From positions 801,374-865,373 of the forward strand of contig OZ025806.1 of the NCBI GenBank assembly GCA_964019425.1: 64,000 nucleotides of DNA. The letters are read 5' to 3'. Positions 1 through 64,000 of this stretch are shown in pieces (within the stretch, counting starts at the first letter, position 1; each line of letters begins with the position of its first letter). Source of the DNA: Flectonema sp. DT1601. Its lineage: Eukaryota > Euglenozoa > Diplonemea > Diplonemida > Diplonemidae. The translations under genes and the position numbers were made by a program. The notes beneath the pieces are model-generated. The model searched no databases and was not told where the DNA came from. It was given only the letters and a program-made list of their open reading frames with translations.

Positions 1-1606
1 CGGAGCCGAGGTTTAGCGATCCAGCTGCTACATGGACAGCGATAACAAAAGAAACAACTGTTGGTCAAGCAGCTGTATCAGGAGTCACATATAAATATGA
101 TGCTATTGGTATTCAGTACAACCAGTTAAAATGGATGGTTGTCATCGCTTCGGTTTCTGGAGACTTCTACGTCGCTGAACGAAACAACATATTAAACTGC
201 GTTGAGCAATACCATTGTCGTGGTATACTCTCTACTGCAGCAAGTGATCTTCGCTTTCGTACTCTCTCACATTTACGATTAGAGATTAACAACTACCTCG
301 GTTCAGCTTTATCAGCGATACGTGACTTAGATCAAATATACAACAATGGTAACTTTGCTGAAAATTGGTGCACTACCTGTGGTATGATCGACATCGAAAA
401 TGCTGTTGAGCGAGACAATCTAAAAAAGTACATCAAATCAATTATGACGGCATACACAGAACTCTATTGGGTGTACGTTGGTTTTGAAGGGGGTCGTTTT
501 ATTGGATACAAACGTGTTCCTGGTCAAACTGATCCAGTGCTGTGGACATGTCACCCACCAAATGACTATACAACGGCTTCTTGTCAACAGGCTGCATTTT
601 ATACTTCAGATACGGAACCTTTAGGTGCAGCATCAGAGGTAGTTACGGGACAACATCCTACCACTCGTCCCTGGTATACGGATGCTATCAGTAATAACTT
701 GGGGTTACAACAGGTATGTTTTTCTTCTTGTTGTAATTCGATAAAGCATACCCAACAGCAATAATAATTAAAAAAAAAAAAAAAAAATGAATAACACTCA
801 GGCACTATGGACAGAGCCGTATCAGTTTGGAGAAGTCAGCGGCACCGTCGTTGGAATTTCAGCAGTTAAACGAGCATTGAATGGTGATTGGAGAACAGAT
901 TCAACGATGGGTGTTTGGGCTGCTGATTTCTCACTAAGTGGAATTTCAGCATTCATGAAAGAGTTTAGCGTCGCCAACACTATTGTGATGTACATCATGG
1001 ATAGAAAAGGAACGCTCATAGCGTCAAACAAAGATCTCCCAACCATGGTAAAGGCCTCACAGGTATGTCTCTCATAGTACACTACAGACTCGGAGCAAAG
1101 TCACGGCTTCCGCATTTTTGGAGTCATTTTTACTGAAATTATACAAATATGGAACTCACAGTTATTAAGAAAAAAAAAAAAAAAAACAGTCAACGAACGC
1201 ACTCGTAGCAGCAACGGCTGGACTGGTTGGACAAGCAACTTCTTCGATACAACATTTGATCCACGAGGGAGATAATCAGTTTTACTTTGTTGACTACACA
1301 AAGATAACAGATACAAGTACTGATATAATTCAATCGTATGACTGGACTTTAGTAATTGTAACTCCAGAAGCAGAAGTTTACAACATCGACATTATTGACA
1401 ATGTCTCAGACGATGATGATGGTCTTGCCGGATGGGCAATCGCTGTCATCATTGTAAGTGTTCTCGTCTGCATTCTTATTATCGCAACTGGCGTCATGTA
1501 CGCTAAAGGAATGTTATGCTGCTCTGGTAGTGAACCTGAATCGAAGAGAGAAGAAGAAGAAATAGAAGTTGAGGACCACCATTCGGTACAAAGTAACGAA
1601 GTTTAA
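1..1606 (+). CDS. dCache-type single-pass receptor, 3' part (three exons visible)
   Basis: The gene runs in from beyond the left edge. Exons are 1-713 (open from base 3), 802-1062 and 1190-1606, both introns phase 0, giving about 462 visible residues ending at TAA 1604-1606. Exon joins restore a typical dCache ending: RPWYTDA before intron 1, then WTEPYQF, VWAADFSLSGISAFM and, in exon 3, WTLVIVTPEAEVY. A similar strand (KWMVVIASVSGDFYV) near base 105-165 followed by a long helix suggests the end of a preceding dCache unit, so at least two may be in tandem. One hydrophobic helix (GWAIAVIIVSVLVCILIIA, about 1430-1486) precedes a roughly 35-residue tail rich in Glu/Asp. dCache domains bind small ligands outside the cell and usually pass the signal to a kinase, cyclase or methyl-accepting domain. 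No such domain follows here, so a partner protein is inferred. Family call by eye, good for fold, weak for ligand. Confidence 0.72.
714..801 (+). other. spliceosomal intron 1 of the dCache receptor gene
   Basis: The donor is CAG/GTATGT and the acceptor CACTCAG/GC, 88 nt, phase 0. Removing it joins RPWYTDAISNNLGLQQ to ALWTEPYQF in frame, as expected inside a dCache domain. A run of 17 A precedes the acceptor region, with a plausible branch sequence TAAC between them. Confidence 0.85.
1063..1189 (+). other. spliceosomal intron 2 of the dCache receptor gene
   Basis: The donor is CAG/GTATGT and the acceptor AACAG/TC, 127 nt, phase 0. The reading frame before it stops inside the intron (TAG 1075-1077), and the following frame is open from 1190 to 1606. 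An alternative AG at 1160-1161 would put exon 3 out of frame. The accepted 3' splice site is directly preceded by about 17 A, not by pyrimidines, which is unusual. Confidence 0.83.
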
Positions 1607-2735
1607 AAACAAGGCATTCTAATCATCGAGTAGCTTTATGGCGATGAAGGCTTTTAGAGTTACTACTAAAGTGTTTAATACGGGTAATGCAAAGAAAATT
1701 GACTTCTCCCAAAACCTATAAGAAAACAACATCTTTCGGTTGAGGCTGACTGTCTCCCGCCAAGATCGAGGAAGTTGAGCATCTTTGTTGATAGAAAATA
1801 AATATCAACGTCTCTCCTACGGGGTATCTTCCTGTGGGGGTTTTTAGTGGATGTCGTTTTTTTTTTCTTCTTTTTTTTTTTGGTTGTTATTGTTGAGCAA
1901 TCATCATCATCTCTCCTATCTCTGTATTTTACCCCTTTCTTTTTTTATCCTAGCAACAGATTGTGAGGACAACTTTGTATTCTTGCTAAGGAAGAACGTT
2001 GGGCAGTACAAGTAAGTCTGTTCACGTGTTTCGTGAACAAAACAAAATAGCCAATAGTGAAAATAGAACGTGTTGAAACTTTTGGTAGATAACGTTGCTT
2101 CATTGAAGTGCACTCTCCTCCCGCCCGTGACACTTGATTTGTTTAGTTTAACCTCATTTCCTTTAAAGTTGTGGTCAACGTATCCCCTTAACAGTTTTCT
2201 CATTATGTTGGCGATACAGTACTCCTTTACGCGAGTGCCCTTATTACTTATTACTTTTTTTTATGTTTTGTTTATAATTATGGTTTAAAATTTTTTGGGG
2301 AAAGAAAAGGTTGTTTTTTTCTTTCTTCTCCCCTTTTTCTTCTTCTTTGTTATTTAAAAAAACTCTCTTAACGTGCTGGGGAGCTTCTTAATTGGTTTTT
2401 TTGGGCTGTAGAAATGTTTTCACAGCAAAAAAAAAAAAGACAACATTTGAAGTCTTTTTGGGGATAGTAAATTTCGTTCTATGGTCCCAATCCAAAATAA
2501 TTATACTACAAGGAGTTTTCAAGTAGAGTTCTTATGATAGGTTTTTCACAGCTAAGAAGTTGATTTTTTTTTTTTTCTTTCTCCCCCTCTCGTCAAATTA
2601 ATTTCGTTATATTGGGTCTTCTAGGACATCTTGCAAAGTGTTTACCGAAACTAACATTACCCTAGTTACCATTAAGTTACAACGCGTTATGATGCAACGC
2701 ATATTGTGAGATTTATGTTTGAAGTTATTTAATTT
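1607..2735. other. intergenic region, no gene seen
   Basis: Holds the 3' flank of the receptor gene and the 5' flank of family gene A. It contains T-rich and A-rich runs (1857-1882, 2427-2440, 2563-2580). Open frames here are short, lack start context and do not resemble proteins. Confidence 0.6.
1797..1802 (+). terminator. putative polyadenylation signal of the dCache receptor gene
   Basis: A canonical AATAAA lies about 190 bases after the stop codon and is followed by a G/T-rich stretch (1822-1850) that could serve as downstream element. This is positional inference only. Confidence 0.4.
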
Positions 2736-2765
2736 ATGTTTTATTTCATCCTAATCAGGTATCGC
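2736..2765 (+). promoter_or_regulatory. 3' splice acceptor immediately before gene A start
   Basis: A pyrimidine-rich tract ending TAATCAG at 2758 lies seven bases before ATG 2766. The in-frame ATG at 2736 sits inside this tract and would put unrelated residues before the signal peptide, so 2766 is preferred. The acceptor could serve a 5'UTR intron or spliced-leader trans-splicing; the sequence cannot decide. Confidence 0.5.
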
Positions 2766-5700
2766 ATGAACGGCCATGTATTTATAACACTACTGATCAT
2801 CTTCACGCAGTCATGTGACGGTTATTTTTGGCAACACTCCAGAAAGTGTAGAAATATTCGAACACGAGCTAATTGTGAAAATAATCGATTTTGTTATTGG
2901 TATCAAAGAAGAGGAACACGAGAGTGCGTTGCAAAACTCTCATGTGCGACCTACAAAAGGGAGATTTCCTGTATGACTGAGCCTCTCTGCAAATGGGACA
3001 ATACGCGCTGTAAAGATCGCTGTCTTTCTAGTTGTGTTCGATCCAATGGTTGTAGGAGAACAAGAGGTAGATGTATAAATAGAAAATTGCTTGGAGTATG
3101 GAAAGCGGATTACTGCATTGGTGGTACTTTTGACATTGGAAGTGCATCGTGTGATTGCTCTGGTAAATTTGGTGGATCGCAGTGTCACAGATGCCCAGGC
3201 GGCTACGACTCAGGTCCAACTGGCACCTGCTCACAATGTGTTGGAGTAAATACTGGTGGTGTTTGTTCAGCCTGTAATGTAACTCACTGTAATAATCATG
3301 CATCATTAGCTAGGGCAGGTACTATTTCAAATCCTGGTTGTACATGTACCTGTAGTCCAAGGTATGGAGGTCAAACTTGTAATGAATGTGCGATTGGTAG
3401 AGTTGATTATCCTATTTGTAGTTTATGTAATAGGAATTATTGCAATCGTCATTCCTCAGCTCAAACTGCAATGGGTAATACGTGTGATTGTACTTGTGAG
3501 GTCAAGTTCTCTGGTTCTCGGTGTGAAAGATGTGCACCAACGGGATTTAACTATCCTTCTTGTACCACTTGTGATGCTGCTTACTGTTCAGGGAGATCTA
3601 CTGCTGCTGCTGTTAACCCTGGTCAGACTGCATGCCAATGTACCTGCAGCCCAAATTTCGACGGCGACAGGTGTGAACGTTGCGCAACTAACTATTTCGG
3701 GCCAAACTGTGATGAATGTTCTGTCGCTAACCCTTGCAGCAATAATGCTGTATCAGCTTTACCGAGTATAAATGGTGCTTCGTGTATGTGTACGTGTAAA
3801 TCAAACTTTGAGGGACCGATCTGTGATAGATGTGCTCCAAATTATTTTGGAACAGCTTGCCTTGCCTGTGATAATACATACTGCAACAACAACGCGCTAG
3901 CATTCAATGTAGTCAGCAGTGCGTGTACATGCACTTGTAAAGCTGAATACACAGGTCCGACATGTGGAGAGTGTGCGGTTGGGTATTTTAACTACCCAAC
4001 TTGTACAAGATGTGATGCTGCTTATTGCAATAATTTATCCGTTCCCCCTCCAGCTACGGATCTTGCTAGAACGAGCTGTCAGTGTTCTTGCCCAACAATA
4101 ATATCAGGAGATCGATGTGAGCAGTGTAATACAAATAGAATAACCTATCCAACATGCACACTTTGTTCTACAACTACCCATTGCAATTCACATGCAAACA
4201 GTGTTACTGCAGTTAATCAGCCTTTAAGTAGTCAATGTGTCTGTGATTGCTCAGAGGGATTTGGTGGAGCAAACTGTGATTCTTGCGAACCTGGATACTT
4301 AATGTATCCGACATGTTCACCTTCTTGTACAGCAGCAATATTCTGCCATGGCAATGCAGTGTCGGCTTCGAATGCTACTTCAGCGTGTGTTTGTAGTTGT
4401 AAAGCTAACTTCAGAGGTCAGCGTTGTGAAGAGTGTATACCTGGACTTATTAACTGGCCTACTTGCCGTGCATGTACTGTATCTCAAGATTGTTCGAATC
4501 ATGCTTCAAATGTGAATGCTCACTCAACGGATGACAGCTGCGTCTGTCAGTGTAACAACCAATGGAACACAGCTAACTGTAGCAACTGTCCTTTACCATT
4601 TGCGGGGTCAAGCTGTGATGAATGTGCTGATGGATATTTTGGAACACCACCAACATGCACTAAATGTAATATAACAACTCACTGCAATGGAAGAGGTAAT
4701 ACTGTTGTTGTTAACCCTAACAATGATGGATGTGATTGTGATTGTACTAACCAATGGCAAGGTATCTCTTGTGAAACCTGTCCTTTACGATTCGAACAGC
4801 AACAGTGTAATACCTGTGTAGATGGTAATCCAGATTTCCCAGCTTGCGGAACATCAGCCCCTGCGACGGGAATACCATCGTCATTGGTCCCGACTTTAGT
4901 TCCAACAGTGTCACCAGTTGAAGTTACTTCATGTAATAGAAGTCGTTGTGATGAAGAGCACACCACTGAAGTAACTGTTACTTGTGATTGTATCTGTAAA
5001 CAACAATTCACAGGTCCAACATGTGATATTGACTGCGGGAGTTCTTGCCTAATTAATAGTATTAGATCAACAACATCAACTGACCCTTGTAACTGTGACT
5101 GTACTGAAGGATGGGAAGGTACTAATTGTGATGTTTGTATAAATGGAACTATTTGTGAAATACCAAAACCGAAATCACTAAATCCGATTGACGTTTTCAG
5201 TGCAGAAGGAAGCCTTCCGAAAGGATTGGTGTCAGCACCGATCGGAACAACTTCTGGAGGACGTCTTAAAGTGATATCTGCTCTCTGTGGAGCAGAAGAT
5301 GATATTTTAGACCCAGAAATCGCCCCGCTTCGTATTAAAATTGGTTCATCTGACCACGCTAGTTACATTGGTGGAATCTTAGGAAATTCGATCTTTATAT
5401 TAACACCTATTCTTGTTCATTTTATAGCTGTGCTTGTCCGCATGCGATACATGCCCCCAAATGAACGCTCTTTCAAAATCGCTTCAGCTGATATGAGATT
5501 TCCATACCTGTCACTCTTCTTTGTGATATTTATGTATCACGGAATGGCTACTTGTGGGTTAAAACTTTCAGTGTTTGGAACTGCATCAGAGAGAGCTATA
5601 GGAATTACGTCTCTTTTGCTGTATAACATCGGCTTCTTAATTCTAATTGGTATTCAAAATAGGAGACTTACTGGTGATGCTTCCTACTATACAAAGGAAG

Positions 5701-6566
5701 ACACAACAATGCTGAGTCGATACTTCTTCGGACCTGGTGAATGGGTTTCAGCATCAAAGTCTCGAAGAGTTCATAGATGGGGATTGTTATTTGAGATGTA
5801 TAGACCAGGTTTTACTTGGTTCTTGATTTTAGAATGTGTAATTCTGTTTATTATAACGATATTTCAAGTTATTGAAGCAAGCAAGATGCCTGAATGCCGC
5901 AACTTGGCTGCGCTGCTTTCGGCGTTGTTTGGTTGTTTGGCGACAATAATTTTCTTTTTTCATCCCTGGGCATCTATGTTTGACAATCACGGCAACTCAC
6001 TAATTCTTGGACTGGAGGCTATTGCGTGTGGATTCCTAGCCAGGGGTTTCCATACAGGTGATCGAAGCGACTGGAGTTTTGATCAATCTTCAAGAATGTT
6101 AGTCATAGTGAGTTACTTAACAGTGATGAAAGGATTTATTGATCCTATTTTATTACTTTACGTTGAATGGAACAGACGTGATGCAGTCCAACGTGATTTC
6201 TACCACGCTCATGATGATCAACCTCACGAACTAACATCATTTGAGAAGACAATGGAAGAAGATTATCTTGAAGATTCGTTAGTGTTTTACAACCATTCTA
6301 ATAATTATTCGCCTTCTGATGTCTCTGAAGGAGTGACACCAATTGGATCAGTGCTATTAGCAGCAAAGAGTAGTCGGACATTCTCAATAAAGTCACCTTC
6401 TTGTATTGGCGGGCCATACACTCCTAACACGGCCTCTCCTCTGGTTATAAACAAACCAATCCGATTGAAATCATATCCGTTGATTGAGAAGTGGAGAAAC
6501 AGCAGTGCATCTTCTGCAATAGCAAGCCTGGCAGACGATACTGATGCGGCGGAAATATTATTGTAA
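2766..6566 (+). CDS. family gene A: EGF-module stalk, seven-helix membrane surface protein
   Basis: Encodes 1266 residues. Residues 1-19 form a signal peptide. A head of about 95 residues carries repeated Cys/Trp patterns (FCYW, LCKW). About twelve EGF/laminin-EGF-like modules follow to roughly residue 800, most with the pattern CxxC-C-CxCxC-GxxC-YPxC; a Thr/Pro/Val-rich spacer (about 700-720) separates the last two. The motif LNPIDVF opens a linker to a hydrophobic core (about 866-1135) with seven likely helices, including HGMATCGLKL and RWGLLFEMYRPGFTW. With a cleaved signal and seven helices the roughly 130-residue tail is cytoplasmic; it has acidic patches, Ser-Pro sites and ends near SYPLIEKW. 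The core loosely recalls TRP/Flc-like or EGF-TM7 designs but I cannot assign it. It is one continuous frame, most diverged from C-G, and shares exact DNA patches with gene B. Role as surface receptor or adhesin is inferred. Confidence 0.9.
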   Translation: MNGHVFITLLIIFTQSCDGYFWQHSRKCRNIRTRANCENNRFCYWYQRRGTRECVAKLSCATYKREISCMTEPLCKWDNTRCKDRCLSSCVRSNGCRRTRGRCINRKLLGVWKADYCIGGTFDIGSASCDCSGKFGGSQCHRCPGGYDSGPTGTCSQCVGVNTGGVCSACNVTHCNNHASLARAGTISNPGCTCTCSPRYGGQTCNECAIGRVDYPICSLCNRNYCNRHSSAQTAMGNTCDCTCEVKFSGSRCERCAPTGFNYPSCTTCDAAYCSGRSTAAAVNPGQTACQCTCSPNFDGDRCERCATNYFGPNCDECSVANPCSNNAVSALPSINGASCMCTCKSNFEGPICDRCAPNYFGTACLACDNTYCNNNALAFNVVSSACTCTCKAEYTGPTCGECAVGYFNYPTCTRCDAAYCNNLSVPPPATDLARTSCQCSCPTIISGDRCEQCNTNRITYPTCTLCSTTTHCNSHANSVTAVNQPLSSQCVCDCSEGFGGANCDSCEPGYLMYPTCSPSCTAAIFCHGNAVSASNATSACVCSCKANFRGQRCEECIPGLINWPTCRACTVSQDCSNHASNVNAHSTDDSCVCQCNNQWNTANCSNCPLPFAGSSCDECADGYFGTPPTCTKCNITTHCNGRGNTVVVNPNNDGCDCDCTNQWQGISCETCPLRFEQQQCNTCVDGNPDFPACGTSAPATGIPSSLVPTLVPTVSPVEVTSCNRSRCDEEHTTEVTVTCDCICKQQFTGPTCDIDCGSSCLINSIRSTTSTDPCNCDCTEGWEGTNCDVCINGTICEIPKPKSLNPIDVFSAEGSLPKGLVSAPIGTTSGGRLKVISALCGAEDDILDPEIAPLRIKIGSSDHASYIGGILGNSIFILTPILVHFIAVLVRMRYMPPNERSFKIASADMRFPYLSLFFVIFMYHGMATCGLKLSVFGTASERAIGITSLLLYNIGFLILIGIQNRRLTGDASYYTKEDTTMLSRYFFGPGEWVSASKSRRVHRWGLLFEMYRPGFTWFLILECVILFIITIFQVIEASKMPECRNLAALLSALFGCLATIIFFFHPWASMFDNHGNSLILGLEAIACGFLARGFHTGDRSDWSFDQSSRMLVIVSYLTVMKGFIDPILLLYVEWNRRDAVQRDFYHAHDDQPHELTSFEKTMEEDYLEDSLVFYNHSNNYSPSDVSEGVTPIGSVLLAAKSSRTFSIKSPSCIGGPYTPNTASPLVINKPIRLKSYPLIEKWRNSSASSAIASLADDTDAAEILL

Positions 6567-9500
6567 GTGTTCAATACTCAGGTTATTACAATTGGAATGA
6601 ATCAATTAGGACCTGTGGTTCTTTCATGGGTTTAGATTAAAGGAACTATTGTACCTTCTACAATGAAGTGTCAACTTGGAACCGGTTACGAACAAGATGA
6701 ATTAAGCCATCAGTGACGAGTGGCTGAGAACAACAGGTCAAGGGGAGTAATTATGACTCTCTTTGGTTGTCTACTGCCTCGTCTTCTATTTAAAGACGAG
6801 CAAATAAATGAACTAACGGCGCATGAACAGAGATACATGGCAACCAATATTTACTTACGCTCAAGCAACATTCTTTTTTCATACATTCTGACATGCAGTT
6901 ATTGGTTTTTTCCCACCAGTCGTAATTGAATGTACCTCAGTAAGAATTACACAGGAAGACCGTGTGAAACAAAGTTGGAATGAAAAAAAAAAAAAAAAAA
7001 ATAATAATAGTTATTCGTTACGTATCCCTTTGGTATTTCACATTCATATTTACATTATGTGATGCTGCTGTTTCTTTATTCTCTTCCTTTCAACCCTCCC
7101 TCTTACTGTTTCGCGGGTTATGTTGTTTATACAATATTTGTATTTTACGTACAAAATCGAACAGTTAACCTCCTCCTTCTTACTGTTTCTTTTAGTCAAG
7201 TAACTATAACACGTCGCTCTTCAGAGCGATTGTTGTACGTCGGTGGAGTTGGATATGTTTAGCTATCGTATAGGACTGTGTTACTAATTATGTGACTCTG
7301 TTTGGTTTCTCGATTTGAGTAACTTTTCCGTTTCCGTCTTCACAACCAAAAAAGGTTCTTCATCAAGTTCCCTTTTTTTTTCTTCCATACTTTTTTTTTC
7401 TTCCCAGCTCTTCTTTTAGTTTAGTCAGAAAACAATACCATGGGAATCCGTTGATACTGAAATTTCCTTAATGCTCGACTTAAGAAAAAAAAAAAAGGAA
7501 AAAAAAAAGAAAAACCATCCAAGCCAAGAACAAGATCCCTACAGAAATCTGTCGCATTTTCACAACCCCTCCCCGAAGTGTTTTATGCTTATTGAATATT
7601 ATCAAGGGAAATATATAAAGGCACCCCAATTTTTGGTTTTTTTCTTTCCTTTCTTTATTCTTCTTAAGTCTAGTTGTTCCATCGGATAATTCTTACGCTG
7701 CAGCTTCATTCGGAAGTTGAAATCAAGAAGGGAATCAGCGGGTCAATGTTAATATTGTGATTGAGGCCTTCTCCCCTTCCGAGGTTAATAAAAAAAAATA
7801 ACCTTCGCTGCTCACGGTTATTAGTTTATTCCACAGAGACAGTACGCCTTCTTCAATGTTATGTTTTATCAAAATTCAAAAAAAGTTTGTTTTTAGGTTT
7901 TATTTTTTTCTGAGTTCGCTTTCCTCATAAATTTTCCCTCTTTTTTAAAATGTCTGCGTCAATGCAGTCATTTATTCAAATTACCTCCCCATTTATAAAT
8001 GGAAACAACCTGATTGGGGTTGGCAGCGTGTCTATCGTTACTCGATGTTCTGCAAGGAGTAAAACTTAGCTGACACGATTGATTGTTGAAGCTTACGTTT
8101 GTAGTCTTGGTAGTCTGTTCTTGTTGAACAGGATTTCTTTTTAGCTCTCACCTTCACCAGTGAGAGCTTTGTGGGTAATTTCGTTCATTTATTTTTGTAG
8201 CAATCAATCGAAATAACAATAAAGCTGTGGCGATTACTTTTTATGTCGGACGCTACCTCTATTCGAGTTGCGGAACAATGCTAAAGCTAGGCAAGGTGAC
8301 CCCTAGGGGTACGCACTCTATAGAGCAACGTTGGGCTGAATAGCCTACAACCTAATACTGACTATAGAAAGATAAAAGGAAAAAAAACACTCGTCGTGTC
8401 TTTGTTCCTTTTGTATGCGAAGTCTTTGCTGAAATTAATGTTCAAACAAGAGTCATTTCTGCGTTTTTTTTTTTTAATCGTTTTCCACAACTGCTTTCGT
8501 CAAGGTTTGTGTTAAATTACTGTTCTGTGCAACAATTGTCTTTTTGTGTTAGAGTTACAATTGAGGTATGATAATCACCGGCACCAACATCTCTCATTTA
8601 TAATGAGTAGCATTTGTTCCCTTGGTTTAGTGTGAGTGTTTATTTATTTATAAATAAATAAATAATTTAAAAAACGAAGCAATTTTTTGACTGTGTCTGT
8701 GGACGTGTGATCGTCAATTAAAACGTGAATTTAATTGTAAAACTTTCTTTTGTTTACTTTTCTTTCGGAGAACCGTTCTTCGGATGTTAAGCTTCGTTCC
8801 CTTTCCTTTACTCTCTCTGTTGCAAGATCAATACTGTTTTTTTTTTTTTTTAAATTTTTGTTCTCTTTTTACGTATCCTGATGCCCACACTGGGGGGGTA
8901 AGGCAAGACGGGTACCACTATTTGATATTATCAAGAGAATTTTATTATTATTATTTTTTTATTTGTTACCTCTAACTGCCTAATAATGGAGAAGGGGTAT
9001 TTAGTTATTTTAAACAGATATTGCATCATAACATTTGCTGAGTTGTTCATTCTTTCCTAGTTTTGATTGGTGGTGAGAAAAGGTTCTGCTCAAGGAGCTT
9101 CTTGACTTTTTTTATTTTTTAATGTAAGCTATGAGAAGTGGTGTGGGTATTTCGCGTGGACAGATGTATTCCGAATCTTGTTTTTTTGGAAATATGGAAA
9201 ACACCGCTCCTCCTCAATGAGTTTCTAATCGTTAACGTGGGCGACTAGCACTTCTCCAAGCCAACATCAAAAAACAAATGTTGAAAGTTGCAATCGCTAT
9301 TGCTGCGTTTGTTGTTCTTGTCATAAGCCCCGATTCTGAGTCGCTTTTTTTCATTCGTCCTATTCATTCTAACAAAAAAAAAAAAAAACTTACGTTCACA
9401 TTACTAGCGACCGATCAGGTTATCTAGCTTTGGTATGTTAAAAGCTGAAAAAATAATAATAATAATAAAAAAAAAACTAATTCTTTTGGCTTCTTTTTTT

Positions 9501-10426
9501 TTATTGAGACTTTCCTCTGCATAGCAGCCAGCAATTATTATTGAGTTAGCTGTTGGCTTGCCTTATATAAATGAAGTAATTAAGTTGTCAGTAACTTCTC
9601 GATGCGTGTTTTTTCCTTTACTCTTTTGTTTCTCATAAGCCACAAAAACTGGAGTTTGCTACCTGGCTTCAGCCTGGATCGTTGCTTTGTTTTTTTTCCA
9701 CGTAAACATGTGTGATCTTTGACCATTCCGAGAGGTTGTTACCCGTGGCATTAGCGCACTGTTTTCTTTGGTATGCTTCAATATCGAGGAAGTGTTTTCT
9801 TTTCCCTTCAGTAGAAATGATCATGTTTCCTTTTGTTTATGTAGTTTACACTGGAACTGCATTTCTATTTTCTTTTTCTTAGTAGTCAAAAAAAAAAAAA
9901 ATCGTCCCTTCCCCAAAAAATCATACCAAGTAACTACAACTTGTATAAAGTTGTCGCATTTAAAAAATCGTTGTATTAGTCAATCGGTAAGTTTCCTAAG
10001 AAATGTACGAGCATTCCAGAGCTTGTGGCGTGTTTTATTATAGACGGAGTGGTTCAGGTGAGTCTCCTGGACAAAATCTTCTGCCAAACTCCCCAAGAGG
10101 AAAGAAAAGAAAAGAAAAAAAAAAAAAAAAAAAGAATCTCGGTTTAATCTTATTTTGTTAGTATTATAAGGTTTATTACTGTTTCCGCATCGCCAGAACT
10201 ATCACCCATCTGAACATTTGTATTTTTTACGTACAAAATTGAACAGTTAACCTCCTGAACGAAAATTGAAAAATCGTAGCTGGTGTTTTTTTTTATATAT
10301 TTATTTATCTTTTTTATTAGAAAACTTGTCCCTTAAATGTGTAGTATTGTATATTCAAAAAGGTGAATTTTAACAGGCTACTGGTTTTTTCCCCTCTTTT
10401 TTTTCTTCTTCTTTTCTCCCTAAGAA
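6567..10426. other. gene-free intergenic region with homopolymers and repeat fragments
   Basis: No convincing gene on either strand; open frames are short and mostly homopolymer translations. Contains fragments of a dispersed repeat centred on TTTTACGTACAAAAT (about 7125-7172 and 10207-10255), a 12-bp palindrome ACCCCTAGGGGT (8299-8310), and many A/T runs such as 6981-7000 and 10111-10134. Almost 4 kb without a gene next to compact intron-free genes suggests repeat-driven expansion. Confidence 0.6.
8639..8662. repeat. 24-bp perfect AT palindrome
   Basis: Twelve bases (TTTATTTATTTA) are followed directly by their exact reverse complement, extended by more TAAA units. It can form a cruciform, but may be only two opposed TAAA microsatellites. 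Confidence 0.8.
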
Positions 10427-10504
10427 GTAACGGACTACAGGGCATAGGACACTCAACCAATGACGGTACGTAGTCCCCGAATTACCAGATTCGACAATGT
10501 CTTA
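10427..10504. repeat. dispersed repeat, GGACTACAGGGCAT family
   Basis: Shares the core GGACTACAGGGCAT and CGAATTACCAGATTCGAC with copies at 39015-39100 and 53851-53937. The segment near 48340-48395 looks like a remote relative. The copies at 39 and 53.8 kb are part of larger duplicated intergenic blocks; this one is more diverged. Type of element unknown. Confidence 0.7.
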
Positions 10505-10595
10505 CTGGTCAATTAGTCAAACATATATTTTCTTTTCCCCGAACGTTTCTTTTCTTTTTTTTTTTTTTGTTCTTTGATTAGCAGCAACAACTATA

Positions 10596-11092
10596 GGTCC
10601 GGCGCAGTTATGACCTTAAACTGACTGTCATCTTACCTGATCCTTTTGGTTTTCATTTCTTGCTGAGTGATATGGCTATGTGCTGCCCAAATCTTTTGTG
10701 GTACATTTCTAAAGCTTTTCGGTAAGCCCACAGTACACTTATAATGCTTTGGACAACTGGGGGTGAACGATCCTCGGTACTGTTCCGGGGGTTTCTATTT
10801 TCTTTCGTGGAGTGTGGGCATATGGCACATGTGGTCGTATTATAAAGAAAGATGTATATGAAAGAAAGAAGATTTTTTATTTTTTTCACCTTCCCCCCAC
10901 TCCCAGATCATTTCTCTTTTATTTTCTTTTGTTGTTTACAACCTGTTAGCCTCTGGGCAAGGTGGAGGCTGGAAGTCGATCACTTCCAGCCAATACTATG
11001 AAACTACAATCTTCGCGATTGGGTCCTTACTGATGCGGGCTACCCAGACCCCTCGTAGTCATCAGTTTGTATTTTGCTAACTAAACTAAACT
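10596..11092 (+). mobile_element. 497-bp dispersed element (R1), copy 1
   Basis: Matches 38256-38752 over 497 bases with one difference that I can find (10931), although 27.7 kb apart. It starts GGTCCGGCGCAG and ends in a CTAA/CTAAA-repeat tail. Near the 3' end is a hairpin with a 9-bp stem (10967-10975 with 10983-10991, loop TCGATCA). The tail and 3' hairpin fit a SINE or the 3' end of a LINE. A possible target duplication AACTAT flanks it imperfectly. No coding capacity; the 78-codon minus-strand frame is probably chance. Direction is assigned from the tail. Confidence 0.75.
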
Positions 11093-11405
11093 AACTATTT
11101 TTTCAGTGGTGCTTGATTTTATCTGAAGCTGTTACTATGTCTTATGTTTCACCCCATCCAAGAAGGGGAAAAAAAAAAAAAAAAAAAGCACCATCTATCT
11201 TTTCTTTTTTGGACGTGTTTAACGAGCAATAGATAATTTTACGACTTTTAATAAGATTGGGTCTAATTACGTTGTTGTTGCCTCGTAGCTCTAGGGAGTT
11301 AACCCGATGCTCTTTAGTTTGCTGTATCAGCGATGCACAGTACGCAATGTATTGGACTTCTTTATCTATCTTAATAATTTAAGAAGCTAAAGTACATCCC
11401 TTCAA

Positions 11406-11580
11406 CTCATTCTCATTGAGATCTGGGGTGGGTTTATTGTTTTCCATTCAGCGTGTTTTTTTATTAGTTCCATGTTTTAATTAAAGTACATCCCTTCAAC
11501 TGAAGTTAATTCAACAATCCATGCTGAGTCTTCGGAAACGGTTAAGGATTGAGTTCTCTGTTGCTGTGAGTTACCTTCCG
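11406..11580. repeat. 175-bp dispersed repeat (R3), copy 1
   Basis: Nearly identical (about three differences) to 45969-46143. More diverged relatives of its second half lie at about 30352-30450 and 30990-31025; its first half (core GGGTTTATTGTTTTCCATTC) recurs near 32406-32450, 47035-47105, 53480-53530 and 62850-62885. The halves occurring separately suggests a composite or a truncated element. Confidence 0.75.
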
Positions 11581-12379
11581 TTCAGCAACCCCCCTAAAAT
11601 GCGTGATGATATTTTTGTTTTCTAATACTCTAATGCTCTCAACTGTAGTTATTGTATATGATTCGCGGCATTGTAGCAGCGCTAAGACAAAGAGCCTGCA
11701 GACCCAGTTCGAATTTCTTCACATTTTTAAGATACATTTGAGGTTTCGCGTGAGTTTTTTTTTTTCTTTTGTTTTTCTAACATAAAATCATCAATGGCTA
11801 GTACGACTTTTTTCTGTGTAGTTTTTTTTAAGTTAAAAAGCCGATTATTATAATAATTTTTTTTTTTTTTTTTATATATTTGTTTGTATTGTTTTTCTCT
11901 TACGATGTTTCAGATTAAGATGGAGAGGAAAAAAAAAAGAAAAAAAAAGTTCTGCAATTACTGAAGTTAAAGGCTTCCATACCGACTGAGCAATCTGCCG
12001 TGATTAGGTCTCCCCTTTTGTGAGCAGTGACTTGATTCTCTCGTGTGTAAGCTGCGGGTGTAATGGATGGGGGTTTCTCCTTTTCCATGCAAGCAACACC
12101 GAATTTAATCTCAAATTAGTCCTGTTTTTTTTTCTTTTTTTTTCCCCCTTTCAGATTAAGTTTATTTTCTCTATGGTGGTATTAAACCGTCTGTAGAATC
12201 ATGCCAGTGAGAGAAAAATTCTCATGGCTTTGTGCGAGCATCTCACAGTCATTTTATCCCCAGTTATTTCTTTCATTATTTTCCCCTTAAAATCGCTAAA
12301 AGAAATGTTATTTTCGCCGTTGCGATGTCCTTAAACAAAACAGATAAAATAACTCGTACGTTCCTTTACTTTTCTAAGA

Positions 12380-12533
12380 GTTTTAGGTAGTCATTTGTTC
12401 CAGGTTATTCTACGTCTCTTATCGTCTGTGAGAGTCTCATGGTTGCTGGTAGCGATATAACTGTTACTCTGTGAGCTTTTCCTGGCTTTTGGCTTCCTAG
12501 GCTTCGTAAATAAAAAATAAAATAAAATAAAAA
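12380..12533 (+). mobile_element. short retroposon with A-rich TAAA-type tail (R2), copy 1, near full length
   Basis: About 154 bp ending in an A/T tail made of TAAAA-like units. It is flanked by a likely 5-bp target duplication TAAGA (12375-12379 and 12534-12538). Its start coincides closely with that of the 54025 copy, so both probably show the real 5' end. Internal core: GGCTTCCTAGGCTTCG just before the tail. No internal pol III box was recognised, so SINE or LINE 3' end are both possible. Confidence 0.75.
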
Positions 12534-13197
12534 TAAGAACGTATGTAGCTTACCATTTAATTAAATGTCGGGATGTGTTACCCGTTTTCATGTGATTGTG
12601 AAGTGACAAGTGGCTTTTTTGTCCATTTCAAATACCAATAAAAAAAAAAGAAGAAAAACCCTTTTCAGTTAACCAGAGAGTAAGTCATTGAGATATTCGT
12701 GAGTTGAACTTAACCTGCACTAGTCAAAATTATTATTATTATTATTTTTTTTTTTTTCCTACACTAGCTTGTTGATGCATTCCGTGGTTTTGGTTCTCAC
12801 TTTATAGTATCCCCTGGGCTTCCATTGAGCATGTACGAATCAATAAGTAGTTTTTAGCTTTTCCCCCCCTCCTTCGTTGTTTTGTTAACTTCCGATCATA
12901 ACGGGGTACAGTATTGTTTATTGCTTGGTTTCTGTTTTTCCTCTGATTCTCTATGTTTTATTGACTCTTTTTACAGCTTTAAAAAAAAAAAAAAATATAC
13001 GATTATTTTAAGAACAAACAGAGAATGGCGAATCATCTGTTTTTTATACGAGGTGATTAATTTTGTATAAATATATTTCTTCGTTTTTTTTTTTTTTTAA
13101 TTCGTTCATTGCTTGCGCAAAAAAATTAATAAAAAAAGAACTATTTTCTTGTGTCCATATGACATGATTGACATTTTTCCTTTTTTTTTTTTTTTTG

Positions 13198-13465
13198 CAC
13201 CGACAAAGTCGGAGAACAAACTCTTCAGATTAAGAGCCGTTTCTTTATTATGTCAAATGTTATCTATTTTCCCTGTGCGCCAGTAATACCTGTCTGCGAT
13301 CAACGAAATATATGGCTTATCTGAATGGGTTTTCTTTTTGCTCGGAGAAGAAAAATTTCAGATTGAAAGCCGTTATTTTTTGTGGTCATGACTTATTTTC
13401 CCCTGTGACAGGATTCTCTCTGCGTTCCACGAAATATAAGGCTAATCTGAATGGTTTTTCTGTTT
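13198..13465. repeat. dispersed repeat (R4), two diverged adjacent copies
   Basis: The first copy (13198-13335) matches 18712-18815, sharing AACAAACT and CAGATTAAGA and a short CCGAC/GTCGG hairpin at its start. A second diverged copy follows at about 13337-13465 in the same orientation. Nature unknown; no coding capacity. Confidence 0.6.
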
Positions 13466-14177
13466 TTTTTTCTTAAAAACGTTAGCGACATGTTTGTCTG
13501 ATTGTTTTTAAAAAAAAAAAAAAAAAAAAAAAAAGTGCAGCTGCGGGTTGAGTTGTTTCCCTCCTGCAACAACGATACGAGTGGCGAAGAATTAAAAAAC
13601 AAATACGGATACGTTATAATGCTGTAGTTTTCAGTTATTTTTTGTTGATTTATTTAATATTTTATTATAATTTATATTTCGCTTTCCCTGAATCCTGTAT
13701 GGCTACTGTTTTGTTGTAACATCGAACGTATCATGCTTCTTTACATTACCATGTGTCTTCAAAAAGGGGTAACACCTGGTTGGTATTTCCGACAGTTGAA
13801 GATTACACTTGTTTTGCTCACGTAAACGATGTCAGTACAACTAGCGGTATTTTCCCTCCCCTCATTTTTTTTTTTTCTTTCTAAGTCTCTCCGCAAACAA
13901 AAAGAAGAAGAAAAAAAAAAAAGAAACTACCATTTCAACAGTTCTTCGCCGTATTTTTCTTTGGAGGTTATTTGGAACTGACCTCCTTACTGCAAAAAAA
14001 AAAAAAGAAAAGAAACACTTTATTACTATAATTCGTTTGGATACAAGTCTGAAATTTATTTTTTGAAGTAATTTAATAATTTGTACCTTCCTGAGGTGTC
14101 ACAATAATCAAATGAAAAGGTCCTGACTCGAGTAAGTGAAGTTTATTTAAATAACGAATTTTCCATGTCGGTCAACT
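13466..14177. other. intergenic region before gene B, no gene seen
   Basis: Contains long A and T runs (13511-13534, 13910-13924, 13995-14008) and nothing that resembles a coding region or structured RNA. Confidence 0.6.
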
Positions 14178-14213
14178 ATTTAATTTGTCCCCCCCCTACA
14201 CAGGAATGCTTCC
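14178..14213 (+). promoter_or_regulatory. 3' splice acceptor and tiny upstream ORF before gene B
   Basis: A C-rich tract (CCCCCCCTACACAG, ending 14203) lies ten bases before the ATG. Between acceptor and start is an ATG-CTT-CCA-TGA frame (14206-14217) whose stop overlaps the gene's ATG. This is the clearest polypyrimidine-AG in the family. Confidence 0.6.
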
Positions 14214-17200
14214 ATGAAGAATAATGTGTGGCTGGTTGCCGCTTTGTTGCTGATCCTCACAAAGAATGTTAGTGGACTCAGTCAAGACGTTATTGATTCT
14301 ACGAGCCTCTGTGGCACATACACAACAAAACCAAGTTGTGCTGCTAACAAATACTGCAATTGGTTCGATGCTGGGTCAGAGTGCACAATTAGAGTTCGAT
14401 GTGAACAAGCATCAACTGCAGCGCAGTGTAATGCACTGTCAACAGATATATGTGTTTGGTCCCTGGGTAATTGTTTAGAAAAGTGTTATTTTAGTTTATG
14501 TAATCCTATGGAATGTGGTATGCGAAACACACCAATCGGTACTTGGTGCGTAGATCTAAGACTACCCGCAGAAGACACAATGTGCATCGGTGGAACCTGG
14601 GACATAGGACGACGAAAATGTGTTTGCACAGGAGGCCACACAGGAACTCAATGTGAAGAGTGTGAGGGCCCATATGACGGGGGTCCCTTTGGTAAGTGTA
14701 GTACTTGTTTTGGAGATAATTCTACAGGCACTTGCGAAGATTGTGATGCAACAAGTTGTAGTAGCGCTGCTACTTCTTTCTCGAATGGGAACCTAACACA
14801 TCCTGGATGTCAGTGTGGATGCCTTCCGCAATACACCGGAGCGAAATGTGATGCATGTGCTGGAGGAAAAGCTGGGTTCCCGAATTGTGTAAACTGTGAT
14901 AATCTACACTGTAGTGGTCTATCCCAAACTCCACCAGTGGTGATTGGGAATAGTTGTGTTTGTGACTGTCCTCCTCAATATGGAGGTAGTCAATGTGAGC
15001 AATGCGCACCCGGGCGTTTCAACCACCCGACATGTTCGCAGTGCGATGACGATTATTGTAATCAGAAATCTGCATCAGCTCCACAAGTAGTTTCCGACAG
15101 TTGTGTCTGCGACTGTCAAACTTCATTTGCGGGCTTACAGTGTGAAAGGTGCGACAATGGTTACAACTACCCAGCATGTGCAGATTGTGACCAGGCTTTC
15201 TGTTCTAATAATGCGAAATCGACACCTATAATGCATCCAATCACACAAGTATGTGATTGTGATTGCAATAATGGCATTGGTGGTAGTCGGTGTGAACGTT
15301 GTTCATTTAATCGAATTAATTATCCGACTTGCACAAAATGCACAACACAAGTCCACTGCAGTGCCAACGCTATTTTGGCAGTCGCTAGTAGTCCAACTGA
15401 ATGCTTATGTCTATGTAAAGAAGGGTTTACAGGAGCTGCTTGTGACAGTTGTGATGTTGGATACAAAAACTATCCCGCATGTGATCCCGACTGCACTGTT
15501 GCAATCTTTTGTCACGGCAATGCTGTGTCTGCAGTGCGGCCCACTACTAATACCTGTGATTGTGATTGCTTTCCGAAATATGAAGGCAACCGATGCGAAA
15601 AATGTAAATCCGATTTGGTATACTGGCCGACATGCCGAGAGTGTGACATTACCATGGATTGTGCAGGGAAGGCATCTGCTGTCACTCCAATCACAAATCA
15701 GACTGGATGTTCATGTGTGTGTGATAATCAGTGGGATCCTTTAACTAATTGTAGCACCTGTCCATCTACTTTTGGAGGTATCCATTGTGACCAGTGCGCA
15801 GCTGGTTACTTCGGAACACCACCTCTTTGTACTAAATGTGACAGCAATGTTCATTGTAATAGTAGGTCTGTTTCTGTTTCTGTAAACAGTATGAACACAG
15901 GATGTTCTTGTATGTGTATATTTGGTTGGAATGGAGATAGTTGTGAAAACTGTCCTTCGGTTTATAATAAAACGACGTGTGCATCGTGTTCGTCTGAGAA
16001 TGTGTCTCCTTATCCAGATTGTCTTCCATTGGCTACAGCAGTAGTTGCGGTTACAATGTCACCACCATCACTAGCACCAGAGGGTTGTGATGTTAGTGTC
16101 TGTGATAGTAATCAAACGGCTTTCGTAAATAACGTGACTTGTGAGTGTACATGTAAACCACAATATGCTGGATTATTATGTGATGTTAACTGTGGAAGTG
16201 AATGTCTTAATGGTGGAGTCAGATTGACAAACGGAACCTCAGTTTGCCGATGCGAATGCACATCAGAATGGACTGGACTTAACTGTGAAATCCCACCAAA
16301 AATAGTAAAGCTAAACCCTGTTAATGTGTTTGCAGGTGCAGCTGCTATCCCTCAAGAAGTGGCATCTGTTAATATTGGCAGCACTTCAGGAGCTCGCCTT
16401 AAAGTGATATCTGCTCTCTGTGGTGCAGAGGATGATATTTTGGACCCAGAAATAGCTCCGTTGAAATTCAAAATTGGATCTTCTGACCACGCCATCTACA
16501 TTGGGGGTATTGTTGGAGATATAATTGTGATGGTGAGCCCAATTCTTATTCATTTTATTGCTGTTTTGATGCGAATGCGTTCAACTGCCGCTCACGAACG
16601 CTCTTTTAAGATAGCCTGCGCTGATATGAGATTTCCATACCTGTCACTCTTCTTTGTGATATTTATGTATCACGGAATGGCTACTTGTGGGTTAAAACTT
16701 TCAATATTTGGAAGTGCCGGAGGAAAGTCAATCGGAATCAGCTCCCTTTTTATATTTAATTTTGGATTCTTAGCTCTCATAGGGGTCCAAAACAGAAGAC
16801 TCATCGGAGAAGTAAAATTTCATAAAAAAGAAAACGTAACAATGCTGAGTCGATACTTCTTCGGACCTGGTGAATGGGTTTCAGCATCAAAGTCTCGAAG
16901 AGTTCATAGATGGGGATTGTTATTTGAGATGTATAGACCAGGTTTTACTTGGTTTTTAATATTTGAATGTATGATCCTGTTGGTTATCACCGTAGTACAA
17001 GTGATTGAAGCCGATCGAATGCCTGTTTGTCGCAATTTAGCAGTTCTATTGTCAGCTATGTTCAGTCTGTTTGCATTGGTCATTCTTATATTTCATCCTT
17101 GGGCGTCAAGCTTTGACAATCAAGGAAACTTTTTAATACTAAGTCTTGAAGCGATCGCATGTGGGTTTCTCGCTCGTGGGTTTGAAACAGGCGATCGTAG

Positions 17201-17681
17201 TCATTGGGGTTTTGATTATTCTGAACAATTATTATTAATTGTGAGTTACATTACGGTTATAAAGGGTTTCATCGATCCCCTACTACTATTGTATGTTGAA
17301 TGGAGTCGTAGAAGTGTTGTTCAGACTGACTTCAATATCGCAAGAGACGAACACAAACCACACGAACTCGCAACATTTGAAACCCCTTTTGGTGATGACG
17401 TTATGGAGGATTCATTTATGTATTATGCTCAAAATGAATGCAACGATCCAAGCGATTGGAAGTCAGTTGAAAGTCAAATAAGCGACCCTCGAATTGGTGT
17501 CGGATACCCCCCAAGTATTCAAGCTCGTAAGCTTTCATCGGATACGTTTTCCATAAGATCGCCTTTAAGCGCTACTCGATCGTCTCTTCTAAACATTAAC
17601 ACTACTACGTCAGGTGGTACGCAGAGACTCTGTTCATATCCCTTACTTGAACGTTTAAAGGAAGTGGAGATTTCGCTGTAG
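14214..17681 (+). CDS. family gene B: EGF-module stalk, seven-helix membrane surface protein
   Basis: Encodes 1155 residues, ending TAG. It has an N-terminal signal peptide (about 1-21), a Cys/Trp head (YCNW, CVW) ending near residue 130, then about ten to eleven EGF/laminin-EGF-like modules to roughly 690, with a Thr/Pro-rich spacer near 610-620 as in A. The linker motif LNPVNVF leads to seven likely helices (about 760-1030) and a cytoplasmic tail ending CSYPLLERL. The protein is clearly orthologue-like to A in module order (for example AIFCHGNAVSA occurs in both). Two stretches, 16620-16703 and 16838-16954, are identical to A at DNA level while flanking sequence differs, indicating recent gene conversion. 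A single continuous frame with the ATG immediately after an acceptor. Confidence 0.9.
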   Translation: MKNNVWLVAALLLILTKNVSGLSQDVIDSTSLCGTYTTKPSCAANKYCNWFDAGSECTIRVRCEQASTAAQCNALSTDICVWSLGNCLEKCYFSLCNPMECGMRNTPIGTWCVDLRLPAEDTMCIGGTWDIGRRKCVCTGGHTGTQCEECEGPYDGGPFGKCSTCFGDNSTGTCEDCDATSCSSAATSFSNGNLTHPGCQCGCLPQYTGAKCDACAGGKAGFPNCVNCDNLHCSGLSQTPPVVIGNSCVCDCPPQYGGSQCEQCAPGRFNHPTCSQCDDDYCNQKSASAPQVVSDSCVCDCQTSFAGLQCERCDNGYNYPACADCDQAFCSNNAKSTPIMHPITQVCDCDCNNGIGGSRCERCSFNRINYPTCTKCTTQVHCSANAILAVASSPTECLCLCKEGFTGAACDSCDVGYKNYPACDPDCTVAIFCHGNAVSAVRPTTNTCDCDCFPKYEGNRCEKCKSDLVYWPTCRECDITMDCAGKASAVTPITNQTGCSCVCDNQWDPLTNCSTCPSTFGGIHCDQCAAGYFGTPPLCTKCDSNVHCNSRSVSVSVNSMNTGCSCMCIFGWNGDSCENCPSVYNKTTCASCSSENVSPYPDCLPLATAVVAVTMSPPSLAPEGCDVSVCDSNQTAFVNNVTCECTCKPQYAGLLCDVNCGSECLNGGVRLTNGTSVCRCECTSEWTGLNCEIPPKIVKLNPVNVFAGAAAIPQEVASVNIGSTSGARLKVISALCGAEDDILDPEIAPLKFKIGSSDHAIYIGGIVGDIIVMVSPILIHFIAVLMRMRSTAAHERSFKIACADMRFPYLSLFFVIFMYHGMATCGLKLSIFGSAGGKSIGISSLFIFNFGFLALIGVQNRRLIGEVKFHKKENVTMLSRYFFGPGEWVSASKSRRVHRWGLLFEMYRPGFTWFLIFECMILLVITVVQVIEADRMPVCRNLAVLLSAMFSLFALVILIFHPWASSFDNQGNFLILSLEAIACGFLARGFETGDRSHWGFDYSEQLLLIVSYITVIKGFIDPLLLLYVEWSRRSVVQTDFNIARDEHKPHELATFETPFGDDVMEDSFMYYAQNECNDPSDWKSVESQISDPRIGVGYPPSIQARKLSSDTFSIRSPLSATRSSLLNINTTTSGGTQRLCSYPLLERLKEVEISL

Positions 17682-20458
17682 TTCAAAAAAAAAAAAAAAA
17701 GAAAAATATATTTCATATCGTCTCTTGTTTTTTTTTCTGACCATTTCTTAATGCGAAGTACATAAGCAAAAGAAAAAAAAATACATATATTTTGCTATGT
17801 TCAAAAAAAAAAAAAAAGAAGGTTTTCCTCTATTCTTATTTTGCGTTTTTCTTGAAAAACTAATACTTGTTGCGTTTTTGAAAAAAATTCATTTTTTTTT
17901 TTTCAGATAAAAATGATAACTGCGATAATTGCTCACTCATTCGGAAGCAGCAACTATATCTTTTTTTTTTTTCTTTTCTCTTTTTGTTTGTTTGTCTTTT
18001 ATAATTTAGTACGAGGTTACGTTAGTCAAAAAGAGCAACAGGAATCCAAGTGATTATTTAGAATAATTTTACTGGAACTGCTATCCGCTCTGCTTTGTTC
18101 ATTCTCTGCAAGCATTTTTTTTTCTTTTTTTTTTTTTCTTTTTTTCCACATTTGTGCTCATACCTATCATGTTTGCGTGATTAAATTAGCCCGTACCCGG
18201 GGTTTCATGTAAAAACTTTCCTCCCTTGCCTTTCCTTTTTTTTTCCCCTTCTTTTTTTTGACCATTTTTTACCCCCTTTCACCTTAAGAATGCACTATCA
18301 AAGTAAATTACCCCCAGCTCCGAAGTCAAAAACTTAAGTACTTTTGTCTTCCTATTCTACGGCAGGTCAAGAACTGTATCATTCGTGTGTTGAAGCGGTA
18401 TCCAGACCCTAAACCCTCTTCTGGGTTTTTTTTTTTCTTTTTTTTTGCAGACCGGGAAAAAGAGAGAAACCTGCTTTGTATACCGATAGCCACAGACTAC
18501 AGGCTGTTGTGTGGCATCGCTATTATTATCTGTTTTTCTTTTTTTTTTTTTTTCCCCCATCGTATTATTGTAACTTACAACGTAAGTGCTAAAAGAAATG
18601 GCAGTCCACATAAACCTCTCGTGCGAATTTCGCGTGTAAACAAATATTACGAATTTCTGTGCAGTTTAAAATTAAAGCCGGTTCTTTTCTATTTTTTCCC
18701 GTTCTATTTTTGAACCGACGAAGTCGCAGAACAAACTATTCAGATTAAGAACCGTTTATTAATTATGTCAAAATGTTATCTATTTCCCCTGTGCTGTCAA
18801 TACAGTCTGCGATCGACAAAACCAGATCCCTTCTGTGCAAAGGGAAAGATTGATTTCTAGTTTAAGTAATTTTGTAATTATTGATATGCGCGACCTTCTT
18901 CAATGAGAACGCTTTGATAACGAGTGGCGTGTGCACATCGATTTCCACTTTCTTTTCCCCTCAGAGTTTTTTTCCCCCCTTCAGGCTATGAGATGCCTCA
19001 TTCTGTAGTCTGAAAAAAAGATATACTACCACATACACTAATGTCATCAGAACAGCCCTTGTCACCTGTCTAATCTGACTGGTGGTGAGTTTGTTCAAGT
19101 CGTTTTTTTTCTTTTTCTTCCTTCCTGTTATTTTGTTTTATAATTCAGCGTCAACCCTGGTACTCAGTCGGTGGCGATATCTTTTTTTTGGTGTGCGATA
19201 GGCACCCGACTCTGACATTATATCACCTGTTTATTATCAAACAGATAAAAAATAATAAAGGAGGAGATCTCCCTACCTCGTCTCTGAACCCTCTGAGCAG
19301 GATTACCTGCTAAGAGTCGAATGTTCGTTGCTATTTTCATATACAGGAGTCTTATTGTATTTTATTTTGTTTATACAAATTTTTTTTCAGAAACTACGAT
19401 TTGTGGATTTGCTGTTTTCTTGTCGTATCTTTTGCGAGTCAAATTTCTTTTGGCAAAACTGATATCCTGAATTTGCATTCTGCATGAGAACAGATATTAA
19501 AGTAATAAGGGAAAAAAAGAATGAAATAGGAAAGAAGGAAAAAAAAAAAAAAAAAAAACAGCAACAAAAACGGTACTGCGTGCAAGTTCCGATCGAAGCG
19601 TTTTGCTGTTCTATAAAAAAAAACTGAATGAAAGTGCAAGTGAATCATAAATACACTTTCTTTTCTACTTAATCGTCTCTCAAGATGTGAATATGAACAC
19701 TAATAATGTGCCTCGAATGATTACGTGTGTTCTTTTCACAAAGAGGGAACCACGTATCTTCCTGGACAGACTTTAGCCATTTTGTGTTTTTGCATTTTTT
19801 TTTTCTTTCTTTTTTTTTTCTTCTCTTTTTTGCATTCGAATCATCGTACTTGCTGTGCTATACATCAAGTCTCATTGAGAATATGAAAACGAAAAATGAC
19901 TGAAGTCTATGTTATTATTATAAAAGATCCTGTTTTTAGACACGTTGGTTGCTGTAAATTGTAAAGAAAAATGAGAAAGTAGTACTTGAAACACTCTCAT
20001 TGTGTTTAAAAGGATTTTATTGTATAATTTTATTTTAGTTTCAATGGAAGGTTTTTGTTGTTGTTTTTTCTTTTTTTTCTTCTTTCTTTCTGATAAATTG
20101 TGATGTATTTTCATCTGCTCGGCAATTTGAGCGAAGAACTTATCCACCGCTCGCAAAATAGCTAATTCTTTTTTGGAATACAATCGAGCGTACTATTCAG
20201 ATTTTTTTATAAATGCAGGTCAAGATGATGCACTAAGTGGGGTACTACTTGTGATATCTGGCGGCCTCTAGACCGCAATCTAACCTTTGTGAGGCAAAAT
20301 TTACGGAATTCCCGAAAATAATATAACTGGAGATGTTTGGGGGGGAAAAAAAAAAGAAAACGTAAACGTAAACGTAAATCAACAAGAAGAAAGGGAGAAA
20401 AAAAAAAAAAGAAAAAAAAATCTGAAAAACTCGATCACTTCCTCGCTTTCCCGTCGGG

Positions 20459-20489
<31 letters not shown>

Positions 20490-21253
20490 TTTCATTTATT
20501 TTTTCCTCTTCAGATTTTGTAGTTGTCATATAACAGGAGCTGTACGAGTGGGTTTACTGAAGGGAAGCAACGTCTTCCCTTCCCTTTTTTTTTTAAATTA
20601 TTACGGATCAACCCAAAAGTTTCGCATTGGGTTAACCAACTAATTATGCTTACATATCCCTCAGTACAATTTAAGAAATTTTGAGGATTTTTTTTAAAAG
20701 TTATGGTTAAGGTAAACAGCGCTTACTTCGGTCATTCTGACAGGCAATTTGCTGTCAGCATCAATATTTATCACTATCTTACCACCTGTGATAACTTCTC
20801 TTCTTTTTTTTCTTTTGCCGTTTTTTTTTGTCATTCGTTTTCGGACATTTAAAAAAAAGAAAAAAAAGGTCGTCAACGTGACAACTTTTAACTTTTTTTT
20901 TCGTCAGATAATATCGCTGTCCGATAATTTTTTTTTTTTTTTTTTTTTTTTTTTTGTTCACAAAAAAAAAAAAAAAAAAAAGAGTTGGGAAAAAAACAAA
21001 CAAATGTTTTTTTTTTGTACTTCGTTATAGCTCTCTTGCTATCTTAAAGTCTGATGAATTAGACTCACAAGTCGCACGTCAATCAAAAAAGTTTTTTTTT
21101 TCCCCTCCCTCCCCTCTTCTGCCATTATCTTATCTATTCAAAGTTGTGGAATGTTTTCTTCTCAAGTAAAAAAATCACGTGCGGTATTAATTTGATGTTG
21201 TGTTCTCTGTATTTTTTTTTCTTTCTTTCTTTCCTTCCTTTTCCCCCTTTCCC
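17682..21253. other. gene-free intergenic region, homopolymer-rich
   Basis: No gene supported. Many T and A runs (18118-18144, 20459-20485, 20931-20955); the open frames at 20245-21200 are translations of such runs (poly-Lys, poly-Phe). One copy of repeat R4 lies at 18712-18815. The rest shows nothing recognisable. Confidence 0.6.
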
Positions 21254-21326
21254 CCCCCCTTTTTTTCTCGCTAGTAGTGTGCTACGAACTGAAAGTCCGA
21301 TTCCAATAATCGAATTTAATGGATAC

Positions 21327-21650
21327 ATGGACAAGGACAAGAGAAAAAAGTTAGAGAATAAGAACGGATCTAAAAGTAAACGCAAGATCAAAGTTGAGGT
21401 TAATAAGATGCTAGTCGCTTCAGCAAAAAAGAAGGAGAAGTCGAAATATACAAAGAGATTAAATTCTGAAAGTCCTATGCAGCCGCTACTAAGAAAAGAT
21501 GTACGTAAGAAACGAGCCAAACAAGAAGATATCAACACACCTAAAAGTGAAGATAAAGAGAACGTTACGAACATCTTAGATACTCCTTCGACTCCTGTTT
21601 TACATGATTTTGAAGATGTATCAGATTATGCATCAGATCTTGATAATTAA
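21327..21650 (+). CDS. hypothetical basic protein or last exon
   Basis: From ATG 21327 the frame encodes 107 residues, ending TAA. The same frame is open upstream across an acceptor-like T-run plus CTCGCTAG (21264-21273), so this may instead be a final exon beginning near 21274. The first two thirds are Lys/Arg-rich (possible nuclear localisation), followed by an acidic end with TP/SP sites (LDTPSTPVL). Codon composition is protein-like and not a homopolymer artefact. No family recognised. It lies between direct repeats, so it may be a captured or truncated gene fragment. Confidence 0.45.
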   Translation: MDKDKRKKLENKNGSKSKRKIKVEVNKMLVASAKKKEKSKYTKRLNSESPMQPLLRKDVRKKRAKQEDINTPKSEDKENVTNILDTPSTPVLHDFEDVSDYASDLDN

Positions 21651-21674
21651 TCATCTTATACTTTCTACATTTAT

Positions 21675-21822
21675 TGTAGAAGAGTGCTCCACTAGTAGTG
21701 CGCTACGAACTAGTAATAACAAGAAGAATGTTTTTTTTATAAACATTATAACAAAGTAACTACATCCTAGTCTTGCTAACTAAGATACTTCAGTCACAAC
21801 AGATGATTGACTTACTTCTACA
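21675..21822. repeat. TIR-type small element (R5), diverged copy
   Basis: Begins TGTAGAAGAG and ends with a slightly altered inverse (ACTTCTACA). Inside it matches the better-preserved copy at 29873-30004 around GTAACTACA. Non-autonomous DNA element is the likeliest reading. Confidence 0.5.
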
Positions 21823-21913
21823 CCATACTGATGATGAGAGAATAGAGGTAAGAGGTATATGGATTACTCTCGAAACCTAATAGTTACTTTAAAAGGCTAA
21901 GTTAAGCATCACA

Positions 21914-22410
21914 CCTAGTCACTGTATCTCAGAACTAATGTTAAATTATCGTTATGTTTTTTATGATACAAAACATTTGTATTTTACGTACAAAATCAAA
22001 CAGTTAACCCCCCTTTTTTTCTCGCTAGTAGTGTGCTACGAACTAGCAATTTTTGCTAACATATTTTTTTCAAAGAATTGTTGATTTTAAGCAAGTAATT
22101 TGTAGGTGAAACCTACACTCTGCCGTATTACATTATACCCTGGTTTTGGTTTCCCATGGCTCACGATTAATTCAAAATTGAATTACTCGATTCCGTACTG
22201 CACTGAATGACAACACGGAAAAAGAGATGTGTATGCAGCTAAGTTAGAAACATTTATTATAATGTAAAGTATTTACGTCAATCGCAGAGTGTATACCTAC
22301 ACTAACATTACCCTTAGTCGCTGTATCTCAGAACTAATGTTAAATTATCGTTATGTTGTTTATGACAATACATTTGTATTTTACGTATAAACTCGAACAG
22401 TTAACCCCCC
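21914..22410. repeat. two tandemly placed copies of repeat R7
   Basis: Copies at 21914-22013 and 22313-22410 share TGTTAAATTATCGTTATG and then TTTGTATTTTACGTA-CAGTTAACCCCCC. Related copies lie at 40068-40165 and 54760-54850, fragments at 7125-7172 and 10207-10255. Function unknown. Confidence 0.65.
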
Positions 22411-23347
22411 TTTTTTTTTTTTTTTTTTTTTGAAATTTCTCGGTTTACTCTTTCCCTTATGTTATATCGGTCTTGATGATGCAGGAAAAAAAAAAAAATA
22501 ACATAGCAGATTGTTGTTTGCTTTTTTAATTCCAATGTAATCGATGAAAAACAAAAACAAAAACAAAAAAAATAACTTGCAAACAAAAGTCATTCCTTGG
22601 TTAACGGAAACGACACTCCCTTTTGCTCAATTTATGTGCTCTGTTCTTACAGATTGCATCTGTATTTTAGAACAGTTTTTTTTTTTCTTCTTTCTCGTAA
22701 AGTAAAATGTAATTTAAGATGTTCTCCTTTTGGTAATTATCAGCAATACAGTAGCCTTCTATTTGAAAACCTTGTGCGTTATGAGAATATTCGGACATGT
22801 AGCAATAGTTTTTACACCACAAGAAACATACTGGATAAGAAAGGCTGTTTTTGTTACATTGACAAAAGTTTTTTTTTTCTTCTTAAAAAGTGAACCAAAA
22901 ATTGTGGATCGTTTCGCGATCCCCAACACTCTCATTTTCTCCCTCACTTGAATCCATCACATCATTCCCGTCTTCAGTAAGTACAATTCATAATTAGTTA
23001 GTCTTAATAGCCTGCTACTCTCTAAAAATTATTTGCTGGCTTTCTATGACCTTTTTAAGCGGACAGTTGCAGATACCTAAGATGGTGTTTACAGATACTC
23101 TGTTGAGATTTTTGTATTTTGCAAATTCTTGTAATAACAAACGTCAAAATGAAGGAAGCTTAGGACGCTACCTCTTACGCATAGTCACACAGTCACGATC
23201 ACCACTGCCACTATATACTGACAAAAAGAAAGAAAAGAAAAAAAAAAAGAAAAAAAACGACGTTCCTTTTTAGAGTGATTTTCTCTTGTTGAATGAAAGT
23301 CGTTAATAGAAAGGTGTATATTATTCATTTTACAAGAAGAACAGGGG

Positions 23348-23379
<32 letters not shown>

Positions 23380-24317
23380 TTCAGTTTCGTTTTCCTTAAA
23401 GTCCACTGCTCAAAGTGTGTACTCTTCTTCAGTCCACGATTAAATAAAAAAGCACCTTAATTGCAGTGATACAGCCAGTCAGGAAATATAATTTTTTTTT
23501 TTTTTTTTTTTGTCTTCTTCATTCATTTTTTATTAATTTGGTTTGTTTTGGCCTCTTCTTTAATACCTTCCTCCTCATTGGTTTTATTTTTTTGCCGGTT
23601 GCGCACGAACAAAAACAAGGTGTGAGAATTATTTAGTGAGGTGCCCATTCTTTTTTCAGCATTTATAGTCTCCTCAAATGTAATTGAGGTAGAGACACTT
23701 TTTATTGCGGTGGTTAAATCGACGTTCATTCACTCTTTTTTTTTGGTATAAACGATTTCTTGTAAAAGTTTACTCTACTTTTCAAAAAGGAACCAAAAAA
23801 AAAGTAATGAAAGTGTTAGTTTTAGCTGCTGTTTTGCTGTAAAGAAAAAAAAAACAGAACGGACAATTTACGTACTTGTGTCTTCGTTGATATGCTTCAC
23901 TAGTGAAATACATACATATTATTCGTTTTCTTTCCCGTTGGACTGTTTTTCCTTTCCGAGTCTTGTCTGTCGCGCATTTTCTACGCATAAACTGATGACA
24001 AGCGGTTATTGTTTTGCGAGTTTGATGGATATATTTCCTCTTTTTCTTATGGTTTTTTGGCACGCTGGTTCTTTTTGATTGTCCTTTCTGTAGTTCATTC
24101 TTTAATAATTTTATTGTCAGTCCCTCATCATATTGGCCACATATAAGTTACTACTTAAGTTGGTAAAGCATGACTTCTGACAGTATTCAAAATCAGCCTT
24201 GTACTCTCGTTGTGTTCTTTTTTTTTCTTGATGCTGCAATGTCACTGTGCTGCATTTTTCAGTGAAATAACTGTACTGCGACGATCTCCTTTTTCTTTTC
24301 TTTTTTGCGATTGTAAA
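22411..24317. other. gene-free intergenic region before gene C
   Basis: No gene supported; frames are short and homopolymer-driven. Long runs at 22412-22431, 23346-23374 and 23491-23511. Homology to the flanks of the other array genes starts only at about 24318, so this side marks the outer edge of the recent tandem array. Confidence 0.6.
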
Positions 24318-24523
24318 AAACACGCGAAGTAAAGAATCGCTTAGTCTTCTAATTCATTTGATCAGCTCATTAGTTGGGTCAGACTCTTTCATTTCAACAT
24401 GGAAGACGGTTGTCGTTGTGAATGACACGATGTTTGTACGCTTGGATTTATAAGTTTAAGAAAGTTGATAGGGTTCTTTATTATTTTATTTATCATTCCC
24501 CCAACCACAGTAATGTATCCATA
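24318..24523 (+). promoter_or_regulatory. conserved 5' leader of gene C with splice acceptor
   Basis: This is the minimal upstream sequence shared by C-G (from AAAGAATCGCTTAGTCTTCT on). It includes an eight-codon upstream ORF starting at ATG 24396, a second ATG overlapping its stop, and a pyrimidine tract ending CAACCACAG at 24510, 13 bases before ATG 24524. GTACG at 24436 and CACAG at 24510 would make a 75-nt intron. Promoter role is inferred from conservation only. Confidence 0.5.
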
Positions 24524-27500
24524 ATGAACACTATGTCTCTTGTTCTTGTTTTAACACTTTGTGGTATCAGTCTTGGATATACAGACAAGTGTGCAAGGTT
24601 ATCTCGAAATAGATGTAGGTTAACACGTTGGTGTTTTTGGGCGCCCAACGGTATTTGTGCTCCAATTGTGCAATGTGAAAGTGTGGTGGTAGGTGTTCCA
24701 CCTGTCCGAACTAATTGTGACAGGTTTTCTTCATGTAAGTGGGATGCCATCCTAGACGAGTGTGTCGATCCGTGTGCATATTACAATAACCCATCGGACT
24801 GCAACAACTCACCGTACGGTAGTCAGTGTAGTTGGTCATTTGGTTTTTGTGAAAGCGAGTATGTCATTGATCCATCTCATGGAGATACGAAGTACTGCAT
24901 GTCAAGAGGAACATATAATAGCCTAACATTGGAATGTGATTGTCAAGGTGAGTCTTACTTAAACCAATGCCAGGGATGTGGAAGGCAATATGATGCATTA
25001 CAAACTTGTTCTAAATGTGTGACACAGAAATATAATTCGGGTAATACTTGCAGATTATGTGACGTCAATTTAGATTGTAGTAATCACGCAAACAGCGTAT
25101 CCTCTGGAACAGCAGCAAGTCCAGGTTGTAATTGCAACTGTTCTGCAGGTTTCACAGGAAACACATGTAATTCCTGTGACACTGGTTATTTTGGTACCAA
25201 TTGCGCTGCTTGTGATAATGCTTATTGTAACAATCATGTTAAGTTAGGTAATGTTCCTCAAGTTAGAAACGGTAGTATCACCACGTGTGACTGCAACTGT
25301 GCTGACGAATACAGCGGGCCACGCTGTAATACATGTGCGAATAACCACATCGATTATCCTAATTGTGTGAGGTGTGACTTGGGTATTCATTGCAATGGAA
25401 ATGCGGGGTCGGTAATATCAACAGCCTCTAACTCGAAATGCAGCTGCAGTTGTACATCTGGATATACAGGAGATGCTTGTGACATCTGTGACACAAACTA
25501 CGTACGTGATCCCAGTCTACCTGGAATCAAATGCCGACAATGCAGTATAGCCACAGACTGCAACGGACTAGCCACAACTGTTTCTTCGGATGCAATACTG
25601 CAACGATGTGTTTGTCAATGTTCGTCTTTATATACTGGATCTTCGTGTGAGCTATGCGCATCGGGGAGAGTTAATCACCCTGCTTGCAGCCTCTGCGACA
25701 AAGTAATGAGTTGCAACAGCAGAGCGACTAGCGTAATCCAGCAGGGCAATAGTTGTGTGTGCAGCTGCAGAAACAAGTGGGACCCTGCAGACAATTGTCT
25801 CAGCTGTAATCCTCCGTACGCAGGAACAGATTGTGATACGTGTATGCCGGGTCATATTAACTATCCAAATTGTACTTTATGTACATTGAACGATTGCAAT
25901 AACAGAGCATCAAGTGTAACATCAAATGCTAACAAAGATGGATGCAGCTGTAATTGTACTGGACAGTGGGTAGGCAACATCTGTGATGACTGTCCTGTAA
26001 TATTTGAGCAAACTATGTGCAGTTCTTGTGCCGCAGTGAGTGCAAGTCCATATCCAGTATGCACGGGATGTACTATTGATTCTCACTGTGGAGGATCTCA
26101 ACGAGCATCATCAGTAACAATGAGTAATATGCAAACTTGTGATTGTACTTGTATATTCCCTTGGACTGGTCAGCGTTGTCAGGTCTGTCCGATTCCTTTT
26201 TCTGGAACATCATGTGACAGCTGCACTGACGGCTACATTCAGGTAGTTGCTTCTCCTCTCACATGTGAACTTTGTGACATTCTAAAGCATTGCACTCCAT
26301 CACAAACTGCTTCCGTACACAGCAACAGATCCACTGACAAGTGTATGTGCAGTTGTGTTGGGAATTGGAATGGTGAGTCATGCGACAACTGTCCAATCCC
26401 TTTGGGTGGATCACAGTGTGAATGCAGTGTTGAAAGCCATTGTGGGGGTACAAATAGAGCAATCGAGTCCAACACAGTTACAGTAAATAATGTTTCATCT
26501 TGTAGCTGCGTCTGTTCAGGTAACTGGCAAGGTACTAATTGTAGTGAATGTCCACATCCCTATTCAGGAAGTAATTGTAGTACTCTATCGTGTACATTAA
26601 GTGATTGTTCTGGTCCTCTTCACGCCTTCACTGTTGTAGCTGACCCAGCTATTGGTCAGTGTCGGTGCAATTGCTCAGGTTTCTGGACTGGCGCTGAATG
26701 TGAAATCTGTCCTCCTGCGTATGGCGGAAGTAAGTGTGATGAACTTCACTGCACAAAGGCCGGGAATTGTACTTCAGATGGGAGTGCGGTTTCAGTTCAT
26801 CACGATTTGCTTAATAACTATTGTATTTGTAATTGCACTGATAGCTTTGCTGGTGAATTCTGTGAAGCAGACTGCGGTGGGCCTTGTGTGAATGGTTACC
26901 GCAAATATTGGAAAGAATCTACAACAGATTCATGTGCTTGCGATTGCTTTAATTCTTGGGAGGGACGCTACTGTGAAACCTGCCCGCTGCAATTCACAGG
27001 AGCAAATTGCAGTGAATGTGCACGTGGTCGGGTGAACTACCCCACTTGCGATATCTGCGACATCAGTATTTGTGAACAACATCGAAATCCGCTAACAATG
27101 CGAATCAGACAGAATGTTAGTGATCCAGAGTGTCAATGTGTCTATAAGGATGATGTCACTGCGTGTGCGGCACCTTTTTATACTTCTTCTTGTGAGGCTT
27201 GCAGCTTACCAATCCATTGTACTGGAGATGCCTATGCCGTGGAAGTTGATGAGGATGACCCGAATAGTTGTTTGTGTCAATGTAGAAATGCTTCTCAAAG
27301 TTGTCAGCGAGGAGAATCAACAGCTTCACCAGTTTCGATTAATCCGATTAATGTGTTTGAAAGTAAAGGGTCTGTACCTGTTGGGATAGTAGCGTCAGGT
27401 AGTATCGGAGGAACATCGGCAGCTCGTCTTAAAGCAATCGGCGCTTTGTGTGGAAAGGAAGACGACGTTCTTGATCCGGAGATAAATCCACTTAAACTGA

Positions 27501-28714
27501 AGGTTGGGAATTCTAAATACGCTGCTTACATAGGAGGTGTTCTTGGAAATTGTGTTTTCGTCCTTTCGCCAATAATTGTTCATCTCACTGCTGTCTTAAT
27601 CCGAACAAGGTATCCAAACCGAGTAGAATTTAAAGAAGCAGCAGCTGACTTGCGGTTCCCGTACATCAGTTTGTTCTTTGTTATTTTCATGTTTCACGGA
27701 ATGGCCACTTGTGGACTGAAGCTTCTAATATTTGGAGGTGCTGGTGAAAAGGTGTTGGGGGTTTCTGTCCTTCTTTCATTTAACATTGGATTTCTTGTAT
27801 TGATTGTAGCAAAGACGAGAAGCTTGTCGAAGGACGTTACGTACTTTGACAGGGCAGGAACTACACTGGTAAGTAGATACTTCTTTGGAAATGGAGAATG
27901 GGTGTCTGCAACACAAAAGAGACAAGTGCATCGATGGGGATTGTTATTTGAGATGTATAGACCAGGTTTTACTTGGTTCTTGATATGTGAATGTATAGTT
28001 TTACTCACCATAACTGTGGTACAGGTGAGTGAGGCCAGCCGAATGCTCAGTTGCAGGAATTTGGCGGGTTTGCTGGTAGCTCTCTTTGGAGGATTGACTC
28101 TGGTAATTATGTATTTCGGACCTTGGGCATCTCGTTTTGACAATCATGGGAACGGACTCATCCTTGGACTTGAAACTGTTGCTTGTGGTTTCTTAGTGAG
28201 AGGTTTCAGCACGGAAGACCGTTCTGACATGGGATTCACATATGCCAGCAATATATTAATTGTAGTTAGCTACTTGACTGTTGCTAAGGGATTCATTGAT
28301 CCTTTTCTGTTGTTATATGTTGAATGGACTCGTAGATCAACAATTCAAGATAATTATAATACTGTCTGTCAAACACAAGAGAAATGTCAACAGCTTGGAG
28401 TCGAAGATGAATTGTTTGAAGACGATGACTTTGCTCAATATCCGTTGTCTGAATTCGAAATGACTGCGAAGGGTTGTGTTGACTTTAATGATCCAATATG
28501 CAATGAGGGTGGTAAGAGTACTCCTTTACTCACAAACATACGCAGCGCTCCCACTCCAGAACTCGCGTTACAGAGAATAGCAAGTCCCCTGTCTGCTAGA
28601 AATTCTGCTGCTCGCAGTCTCAACTCTTCAACGAGAGCAACTCCACTTCGACTTGCTTCATATCCGTTAATTGAAAAGCAAAGGAATAATTGTCTTGTTG
28701 ACCTTTCTCTATAA
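24524..28714 (+). CDS. family gene C: longest array copy, EGF-module seven-helix surface protein
   Basis: 1396 residues from the preferred ATG, which starts a good signal peptide (MNTMSLVLVLTLCGISLGY). An in-frame ATG 34 codons earlier is not preferred because a splice acceptor lies between. The Cys/Trp head spans about 20-140 (WCFWAP, SCKWD). The stalk has roughly fifteen or more EGF/laminin-EGF-like modules, including three blocks (51, 135 and 144 residues) that D, F and G lack. The seven-helix core is about 1000-1265 and the tail has an acidic patch (ELFEDDDF), Ser-Pro sites and ends SYPLIEKQ. C looks like the oldest or most complete of the five array copies: its flanks are the most diverged and the other copies can be derived from its stalk by deletions. 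Confidence 0.9.
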   Translation: MNTMSLVLVLTLCGISLGYTDKCARLSRNRCRLTRWCFWAPNGICAPIVQCESVVVGVPPVRTNCDRFSSCKWDAILDECVDPCAYYNNPSDCNNSPYGSQCSWSFGFCESEYVIDPSHGDTKYCMSRGTYNSLTLECDCQGESYLNQCQGCGRQYDALQTCSKCVTQKYNSGNTCRLCDVNLDCSNHANSVSSGTAASPGCNCNCSAGFTGNTCNSCDTGYFGTNCAACDNAYCNNHVKLGNVPQVRNGSITTCDCNCADEYSGPRCNTCANNHIDYPNCVRCDLGIHCNGNAGSVISTASNSKCSCSCTSGYTGDACDICDTNYVRDPSLPGIKCRQCSIATDCNGLATTVSSDAILQRCVCQCSSLYTGSSCELCASGRVNHPACSLCDKVMSCNSRATSVIQQGNSCVCSCRNKWDPADNCLSCNPPYAGTDCDTCMPGHINYPNCTLCTLNDCNNRASSVTSNANKDGCSCNCTGQWVGNICDDCPVIFEQTMCSSCAAVSASPYPVCTGCTIDSHCGGSQRASSVTMSNMQTCDCTCIFPWTGQRCQVCPIPFSGTSCDSCTDGYIQVVASPLTCELCDILKHCTPSQTASVHSNRSTDKCMCSCVGNWNGESCDNCPIPLGGSQCECSVESHCGGTNRAIESNTVTVNNVSSCSCVCSGNWQGTNCSECPHPYSGSNCSTLSCTLSDCSGPLHAFTVVADPAIGQCRCNCSGFWTGAECEICPPAYGGSKCDELHCTKAGNCTSDGSAVSVHHDLLNNYCICNCTDSFAGEFCEADCGGPCVNGYRKYWKESTTDSCACDCFNSWEGRYCETCPLQFTGANCSECARGRVNYPTCDICDISICEQHRNPLTMRIRQNVSDPECQCVYKDDVTACAAPFYTSSCEACSLPIHCTGDAYAVEVDEDDPNSCLCQCRNASQSCQRGESTASPVSINPINVFESKGSVPVGIVASGSIGGTSAARLKAIGALCGKEDDVLDPEINPLKLKVGNSKYAAYIGGVLGNCVFVLSPIIVHLTAVLIRTRYPNRVEFKEAAADLRFPYISLFFVIFMFHGMATCGLKLLIFGGAGEKVLGVSVLLSFNIGFLVLIVAKTRSLSKDVTYFDRAGTTLVSRYFFGNGEWVSATQKRQVHRWGLLFEMYRPGFTWFLICECIVLLTITVVQVSEASRMLSCRNLAGLLVALFGGLTLVIMYFGPWASRFDNHGNGLILGLETVACGFLVRGFSTEDRSDMGFTYASNILIVVSYLTVAKGFIDPFLLLYVEWTRRSTIQDNYNTVCQTQEKCQQLGVEDELFEDDDFAQYPLSEFEMTAKGCVDFNDPICNEGGKSTPLLTNIRSAPTPELALQRIASPLSARNSAARSLNSSTRATPLRLASYPLIEKQRNNCLVDLSL

Positions 28715-29872
28715 GGTGATAACGAGTTGTAGAGCAGGTTTATAACAACAACGGAATATTTTAGATTGAAATTATAAATTTGCTACATTCCGTTCCCTCT
28801 TTTTGATTCCCATAAATATAATTATATTGAATTCGTACTTTCCTTCGATTCCGAACTTTGAGGAATAACAACCGCCAATGTGATATTTACTTCGATTCCA
28901 TTATATTTGAGTATTTGTGTGGTAATAAGGATTTGATTATTGTTATTGTTGTAATGCTGTTCTTTTTGGATGTCTCACCATTCCAATGAAACGATTGCGA
29001 GCCACTCCGGGTGTGTAGCTAAATAAGGAGGCTTTTAATTGATATTTCACGGCGTTCTTTACTATTTTGTCTTGTTTATCATTATTCTCTCTTTTATTTG
29101 ACTCATTGGTACGAGAGAAGCTCTTTCAGCGTAGACACGTTTTAACGCGGTAGAAAGTTCCCGCACAGACCGAAAAGAACTCAGCAGCGCTTTAACTGTT
29201 ACACTGTGCTATCCATTAGTGCCTTCAAAGTACGAAAAAACAACTTAGTAGTGGTATCATTGATTATAGTGTTGTGGAATTGATTGGAAATAGAAGTCCA
29301 TGGAAAGTAAATTTCTGTCTGGACCCCAGAGTGCGATTTCATCTGCAAAGTTGATGGGTGAGTTACTGTCCAATAGCCGATTGTATTTTTTTTTTTTAAA
29401 TCATGTGTTAAATTCTGACCATGGCCATTATTTGCTGTGATCTTCCATCTTTCCCTCCCTCCCTCGTCACTGTATCGAAACTTGTTAATGTTCTTTTAGT
29501 TACTTTGATACACAACATATATTTATACATTATAAAATATACCAACCAATCCCCTTTGCGCACAGGTGTGAGAAATGCTTACCTAGAACTCACTTCGTAC
29601 AAAACTAGTAAAGTGGTTTAAAATTCGCAGGTGTGTTTCTCACATGGAAGCGTGTGTATGAATTTTGCTATTCATCAGTTACCAGTCAGTAGTAGTTATA
29701 CTTACTGATTGTTGTTTTATTTTTTTTTGATTCGTTTGAATTTGAAACCTGTATTGATTGTCCACAAACAACTACCTGGACACTTCACCTTGTCACTTTT
29801 TATTAATCGTAGTTGTCGATTGTGTTTGCCGTATGGCTCTCTCCTATTTATTCTGCTTTCATTGTAGAAGAG
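28715..29872. other. 3' flank of gene C, array-unit sequence
   Basis: Contains a block shared with the 3' flanks of D, F and G (28807-29045; includes the 14-bp perfect palindrome AATATAATTATATT at 28816-28829) and a second block (about 29330-29720) shared in diverged form with D-G. No gene seen. Palindrome conservation could reflect a 3'-end signal or simply recent duplication. Confidence 0.6.
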
Positions 29873-30004
29873 TGGAGTACGCTACGAACTATTTATAATA
29901 ATAAAATATTTTTTTAAAAACGAACAGAGTTAAGAAGTAACTACACTCCAGACTTGTTAACTGAGAGTGATTCAGTCTCAATAGTTGACTGACTCTCTTC
30001 TACA
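29873..30004. mobile_element. 132-bp TIR-type element (R5), best copy
   Basis: Starts TGTAGAAGAG and ends with the exact inverse CTCTTCTACA. The inside has a further imperfect inverted repeat around GTTAACTGAGAG and CTCAATAGTTGAC. A copy lacking its left end lies at about 39905-39990 and isolated right ends at about 37555 and 45415. It has the form of a MITE; no clear target duplication seen. Confidence 0.55.
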
Positions 30005-31800
30005 CGATAATGACGAAACCTAATAGTTGCTTAGCGCCACTCATTTGTTGGTATCCCGCGTTCAGACAAATATTAGGGGACCGTGTTAAGTGGTAAAAAG
30101 AAATAACCATGTTTACGTAGTCCCTTTGCTGAGAAGGGCAAATTCGAAGAAAGTTTTTTTTTTTATTAAATTTTGTTCCGAAACGAGCTATAATTTGTTT
30201 GATGTCTTCTTGCGATTCAATAATTCGATTTTTTATTTTTATTTTTTATTTATTTGTGATAACTCCGCAGATCCTAATTCTAACTTTTGAATGACTCGGC
30301 TGTTTTGTTAAGCGACAATGGAAAGATGTAATTTTATTTAATTTTTTCTATTAAATTAAATTGCATTACATCCCTTCAGCTGAAGCTATTCTATACATAC
30401 TGAGTCTTTCAGAAACGACTACGGATTGGGTCCTCTGTCACTGTGAGTTACCTACTCATAGTATGCAGCAACGTTGGATTAAGTAGCTTACTACACACAA
30501 GAAATTGATTTTTCTAACAATTTTATTTATTTTATTTTATTTATTTTTTTAATTATTTTTTTTTTCAATACTCACTCCGCCTTGAACTAACTATAACACG
30601 CCTTGTATGTTTTATAACAGTTCTTTAATATATATTTTTTTTGTGTACCTTCGGTGTTCAGTCTTCGATATTGTAAGCAGTCAATGAAAACAGAAATCTG
30701 TTTCTTTTTTTTTTTTTTTTTTTTCCCCCTGATGTTAAACGTGTGTAGCTGTGTCTTGGATTCTATTCATGCTGTGAGAGATATCGTTGTAATTGTTCGT
30801 TAAGATAGGCAAAGTAGAAACCCTGAAGGTTATTTTTTTGTACCTACAAAACCCATTGTTCGGTAGAAAAGAGAATTGTGGGCAGCATAACTATCCTATT
30901 CCTTTATTAGGATTTTCTACCGGTTGCGCACCAACAAAATAAAAGTGTGAGTGAGTAAGTAAAAAAGTGAAGTTTGCCGATTATTTTTTCATGACATCCC
31001 TTCAGCTGAAGTTAATTCAGCATAATCGACTTATTTGTTTGATGGCTAAAATAGCTCAAATTAACTATCGTGTGTGTGGCTGACTGAGGAAATGGAAAGG
31101 AAACTAACTAACTAACTAAATGATACTAACTAACAAAATGATAAGCCTGTTTCGAATCGTGTGCAAAAAAAAAAAAAAAAAAAAAAAAAATGAACTGTTG
31201 TTCTTCTTATCATTTCCTGTGATGTATTTGATGGGCTATGTTGCCGTTGAGGTTAATTGAAAAATATACAAAAAAAAAAAGAAAAAAAAAAAGCAACGTG
31301 TTCTTTGAAACTGCTTGCCTTGTGGTTATTATGCTTCAGGTAAGTCAGCAGTATTTGAGTACAGCTCACTCTTGTGAAATATTCCTTTTTTTTTACTTTA
31401 CTTTACTTTTTTTTTCCCCCCCTTTTTTTCGGTTATTTAACATTTTGTACGATTGCACAAAAACAAACCAGGGTGTGCGTAAAGAATAGTGCGAATAGTA
31501 GTAGTAAAACAGAAAGTCCATTCGGTTAAAGGAATGAGAAAAAATCTAACAACTTTTCCTCAAAAAAAAAGAAAATAACAAAAAGTTGTCTTTTTCGTGT
31601 GAACTTTTTTATTTATTTATTTATTTATTTATTTTTTTTTCAAAAATTCGTCGATATCACTCACGTCTAATGGCTAATTTGAAAAAAAAAGAAGAAAAAA
31701 AAAAAAAAAAAAGGGAAAATCTCTTATTCAACAAAAAATAGTTCGCGAAATCGCCAACTCCCAACAAAAAGAAAATTGTTCAAAAGTAAATAGTTTTTCT
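30005..31800. other. gene-free intergenic region
   Basis: No gene supported. Contains diverged copies of R3 (about 30352-30450, 30990-31025), a CTAA-repeat stretch (31100-31136), and an unoccupied relative of the R2 target at about 30890-30930. Long A/T runs at 30703-30724 and 31165-31190. Confidence 0.6.
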
Positions 31801-31806
31801 ATTCAC

Positions 31807-31891
31807 GGTTGCTGGTAGCGATATAACTGTTACTCTGTGAGCTTTTCCTGGCTTTTGGCTTCCTAGGCTTCGTAAATAAATAAATAAATAA
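31807..31891 (+). mobile_element. R2 retroposon, 5'-truncated copy
   Basis: 85 bp, identical in core to the near-full-length copies, lacking their first part and ending in four TAAA units. It is flanked by a perfect 6-bp target duplication ATTCAC (31801-31806 and 31892-31897). Truncation at the 5' end plus target duplication is the signature of target-primed reverse transcription. Confidence 0.88.
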
Positions 31892-32140
31892 ATTCACTAA
31901 GTTAGCTCATCAAATTTCCACCTGGGCGCTACCCGGATGTGAAATTGATGCAGAGTCTCTGTAAGGTACCAAAAGGGATTGCGAAGGTACAGAAAGAGTA
32001 GTAAAACTCTCGTCCTTTAGAAAGCCAAACTGAGGCGGCAATTGATCGGGATACCCTATTTTTTTTGGGGAGCTTTTTGTTGGTGGTTTTTGTATTACCA
32101 AAAAAAAAAAAAAAAAGAATACCCGAAGTTACATTTGACC

Positions 32141-32330
32141 GCCTCTTTAAGTACAAAATCAAGTTGTTTCCCCCCCCATTTGTTCTGATCTTCTGCCCAA
32201 TTTCTCTCTGTTATTATTGTTTCTACTTTGTCAAACTATCAGTCCCTCCCTAATTTATTTTATGCTCATCGATATCGAGATTTTGAAGGCAACGTGTTCG
32301 ACCTGAGAAAAGTCTGTCAGGTCGAGGCGT
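32141..32330. repeat. dispersed repeat with hairpin (R8), copy 1
   Basis: Shares ATTTTATGCTCATCGATATC and GAAGGCAACGTGTTCGACCT with copies at 38001-38165, 53229-53340 and 62484-62700. The hairpin CGACCTGA...TCAGGTCG lies at 32299-32324. Shortened relatives near 40335-40370 and 46350-46385 keep only the hairpin area. Confidence 0.7.
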
Positions 32331-32681
32331 TGATTCGTTTCGTACTATTTTTTATCATATCATAATAAACTTTAGTATGTTTCGTTTTTTTTTTTTGCCA
32401 ACATTTTTCATTGAGATCTTGTGTGTTTATTGTTTTCTATTCAGCGTGTTCTCTTTTTTTTTTTAGTTTTTTCTTTCCGTTTCTTCCCCCCTCCCCTCTT
32501 TTTCCAGCAACGTAAACTCTGTTTTTGGTTTACACAAACAAAACCCTCAGCTGTGCTTTTGTGATGTGGAATATCTCTGTTATGTAAGGCTAATTTCTTT
32601 TTTTTTCTCCTTTATTTTTGTACCAACAAACCGATTGTTAGGTAGAAAGATAATTGTAGCAGCGTAACTTAACCCTATTCC

Positions 32682-32738
32682 GTGTGAGCTTTTCCTGGCT
32701 TTTGGCTTCCTAGGCTTCGTAAATAAATAAATAAATAA
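32682..32738 (+). mobile_element. R2 retroposon, strongly 5'-truncated copy
   Basis: 57 bp beginning GTGTGAGCTTTTCC and ending in a TAAA tail. Flanked by a 5-bp target duplication ATTCC (32677-32681 and 32739-32743). A related locus at about 30890-30930 has the same flanks joined as CCTATTCCTTTATTAGG without the insert. Confidence 0.85.
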
Positions 32739-32743
32739 ATTCC

Positions 32744-33380
32744 TTAATTAAGATTTTGTATCGATTGCGTACAATCAAAACAAAAATATGAATAAAAATA
32801 AAAAGTGAAGCTGACTGATTCTTTTTTATTATATATTCACCCCTTTGTTCATTACTTATCATTAGAATAATGAAGACTATCAATAATAGGACTCAGACAT
32901 CTGTACACCTAAACTTATTCAAACTTTAGGAACGTAATATTATTTACATGTTAGTAAGGGCTATGATTCTGTCTCAATTTATAGGTTGATATTTTTTTTA
33001 TTAATTTTCGTTGTTCTTAAAACACCCTCCTTGTTTCTTCTTTTCTTGGTGGTTGTACTTTGCTTCCTTTGTATGTAAGTTACTACTCAAAACACTACGT
33101 GCGTCTGTTATAAATTATTCAATTGTGAGACTAACTGGGTTAGATAGCGAAGCATTTCGTTAGGGGTAGCCTTACCACTCATTTGTACTAAATTATATCC
33201 TCAGCCTTGTTATTTTCTATTTCATGACTTCCTACGAGCCTATCCTGCTCTCGGGACAAAAGGTTGTTTCGGCGTCCACGTTCTGTCTATTTTGCTGCTT
33301 TGGTTGCGAATTTTGTTTTGATTGCGTGTTTTCAGGAGTTCGTCTGGTGAATTGTGAAAGCAGTCGACAAACTTCATTAA
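32744..33380. other. intergenic region before gene D, no gene seen
   Basis: Low-complexity AT-rich sequence; the part from about 33225 on is a diverged version of the upstream block found before E, F and G. Confidence 0.55.
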
Positions 33381-33677
33381 AGATTCTGAAATAATGTCAG
33401 AAAAGAATAACAATTTACTTCCTTTTAAAATATCATTTTGTTTCAAGGGAATACACACGTCAGATATCAAGAAACAGGCAGAGTAAAGAATCGCTTAGTC
33501 TTCTAATTCATTTGATCAGCTCATTAGTTGGGTCAGACTCTTTCATTTCAACATGGAAGACGGTTGTCGTTGTGAATGACACGATGTTTGTACGCTTGGA
33601 TTTATAAGTTTAAGAAAGTTGATAGGTTTCTTTATTATTTTATTTATCATTCCCCCAACCACAGTAATGTATCCATA
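33381..33677 (+). promoter_or_regulatory. conserved upstream block and leader of gene D
   Basis: Carries the block AACAATTTACTTCCTTTT (about 33407) found before E-G, then jumps directly to the AAAGAATCGC leader, with the intervening roughly 50 bases of E and F missing. Acceptor CACAG ends at 33664; a GTACG donor at 33590 would again give a 75-nt intron. Confidence 0.5.
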
Positions 33678-36600
33678 ATGAACACTATGTCTCTTGTTCT
33701 TGTTTTAACACTTTGTGGTATCAGTCTTGGATTTTCAGAACAGTGTGGAAGGATCACAACTCAAAGTGTATGCACGTCATCACGTTGGTGTATTTGGGCG
33801 CGTTACAATTTATGTGTTCCAATGGTGCGATGTAACAGTGTGTTGGTAAGTGTTCCACCTGTCCGAACTCATTGTGATGAAGTTTCTTCATGCAAGTGGG
33901 ATGACCTATTAGACGAGTGTGTCATTCCGTGTCCATATTATAGTACACAATCGGACTGCAACAACTCACCATACGGTAGTCAGTGTAGTTGGTCTGGCGT
34001 TAATTGCAATGATGTGCATACGTTTACCCCATTAGTTGGAAATACGATGTACTGCATATCAAGAGGAACATATAATAACATAACCCGCAAATGCGATTGC
34101 CAAGGTGAGTCTTACTTAGACCAATGCCAGGGATGTCCGGATCAATATGACGCATCAGAATCCTGTTCTATATGTGTGACACAGAAATACGATTCGGGTA
34201 ATACTTGCAGATTATGTGACGTCAATTTAGATTGTAGTAATCACGCACACAGCGTATCCTCTGGAACAGCAACAAGTCCAGGTTGTAATTGCAACTGTTC
34301 TGCAGGTTTCACAGGAAACACATGTAGTTCCTGTGACACTGGTTATTTTGGTACCAATTGCACTGCTTGTGATAATGCTTATTGTAACAATCATGTTAAG
34401 TTAGGTAATGTTCCTCAAGTTAGAAACGGTGGTATCACCACGTGTGACTGCAACTGTGCTGACGAATACAGCGGGCCACGCTGTAATACATGTGAGAATA
34501 ACCACATCGATTATCCTAATTGTGTGAGGTGTGACTTGGGTATTCATTGCAATGGAAATGCGGGGTCGGTAATATCAACAGCCTCTAACTCGAAATGCAG
34601 CTGCAGTTGTACATCTGGATATACAGGAGATGCTTGTGACATCTGTGACACAAACTACGTACGTGATCCCAGTCTACCTGGAATCAAATGCCGACAATGC
34701 AGTGTAGTCACAGACTGCAACAACAGAGCTACAAGTGTAATCCAGCAGGGCAATAGTTGTGTGTGCAGCTGCAGAAACAAGTGGGACCCTGCAGACAATT
34801 GTGTCAGCTGTAATCCTCCGTACGCAGGAACAGATTGTGATACGTGTATGCCGGGTCATATTAACTATCCAAATTGTACTTTATGTACTTTGAACGATTG
34901 CAATAACAGAGCATCAAGTGTAACATCAAATGCTAACAAGTGCATGTGCAGTTGTGTTGGGAATTGGAATGGTGAGTCATGCGACAACTGTCCAATCCCT
35001 TTGGGTGGATCACAGTGTGAATGCAGTGTTGAAAGCCATTGTGGGGGTACAAATAGAGCAATCGAGTCCAACACAGTTACAGTAAATAATGTTTCATCTT
35101 GTAGCTGCGTCTGTTCAGGTAACTGGCAAGGTACTAATTGTAGTGAATGTCCACATCCCTATTCGGGAAGTAATTGCAGTGAATGTGCACGTGGTCGGGT
35201 GAACTACCCCACTTGCGATATCTGCGACATCAGTATTTGTGAACAACATCGAAATCCGCTAACAATGCGAATCAGACGGAATGGTAGCGAACCGGAGTGT
35301 CAATGTGTCTATAAGGATGATGTCACTGCGTGTGCGGCACCTTTTTATACTTCTTCTTGTGAGGCTTGCAGCTTACCAATCCATTGTACTGGAGATGCCT
35401 ATGCCGTGGAAGTTGATGAGGATGACCCGAATAGTTGTTTGTGTCAATGTAGAAATGCTTCTCAAAGTTGTCAGCGAGGAGAATCAACAGCTTCACCAGT
35501 TTCGATTAATCCGATTAATGTGTTTGAAAGTAAAGGGTCTGTACCTGTTGGGATAGTAGCGTCAGGTAGTATCGGAGGAACATCAGTAGCTCGTCTTAAA
35601 GCAATCAGCGCTTTGTGTGGAAAGGAAGACGACGTTCTTGATCCGGAGGTGGATCCACTTAAACTGAAGGTTGGGAATTCTAAATACGCTGCTTACACGG
35701 GAGGTGTTCTTGGAAATTGTGTTTTCGTCCTTTCGCCAATAATTGTTCATCTCACTGCTGTCTTAATCCGAACAAGGTATCCAAACCGAGTAGAATTTAA
35801 CGAAGCAGCAGCTGACTTGCGGTTCCCGTACATCAGTTTGTTCTTTGTTATTTTCATGTTTCACGGAATGGCCACTTGTGGACTGAAGCTTCTAATATTT
35901 GGAGGTGCTGGTGAAAAGGTGTTGGGGGTTTCTGTCCTTCTTTCATTTAACATTGGATTTCTTGTATTGATTGTAGCAAAGACGAGAAGCTTGTCGAAGG
36001 ACGTTACGTACTTTGACAGGGCAGGAACTACACTGGTAAGTAGATACTTCTTTGGAAATGGAGAATGGGTGTCTGCAACACAAAAGAGACAAGTGCATCG
36101 ATGGGGATTGTTATTTGAGATGTATAGACCAGGTTTTACTTGGTTCTTGATATGTGAATGTATTGTTTTACTCACCATAACTGTGGTACAGGTGAGTGAG
36201 GCCAGCCGAATGCTCAGTTGCAGGAATTTGGCGGGTTTGCTGGTAGCTCTCTTTGGAGGATTGACTCTGGTAATTATGTATTTCGGACCTTGGGCATGTC
36301 GTTTTGACAATCATGGGAACGGACTCATCCTTGGACTTGAAACTGTTGCTTGTGGTTTCTTAGTCAGAGGTTTCAGCACGGAAGACCGTTCTGACATGGG
36401 ATTCACATATGCCAGCAATATATTAATTGTAGTTAGCTACTTGACTGTTGCTAAGGGATTCATTGATCCTTTTCTGTTGTTATATGTTGAATGGACTCGT
36501 AGATCAACAATTCAAGATAATTATAATGACGTCTGTCACACAGAAGAGAAATGTCAACAACTGGAAGTCACAGATGAATTGCTTGAAGACGATGACTTTG

Positions 36601-36875
36601 TTCAATATCCGTTGCCTGAATTCGAAATGACTGTGAAGAGTTGTGTTGACTTTAATGATCCAATATGCAATGAGGGTGGTAAGAGTACTCCTTCACTCAC
36701 AAACATACGAAGCGCTCCCACTCCGGAAGTCACGTTTCAGAGAATAGCAAGTCCCCTGTCTGCTAAAAATTCTGCTGCTGTTCGCAATCTCAACTCTTCA
36801 ACGAGAGAATCTCTTCTTAGAATTGCTTCATACCCGTTGCTTGAAAAGCAAAGGAATGATTGTCTCGTCTTTTGA
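33678..36875 (+). CDS. family gene D: short array copy, seven-helix surface protein
   Basis: 1065 residues, ending TGA. The signal peptide is identical to that of C, but the head (about 20-140) differs at many positions (WCIWARYNL against WCFWAPNGI in C). The stalk lacks three in-frame blocks present in C, 51, 135 and 144 residues, which fully accounts for the size difference. The membrane core (about 671-936) is almost identical to that of the other array copies. The last residues are CLVF, shared with G, whose 3' flank is also the closest match, so D and G are probably sister units in part. Tail ends SYPLLEKQ. Confidence 0.9.
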   Translation: MNTMSLVLVLTLCGISLGFSEQCGRITTQSVCTSSRWCIWARYNLCVPMVRCNSVLVSVPPVRTHCDEVSSCKWDDLLDECVIPCPYYSTQSDCNNSPYGSQCSWSGVNCNDVHTFTPLVGNTMYCISRGTYNNITRKCDCQGESYLDQCQGCPDQYDASESCSICVTQKYDSGNTCRLCDVNLDCSNHAHSVSSGTATSPGCNCNCSAGFTGNTCSSCDTGYFGTNCTACDNAYCNNHVKLGNVPQVRNGGITTCDCNCADEYSGPRCNTCENNHIDYPNCVRCDLGIHCNGNAGSVISTASNSKCSCSCTSGYTGDACDICDTNYVRDPSLPGIKCRQCSVVTDCNNRATSVIQQGNSCVCSCRNKWDPADNCVSCNPPYAGTDCDTCMPGHINYPNCTLCTLNDCNNRASSVTSNANKCMCSCVGNWNGESCDNCPIPLGGSQCECSVESHCGGTNRAIESNTVTVNNVSSCSCVCSGNWQGTNCSECPHPYSGSNCSECARGRVNYPTCDICDISICEQHRNPLTMRIRRNGSEPECQCVYKDDVTACAAPFYTSSCEACSLPIHCTGDAYAVEVDEDDPNSCLCQCRNASQSCQRGESTASPVSINPINVFESKGSVPVGIVASGSIGGTSVARLKAISALCGKEDDVLDPEVDPLKLKVGNSKYAAYTGGVLGNCVFVLSPIIVHLTAVLIRTRYPNRVEFNEAAADLRFPYISLFFVIFMFHGMATCGLKLLIFGGAGEKVLGVSVLLSFNIGFLVLIVAKTRSLSKDVTYFDRAGTTLVSRYFFGNGEWVSATQKRQVHRWGLLFEMYRPGFTWFLICECIVLLTITVVQVSEASRMLSCRNLAGLLVALFGGLTLVIMYFGPWACRFDNHGNGLILGLETVACGFLVRGFSTEDRSDMGFTYASNILIVVSYLTVAKGFIDPFLLLYVEWTRRSTIQDNYNDVCHTEEKCQQLEVTDELLEDDDFVQYPLPEFEMTVKSCVDFNDPICNEGGKSTPSLTNIRSAPTPEVTFQRIASPLSAKNSAAVRNLNSSTRESLLRIASYPLLEKQRNDCLVF

Positions 36876-38000
36876 TTCTGTGAGAAGTCGAGTTTTCTTT
36901 TTTGTTATTATTATTCCATTCATTCATTTTAATAATTGTCTCCATTCACATAAATATAATTATATTGAATTCATACTTTCCTTTGATTCCGAACTTTGAG
37001 GAATAACAACCGCTAATGTGATATTTGCTTCGATTCCATTATATTTGAGTATTTGTGTGGTAATAATGATTTGATTATTGTTATTGTTGTAATGCTGTTC
37101 TTTTTGGATGTCTCACCATTCCAATGAAACGATTGCAAGCCACCCCGAGTGTGTTGCTAAATAAGGAGGCTCTTAATATTTAACGGCGTTCTTTACTATT
37201 TTTTCTGTGTAGTTACGAACTTCGATCTTCTCCCTCTCTTATTTTATTGTCTTTATCAAGTGACCTTCCTTCTCTTAGTCACTGTTTGATAACTTGTTTA
37301 GTTAACTTTGATACAATTCATATATTTATAGTATTATAAAGTATGCTCAAAGAACTTTCCCTCTCCTTTGTTCTCAAGTGTGAGAAATGCTACCTTGAAC
37401 TCACTTCTTGCTCTTTTTAACTCAAAATTAGTAAAGTAGTTTAAAACTCACAGGTGTGTTTCTCGCATGGAGACTTTTGCTATTCATCAGTTACCAGTCA
37501 GTAGTAGTTATACTGACTGATTGTTGTTTTATTTTTTGATTCGTTTGAATTTGACACTCTTCTACACGATAATGATGAGAGAATAGAAGTTAGAGTGATG
37601 ATTTCATTAATTCCGTAGTGTGCTGTTGGTAGCACACTTGTGGTCCGTATTGAAAGAATCATTTCTCTGTGTTGTGATTTACTAACTGCTTGTTCATCAT
37701 GTGGTAAGAGAGTTGTTAGCCTAGTTTTTGTTTTATAAATCCGAAGATACTGGTATGAGCAGCGGAGTACATGACGGAAGTGATCGACGCTTCAAGCCGG
37801 ATCTTAATCGTGAGGGAATCGCCCACGTAATAGTCTAGCTTTGTTTCAGCTTCTGACATTATTTTCGTGATGCCTGCTTTGAGACCGTCGCTAAGCTGTT
37901 TCAACTTTTGTTGATAACTTCATTTTTGCCATTTTTTATTTACTCCATATGTCCAATAGCCGAAAGTATTTTTTAAATAAATTCGGCTGAGCCTTTAATG
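36876..38000. other. 3' flank of gene D, array-unit sequence
   Basis: Shares the palindrome-containing block (36948-37195) and the second block (37221-37560) with other units. At 37617-37638 is a hairpin with 8-bp stem (AGTGTGCT, loop GTTGGT, AGCACACT), also found after E at about 45477-45498. A minus-strand frame of 62 codons (37716-37904) looks protein-like but is disrupted in the E copy; treated as a relic. No intact gene. Confidence 0.55.
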
Positions 38001-38165
38001 CCCCTTAAATACAATATCAAGTTGCCCCCATTTATTCTAAAACGAAGTTGAAGCTTCTGCCCAACTTCTCTCTGTTATCATTCCCTCCCTTATTTTATGC
38101 TCATCGATATAGAGATCTTTGAAGGCAACGTGTTCGACCTGAGAAAAGTCTGTCAGGTCGAGGCG
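38001..38165. repeat. dispersed repeat with hairpin (R8), copy 2
   Basis: Matches the R8 copies at 32141 and 62484. The 8-bp stem is at 38135-38142 with 38153-38160. It lies 90 bases before R1 copy 2. Confidence 0.7.
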
Positions 38166-38255
38166 TAGGTTCGTTTCATACTATTTTTTATGTGTAGACT
38201 TCCAGTGTGTTTCGTTGTCGTTGTCGTTACTTAACTTGTTCATTGTTTTTTTCTT

Positions 38256-38751
38256 GGTCCGGCGCAGTTATGACCTTAAACTGACTGTCATCTTACCTGA
38301 TCCTTTTGGTTTTCATTTCTTGCTGAGTGATATGGCTATGTGCTGCCCAAATCTTTTGTGGTACATTTCTAAAGCTTTTCGGTAAGCCCACAGTACACTT
38401 ATAATGCTTTGGACAACTGGGGGTGAACGATCCTCGGTACTGTTCCGGGGGTTTCTATTTTCTTTCGTGGAGTGTGGGCATATGGCACATGTGGTCGTAT
38501 TATAAAGAAAGATGTATATGAAAGAAAGAAGATTTTTTATTTTTTTCACCTTCCCCCCACTCCCAGATCATTTCTCTTTTATTTTCTTTTCTTGTTTACA
38601 ACCTGTTAGCCTCTGGGCAAGGTGGAGGCTGGAAGTCGATCACTTCCAGCCAATACTATGAAACTACAATCTTCGCGATTGGGTCCTTACTGATGCGGGC
38701 TACCCAGACCCCTCGTAGTCATCAGTTTGTATTTTGCTAACTAAACTAAAC
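38256..38751 (+). mobile_element. 497-bp dispersed element (R1), copy 2
   Basis: Almost identical to 10596-11092. It is flanked by a 5-bp target duplication TTCTT (38251-38255 and 38752-38756), which defines the element end at the last AAAC of its tail. Near identity over this distance implies very recent transposition, or conversion between the copies. Confidence 0.8.
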
Positions 38752-38756
38752 TTCTT

Positions 38757-40281
38757 ACCAACAAACCCATTGTTAGATAGAAAGGTAATTGTGGCTGCGT
38801 AACTTAATAGGATTTTGGATCTGACTTCACATCAAAAGAATTGCACAACGTACCCTCATGTTGCCCTCATTAATGAACCTAAGAATATCCTCGAAACGTT
38901 ATACTTTTTGCTTTTATAACAAAGGAGTGCGCCGCTAGTAGTGTGCTACGAACCGCCACTAGGTAGCAATAATGAGAGCTGTTTTAATTTTTTAACTTTG
39001 TCTAATTATAAGTTGTTACGGACTACAGGGCATGGAACGCTCAACCTGTTAGTACGTGGTTCCCGAATTACCAGATTCGACAACGTCTTCAATATAATTT
39101 TCTCTTTTATGTTTTATTTTTTGCATTTAACAAGTATTGTAAGAACGAAAAAGAATGTTGGCAGCACACGTAAACCTCCTTTAGCTTTATCAGTTTAAGT
39201 CGGTTCACGGTTTCGTGCACAAACAAAAAAACCACAGTGTTATATCATTATTTTCTGTATAGTTGAAGATAAAGCCAATTCTTTTTTCTAAACGTTTTTT
39301 TCCTTTGATTGACAAATACGAACATTCTTTCAGTCAAGTACTTGATATTAATTTGGTTTTTTAATAACTAACTTCTCCTCCATGTCTGCGATTAGACACA
39401 CAACGGTGTATTTCTCTCCTAGAGACCTATGTCTGGTGTTGTGGCAAAAACTAATAATAACCAACCAGAATACAATAATGAGGCAGGCAGGCATACCTAC
39501 ACTTTTCAACAGCAAGGTATGAGACAGTATTCTTCATATTGTATGAGCTGCGTTCTCCAACAGCTCGCGTGTTGTCGAGTTCCAGTTACTGCAGGTTGAG
39601 TTTCAATTCCGTTTCCGGACATCTTAAAGATTGAGAATAAAAGTTTGTAGTAAAAGAATGAAAGCCTAGAGAGAATCTCTTATAAAATATTGTGCTCAAA
39701 GAACTTTCCCTCTCCTTTGCTCTCATGTATGAGAAATGCTACCTTGAACTCACTTTTTGCTTTACTCAAAACTAGTAAAGTAGTTTGAAACTCACAGGTG
39801 TGTTTCTCGCATGGAGACTTTTGCCATTCATCAGTTACCAGTAATACTGACTGGATTGTTGTTTTATTTTTGTTCAAGTTTCCCCTATTTATTCTGCATT
39901 CATCGTAGAACAGAGTTAAGAAGTAACTACACTCCAGACTTGTTAACTGAGAGTGATTCAGTCTCAATAGTTGACTGACTCTCTTCTACACGATAATGAT
40001 GATGAGAGAATAGAAGTTAGAGTTTTCTCAAAAACTAAATAAAAACTTCAAAAATGCTAAGGAAAGCATCACCATAGTCACTGTATCCTTAACAAATGTT
40101 AAATTATCGTTTAGGTTATGATACAATACAGTTGTATTTTACGAAATCAAACAACGAACTTCCTCATAACCTCTCATTTATATTTTAACACGATGACTGA
40201 ATTTATCACCCGTGATTGTACCTCTTAGTCAACTCTCGGTTGTTTATACATCCTGAAAAATAGATGACCTGCTTTTTACTA
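38757..40281. other. gene-free intergenic region built of repeats
   Basis: Contains a CTAGTAGTGTGCTACGAAC repeat (38935-38952), the GGACTACAGGGCAT repeat (39015-39100), a long block (about 39300-39843) duplicated at 53955-54678, a left-truncated R5 copy (39905-39990) and R7 (40068-40165). The site 39349-39352 (TAAT) is the empty counterpart of the R2 insertion at 54025. No gene seen. Confidence 0.65.
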
Positions 40282-41229
40282 GCGACGGTCGAACAAAGTA
40301 AATAACACCTTTTGAGGTTTGAATCTCGACATGAGGGAAGTCTGTCAGGCGAGGCGTAGGATAAGATGCGATGTTATCGTTGGCATTCTTTTATTTCTTT
40401 TGTTTTTGTTCCTAACTAACTTCAACGATTTTCACTTTATTGTCATCAAAACATATAAAAGTATGCCATGAATCCCACACATCTTCAACATATCGATAGT
40501 TGAGTATGAGTGGAAACTTTTGTTATTTTTATTTATTTGTGTGTTTTATAGTTGTTTGATGTCCTTACGATTTATTGATTTTGATCTTATTATTTATTTC
40601 GTAATTAAATAAAATAATTTATGATAACCTCCCCCGCTTAATATAGCTAATGTTAACTAACTTGAATTAGTTCCCTATCTTATAACAAACTCATATACTA
40701 GCTTTGATTTTTAATTTGCGACCTTCTACAAACCTATCTTGTCTCCGTCACGGGGCAAAAAGCTCCATCGCCTCTGACTATTTTAGTTGCTTATGTTGCA
40801 ACTTAAATTCTGTTTGGTTGCGTGGTTTCGGCAGTTCGTCTGGTGAATTGTGAAAGCAGTCGACCAACTTCATTAAAGATTATGAAATAATGTCAGAAAA
40901 GAATAACAATTTACTTCCTTTTAAAATCATTTTGTTTCAAAGGAATATACACGTCAGATATGAAGAAACAGGCAGAGCAACCTTATGAAGAGTACAGAAG
41001 TGAGGAACACAAAAACAAAAGTAAAACACGCGAAGTAAAGAATCGCTTAGTCTTCTAATTCATTTGATCAGCTCATTAGTTGGGTCAGACTCTTTCATTT
41101 CAACATGGAAGACGGTTGTCGTTGTGAATGACACGATGTTTGTACGCTTGGATTTATAAGTTTAAGAAAGTTGATAGGGTTCTTTATTATTTTATTTATC
41201 ATTCCCCCAACCACAGTAATGTATCCATA
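40282..41229 (+). promoter_or_regulatory. upstream block and leader of gene E
   Basis: The distal part (40282-40687) recurs without a gene at 46301-46705. From about 40660 onward it matches the upstream regions of F and G, including TCTCCGTCACGGGGCA and AACAATTTACTTCC. The proximal leader is as in C and D (short type), with acceptor CACAG ending at 41216 and possible donor at 41142. Confidence 0.5.
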
Positions 41230-44200
41230 ATGAACACTATGTCTCTTGTTCTTGTTTTAACACTTTGTGGTATCAGTCTTGGATATACAGACAAGTGTGC
41301 AAGAATCACAACTGTAAGTGCATGTAGATTATCACGTTGGTGTTTTTGGGCACCTAACAATGTTTGTGCTCCAATTTTGCAATGTGAAAATGTGGTGGTA
41401 GGTGTTCCACCTGTGCGAACTAATTGTGACAAGTTTTCTTCATGCAGGTGGGATAACACTAAACGTGAGTGTGTCAATCCGTGTATACCTTATAATACAC
41501 TATCAAGCTGCAGCAACTCACCATATGGTAGTCAATGTAGATGGTATTTTCACCTTTGTTTTAGCCACTATAAAATTACTCCAGTAAATGGAGAAACTGA
41601 TTACTGCATGTCAAGAGGAACATATAATAGCGCAATATCCCGCTGCGATTGTCGAGGTGAGTCTTACTTAGACCAATGCCAGGGATGTCCGGATCAATAT
41701 GACGCATCAGAATCCTGTTCTATATGTGTGACACAGAAATACGATTCGGGTAATACTTGCAGATTATGTGACGTCAATTTAGATTGTAGTAATCACGCAC
41801 ACAGCGTATCCTCTGGAACAGCAGCAAGTCCGGGTTGTAATTGCAACTGTTTTGCAAGTCATTTTGGTACCAGTTGCACTGCTTGTGATAATGCTTATTG
41901 TAACAATCATGTTAAGTTAGGTAATGTTCCTCAAGTTAGAAACGGTAGTATCACCACATGTGACTGCAACTGTGCTGACGAATACAGCGGGCCACGCTGT
42001 AATACATGTGCGAATAACCACATCGATTATCCTAATTGTGTGAGGTGTGACTTGGGTATTCATTGCAATGGAAATGCGGGGTCGGTAATGTCAACAGCCT
42101 CTAACTCGAAATGCAGCTGCAGTTGTACATCTGGATATACAGGAGATGCTTGTGACATCTGTGACACAAACTACGTACGTGATCCCAGTCTACCTGGAAT
42201 CAAATGCCGACAATGCAGTGTAGTCACAGACTGCAACAACAGAGCTACAAGTGTAATCCAGCAGGGCAATAGTTGTGTGTGCAGCTGCAGAAACAAGTGG
42301 GACCCTGCAGACAATTGTGTCAGCTGTAATCCTCCGTACGCAGGAACAGATTGTGATACGTGTATGCCGAGTCATATTAACTATCCAAATTGTACTTTAT
42401 GTACTTTGAACGATTGCAATAACAGAGCATCAAGTGTAACATCAAATGCTAACAAAGATGGATGCAGCTGTAATTGTACTGGACAGTGGGTAGGCAACAT
42501 CTGTGATGACTGTCCTGTAATATTTGAGCAAACTATGTGCAGTTCTTGTGCCGCAGTGAGTGCAAGTCCATATCCAGTATGCACGGGATGTACTATTGAT
42601 TCTCACTGTGGAGGATCTCAACGAGCATCATCAGTAACAATGAGTAATATGCAAACTTGTGATTGTACTTGTATATTCCCTTGGACTGGTCAACGTTGTC
42701 AGGTCTGTCCGATTCCTTTTTCTGGAACATCATGTGACAGCTGCGCTGACGGTTACATTCAGGTAGTTGCTTCTCCTCTCACATGTGAACTTTGTGACAT
42801 TCTAAAGCATTGCACTCCATCACAAACTGCTTCCGTACACAGCAACAGATCCACTGACAAGTGTATGTGCAGTTGTGTTGGGAATTGGAATGGTGAGTCA
42901 TGCGACAACTGTCCAATCCCTTTGGGTGGATCACAGTGTGAATGCAGTGTTGAAAGCCATTGTGGGGGTACAAATAGAGCAATCGAGTCCAAGACAGTTA
43001 CAGTAAATAATGTTTCATCTTGTAGCTGCGTCTGTTCAGGTAACTGGCAAGGTACTAATTGTAGTGAATGTGCACATCCCTACTCGGGAAGTAATTGTAA
43101 TGCTCACGTTTCGGTTCGTGAAACCTGCCCGCTGCAATTCACAGGAGCAAATTGCAGTGAATGTGCACGTGGTCGGGTGAACTACCCCACTTGCGATATC
43201 TGCGACATCAGTATTTGTGAACAACATCGAAATCCGCTAACAATGCGAATCAGACGGAATGGTAGCGAACCGGAGTGTCAATGTGTCTATAAGGATGATG
43301 TCACTGCGTGTGCGGCACCTTTTTATACTTCTTCTTGTGAGGCTTGCAGCTTACCAATCCATTGTACTGGAGATGCCTATGCCGTGGAAGTTGATGAGGA
43401 TGACCCGAATAGTTGTTTGTGTCAATGTAGAAATGCTTCTCAAAGTTGTCAGCGAGGAGAATCAACAGCTTCACCAGTTTCGATTAATCCGATTAATGTG
43501 TTTGAAAGTAAAGGGTCTGTACCTGTTGGGATAGTAGCGTCAGGTAGTATCGGAGGAACATCAGTAGCTCGTCTTAAAGCAATCAGCGCTTTGTGTGGAA
43601 AGGAAGACGACGTTCTTGATCCGGAGGTGGATCCACTTAAACTGAAGGTTGGGAATTCTAAATACGCTGCTTACACGGGAGGTGTTCTTGGAAATTGTGT
43701 TTTCGTCCTTTCGCCAATAATTGTTCATCTCACTGCTGTCTTAATCCGAACAAGGTATCCAAACCGAGTAGAATTTAACGAAGCAGCAGCTGACTTGCGG
43801 TTCCCGTACATCAGTTTGTTCTTTGTTATTTTCATGTTTCACGGAATGGCCACTTGTGGACTGAAGCTTCTAATATTTGGAGGTGCTGGTGAAAAGGTGT
43901 TGGGGGTTTCTGTCCTTCTTTCATTTAACATTGGATTTCTTGTATTGATTGTAGCAAAGACGAGAAGCTTGTCGAAGGACGTTACGTACTTTGACAGGGC
44001 AGGAACTACACTGGTAAGTAGATACTTCTTTGGAAATGGAGAATGGGTGTCTGCAACACAAAAGAGACAAGTGCATCGATGGGGATTGTTATTTGAGATG
44101 TATAGACCAGGTTTTACTTGGTTCTTGATATGTGAATGTATTGTTTTACTCACCATAACTGTGGTACAGGTGAGTGAGGCCAGCCGAATGCTCAGTTGCA

Positions 44201-44862
44201 GGAATTTGGCGGGTTTGCTGGTAGCTCTCTTTGGAGGATTGACTCTGGTAATTATGTATTTCGGACCTTGGGCATGTCGTTTTGACAATCATGGGAACGG
44301 ACTCATCCTTGGACTTGAAACTGTTGCTTGTGGTTTCTTAGTCAGAGGTTTCAGCACGGAAGACCGTTCTGACATGGGATTCACATATGCCAGCAATATA
44401 TTAATTGTAGTTAGCTACTTGACTGTTGCTAAGGGATTCATTGATCCTTTTCTGTTGTTATATGTTGAATGGACTCGTAGATCAACAATTCAAGATAATT
44501 ATAATGACGTCTGTCACACAGAAGAGAAATGTCAACAACTGGAAGTCACAGATGAATTGCTTGAAGACGATGACTTTGTTCAATATCCGTTGCCTGAATT
44601 CGAAATGACTGTGAAGAGTTGTGTTGACTTTAATGATCCAATATGCAATGAGGGTGGTAAGAGTACTCCTTCACTCACAAACATACGAAGCGCTCGCACT
44701 CCGGAAGTCACGTTTCAGAGAATAGCAAGTCCCCTGTCTGCTACAAATTCTGCTGCTGCTCGCAATCTCAACTCTTCAACGAGAGAATCTCTTCTTAGAA
44801 TTGCTTCATACCCGTTGCTTGAAAAGCAAAGGAATGATTGTTTTGTTGACGTTTCTCCATGA
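41230..44862 (+). CDS. family gene E: intermediate-length array copy, seven-helix surface protein
   Basis: 1210 residues, ending TGA. It keeps the 135-residue stalk block that D, F and G lost, but lacks the 51-residue block and has its own junction instead of the 144-residue deletion: about seven novel residues (NAHVSVR) replace the missing modules before the shared ETCPLQFTG. It also lost the SAGFTGNTC module half near its start, reading FASHFGTSC. The head (about 20-140) is distinct from the other copies. Core about 813-1078; tail ends SYPLLEKQ, then CFVDVSP. E is therefore a recombinant intermediate between the C-type and the D/F/G-type stalk. Confidence 0.9.
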   Translation: MNTMSLVLVLTLCGISLGYTDKCARITTVSACRLSRWCFWAPNNVCAPILQCENVVVGVPPVRTNCDKFSSCRWDNTKRECVNPCIPYNTLSSCSNSPYGSQCRWYFHLCFSHYKITPVNGETDYCMSRGTYNSAISRCDCRGESYLDQCQGCPDQYDASESCSICVTQKYDSGNTCRLCDVNLDCSNHAHSVSSGTAASPGCNCNCFASHFGTSCTACDNAYCNNHVKLGNVPQVRNGSITTCDCNCADEYSGPRCNTCANNHIDYPNCVRCDLGIHCNGNAGSVMSTASNSKCSCSCTSGYTGDACDICDTNYVRDPSLPGIKCRQCSVVTDCNNRATSVIQQGNSCVCSCRNKWDPADNCVSCNPPYAGTDCDTCMPSHINYPNCTLCTLNDCNNRASSVTSNANKDGCSCNCTGQWVGNICDDCPVIFEQTMCSSCAAVSASPYPVCTGCTIDSHCGGSQRASSVTMSNMQTCDCTCIFPWTGQRCQVCPIPFSGTSCDSCADGYIQVVASPLTCELCDILKHCTPSQTASVHSNRSTDKCMCSCVGNWNGESCDNCPIPLGGSQCECSVESHCGGTNRAIESKTVTVNNVSSCSCVCSGNWQGTNCSECAHPYSGSNCNAHVSVRETCPLQFTGANCSECARGRVNYPTCDICDISICEQHRNPLTMRIRRNGSEPECQCVYKDDVTACAAPFYTSSCEACSLPIHCTGDAYAVEVDEDDPNSCLCQCRNASQSCQRGESTASPVSINPINVFESKGSVPVGIVASGSIGGTSVARLKAISALCGKEDDVLDPEVDPLKLKVGNSKYAAYTGGVLGNCVFVLSPIIVHLTAVLIRTRYPNRVEFNEAAADLRFPYISLFFVIFMFHGMATCGLKLLIFGGAGEKVLGVSVLLSFNIGFLVLIVAKTRSLSKDVTYFDRAGTTLVSRYFFGNGEWVSATQKRQVHRWGLLFEMYRPGFTWFLICECIVLLTITVVQVSEASRMLSCRNLAGLLVALFGGLTLVIMYFGPWACRFDNHGNGLILGLETVACGFLVRGFSTEDRSDMGFTYASNILIVVSYLTVAKGFIDPFLLLYVEWTRRSTIQDNYNDVCHTEEKCQQLEVTDELLEDDDFVQYPLPEFEMTVKSCVDFNDPICNEGGKSTPSLTNIRSARTPEVTFQRIASPLSATNSAAARNLNSSTRESLLRIASYPLLEKQRNDCFVDVSP

Positions 44863-46300
44863 GCTGTGAGAAGTCAAATAAATAAGGAGGCTCTTAATTG
44901 ATATTGCACGACGTTCTTTGCTATTATTCAGGGAAAGAATGCTGTCCACGGAAGGGGAAAAGTAAACTTTCCGTTAGAAGGCGTATGAGAAGTTGATAGG
45001 TGAGTTACTGCGCAATAGCGAAATGTATTTTTTAAATCATGTGTTAAATTCTGTCCATGGCCATTATTTGTTGTGATCTTCGATCTTCTCCCTCTCTTAT
45101 TTTATTGTCTTTATCAAGTGACCTTCCTTCTCTTAGTCACTGTTTGATAACTTGTTTAGTTAACTTTGATATTCATATATTTATATTATTATAAAATATG
45201 CTCAAAGAACTTTCCCTCTCCTTTGCTCTCAAGTGTGAGAAATGCTGCCTGGAACTCAATTCTTGTTTACTAAAAAAATGGTAAGGTAGTTTGAAACTCA
45301 CAGGTGTGTTTCTCACATGGAGGCGTTTATATGAATTTTGTTATTCATCAGTTACCAGTCAGTAGTAGTTATACTGACTGATTGTTGTTTTATTTTTTGA
45401 TTCGTTTGAATTTGACACTCTTCTACGCGATAATGATGAGAGAATAGAAGTTAGAGTGATGATTTCATTAATTCCGTAGTGTGCTGTTGGTAGCACACTT
45501 GTGGTCCGTATTGAAAGAATCATTTCTCTGTGTTGTGATTTACTAACTGCTTGTTCATCATGTGGTAAGAGAGTTGTTAGCCTAGTTTTTGTTTTTTTAA
45601 TCCGAAGATACTGGTATGAGCCGTGTAATCAATGCTTCCAACCAGATCTTAATCGTGAGGTAGGAATGCAAATCGCTCACGAAATCGTCTAGCTTTGCTT
45701 CAGCTTCTGACATCACTTTCGTGATGCCTTCTTTGAGGCAGTAGGCAGTCGCTAAGCTGTTTCAGGTTTTGTTGATCTCTCAGTTTACATCCGCTGTGTC
45801 CACGCGAGGAGTTGATTGTGTTTCATACTATTTTTTATGTGTAGACTTCGAGTGTGTTTCGTTGTCGTTGTCGTTGTCGTTGTAGGTACTTAACTAGTAA
45901 GTTAAGTTCTTTTTTCTGAAATCAGTTTAATTCTCTTTTTCTTCGTAATTCTTGCGGAATATAACTCCCTCATTCTCATTGAGATCTGGGGTGGGTTTAT
46001 TGTTTTCCATTCAGCGTGTTTTTTTATTAGTCCCATGTTTTAATTAAAGTACATCCCTTCAACTGAAGTTAATTCAACAATCCATGCTGAGTCTTCGGAA
46101 ACGGTTAAGGATTGAGTCCTCTGTTGCTGTGATTTACCTTCCGAGAGCACTCATAATATACAGCTACGTTGGATTAACTTTTTCTTTCCTTTAATTCCCT
46201 TGCTCCTTCCTCTCTTATTTGTTGGAATGAAAAACGAACATTACAGCAATAATAAACTCTTGTTCTAGTTTGTGATATTCATACACACAATCGAAACAAG
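44863..46300. other. 3' flank of gene E, array-unit sequence with rearrangement
   Basis: The palindrome-containing 3' block present after C, D, F and G is missing here; homology resumes at AAATAAGGAGGCTC right after the stop. The second block follows (about 44995-45425), then the hairpin near 45477-45498 and the relic minus-strand coding-like segment (about 45600-45770), and R3 copy 2 (45969-46143). No intact gene. Confidence 0.6.
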
Positions 46301-46705
46301 CGACAGTCGAACAAAGTAAATAACACCTTTTGAGGTTTGAATCTCGACATGAGGGAAGTCTGTCAGGCGAGGCGTAGGATAAGATGCGATGTTATCGTTG
46401 GCATTCTTTTATATCTTTTGTTTTTGTTCCTGACTAACTTCAACGATTTTCACTTTATTGTCATCCAAAAATATAAAAGTATGCCATGAATCCCACACAT
46501 CTTCAACATATCGATAGTTGAGTATGAGTGGAAACTTTTGTTATTTTTATTTATTTGTGTGTTTTATAGTTGTTTGATGTCCTTACGATTTATTGATTTT
46601 GATCTTATTATTTATTTCGTAATTAAATAAAATAATTTATGATAACCTCCCCCGCTTAATATAGCTACTGTTAACTAACTTGAATTAGTTCCCTATCTTA
46701 TAACA
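46301..46705. repeat. orphan copy of the distal upstream block of gene E
   Basis: Nearly identical to 40282-40687 for about 405 bp, but followed by unrelated sequence rather than by a family gene. It could be the remains of a deleted array unit or a duplicated flank. Confidence 0.8.
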
Positions 46706-48524
46706 TTATCGAAATGTCCAGAGACTAAGGTCTTTATTCAGATTTATTTGCCAAAGATGATATTTGATGATCAAGATGAGGATGTTGGTCAGAATCTGCA
46801 GAAATGTTTAGCTGCTGAAAATCAATTGGTTCTCATATAGCTCTTGAAGGATCACTGGAGTCTACATCCGCTGTGTCCACGCGAGGCGTTGATAGTGTTT
46901 CATACTATTTTTTATGTGTAAACTTCCAGTGTGTGTCGTTGTCGTTACTTAACTTGTTAAGTTGAGTTTTTATTTTTAAAATATCTGTTTAATTCTCTCT
47001 TTTTTTCTTCGTAATTCTTATGGAATATAACTCCCTCATTCTCATTGAGATTTTGGGTGGGTTTATTGTTTTCCATTCAGCGTGTTTTTTTATTAGTTCC
47101 ATGTTGATATTTCATGCTCTACGAGTTTTTATTTATTTTTTAATTTTCTTTTATACACCATGATATTTATAATTACGGTATTTATTTACGGTACTTATTT
47201 ATTTATTTTTTTATTACCAACGTTATTTTTGTGCTTCCACTCAAGCTACACATGTCTAATATCCTGATTGATCCTTTTATCTTAAGAACGTTTCCAGCGT
47301 GTCCCAGATGATTGCCTTACATGGTTACTAATACACCCTGATATGTGTAGCTCATTGGGTACGTATGGCAGAACCTCAATCCAAGTTGTGTGTGACTCTC
47401 CATAACTATCATCAGGGCTGAATCCTCAATCCCTTATGAGAATTTGGTTGCAGCATTTGAGAAGATTAAAGCGCAGTAGCCTCACTCTATAAAGATGCTT
47501 CCTACTTCCAATAGGAAAGGTACTTATCATTGTGAGAATTCTGCCTTCTTGATTCTCAATAACAGATGTATTTAGGAACAGACTCTGACACGGATATGAT
47601 ATTAAACAACAGACTCTGTTGTTGGCATTGAACCTTATAGAGAACTACTCGTCATGACTGCTTAGTGTGAAGATTAATATTATTACAGATAGTCAAGAAT
47701 TTACTTTTTTTAATTGACTGATAACCTGACTAATATAAGGAACCTACCCTCCGCAGGTCCGGCGCAGTTATGACCATAAACTGACTGTCATCTTACTGAT
47801 CTTTTTTTGTTTTCATTTCTTGCTGAGTGATATGGCAATGTGTTGCCCAATTTTTAGTTGTGTTTTTTTTATAAAGCTCTCAGTCTTAGCTAACTCCAAC
47901 TTATTCCACTAGCAGAGCAATGTGTTTTAACAACTTATTTTTATATTTATACTCGTACCCCTTTAAAGGGGAATTAAAAATTATTTATTTTTTCCCATAT
48001 ATTTCGCATTATCTATGTAATAAATTCATATTCTAACTAACTCCATTATAGGATTATGTGGAACCCTATTTAATTAACAAACTAAACATCTGAATATTCG
48101 CGGTGCCATGAATCTCATAAATCTTCATCATCGGTGTTTGAGTACGAGTGGAATTATTTATGTGCTTTATAGTTGTTTTGATGTCCTTACGATTTTATAT
48201 ACAGTTTTCGTATCATCAAATTCCAGTATATATACGGCTATTAACAGAGAGCCGACCCCCTTCCTGGTGTTTGTCTTTTTCTGTGGTTAATTTTCAAGAC
48301 AATATAATGGTATTAGTTAAGTACTCATGAGTTTTATAAAAAGCTGTTACGGTAACATAGGCAAGTGGCGCTCAACTATGTTCACGTGGCCTCCAAGTGG
48401 TATTATTTATTCATTTGCAGTCATTTACTGCGCTGCCGCTGACAGTCAAGATTGTCGGAGAAATTGTTGTTCCTTTTGAGCTTGAAAATACAGTATCAAA
48501 TTACCCCCGCGAAATGGAGCTCTT
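46706..48524. other. gene-free intergenic region
   Basis: No gene supported. Carries a diverged 5' fragment of R1 (47758-47870, core GGTCCGGCGCAGTTATGACC) and a fragment of R3 (47035-47105). The stretch 47220-47755 shows no repeat or gene that I recognise and few homopolymers, so it differs in texture from the rest. Confidence 0.55.
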
Positions 48525-49182
48525 GATAATTAACTTGAATTAGTTCACTATTTTATAACAAACTCATATACTAGCTTTGATTTCGATTCTACAAACCTAT
48601 CTTGTCTCCGTCACGGGGCAAGAAACTCCCTCGCCTCTGACTATTTTGGTTTGCTTGTGTTGCAACTTAAATTCTGTTTGGTTGCGTGGTTTCGGCAGTT
48701 CGTCTGGTGAATTGTGAAAGCAGTCGACCAACTTCATTAAAGATTATGAAATAATGTCAGAAAAGAATAACAATTTACTTCCTTTTAAAATCATTTTGTT
48801 TCAAAGGAATATACACGTCAGATATGAAGAAACAGGCAGAGCAACCTGATGAAGAGTACAGAAGTGAGGAACACAAAAACAAAAGTAAAAACACGCAAAG
48901 TAAAGAATCGCTTAGTCTTCTAATTCATTTGATCAGCTCATTAGTTGGGTCAGACTCTTTCATTTCAACATGGAAGACGGTTGTCGTTGTGAATGACACG
49001 ATGTTTGTACGTTTCCTTATCGGAAAGTGAAAATGAGTGGAGATATTACTTTCCCAAAACAGCACAAAATATATTCTGTTCCGCTCTCTCTTTCTCGGTG
49101 GGGCTTTTATAATATCAAGAAAGTTGAAAGGTTTCTTTATTATTTTATTTATCATTCCCCCAACCACAGTAATGTATCCATA
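48525..49182 (+). promoter_or_regulatory. upstream block and long-type leader of gene F
   Basis: Matches the E and G upstream regions, but after GATGTTTGTACG the leader is replaced by a longer sequence (about 49011-49130) shared only with G. The acceptor CACAG ends at 49169; with the donor GTACGT at 49007 the intron would be 163 nt. Without splicing, the upstream ATG used in C-E would meet a stop here, which supports either splicing or a start at 49183. Confidence 0.5.
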
Positions 49183-52100
49183 ATGAACACTATGTCTCTT
49201 GTTCTTGTTTTAACACTTTGTGGTATCAGTCTTGGATATCCAGTACAGTGTGGAAATAGCACAACTCAAAATACATGTACATCACGTTGGTGTTTTTGGG
49301 CACCTAACAATGTTTGTGCTCCAATTGTGCAATGTAAAAATGTGGTGGTAGGTGTTCCACCTGTGCGAACTCATTGTGACGACATTTCTTCATGCAAGTG
49401 GGATAGTCAATTTGACAAGTGTGTCGATCCGTGTACATATTATACACAATCGGACTGCAACAACTCACCATACGGTATTCAATGTCTTTGGTTAGCTGGT
49501 AGTTGTAATAACCAGTATAAGATTACTCCAGCGAGTGCGGTTACAGATTACTGCTTACGTAGAGGAGCATATAATACCGCAACATCCAAATGCGATTGCC
49601 AAGGTGAGGCTACCTTAGACCAATGCCAGGGATGTCCGGATCTATTTGACACCTTACATTCCTGTTCTATATGTGTGACGCAGAAGTACGGTTCAGGTAA
49701 TATTTGCAGATTATGTAACGTCAATTTAGATTGTAGTAATCACGCACACAGCGTATCCTCTGGAAATGTGACGAATCTGGGTTGTAATTGCAACTGTTCT
49801 GCAGGTTTCACAGGAAACACATGTAGTTCCTGTGACACTGGTTATTTTGGTACCAATTGCACTGCTTGTGATAATGCTTATTGTAACAATCATGTTAAGT
49901 TAGGTAATGTTCCTCAAGTTAAAAACGGTGGTATCACCACATGTGACTGCAACTGTGCTGACGAATACAGCGGGCCACGCTGTAATACATGTGCGAATAA
50001 CCACATCGATTATCCTAATTGTGTGAGGTGTGACTTGGGTATTCATTGCAATGGAAATGCGGGGTCGGTAATGTCAACAGCCTCTAACTCGAAATGCAGC
50101 TGCAGTTGTACATCTGGATATACAGGAGATGCTTGTGACATCTGTGACACAAACTACGTACGTGATCCCAGTCTACCTGGAATCAAATGCCGACAATGCA
50201 GTGTAGTCACAGACTGCAACAGCAGAGCTACAAGTGTAATCCAGCAGGGCAATAGTTGTGTGTGCAGCTGCAGAAACAAGTGGGACCCTGCAGACAATTG
50301 TGTCAGCTGTAATCCTCCGTACGCAGGAACAGATTGTGATACGTGTATGCCGGGTCATATTAACTATCCAAATTGTACTTTATGTACATTGAACGATTGC
50401 AATAACAGAGCATCAAGTGTAACATCAAATGCTAACAAGTGTATGTGCAGTTGTGTTGGGAATTGGAATGGTGAGTCATGCGACAACTGTCCAATCCCTT
50501 TGGGTGGATCACAGTGTGAATGCAGTGTTGAAAGCCATTGTGGGGGTACAAATAGAGCAATCGAGTCCAAGACAGTTACAGTAAATAATGTTGCATCTTG
50601 TAGCTGCGTCTGTTCAGGTAACTGGCAAGGTACTAATTGTAGTGAATGTGCACATCCCTACTCGGGAAGTAATTGCAGTGAATGTGCACGTGGTCGGGTG
50701 AACTACCCCACTTGCGATATCTGCGACATCAGTATTTGTGAACAACATCGAAATCCGCTAACAATGCGAATCAGACGGAATGGTAGCGAACCGGAGTGTC
50801 AATGTGTCTATAAGGATGATGTCACTGCGTGTGCGGCACCTTTTTATACTTCTTCTTGTGAGGCTTGCAGCTTACCAATCCATTGTACTGGAGATGCCTA
50901 TGCCGTGGAAGTTGATGAGGATGACCCGAATAGTTGTTTGTGTCAATGTAGAAATGCTTCTCAAAGTTGTCAGCGAGGAGAATCAACAGCTTCACCAGTT
51001 TCGATTAATCCGATTAATGTGTTTGAAAGTAAAGGGTCTGTACCTGTTGGGATAGTAACGTCAGGTAGTATCGGAGGAACATCAGTAGCTCGTCTTAAAG
51101 CAATCAGCGCTTTGTGTGGAAAGGAAGACGACGTTCTTGATCCGGAGGTGGATCCACTTAAACTGAAGGTTGGGAATTCTAAATACGCTGCTTACACGGG
51201 AGGTGTTCTTGGAAATTGTGTTTTCGTCCTTTCGCCAATAATTGTTCATCTCACTGCTGTCTTAATCCGAACAAGGTATCCAAACCGAGTAGAATTTAAC
51301 GAAGCAGCAGCTGACTTGCGGTTCCCGTACATCAGTTTGTTCTTTGTTATTTTCATGTTTCACGGAATGGCCACTTGTGGACTGAAGCTTCTAATATTTG
51401 GAGGTGCTGGTGAAAAGGTGTTGGGGGTTTCTGTCCTTCTTTCATTTAACATTGGATTTCTTGTATTGATTGTAGCAAAGACGAGAAGCTTGTCGAAGGA
51501 CATTACGTACTTTGACAGGTCAGGAACTACACTCGTGAGTAGATACTTCTTTGGAAATGGAGAATGGGTGTCTGCAACACAGAAGAGAAAAGTGCATCGA
51601 TGGGGATTGTTATTTGAGATGTATAGACCAGGTTTTACTTGGTTCTTGATATGTGAATGTATAGTTTTACTCACCATAACTGTGGTACAGGTGAGTGAGG
51701 CCAGCCGAATGCTCAGTTGCAGGAATTTGGCGGGTTTGCTGGTAGCTCTCTTTGGAGGATTGACTCTGGTAATTATGTATTTCGGACCTTGGGCATGTCG
51801 TTTTGACAATCATGGGAACGGACTCATCCTTGGACTTGAAACTGTTGCTTGTGGTTTCTTAGTGAGAGGTTTCAGCACGGAAGACCGTTCTGACATGGGA
51901 TTCACATATGCCAGCAATATATTAATTGTAGTTAGCTACTTGACTGTTGCTAAGGGATTCATTGATCCTTTTCTGTTGTTATATGTTGAATGGACTCGTA
52001 GATCAACAATTCAAGATAATTATAATGACGTCTGTCACACAGAAGAGAAATGTCAACAACTGGAAGTCACAGATGAATTGCTTGAAGACGATGACTTTGT

Positions 52101-52383
52101 TCAATATCCGTTGCCTGAATTCGAAATGACTGTGAAGAGTTGTGTTGACTTTAATGATCCAATATGCAATGAGGGTGGTAAGAGTACTCCTTCACTCACA
52201 AACATACGAAGCGCTCGCACTCCGGAAGTCACGTTTCAGAGAATAGCAAGTCCCCTGTCTGCTAGAAATTCTGCTGCTGTTCGCAATGTCAACTCTTCAA
52301 CGGGAGAATCTCTTCTTAGAATTGCTTCATACCCGTTGCTTGAAAAGCAAAGGAATGATTGTCTCGTGCAGGTTTTTCCATGA
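49183..52383 (+). CDS. family gene F: short array copy, seven-helix surface protein
   Basis: 1066 residues, ending TGA. Same three stalk deletions as D and G. The head has its own sequence (VQCGNSTTQNTCTSRWC), one of the shortest and most divergent of the five, and the first stalk region after it is also altered (DTLHSCSICVTQKYGSG). The core is about 669-934 and carries a few private changes near GEWVSATQKRKVHRWG. Tail ends SYPLLEKQ, then CLVQVFP. Variation is therefore concentrated in roughly the first 220 residues. Confidence 0.9.
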   Translation: MNTMSLVLVLTLCGISLGYPVQCGNSTTQNTCTSRWCFWAPNNVCAPIVQCKNVVVGVPPVRTHCDDISSCKWDSQFDKCVDPCTYYTQSDCNNSPYGIQCLWLAGSCNNQYKITPASAVTDYCLRRGAYNTATSKCDCQGEATLDQCQGCPDLFDTLHSCSICVTQKYGSGNICRLCNVNLDCSNHAHSVSSGNVTNLGCNCNCSAGFTGNTCSSCDTGYFGTNCTACDNAYCNNHVKLGNVPQVKNGGITTCDCNCADEYSGPRCNTCANNHIDYPNCVRCDLGIHCNGNAGSVMSTASNSKCSCSCTSGYTGDACDICDTNYVRDPSLPGIKCRQCSVVTDCNSRATSVIQQGNSCVCSCRNKWDPADNCVSCNPPYAGTDCDTCMPGHINYPNCTLCTLNDCNNRASSVTSNANKCMCSCVGNWNGESCDNCPIPLGGSQCECSVESHCGGTNRAIESKTVTVNNVASCSCVCSGNWQGTNCSECAHPYSGSNCSECARGRVNYPTCDICDISICEQHRNPLTMRIRRNGSEPECQCVYKDDVTACAAPFYTSSCEACSLPIHCTGDAYAVEVDEDDPNSCLCQCRNASQSCQRGESTASPVSINPINVFESKGSVPVGIVTSGSIGGTSVARLKAISALCGKEDDVLDPEVDPLKLKVGNSKYAAYTGGVLGNCVFVLSPIIVHLTAVLIRTRYPNRVEFNEAAADLRFPYISLFFVIFMFHGMATCGLKLLIFGGAGEKVLGVSVLLSFNIGFLVLIVAKTRSLSKDITYFDRSGTTLVSRYFFGNGEWVSATQKRKVHRWGLLFEMYRPGFTWFLICECIVLLTITVVQVSEASRMLSCRNLAGLLVALFGGLTLVIMYFGPWACRFDNHGNGLILGLETVACGFLVRGFSTEDRSDMGFTYASNILIVVSYLTVAKGFIDPFLLLYVEWTRRSTIQDNYNDVCHTEEKCQQLEVTDELLEDDDFVQYPLPEFEMTVKSCVDFNDPICNEGGKSTPSLTNIRSARTPEVTFQRIASPLSARNSAAVRNVNSSTGESLLRIASYPLLEKQRNDCLVQVFP

Positions 52384-54024
52384 GCTGTGAGAAGTAGAGC
52401 TTTCTTTTAATTATTATTTTATCAACTCTTTTGATTCATATAAATATAATTATATTGAATTCATACTTTCCTTCGATTCCGAACTTTGAGGAATAACAAC
52501 CGCTAATGTGAAATTTGCTTCGATTCCATTATATTTGAGTATTTGTGTGGTAATAAGGATTTGATTATTGTTTTTGTTGTAATGCTGTTCTTTTTGGATG
52601 TCTCACCATTACAATGAAACGATTGCAAGTCACTCCGAGTGTGTAGCTAAATAGGGAGGCTTTTAATTGATATTTCACGGCGTTGTTTTCGTTTTTTCGT
52701 GGAAAGACGCTGTCCACGGAGAGAGAATTGAACTTTCCGTCCGGACCCAAGGCGCGATTTCATCTGAAAAGCCGATCAATGAGTTACTGTCCAATAGCCG
52801 AATGTATTTTCAAATCATGAGTTAAATTCTGTCCATGGCCATTATTTGCTGTGATCTTCGATCTTCTCCCTCTCTTATTTTATTGTCTTTATCAAGTGAC
52901 CTTCCTTCTCTTAGTCACTGTTTGATAACTTGTTTAGTTAACTTTGATACAATTCATATATTTATATTATTATAAAGTATGCTCAAAGAACTTTCCCTCT
53001 CCTTTGCTCTCAAGTGTGAGAAATGCTACCTTGAACTCACTTTTTGCTCTTTTTAACTCAAAACTAGTAAAGTAATTTGAAACTCACAAGTGTGTTTCTC
53101 ACATGGCCCAATTTATTTTGATTTTAAAACCTTTAATTCCACGAAAATGTTACCGAAATGTCCGATCTCAACACAAAAGTTTCGGACAGCAACGGACAGG
53201 AAAAAAATTTTTTTTTTTTTTCTCTAACTTCCCAAATTCTCTCTGTTATCATTCCCTCCTTTATTTTATGCTCATCGATATCGAAATTTTGAAGGCAGCG
53301 TGTTCGTCCTGAGAGAAGTCTGTTAGGTCGAGGCGTTGTTTCGCTTCATACTATTTTTTATGTGTAGACTTCGAGTGTGTTGTCGTTGTTGTTACTTAAC
53401 TCGTTTAGTTAAGTTCTCCTTTCTGAAATATTATGTTTGTCTCTTTTTCTTCGTAATTCTTATGGAATATAACTCCCTCATTCTCATTGAGATCTTGGGT
53501 GGGTTTATTGTTTTCCATTCAGCGTGTTCTCTTTTTTTTCTTCAATATTTTAATAAATAAATTGTTCTATGGTTAAGTTAAATTTTGAATAGTTTAAGCT
53601 AGACAGGGTGGCAAGCTGAAGATTGGTTTTCATTAAAACGTTCTTTAAGCTCCTTCCTCTCGTCTTTGTCAGAACAAAAGAACATTACAGCAATAATAAA
53701 CTCTTGTTCTAGTTTGTGATATTCATACACACAATTAAAATCATCAACTGTGCTATAGTGGTTAGGAATATGTAATTTATGAAAGGCTAAATTACGAACG
53801 AACAAAAAATGAGAGCCGTTATTTTGTTTTAACTTTGCTTAAGTGTAAGTTGTAACGGACTACAGGGCATGGGACGATCAACCTGTTAGTACGTGGTCCC
53901 CGAATTACCAGATTCGACGACGTCTTCAATATAATTATCTTTTTTATGTTTTATTTTTTCTAAACGTATTTTTTCTTTGATTAACATCTACGAATATTTC
54001 TTCAGTCAAGTACTTGATATTAAT
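52384..54024. other. 3' flank of gene F, array-unit sequence
   Basis: Carries the palindrome-containing block (52436-52690), the second array block (52785-53107), R8 copy 3 (53229-53340), an R3 half (53480-53530) and the GGACTACAGGGCAT repeat (53851-53937). No intact gene. Confidence 0.6.
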
Positions 54025-54163
54025 GTGGGTTTAGGTAGTCATTTGTTCCAGGTTTTTCTACGTCTCTTATCGTCTGTGAGAGTCTCGCGGTAGCGATATA
54101 ACTGTTACCCTGTGAGCTTTTCCTGGCTTTTGGCTTCCTAGGCTTCGTAAATAAATAAATAAA
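54025..54163 (+). mobile_element. R2 retroposon, near full length, with empty-site counterpart
   Basis: 139 bp with a TAAA tail, flanked by TAAT (54021-54024 and 54164-54167). The duplicated intergenic block at 39300-39360 has the same flanks joined around a single TAAT (39349-39352). This is direct evidence for insertion after the block was duplicated. Confidence 0.9.
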
Positions 54164-54167
54164 TAAT

Positions 54168-55296
54168 TTGGTTTTTTAATAACTAACTTCTCCTCCATGT
54201 CTGCGATTAGACACACAGCAGTGTATTTCTCTCCTAGAGACCTATGTCTGGTGTTGTGGCAAAAACTAATAGTAACCAACCAGAATACAATAATGAGGCA
54301 AGCAGGCATACCTACACTTTTCAACAGCAAGGTATGAGACAGTATTCTTCACATCGTATGAGCTGCGTTCTCCAACAGCTCGCGTGTTGTCGAGTTCCAG
54401 TTACTGCAGGTTGAGTTTCAATTCCGTTTCCGGACATCTTAAAGATTGAGAATAAAAGTTTGTAGTAAAAGAATGAAATCGTAGGGAAAAAGTTACAGAG
54501 CCCTGTACACGTACCGAGCTTACAAGATATGCTCAAAGAACTTTCCCTCTCCTTTGCTCTCATGTATGAGAAATGCTACCTTGAACTCACTTTTTGCTTT
54601 ACTCAAAACTAGTAAAGTAGTTTGAAACTCACAGGTGTGTTTCTCGCATGGAGACTTTTGCCATTCATCAGTTACCAGTTAGTAGCAGTACTACTGACTG
54701 GATTGTTGTTTTATTTGTTCAAGTTTCCCCTATTTATTCTGCGTTCATCGTAGAAGAGCTACTGTATCTTTAACAAATGTTAAATTATCGTTTAGGTTAT
54801 GATACAATACAGTTGTATTTTACGAAATCAAACAACGAACCTCCTCATAACCTCTCATTTATATTTTAACACGATGACTGAATTTATCACCCGTGATTGT
54901 ACCTCTTAGTCAACTCTCGGTTGTTTATACATTCTGAAAAATAGATGACCTGCTTTTTACTAGCGACGGTCAAACAAAGTAAATAACACCTTTTGAGGTT
55001 TGAATCTAGTGAGTGATACTGATGTCTTTCCGCTGTTTGTTTTAATACTTTACTTCTGAAGTCATATTATATGATTACTTTTGATTACTTGTTTTATACT
55101 TTCAGTGACTCTGAAGAAGAGAACGAACTTCAGTCAGTTAAGAATAGTAACCCTTTTTGTCATCTTTTCATCTCTCATTTATTCTAAAGCGAAGCCTGAT
55201 TTTCTGCCCAACTTCGCTCTGTTATTAATTTTTCTACTTTGTCAAACAAAGACTCCCTCCCTTATTTATTTTTTGCTCAATAATCGTATTTTGGAA
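54168..55296. other. gene-free region, duplicate of the E-upstream intergenic block
   Basis: 54168-54477 and 54532-54678 match 39353-39662 and 39697-39843. R7 lies at 54760-54850. No gene seen. Confidence 0.65.
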
Positions 55297-56169
55297 ATGT
55301 TAACTAACTTGAATTAGTTCCCTATCTTATAACAAACTCATATACTAGCTTTGATTTCGATTCTACAAACCTATCTTGTCTCCGTCACGGGGCAAGAAAC
55401 TCCCTCGCCTCTGACTATTTTAGTTGTTTATGTTGCAACTTGAATTCTGTTTGATTGCGTGGTTTCGGCAGTTCGTCTGGTGAATTGTGAAAGCAGTCGA
55501 CCAACTTCATTAAAGATTATGAAATAATGTCAGAAAAGAATAACAATTTACTTCCTTTTAAAATCATTTTGTTTCAAAGGAATATACACGTCAGATATGA
55601 AGAAACAGGCAGAGCAACCTGATGAAGAGTACAGGTATTTTTATATCTCTTTATTATAATAACATTTCATTAGTTCTTTTTGCAATATGGCGATTAAGCT
55701 TTTAGTGTTCATGTTAGTGATAGATGGATGCAATGGATACTTACCGTGGATACAATTGTCTCTTTTTTTAAAAATTCTTTTTGCGATTGAGGGAAAAACA
55801 AAAACAAAACTATTTTATTTACTTATTTGCGTGGTCTGATGGACTTGCTAAGTAACACAAACTAACTAAAAGTAAAAACACGCAAAGTAAAGAATCGCTT
55901 AGTCCTCTAATTCATTTGATCAGCTCATTAGTTGGGTCAGACTCTTTCATTTCAACATGGAAGACGGTTGTCGTTGTGAATGACACGATGTTTGTACGTT
56001 TCCTTATCGGAAAGTGAAAATGAGTGGAGATATTACTTTCCCAAAACAGCACAAAATATATTCTGTTCCGCTCTCTCTTTCTCGGTGGGGCTTTTATAAT
56101 ATCAAGAAAGTTGAAAGGTTTCTTTATTATTTTATTTATCATTCCCCCAACCACAGTAATGTATCCATA
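55297..56169 (+). promoter_or_regulatory. upstream block and long-type leader of gene G
   Basis: As for F, but at GAGTACAG (55628-55635) about 240 bases of sequence replace the short AAGTGAGGAACACAAAAAC segment of F, ending in a CTAA-type stretch. Acceptor CACAG ends at 56156, possible donor GTACGT at 55994 (163 nt, as in F). Confidence 0.5.
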
Positions 56170-59100
56170 ATGAACACTATGTCTCTTGTTCTTGTTTTAA
56201 CACTTTGTGGTATCAGTCTTGGATATACAGACATCAGTCTTGGATATGCAGACAAGTGTGCAAGTATCACAACTGTAAGTGCATGTGGGTTATCACGTTG
56301 GTGTTTTTGGGCACCTAACGTTCTTTGTGCTCCAATTATACAATGTAAAAATGTGTTGGCCAGTCCCGCTTTACAAACTGATTGTGAGAAGTTTTCTTCA
56401 TGCAGGTGGGATAACACTAAACGTGAGTGTGTCGATCCGTGTATAGATTATACAACATACAGAAACTGCCGCAACTCACCATCTGGTAATCAATGTCGAT
56501 GGAATGTTAATTTTTGTCTTAACCAGTATTTAGTTACTCCAGTAAATGGAGAAACCGATTACTGCATGTCAAGAGGAACATATAATAACACAACATCCAA
56601 ATGCGATTGCCAAGGTGAGTCTTACTTAGATCAATGCCAGGGATGTCCGGATCAATATGACGCATCAGAATCATGTTCTATATGTGTGACACAGAAATAC
56701 GATTCGGGTAATACTTGCAGATTATGTGACGTCAATTTAGATTGTAGTAGTCGCGCAAACAGCGTATCCTCTGGAACAGCAGCAAGTCCGGGTTGTAATT
56801 GCAACTGTTTTGCAGGTCATTTTGGTACCAATTGCACTGCTTGTGATAATGCTTATTGTAACAATCATGTTAAGTTAGGTAATGTTCCTCAAGTTAGAAA
56901 CGGTAGTATCACCACATGTGACTGCAACTGTGCTGACGAATACAGCGGGCCACGCTGTAATACATGTGAGAATAACCACATCGATTATCCTAATTGTGTG
57001 AGGTGTGACTTGGGTATTCATTGCAATGGAAATGCGGGGTCGGTAATGTCAACAGCCTCTAACTCGAAATGCAGCTGCAGTTGTACATCTGGATATACAG
57101 GAGATGCTTGTGACATCTGTGACACAAACTACGTACGTGATCCCAGTCTACCTGGAATCAAATGCCGACAATGCAGTGTAGTCACAGACTGCAACAACAG
57201 AGCTACAAGTGTAATCCAGCAGGGCAATAGTTGTGTGTGCAGCTGCAGAAACAAGTGGGACCCTGCAGACAATTGTGTCAGCTGTAATCCTCCGTACGCA
57301 GGAAAAGATTGTGATACGTGTATGCCGGGTCATATTAACTATCCAAATTGTACTTTATGTACTTTGAACGATTGCAATAACAGAGCATCAAGTGTAACAT
57401 CAAATGCTAACAAGTGTATGTGCAGTTGTGTTGGGAATTGGAATGGTGAGTCATGCGACAACTGTCCAATCCCTTTGGGTGGATCACAGTGTGAATGCAG
57501 TGTTGAAAGCCATTGTGGGGGTACAAATAGAGCAATCGAGTCCAACACAGTTACAGTAAATAATGTTGCATCTTGTAGCTGCGTCTGTTCAGGTAACTGG
57601 CAAGGTACTAATTGTAGTGAATGTGCACATCCCTACTCGGGAAGTAATTGCAGTGAATGTGCACGTGGTCGGGTGAACTACCCCACTTGCGATATCTGCG
57701 ACATCAGTATTTGTGAACAACATCGAAATCCGCTAACAATGCGAATCAGACGGAATGGTAGCGAACCGGAGTGTCAATGTGTCTATAAGGATGATGTCAC
57801 TGCGTGTGCGGCACCTTTTTATACTTCTTCTTGTGAGGCTTGCAGCTTACCAATCCATTGTACTGGAGATGCCTATGCCGTGGAAGTTGATGAGGATGAC
57901 CCGAATAGTTGTTTGTGTCAATGTAGAAATGCTTCTCAAAGTTGTCAGCGAGGAGAATCAACAGCTTCACCAGTTTCGATTAATCCGATTAATGTGTTTG
58001 AAAGTAAAGGGTCTGTACCTGTTGGGATAGTAGCGTCAGGTAGTATCGGAGGAACATCAGTAGCTCGTCTTAAAGCAATCAGCGCTTTGTGTGGAAAGGA
58101 AGACGACGTTCTTGATCCGGAGGTGGATCCACTTAAACTGAAGGTTGGGAATTCTAAATACGCTGCTTACACGGGAGGTGTTCTTGGAAATTGTGTTTTC
58201 GTCCTTTCGCCAATAATTGTTCATCTCACTGCTGTCTTAATCCGAACAAGGTATCCAAACCGAGTAGAATTTAACGAAGCAGCAGCTGACTTGCGGTTCC
58301 CGTACATCAGTTTGTTCTTTGTTATTTTCATGTTTCACGGAATGGCCACTTGTGGACTGAAGCTTCTAATATTTGGAGGTGCTGGTGAAAAGGTGTTGGG
58401 GGTTTCTGTCCTTCTTTCATTTAACATTGGATTTCTTGTATTGATTGTAGCAAAGACGAGAAGCTTGTCGAAGGACGTTACGTACTTTGACAGGGCAGGA
58501 ACTACACTGGTAAGTAGATACTTCTTTGGAAATGGAGAATGGGTGTCTGCAACACAAAAGAGACAAGTGCATCGATGGGGATTGTTATTTGAGATGTATA
58601 GACCAGGTTTTACTTGGTTCTTGATATGTGAATGTATAGTTTTACTCACCATAACTGTGGTACAGGTGAGTGAGGCCAGCCGAATGCTCAGTTGCAGGAA
58701 TTTGGCGGGTTTGCTGGTAGCTCTCTTTGGAGGATTGACTCTGGTAATTTTGTATTTCGGACCTTGGGCATGTCGTTTTGACAATCATGGGAACGGACTC
58801 ATCCTTGGACTTGAAACTGTTGCTTGTGGTTTCTTAGTCAGAGGTTTCAGCACGGAAGACCGTTCTGACATGGGATTCACATATGCCAGCAATATATTAA
58901 TTGTAGTTAGCTACTTGACTGTTGCTAAGGGATTCATTGATCCTTTTCTGTTGTTATATGTTGAATGGACTCGTAGATCAACAATTCAAGATAATTATAA
59001 TGACGTTTGTCACACAGAAGAGAAATGTCAACAACTGGAAGTCACAGATGAATTGTTTGAAGACGATGACTTTGTTCAATATCCGTTGCCTGAATTCGAA

Positions 59101-59349
59101 ATGACTGTGAAGAGTTGTGTTGACTTTAATGATCCAATATGCAATGAGGGTGGTAAGAGTACTCCTTCACTCACAAACATACGAAGCGCTCCCACTCCGG
59201 AAGTCACGTTTCAGAGAATAGCAAGTCCCCTGTCTGCTAGAAATTCTGCTGCTGTTCGCAATCTCAACTCTTCAACGAGAGAATCTCTTCTTAGAATTGC
59301 TTCATACCCGTTGCTTGAAAAGCAAAGGAATGATTGTCTCGTCTTTTGA
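56170..59349 (+). CDS. family gene G: last array copy, seven-helix surface protein
   Basis: 1059 residues, ending TGA. Behind the signal peptide a 7-residue unit (ISLGYTD, then ISLGYAD) is tandemly duplicated, seen in no other copy. The head is again distinct (CASITTVSACGLSRWC; NVLASPALQTDC in place of the GVPPVRTNC of others). The stalk has the D/F-type deletions plus the E-type loss near FAGHFGTNC. Core about 665-930; tail carries ELFEDDDF as in C and ends SYPLLEKQ, then CLVF as in D. The mosaic of features from C, D, E and F shows repeated exchange among array members. Confidence 0.9.
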   Translation: MNTMSLVLVLTLCGISLGYTDISLGYADKCASITTVSACGLSRWCFWAPNVLCAPIIQCKNVLASPALQTDCEKFSSCRWDNTKRECVDPCIDYTTYRNCRNSPSGNQCRWNVNFCLNQYLVTPVNGETDYCMSRGTYNNTTSKCDCQGESYLDQCQGCPDQYDASESCSICVTQKYDSGNTCRLCDVNLDCSSRANSVSSGTAASPGCNCNCFAGHFGTNCTACDNAYCNNHVKLGNVPQVRNGSITTCDCNCADEYSGPRCNTCENNHIDYPNCVRCDLGIHCNGNAGSVMSTASNSKCSCSCTSGYTGDACDICDTNYVRDPSLPGIKCRQCSVVTDCNNRATSVIQQGNSCVCSCRNKWDPADNCVSCNPPYAGKDCDTCMPGHINYPNCTLCTLNDCNNRASSVTSNANKCMCSCVGNWNGESCDNCPIPLGGSQCECSVESHCGGTNRAIESNTVTVNNVASCSCVCSGNWQGTNCSECAHPYSGSNCSECARGRVNYPTCDICDISICEQHRNPLTMRIRRNGSEPECQCVYKDDVTACAAPFYTSSCEACSLPIHCTGDAYAVEVDEDDPNSCLCQCRNASQSCQRGESTASPVSINPINVFESKGSVPVGIVASGSIGGTSVARLKAISALCGKEDDVLDPEVDPLKLKVGNSKYAAYTGGVLGNCVFVLSPIIVHLTAVLIRTRYPNRVEFNEAAADLRFPYISLFFVIFMFHGMATCGLKLLIFGGAGEKVLGVSVLLSFNIGFLVLIVAKTRSLSKDVTYFDRAGTTLVSRYFFGNGEWVSATQKRQVHRWGLLFEMYRPGFTWFLICECIVLLTITVVQVSEASRMLSCRNLAGLLVALFGGLTLVILYFGPWACRFDNHGNGLILGLETVACGFLVRGFSTEDRSDMGFTYASNILIVVSYLTVAKGFIDPFLLLYVEWTRRSTIQDNYNDVCHTEEKCQQLEVTDELFEDDDFVQYPLPEFEMTVKSCVDFNDPICNEGGKSTPSLTNIRSAPTPEVTFQRIASPLSARNSAAVRNLNSSTRESLLRIASYPLLEKQRNDCLVF

Positions 59350-59583
59350 TTCTGTAAGAAGGCGAGTTTTCTTTTTTGTTATTATTATTCCATTCATTCT
59401 TTTTAATAATTGTCTCCATTCACATAAGTATAATTATATTGAATTCATACTTTCCTTCGATTCCGAACTTTGAGGAATAACAACCGCCAATGTGATATTT
59501 ACTTGGATTCCATTATATTTGAGTATTTGTGTGGTAATAAGGATTTGATTATTGTTATTGTTGTAATGCTGTTTTTTTTGGAT

Positions 59584-59726
59584 ATCAAGTCAAGTGAGTC
59601 TTAACACGAATACTGATGGTCACAACGTCCCTTCACGCCTGAAGGAGTCTTTATTGTTGTGTGGTATCAAATGACTGATACCTGCCATGATGTACAAGTG
59701 TTAGGATTTTTAAAATATGTAAATAA
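59584..59726. repeat. 143-bp insertion specific to the G unit
   Basis: C, D and F read TTTTTGGATGTCTCACC without a break; in G the insertion separates GGAT from TCTCACC. It contains two hairpins, CCTTCA-CGCC-TGAAGG and GTATCA-AATGAC-TGATAC. No second copy seen in this window. Confidence 0.65.
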
Positions 59727-60431
59727 TCTCACCATTCCAATGAAACGATAGCAAACCACTCCGAGTGTGTGTAGCTGAATTATTGTCGCGGTCGTGTGGT
59801 ATTGATAAAAGGACGCTGTCCACGGAAAAGAGAAGAAAATTTTCCGTCTGGAACAAAGGCGCGATTTCATCGATCGAAAAGTCGATAAGTGAGTTGCTGT
59901 CTTTGCTAATTTTCAGGGAAAGAATGCTGTCCGCGGAAGGGGAAAAATAAACTTTCCGTTGGAATGCGTATGCGAAGTTGATAAGTGAGTTACTGTCCAA
60001 TAGCCGAATGTATTTTTTAAATCATGAGTTAAATTCTGTCCATGGCCATTATTTGCTGTGATCTTCGATCTTCTCCCTCTCTTATTTTATTGTCTTTATC
60101 AAGTGACCTTCCTTCTCTTAGTCACTGTTTGATAACTTGTTTAGTTAACTTTGATACAATTCATATATTTATATTATTATAAAGTATGCTCAAAGAACTT
60201 TCCCTCTCCTTTGCTCTCAAGTGTGAGAAATGCTACCTTGAAATCAATTCTTGTTTACTAAAAAAATAGTAAGGTAGTTTGAAACTCACAGGTGTGTGTC
60301 TCACATGGAGGCGTTTGTATGAATTTTGCTATTCATCAGTTACCAGTCAGCAGTAGTAATATTTACTGATTGTTGTTTTATTTTTTGATTCGTTTGAATT
60401 TGACACCTGTCTAGATTGTCCACAAAGAACC

Positions 60432-60690
60432 AGGTCCGGCGCAGTTATGATTATAAACTAACTGACTTCTTGCCTGACCCTTTTGTTTTCATTTCTTGCT
60501 GAGTGATATGGCTATGTGTTGCCCAATTTTGGTTGTACTTTTATAAAGCTGTCAGAAAGCCGCAGATAATTATAATCCTTTGGACAACTGGGGATGAAAG
60601 ATCCTCGGTACTGTTCCGGGGGTTTCTATTTTCTTTCGTGGTATGTGGGCATACGACACACATGGTCGTGTTATGAAGAGGGATACTGTA
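60432..60690 (+). mobile_element. R1 element, old truncated copy
   Basis: Matches the first half of R1 with many changes and small gaps (GGTCCGGCGCAGTTATGA, GATCCTCGGTACTGTTCCGG). A separate 3' piece of R1 lies at about 62319-62400. Clearly older than the 10.6 and 38.3 kb copies. Confidence 0.75.
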
Positions 60691-60832
60691 TGGAATAATA
60701 TTTTTTTAAAAAAATTCACTCCCCCCATGAATCGTTTCGTATCGTATCGAAATCCCCCCTTTTCCGTTGAGATCCAAGCTGCTTTTCCTTTATATCCCAA
60801 AACAAGTTATGTGTATTAATTGGGGGGATGCT

Positions 60833-60987
60833 TAAGTTGACATAATTCAACTCGAAACAGTTTAATTATCGTCGAGTGGGGATTCCGGCGCCGAGCGCGA
60901 AAAGCGCGAGGGGTCGGCATCACCACGAGATGATAATTATGTGTTAGACATGTGTTATGTGTTAGAGTTAGACATTATGTCAACTTA
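60833..60987. other. 155-bp nested hairpin with GC-rich tip
   Basis: The outer arms are TAAGTTGACATAAT (60833-60846) and its exact inverse (60974-60987). Further in, TAATTATCGTCGAGTGGGGA pairs with CACCACGAGATGATAATTA with few mismatches; then GCCGA with TCGGC; the tip is GCGCGAAAAGCGCG. Not part of the array repeat, no coding sense. Could be a structured RNA, a cruciform site or the end of an element. Confidence 0.7.
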
Positions 60988-61004
60988 CCGCCCAATTTTA
61001 TATT

Positions 61005-61476
61005 TAATGCCATAAATTAGAATTAGGACTGTGCACATTTCATCACGAGAACCGCTGCTGATTTCTTCTATTGCCCTCCCACATAATTACACTCACGGGC
61101 TCAATAATTTTATGTTTGAAAGAAGCGTGAAATTAGGGCCCATAATGCCACTGAGGTCATAATCACACTCCTACTGATGCCCATTATCCACATCCATTAA
61201 ATTATCCCCCCGGAAAACTTAAAATCACCCCCAACATAATTGCCATTATGTCAAAATCACCCGGATTATTGCAGGTCAATAACTACATCGCCACAGCCAT
61301 TTTAAACCAAAAGCAGAAAATCATAATTTTACTGTATTAGATTTGGCCTTAACTTCACACTTTTGTGATAATTTCGATTTGCCAGCCATCGGCCTTGTGT
61401 ACGGAATGTAATTATCGGAAACTTTCTACTCCGCGAGTGATGAAATGTGCACAGAAATACTTCGTTTATGGCATTA
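61005..61476. repeat. 472-bp foldback element with long inverted arms
   Basis: TAATGCCATAAA (61005-61016) and an 18-bp arm (61029-61046) are inverted at 61465-61476 and 61437-61454. The interior repeats short CATAAT/ATTATG motifs on both strands, including ACATAAT-TGCC-ATTATGT near 61234-61251. No open frame of note. MITE-like or other foldback element; single copy here. Confidence 0.7.
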
Positions 61477-61544
61477 TATATCAAAAGACAACATAGTGCA
61501 CTATGGGGAGTGCCGAATATGGCTCCACTAAGGAGACTGAGAGT

Positions 61545-61574
61545 TGTGCTTATACCTGTACAGGTATAAGCACA
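61545..61574. other. 30-bp perfect palindrome
   Basis: TGTGCTTATACCTGT is followed directly by its exact reverse complement with no spacer. It lies about 70 bases after the foldback element. Confidence 0.9.
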
Positions 61575-62904
61575 CTTTAACCTTCCCATTCATCGGCAGT
61601 TTAGTTGGTTATAGGTTTTCAGTGATCAATCGCGGCGATAAGGTAGATCGTTTGGGTCGCTAATTTAGAGCGAACCAATTTAGATAGTTTCCGGGCAGTG
61701 AGTGAGTTCGTCCTTCCCTAACACCGAGCGGACTGCAGTAGACTCGAGTAGTCTAGGAAAGCCTTTCGTCGGGTTCGTCAACTGTTATCGTTTGTTTTTA
61801 TTTGTGCGCGCTTATTTTAATTTACAGCTGTTTGTTTTTCATTGTTGCGATAGCGTAGGCAAGAGTACGTTCACGTGGCCTCCATCAAAGAAATCAGGCC
61901 AATGTTGCGATGCCTCCTGTTTAATGATGACAGTACTTTTATTGTTTTTATTTTTGTATCAAATCTATTTAATCATAGTATCAAGTTACCCCCACTGGTA
62001 GTGAGCTACGAACCAGCGTTTTTGTCGTGTTATTTCTTTTTCTTTTTTCCACCACCTGTTTCTACCTACCCAGACAATTTTATTAAGTTTCCCATTAATG
62101 CATTAATGTTCTTCAAGCTGTAACGACTGTCCCATCAACTTGACTTGACAGCATTTCATTCTCTGAAGCAACGATTTTGTGCAGATGGAATCCAATTATG
62201 ATGATTCATGTCTAATTTGTTGTGTGTTAACCCTTGATTTATTTATCCAAGTCCCCCCGCGAAATGGAGCTCTTGTTAACTAACTGATTTGTTTATCTCA
62301 TTTTCTTTAGTTGTTTCAACCTGTTAGCCTCTGGGCAAAGTGGGAGCTGGGAATCGATCACTTCTAGTACCATAGTAAGAGAACCACTTTCGCGATATGC
62401 AAGACCAAAGAGATCGAGATGCTCTACTTTTGGGGTGTTCTTATAGGGTTCTCATGTTGGTGGATTTTATATTTCCGAAGAATTCCGGAAGTTACAGCAT
62501 TTGAACGCCCCTTAAGTACAATATCAGGTTCCCCCCATTTATTTTAAAACGAAGGCGAAGCTTCTGCCCAACTTCTCTCTCTTGTTTCTACTTTGTCAAA
62601 CTATCAGTCCCTCCCTAACTTATTTTATGCTTATCGATATCGAGATTTTGAAGGCAACGTGTTCGACCTGAGAAAAGTCTGTCACGTCGAGACGTTGATC
62701 CGTTTCATTTCATACCATTTTTTATGTGTAGACTTCCAGTTTGTGTCGTTGTCATTACTTAACTTGTTAAGTTGAGTTTTTATTTTTAAAATATCTGTTT
62801 AATTCTCTCTTTTTTTCTTCGTAATTCTTATGGAATATAACTCCCTCCTTCTCGGTGGGTTTATTGTTTTCCATTCACCGTGTTCTCTCTTGTTGTATAT
62901 CAAA
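61575..62904. other. gene-free region with repeat fragments
   Basis: Holds a GTAGTGAGCTACGAAC repeat (61999-62015), an R1 3' piece (62319-62400), R8 copy 4 (62484-62700) and an R3 half (62850-62885). The open frame 61702-62001 is not supported as a gene. Confidence 0.55.
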
Positions 62905-63520
62905 TCCTCACCGTTATTAGTTCCTGATTGGAAGCCTTCTGATTATGATGACTCATGCTGTGGTTCTTTTTCGATTCATGAGTTATACACGGTACTGAAG
63001 TCATTGACTCCCTCCCACGGGTCTGGTTTAGATTCTGTTTCTAATAATATGCTGTCCTGCCGGTTCCGTATGTTAAATGGCTTGCGAACTATCTTTCGGA
63101 TAGAAATGTGAGTCTGTCTCTGGGATTAGATAATGGATCCAGATCCTGTACGAAGGGGGTCCCTCAAGGATCTGTGCTTGGTCTTCTCTTATTTCGGATT
63201 TTTGTCGACCCAGTCCCTGCCATGCTGATCTCAGTGTTCTGTTTGCTGATGATCTTGCCGTGTTTCTGCGGCATGAGAAGATAGATGGGATCGAAGCGAA
63301 GGGCCTGTCCGTCATCTCTCAGATAGAAGGTTGGATGGTTTCCTCTAAGATGGAGGTAAACATGAAGAAAACAGAGTACGTTGCCTTTGGTAAGCGCATC
63401 TCTGGCTCCGATGTCGAATGGAGTAGGGCACCTCGCTTTTACTTCCCACCGTCTGTTGAAGAGTTACGCCTACAGGCTCTGTCAGTGCTCTCACTGAGAA
63501 GCTTTCTCCATCAATAGGGG
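62905..63520 (+). mobile_element. broken LINE (non-LTR) reverse transcriptase fragment
   Basis: Reverse transcriptase blocks are recognisable in order: FSIHELYTVLKSLTPSHGSG (about 62965-63025), then VKWLANYLSDRN (from about 63070), GVPQGSVLG (63156-63182), FADDLAVFL (63242-63268) and a KTEYVAFGK end (63370-63396). The blocks lie in three different frames and the residues normally found between the first and second are missing, so it carries at least two frameshifts and an internal deletion. The GVPQGS and FADD signatures are those of LINEs; Jockey or CR1-like clades are possible. Endonuclease part not seen. Confidence 0.8.
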
Positions 63521-63954
63521 CAGTTCTGCATCTCGCTGATGCTTTGCTGCCATTGGAGATTGATGGTTACCCGGTGACGAGACGTTCCCTGGATATGTTC
63601 TTTCGGACCGAATGGCAGCCTTTCACGTTGTTATTGATCAGCAAGCTTGACAATCATCTTAAAGAGTTATCTGACAATCCGTTGCTGTTGAAGTTTCCGC
63701 TTCAGGGTATTTTTGTGAGGAAGAAACTAATCACGCACATCGAAAAGAAGACAAGTTTCCCGTTACTGGGTTCTGATGTGAAGGAATATGTTATGGAACT
63801 TATTGATAACGCTTATAAAGCTACCGATTTAAATTTTGTTATTGACGACCTTTCTATGGTTAATGTGCTGGTCAATCTTGACTGGTCGGAATCCAAGCTT
63901 TCTAAGTTCTTCTCTCGCTTAAGTCGCCTCCTCCGACGTAATCCCCGATATTGA
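63460..63954 (+). CDS. unrecognised open frame after the LINE fragment
   Basis: Open from 63460 to TGA 63954, about 164 residues without an obvious ATG start near its beginning. Sequence is protein-like and helical (WQPFTLLLISKLDNHL, DLNFVIDDLSMVNVLVNLDW), Lys/Leu-rich with no domain that I recognise. It overlaps the end of the LINE frame in another phase, so it may be the LINE's C-terminal part after a frameshift or an unrelated gene end. Confidence 0.4.
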   Translation, partial: RVTPTGSVSALTEKLSPSIGAVLHLADALLPLEIDGYPVTRRSLDMFFRTEWQPFTLLLISKLDNHLKELSDNPLLLKFPLQGIFVRKKLITHIEKKTSFPLLGSDVKEYVMELIDNAYKATDLNFVIDDLSMVNVLVNLDWSESKLSKFFSRLSRLLRRNPRY

Positions 63955-64000
63955 TAAAGAACGTCTCTTTCCTTTAGTGTAATTCCTTATTTTATTTTAT

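Follow-up and report, generated by a model that had tools for sequence, protein, structure and literature searches.

Diplonemids are relatives of the trypanosomes, which include Trypanosoma cruzi, the Chagas parasite. In DGF-1 of T. cruzi, a C-terminal membrane domain with 8 to 9 stated helices follows a pectin-lyase-like, RGD-bearing ectodomain, and the genes are dispersed; excerpts from PMC9967923 also report EGF-like signatures and reticulate evolution. Bodonin of the kinetoplastid Bodo saltans consists, in excerpts from its published description (PMC4728078), of an extracellular domain, about seven helices, and an intracellular domain, and it occurs in many copies per genome with several ectodomain classes. 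As characterized there, these ectodomains are rich in Ser, Thr, and Asn and are predicted to be like autotransporter or beta-barrel adhesins, while the transmembrane domain of some members resembles DGF-1. Listings from an open-access literature collection showed no report of such a family in diplonemids, and word searches of the main text of the diplonemid genome and transcriptome papers PMC10161547 and PMC7052976 returned neither "DGF" nor "EGF".

Here we analyze an array of related genes in the diplonemid Flectonema sp. DT1601. We read it, with confidence somewhat better than even, as a diplonemid EGF-stalk branch of the euglenozoan bodonin/DGF-1 superfamily, encoding receptors for recognition or adhesion whose heads are diverse and whose TRP-like core is homogenized; the family placement is well supported, and the proteins probably recognize or stick to other cells. 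The window (the whole stretch of DNA analyzed, 64,000 nt of contig OZ025806.1) contains seven single-frame, plus-strand genes at 2766-59349, with open reading frames (ORFs) of 1099-1430 codons; besides these, only one other frame of at least 200 codons is present. All seven share the order of Cys/Trp head, Cys-rich stalk, core, and tail, as the first-pass annotation had described. Its count of seven members is right for the window, but the array continues beyond it, to ten genes in total (A to J) on the same contig. The features, in window positions unless marked otherwise, are as follows.

2766..6566, plus strand: gene A, 1266 aa (ORF 2736-6566); head, about 11 EGF-type modules, predicted seven-helix core, tail ending in EILL
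5250..6191, plus strand: gene A predicted seven-helix core; DGF-1_C-like (E = 2.3e-4), with AlphaFold model
14214..17681, plus strand: gene B, 1155 aa; order of parts as in gene A, core at about 16380 to 17321
24474..24523, plus strand: pyrimidine-rich tract with CACAG before the gene C start; identical letters before D to G
24524..28714, plus strand: gene C, 1396 aa from MNTMSLV (ORF from 24422); longest stalk among C to J
24581..25114, plus strand: gene C variable head
27422..28342, plus strand: gene C homogenized, predicted seven-helix core; DGF-1_C at E = 2.4e-4
33678..36875, plus strand: gene D, 1065 aa (ORF 33576-36875)
33735..34271, plus strand: gene D variable head
35589..36509, plus strand: gene D predicted seven-helix core
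41230..44862, plus strand: gene E, 1210 aa (ORF 41128-44862)
41287..41823, plus strand: gene E variable head
43567..44487, plus strand: gene E predicted seven-helix core
49183..52383, plus strand: gene F, 1066 aa from MNTMSLV (ORF 49027-52383; the GTG start at 49027 is unlikely)
49240..49770, plus strand: gene F variable head
51088..52008, plus strand: gene F predicted seven-helix core
56170..59349, plus strand: gene G, 1059 aa from MNTMSLV (ORF 56014-59349)
56227..56781, plus strand: gene G variable head
58063..58983, plus strand: gene G predicted seven-helix core
C27:868161, 880758, and 887674, outside the window: three further array genes (L006-L008)

The cores of A and B are 70% identical to each other and 58-64% identical to those of C to J, which share 95-100% identity among themselves; to judge from sequence, A and B are the older members of the array. 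A dispersed, degraded copy lies on C24. For genes C to G, the true start is probably the internal MNTMSLV (24524, 33678, 41230, 49183, and 56170), since a pyrimidine tract with CACAG lies 13 nt upstream of it and downstream of the earlier ATG or GTG; one short out-of-frame ATG intervenes between CACAG and this start. The tract and CACAG likely represent a trans-splice acceptor followed by a 5' leader. Spliced-leader/5S arrays, GT-AG introns, and a Diplonema relative identify the host as a diplonemid. A retro-origin of the intronless array was considered and rejected: with as many as 3 mismatches allowed, the 26-base end of the spliced leader has no counterpart in the window, and its 16-base end gives 3 matches versus 2.0 expected, the level of chance.

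The ectodomains of the ten genes contain 83-135 Cys residues (13-14%) and 6-11 CxCxC..CxxC modules each. In gene A, the stalk matches Pfam EGF_laminin (PF00053) in three stretches with 46.4 bits against a cut-off of 21; the family falls just under this cut-off in genes B (19.6 bits) and E (16.6 bits), and the Pfam scan of gene C gave no match to it. The EGF/laminin-EGF-like stalk proposed at first pass is thus borne out. An N-terminal hydrophobic segment, a putative signal peptide, exceeds the hydropathy threshold in nine of the ten proteins, but not in gene A. A PDB sequence search with gene C returned 11 matches at E values of 0.007-0.91, of EGF type and other weak ones. In A, B, C, and E, four of the seven window genes, Pfam detected no beta-helix or pectin-lyase-like ectodomain, only EGF-type domains in A, B, and E and none in C. 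An ectodomain that is not a beta-helix excludes DGF-1 proper, but not the superfamily; published bodonin ectodomains vary. DGF-1 proper was also rejected on the absence of RGD from all ten copies, which are tandem rather than dispersed, and on the domain scores given below.

In the AlphaFold model of the gene A core (pLDDT, 81.8; pTM, 0.75) there are seven long helices, and strict-threshold hydropathy separates six segments in genes A, B, and D, with the sixth helix under threshold; about seven membrane helices had been expected, and seven is the predicted number. The motif RWGLLFEMYRPGFTW sits in the loop preceding helix 4, downstream of G-x-G-E-W-V-S. All 25 aligned cores keep two Cys residues, one ahead of TM1 and the other between TM4 and TM5; both would face outside in the inferred topology. 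This alignment (A3) comprises cores of 3 window genes, 9 recovered with TRP, 10 recovered with DGF-1_C, and 3 from the search that also found the array extension and C37; it leaves out L004, the TRP-search loci L011, L013, L016-L018, L021, L025, L026, and L028, and, from the DGF-1_C search, L031 (the same gene as L003), the eight array copies L033-L040, and L043. Cores occupy at least 160 places on 61 of the 92 contigs of the genome, and the core type of the array occurs elsewhere in it fused to quite different ectodomains. A database search with the gene A core region retrieved 9 proteins, six of them from the array's own contig (7996 candidates scored), and one with A3 retrieved a single weak relative, P0020 (7997 candidates scored); A3 had no match in the PDB by sequence.

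A profile search of the core, the check suggested alongside the first-pass annotation, linked it to DGF-1_C and TRP. Pfam DGF-1_C (PF11040) aligns with the gene A core over profile positions 32-258 of 259, and genes C to J score 22.5-23.5 bits. Scores of the matching array genes (21-23.5 bits) lie below the curated cut-off of 27.3; gene B has no match, either as a core piece or in the genome search, and A, B, C, and E, when scanned at full length, gave none at E values up to 1. Three paralogues in the same genome exceed the cut-off, at 30-38.4 bits, and gene A has a direct relative among them, C37 (31% identity across residues 737-1143; E = 3.8e-40). When a profile of 11 window-type cores was compared with a profile of 9 others from this genome, 312 columns aligned at E = 1.2e-40, versus 0.14 for the reversed control. 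Within A3, DGF-1_C matches 13 of 25 cores (best, 4.5e-9) and TRP matches 12 of 25, figures that partly follow from the choice of cores. Neither family was found in eight flanking proteins (four from L009, three from L010, and one from L008), a weak control of unchecked topology, and searches for both gave matches in none of 14 control genomes. The earlier statement that the combination was not recognized as a named family needs revision: most copies match DGF-1_C in their membrane part, but below cut-off, and the layout is the one published for bodonin, as far as excerpts of PMC4728078 describe it. The likeness to bodonin is one of description; the array differs in its Cys-rich head and EGF modules and in its host, a diplonemid rather than a kinetoplastid.

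The suggested likeness to TRP/Flc proteins finds support at superfamily level, but the window genes themselves stay far under the cut-off. Pfam TRP (PF06011), the family of fungal Pkd2/Flc, matches 18 places in the genome, two of which reach the cut-off of 28.5 (best core piece, 2.2e-6). On gene B the match is weak (13.8 bits; E = 0.026 at full length and 0.11 for the core piece), and Pfam scans of A, C, and E gave none; the sequence similarity to fungal Pkd2/Flc is weak and falls at TM4-TM6 in gene B and paralogues, and the ectodomain is unrelated. By fold, the core model comes nearest to a viral model that carries the name "Transient receptor potential ion channel" (probability, 1.00; TM score, 0.59 over 296 columns; E = 3.9e-3; root mean square deviation [RMSD], 6.5 Å), and a fold search of the PDB yielded no match (best Foldseek E, 0.13). 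Classical "GFLY" TRP-like proteins (L011, L016-L018, L021, and L026) align weakly with the nine other genome cores (hhalign, 43.7%; E = 2.4e-4) but unconvincingly with window-type cores (1.9%; E = 0.027), so that the window genes connect to TRP indirectly.

The core could be a tethered, mechanosensitive calcium channel of the Pkd2/Flc type, which a bound head would open by pulling on the stalk, giving a calcium signal on contact; besides the PF06011 matches and the viral fold neighbor, excerpts from PMC12028594 describe calcium passage through fission yeast Pkd2 upon stretching of reconstituted membranes. Against it stand the weak or absent PF06011 matches on the window genes, the E value and RMSD of the viral fold match, and the lack of a match in the PDB, and no pore or selectivity filter was recognized; we consider such a channel unlikely. 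EGF repeats ahead of seven helices are also the layout of EGF-TM7 adhesion receptors, to which the array had been likened. Those G protein-coupled receptors (GPCRs) have 7tm_2 and GAIN/GPS domains, whereas no GPCR, GAIN, or GPS family matched at E values up to 1 in full-length A, B, C, and E or in the cores of A and 24 others. Among the matches listed, GPCR chains gave query TM scores of 0.13-0.23 and RMSDs of 12-28 Å, and the sequence links point instead to DGF-1_C and TRP. The likeness is not sustained, and a GPCR identity is highly improbable.

Our reading of the array as recognition or adhesion receptors draws mainly on the variable heads carried by constant cores, a pattern that the first-pass annotation had overlooked and that fits the role it proposed, with function itself remaining at the level of inference. 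Among genes C to J, mean nucleotide identity is 99.6% for the signal peptide, 98.7% for the stalk, 99.2% for the core, and 95.5% for the tail, versus 81.2% (74.0-97.8) for the head, so that both flanks of the head, signal peptide included, are homogenized. Of 175 gap-free head columns, 101 vary, while 22 Cys columns are invariant and no Cys column is variable. Segment swapping between heads is indicated by identity runs in 4 of 28 pairs (P = 0.001, the floor of 1000 permutations). Positive selection on the heads is not shown: pN/pS is 0.87 (bootstrap, 0.69-1.11), and among sub-blocks it is significantly above 1 in none and below 1 in one. For some variable blocks of T. cruzi DGF-1, neutral or purifying selection is noted in excerpts from PMC9967923. 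A second array, in which 18 cores were counted and 5 genes analyzed, joins another, unrelated head and another stalk to the same core type; in the 5 genes its head is more variable than the rest, a weaker version of the C-to-J pattern.

The heads may merely have escaped conversion. Recent duplication and conversion would then have homogenized core and stalk, leaving head differences as neutral relics of older copies with no function in recognition, and a pS of 0.22 in the head and 0.016 in the core, together with a pN/pS of about 1 or less, fits such relaxed or neutral divergence. Conversion would, however, have to skip just the head block between two homogenized flanks, all 8 heads retain the 22 Cys and 4 Trp columns and an open frame, and the trend recurs, more weakly, over the unrelated head of the second array; we regard this account as improbable. 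Head variation might instead serve to evade grazers, viruses, or parasites, or to mark individuals, as in a variable coat or in self or mate recognition, rather than to bind prey. Mosaic, variable heads on a constant body and the degraded copy on C24 would suit this, but there are only 10 copies, and the array lies some 0.29 Mb inside the closer end of a 1.18-Mb contig, so a subtelomeric site is not indicated; we hold it to be a rather unlikely alternative.

As recognition or adhesion receptors, the proteins would sit in the plasma membrane, with the head binding prey, substrate, or another cell and the disulfide-rich stalk keeping it away from the membrane. The TRP/Flc-like core and the tail, with its R-x-x-S-x-P site, would anchor the protein and relay the binding event. 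Gene conversion within the array would maintain uniformity in the working parts, with the heads remaining old and diverse and exchanging segments. More speculatively, Euglenozoa may share a modular contact-sensing system in which a TRP/Pkd2-type core, possibly a stretch-gated calcium channel, carries interchangeable, diversified heads, tandem arrays make channel and stalk uniform yet preserve a library of heads, and DGF-1 of T. cruzi is a parasite descendant; we would not expect this to hold. The array would place the DGF-1/bodonin membrane domain in diplonemids, hence make it older than kinetoplastids, and would tie it to the TRP/Pkd2 class, which word searches did not find in the main text of the two key papers. 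The unexplained DGF-1 family would gain a testable mechanism, as a channel or contact sensor, and head-variable, core-constant arrays would give one of the most species-rich lineages of marine protists a natural repertoire for recognition.

The tail motif R-x-x-S-x-P is present in 10 of 10 array tails and in two of three relatives from other sources. It is at most a subfamily feature, since four paralogues of the genome lack it and the 25 superfamily tails hold 7 occurrences versus 3.1 expected. The C-terminal residue is V, L, I, or M in 19 of these 25 tails and Pro in genes E, F, H, and J; with four array copies ending in Pro, a PDZ ligand at the C terminus is a hint.

A six-frame reading of the window bore out the first-pass annotation of seven large, single-frame genes (A to G) on the + strand at 2766..59349 and found one other frame of at least 200 codons. 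The common order proposed for the proteins also held: an N-terminal hydrophobic segment is followed by a Cys/Trp-rich head, a laminin-EGF-type stalk, a hydrophobic core, and a Ser-rich tail. Pfam assigned three stretches of the gene A stalk to EGF_laminin (46.4 bits), and hydropathy analysis placed six segments of the core above threshold. A genome search with gene A located the window at C27:801374-865373 in an assembly of 89.5 Mb and 92 contigs and detected three more full copies (H, I, and J) beyond it on the same strand; the array thus has ten members. Core identity is 70% between A and B, 58 to 64% between either of these and C to J, and 95 to 100% within C to J.

Divergence among genes C to J is concentrated in the head. 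Across these eight genes, the signal peptide has a mean nucleotide identity of 99.6%, the stalk 98.7%, the core 99.2%, and the tail 95.5%, whereas the head averages 81.2% (74.0 to 97.8%); in the alignment, the stalks differ for the most part by whole blocks gained or lost. Among genes C to H, pS is 0.22 in the head versus 0.016 in the core, an approximately 14-fold difference. All 22 cysteine columns of the head are invariant, and 101 of its 175 gap-free columns vary. The nearest neighbors of the gene I head are H and J in blocks 1 to 3 and E in block 4. A permutation test on runs of identity placed 4 of 28 pairs (DE, DF, HI, and IJ) at the floor of P = 0.001; 16 of the 28 gave uncorrected P ≤ 0.05. 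Uneven rates along the head can inflate the results of this test. The pN/pS ratio was 0.87 (0.69 to 1.11) for the whole head, 1.19 (0.72 to 2.29) for the first block, and 0.66 (0.44 to 0.96) for the third. Taken together, these results indicate that the heads of C to J are old and diverse, but they do not demonstrate diversifying selection.

A second array, on the - strand at C13:1047144-1209561 (1.047 to 1.210 Mb), contains 18 cores of the same type and was sampled in five genes (L055 to L059); its head and PT-repeat stalk are seemingly unrelated to those of the window. Identity among the sampled genes is 94.7% over the first 50 columns, 83.4 to 92.9% over head columns 51 to 300, lower still in the stalk, and 93.3 to 99.3% over core columns 701 to 1000. 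The difference between head and core is plainly less pronounced here than among the window genes. Elsewhere, a dispersed degraded copy on C24 (L054 1767-2620) consists of a head with the core close behind it, lacks a stalk, and contains internal stops.

The core carries the family relationship. The Pfam model DGF-1_C matched the cores of genes A (E = 2.3e-4, profile positions 32 to 258 of 259) and C (E = 2.4e-4), and genes C to J scored 22.5 to 23.5 bits against a curated cutoff of 27.3, which three other genes of the host genome exceeded. The core of gene B gave no DGF-1_C match, nor was the model found in Pfam scans of full-length A, B, C, and E at E values up to 1. The firmest link is a direct sequence match, in which gene A finds one of the three genes above the cutoff, on C37 (E = 3.8e-40, 31% identity, residues 737 to 1143). 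A profile of 11 window-type cores, including that of C37, aligned with one of nine other cores over 312 columns (E = 1.2e-40; the reversed control gave 0.14). Across 25 aligned host-genome cores, partly picked by the Pfam models DGF-1_C (PF11040) and TRP (PF06011), the invariant residues are two prolines, the glycine that opens G-x-G-E-W-V-S, and two cysteines, the first located ahead of TM1 and the second between TM4 and TM5; these cysteines could form a superfamily disulfide joining the ectodomain to the helix bundle. For L029, a core of the host genome, Diplonema papillatum DIPPA_09003 is the best named relative (44% over 91%).

Bodonin of Bodo saltans is described as a many-copy protein with an ectodomain, about seven helices, and an intracellular domain (PMC4728078), the membrane part of some copies reportedly resembling DGF-1 (PMC4728078; repeated in PMC9967923); a review ascribes EGF-like signatures, RGD, and reticulate evolution to Trypanosoma cruzi DGF-1 (PMC9967923). 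The array represents a new EGF-stalk, variable-head branch of this known bodonin/DGF-1 superfamily, for which we found no report outside kinetoplastids in the open literature searched. Sequence and predicted fold also point to a bridge from the superfamily to TRP/Pkd2-type proteins, of which a word search of the main text of the two key bodonin/DGF-1 papers found no mention. In the host genome, at least 160 separate core places lie on 61 of the 92 contigs, counted as raw matches to three single queries (E ≤ 1e-4), with eight places added from the gene A and DGF-1_C searches. Many of the superfamily proteins that were read have long PT-repeat (PTAVPT-type) stalks. The assembly also contains giant uninterrupted open reading frames, of 21,670 codons on C18, with many EGF-type modules, and of 12,447 and 12,108 codons on C3 and C62, with weak pieces only.

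What the analysis demonstrates is an architecture, membership in a superfamily, and a homogenized body bearing diverse heads. The N-terminal segment, EGF modules, and N-glycosylation motifs would place the proteins at the cell surface, where the head may bind a partner, with the stalk as spacer and the core as anchor and transducer. The tail motif R-x-x-S-x-P, expected about 0.05 times per window tail by shuffling, occurs in all ten array genes, two of three relatives elsewhere, and none of four host-genome paralogues. Such motifs are associated with phosphorylation and 14-3-3 binding, and the tail site may be a place for either. Fission yeast Pkd2 is reported to pass calcium under membrane stretch (PMC12028594); on a bold reading, if the core were a true Pkd2-type channel, a pull on the bound head could by analogy open it.

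The flanks of the array hold the following features (L009 is the locus upstream of the window).

Features flanking the array (coordinates; feature)
L009 9085 to window 1612; dCache-type gene 1, immediately upstream of the array, L009 part dCache_1 39.2 bits, below the cutoff of 45
L009 5198-7516; dCache-type gene 2, also immediately upstream, 67.8 bits, cutoff 45
Window 63134-63511; reverse transcriptase fragment shortly downstream of gene G, RVT_1 E = 3e-4, below the cutoff

By coordinates, dCache-type gene 1, the array's nearest upstream neighbor, extends in frame from position 9085 of L009 to window position ~1612, and two GT-AG introns were read in it by eye. Introns are described as almost absent from kinetoplastids and common in diplonemids (PMC7859406, PMC10161547).

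The euglenozoan spliced-leader end was found genome-wide, with up to two mismatches, at 342 forward and 500 reverse places, compared with one and none, respectively, for the reversed pattern. The leader sequence is CCAACGATTCTAAAGCTACAGTTTCTGTACTTTATTG, which is near the diplonemid spliced leader. The leader end recurs in tandem units, 623 bases long on C16 and 610 bases long on C20, and the one stretch read on each contig includes a 5S rRNA gene. The spliced-leader/5S arrays, the GT-AG introns, and the Diplonema relative lead us to regard the host as a diplonemid. Outside these arrays, lone spliced-leader exons occur at L049 (C1:559924) and L050 (C2:12500), as would result if processed mRNAs were reinserted as copies into genomic DNA.
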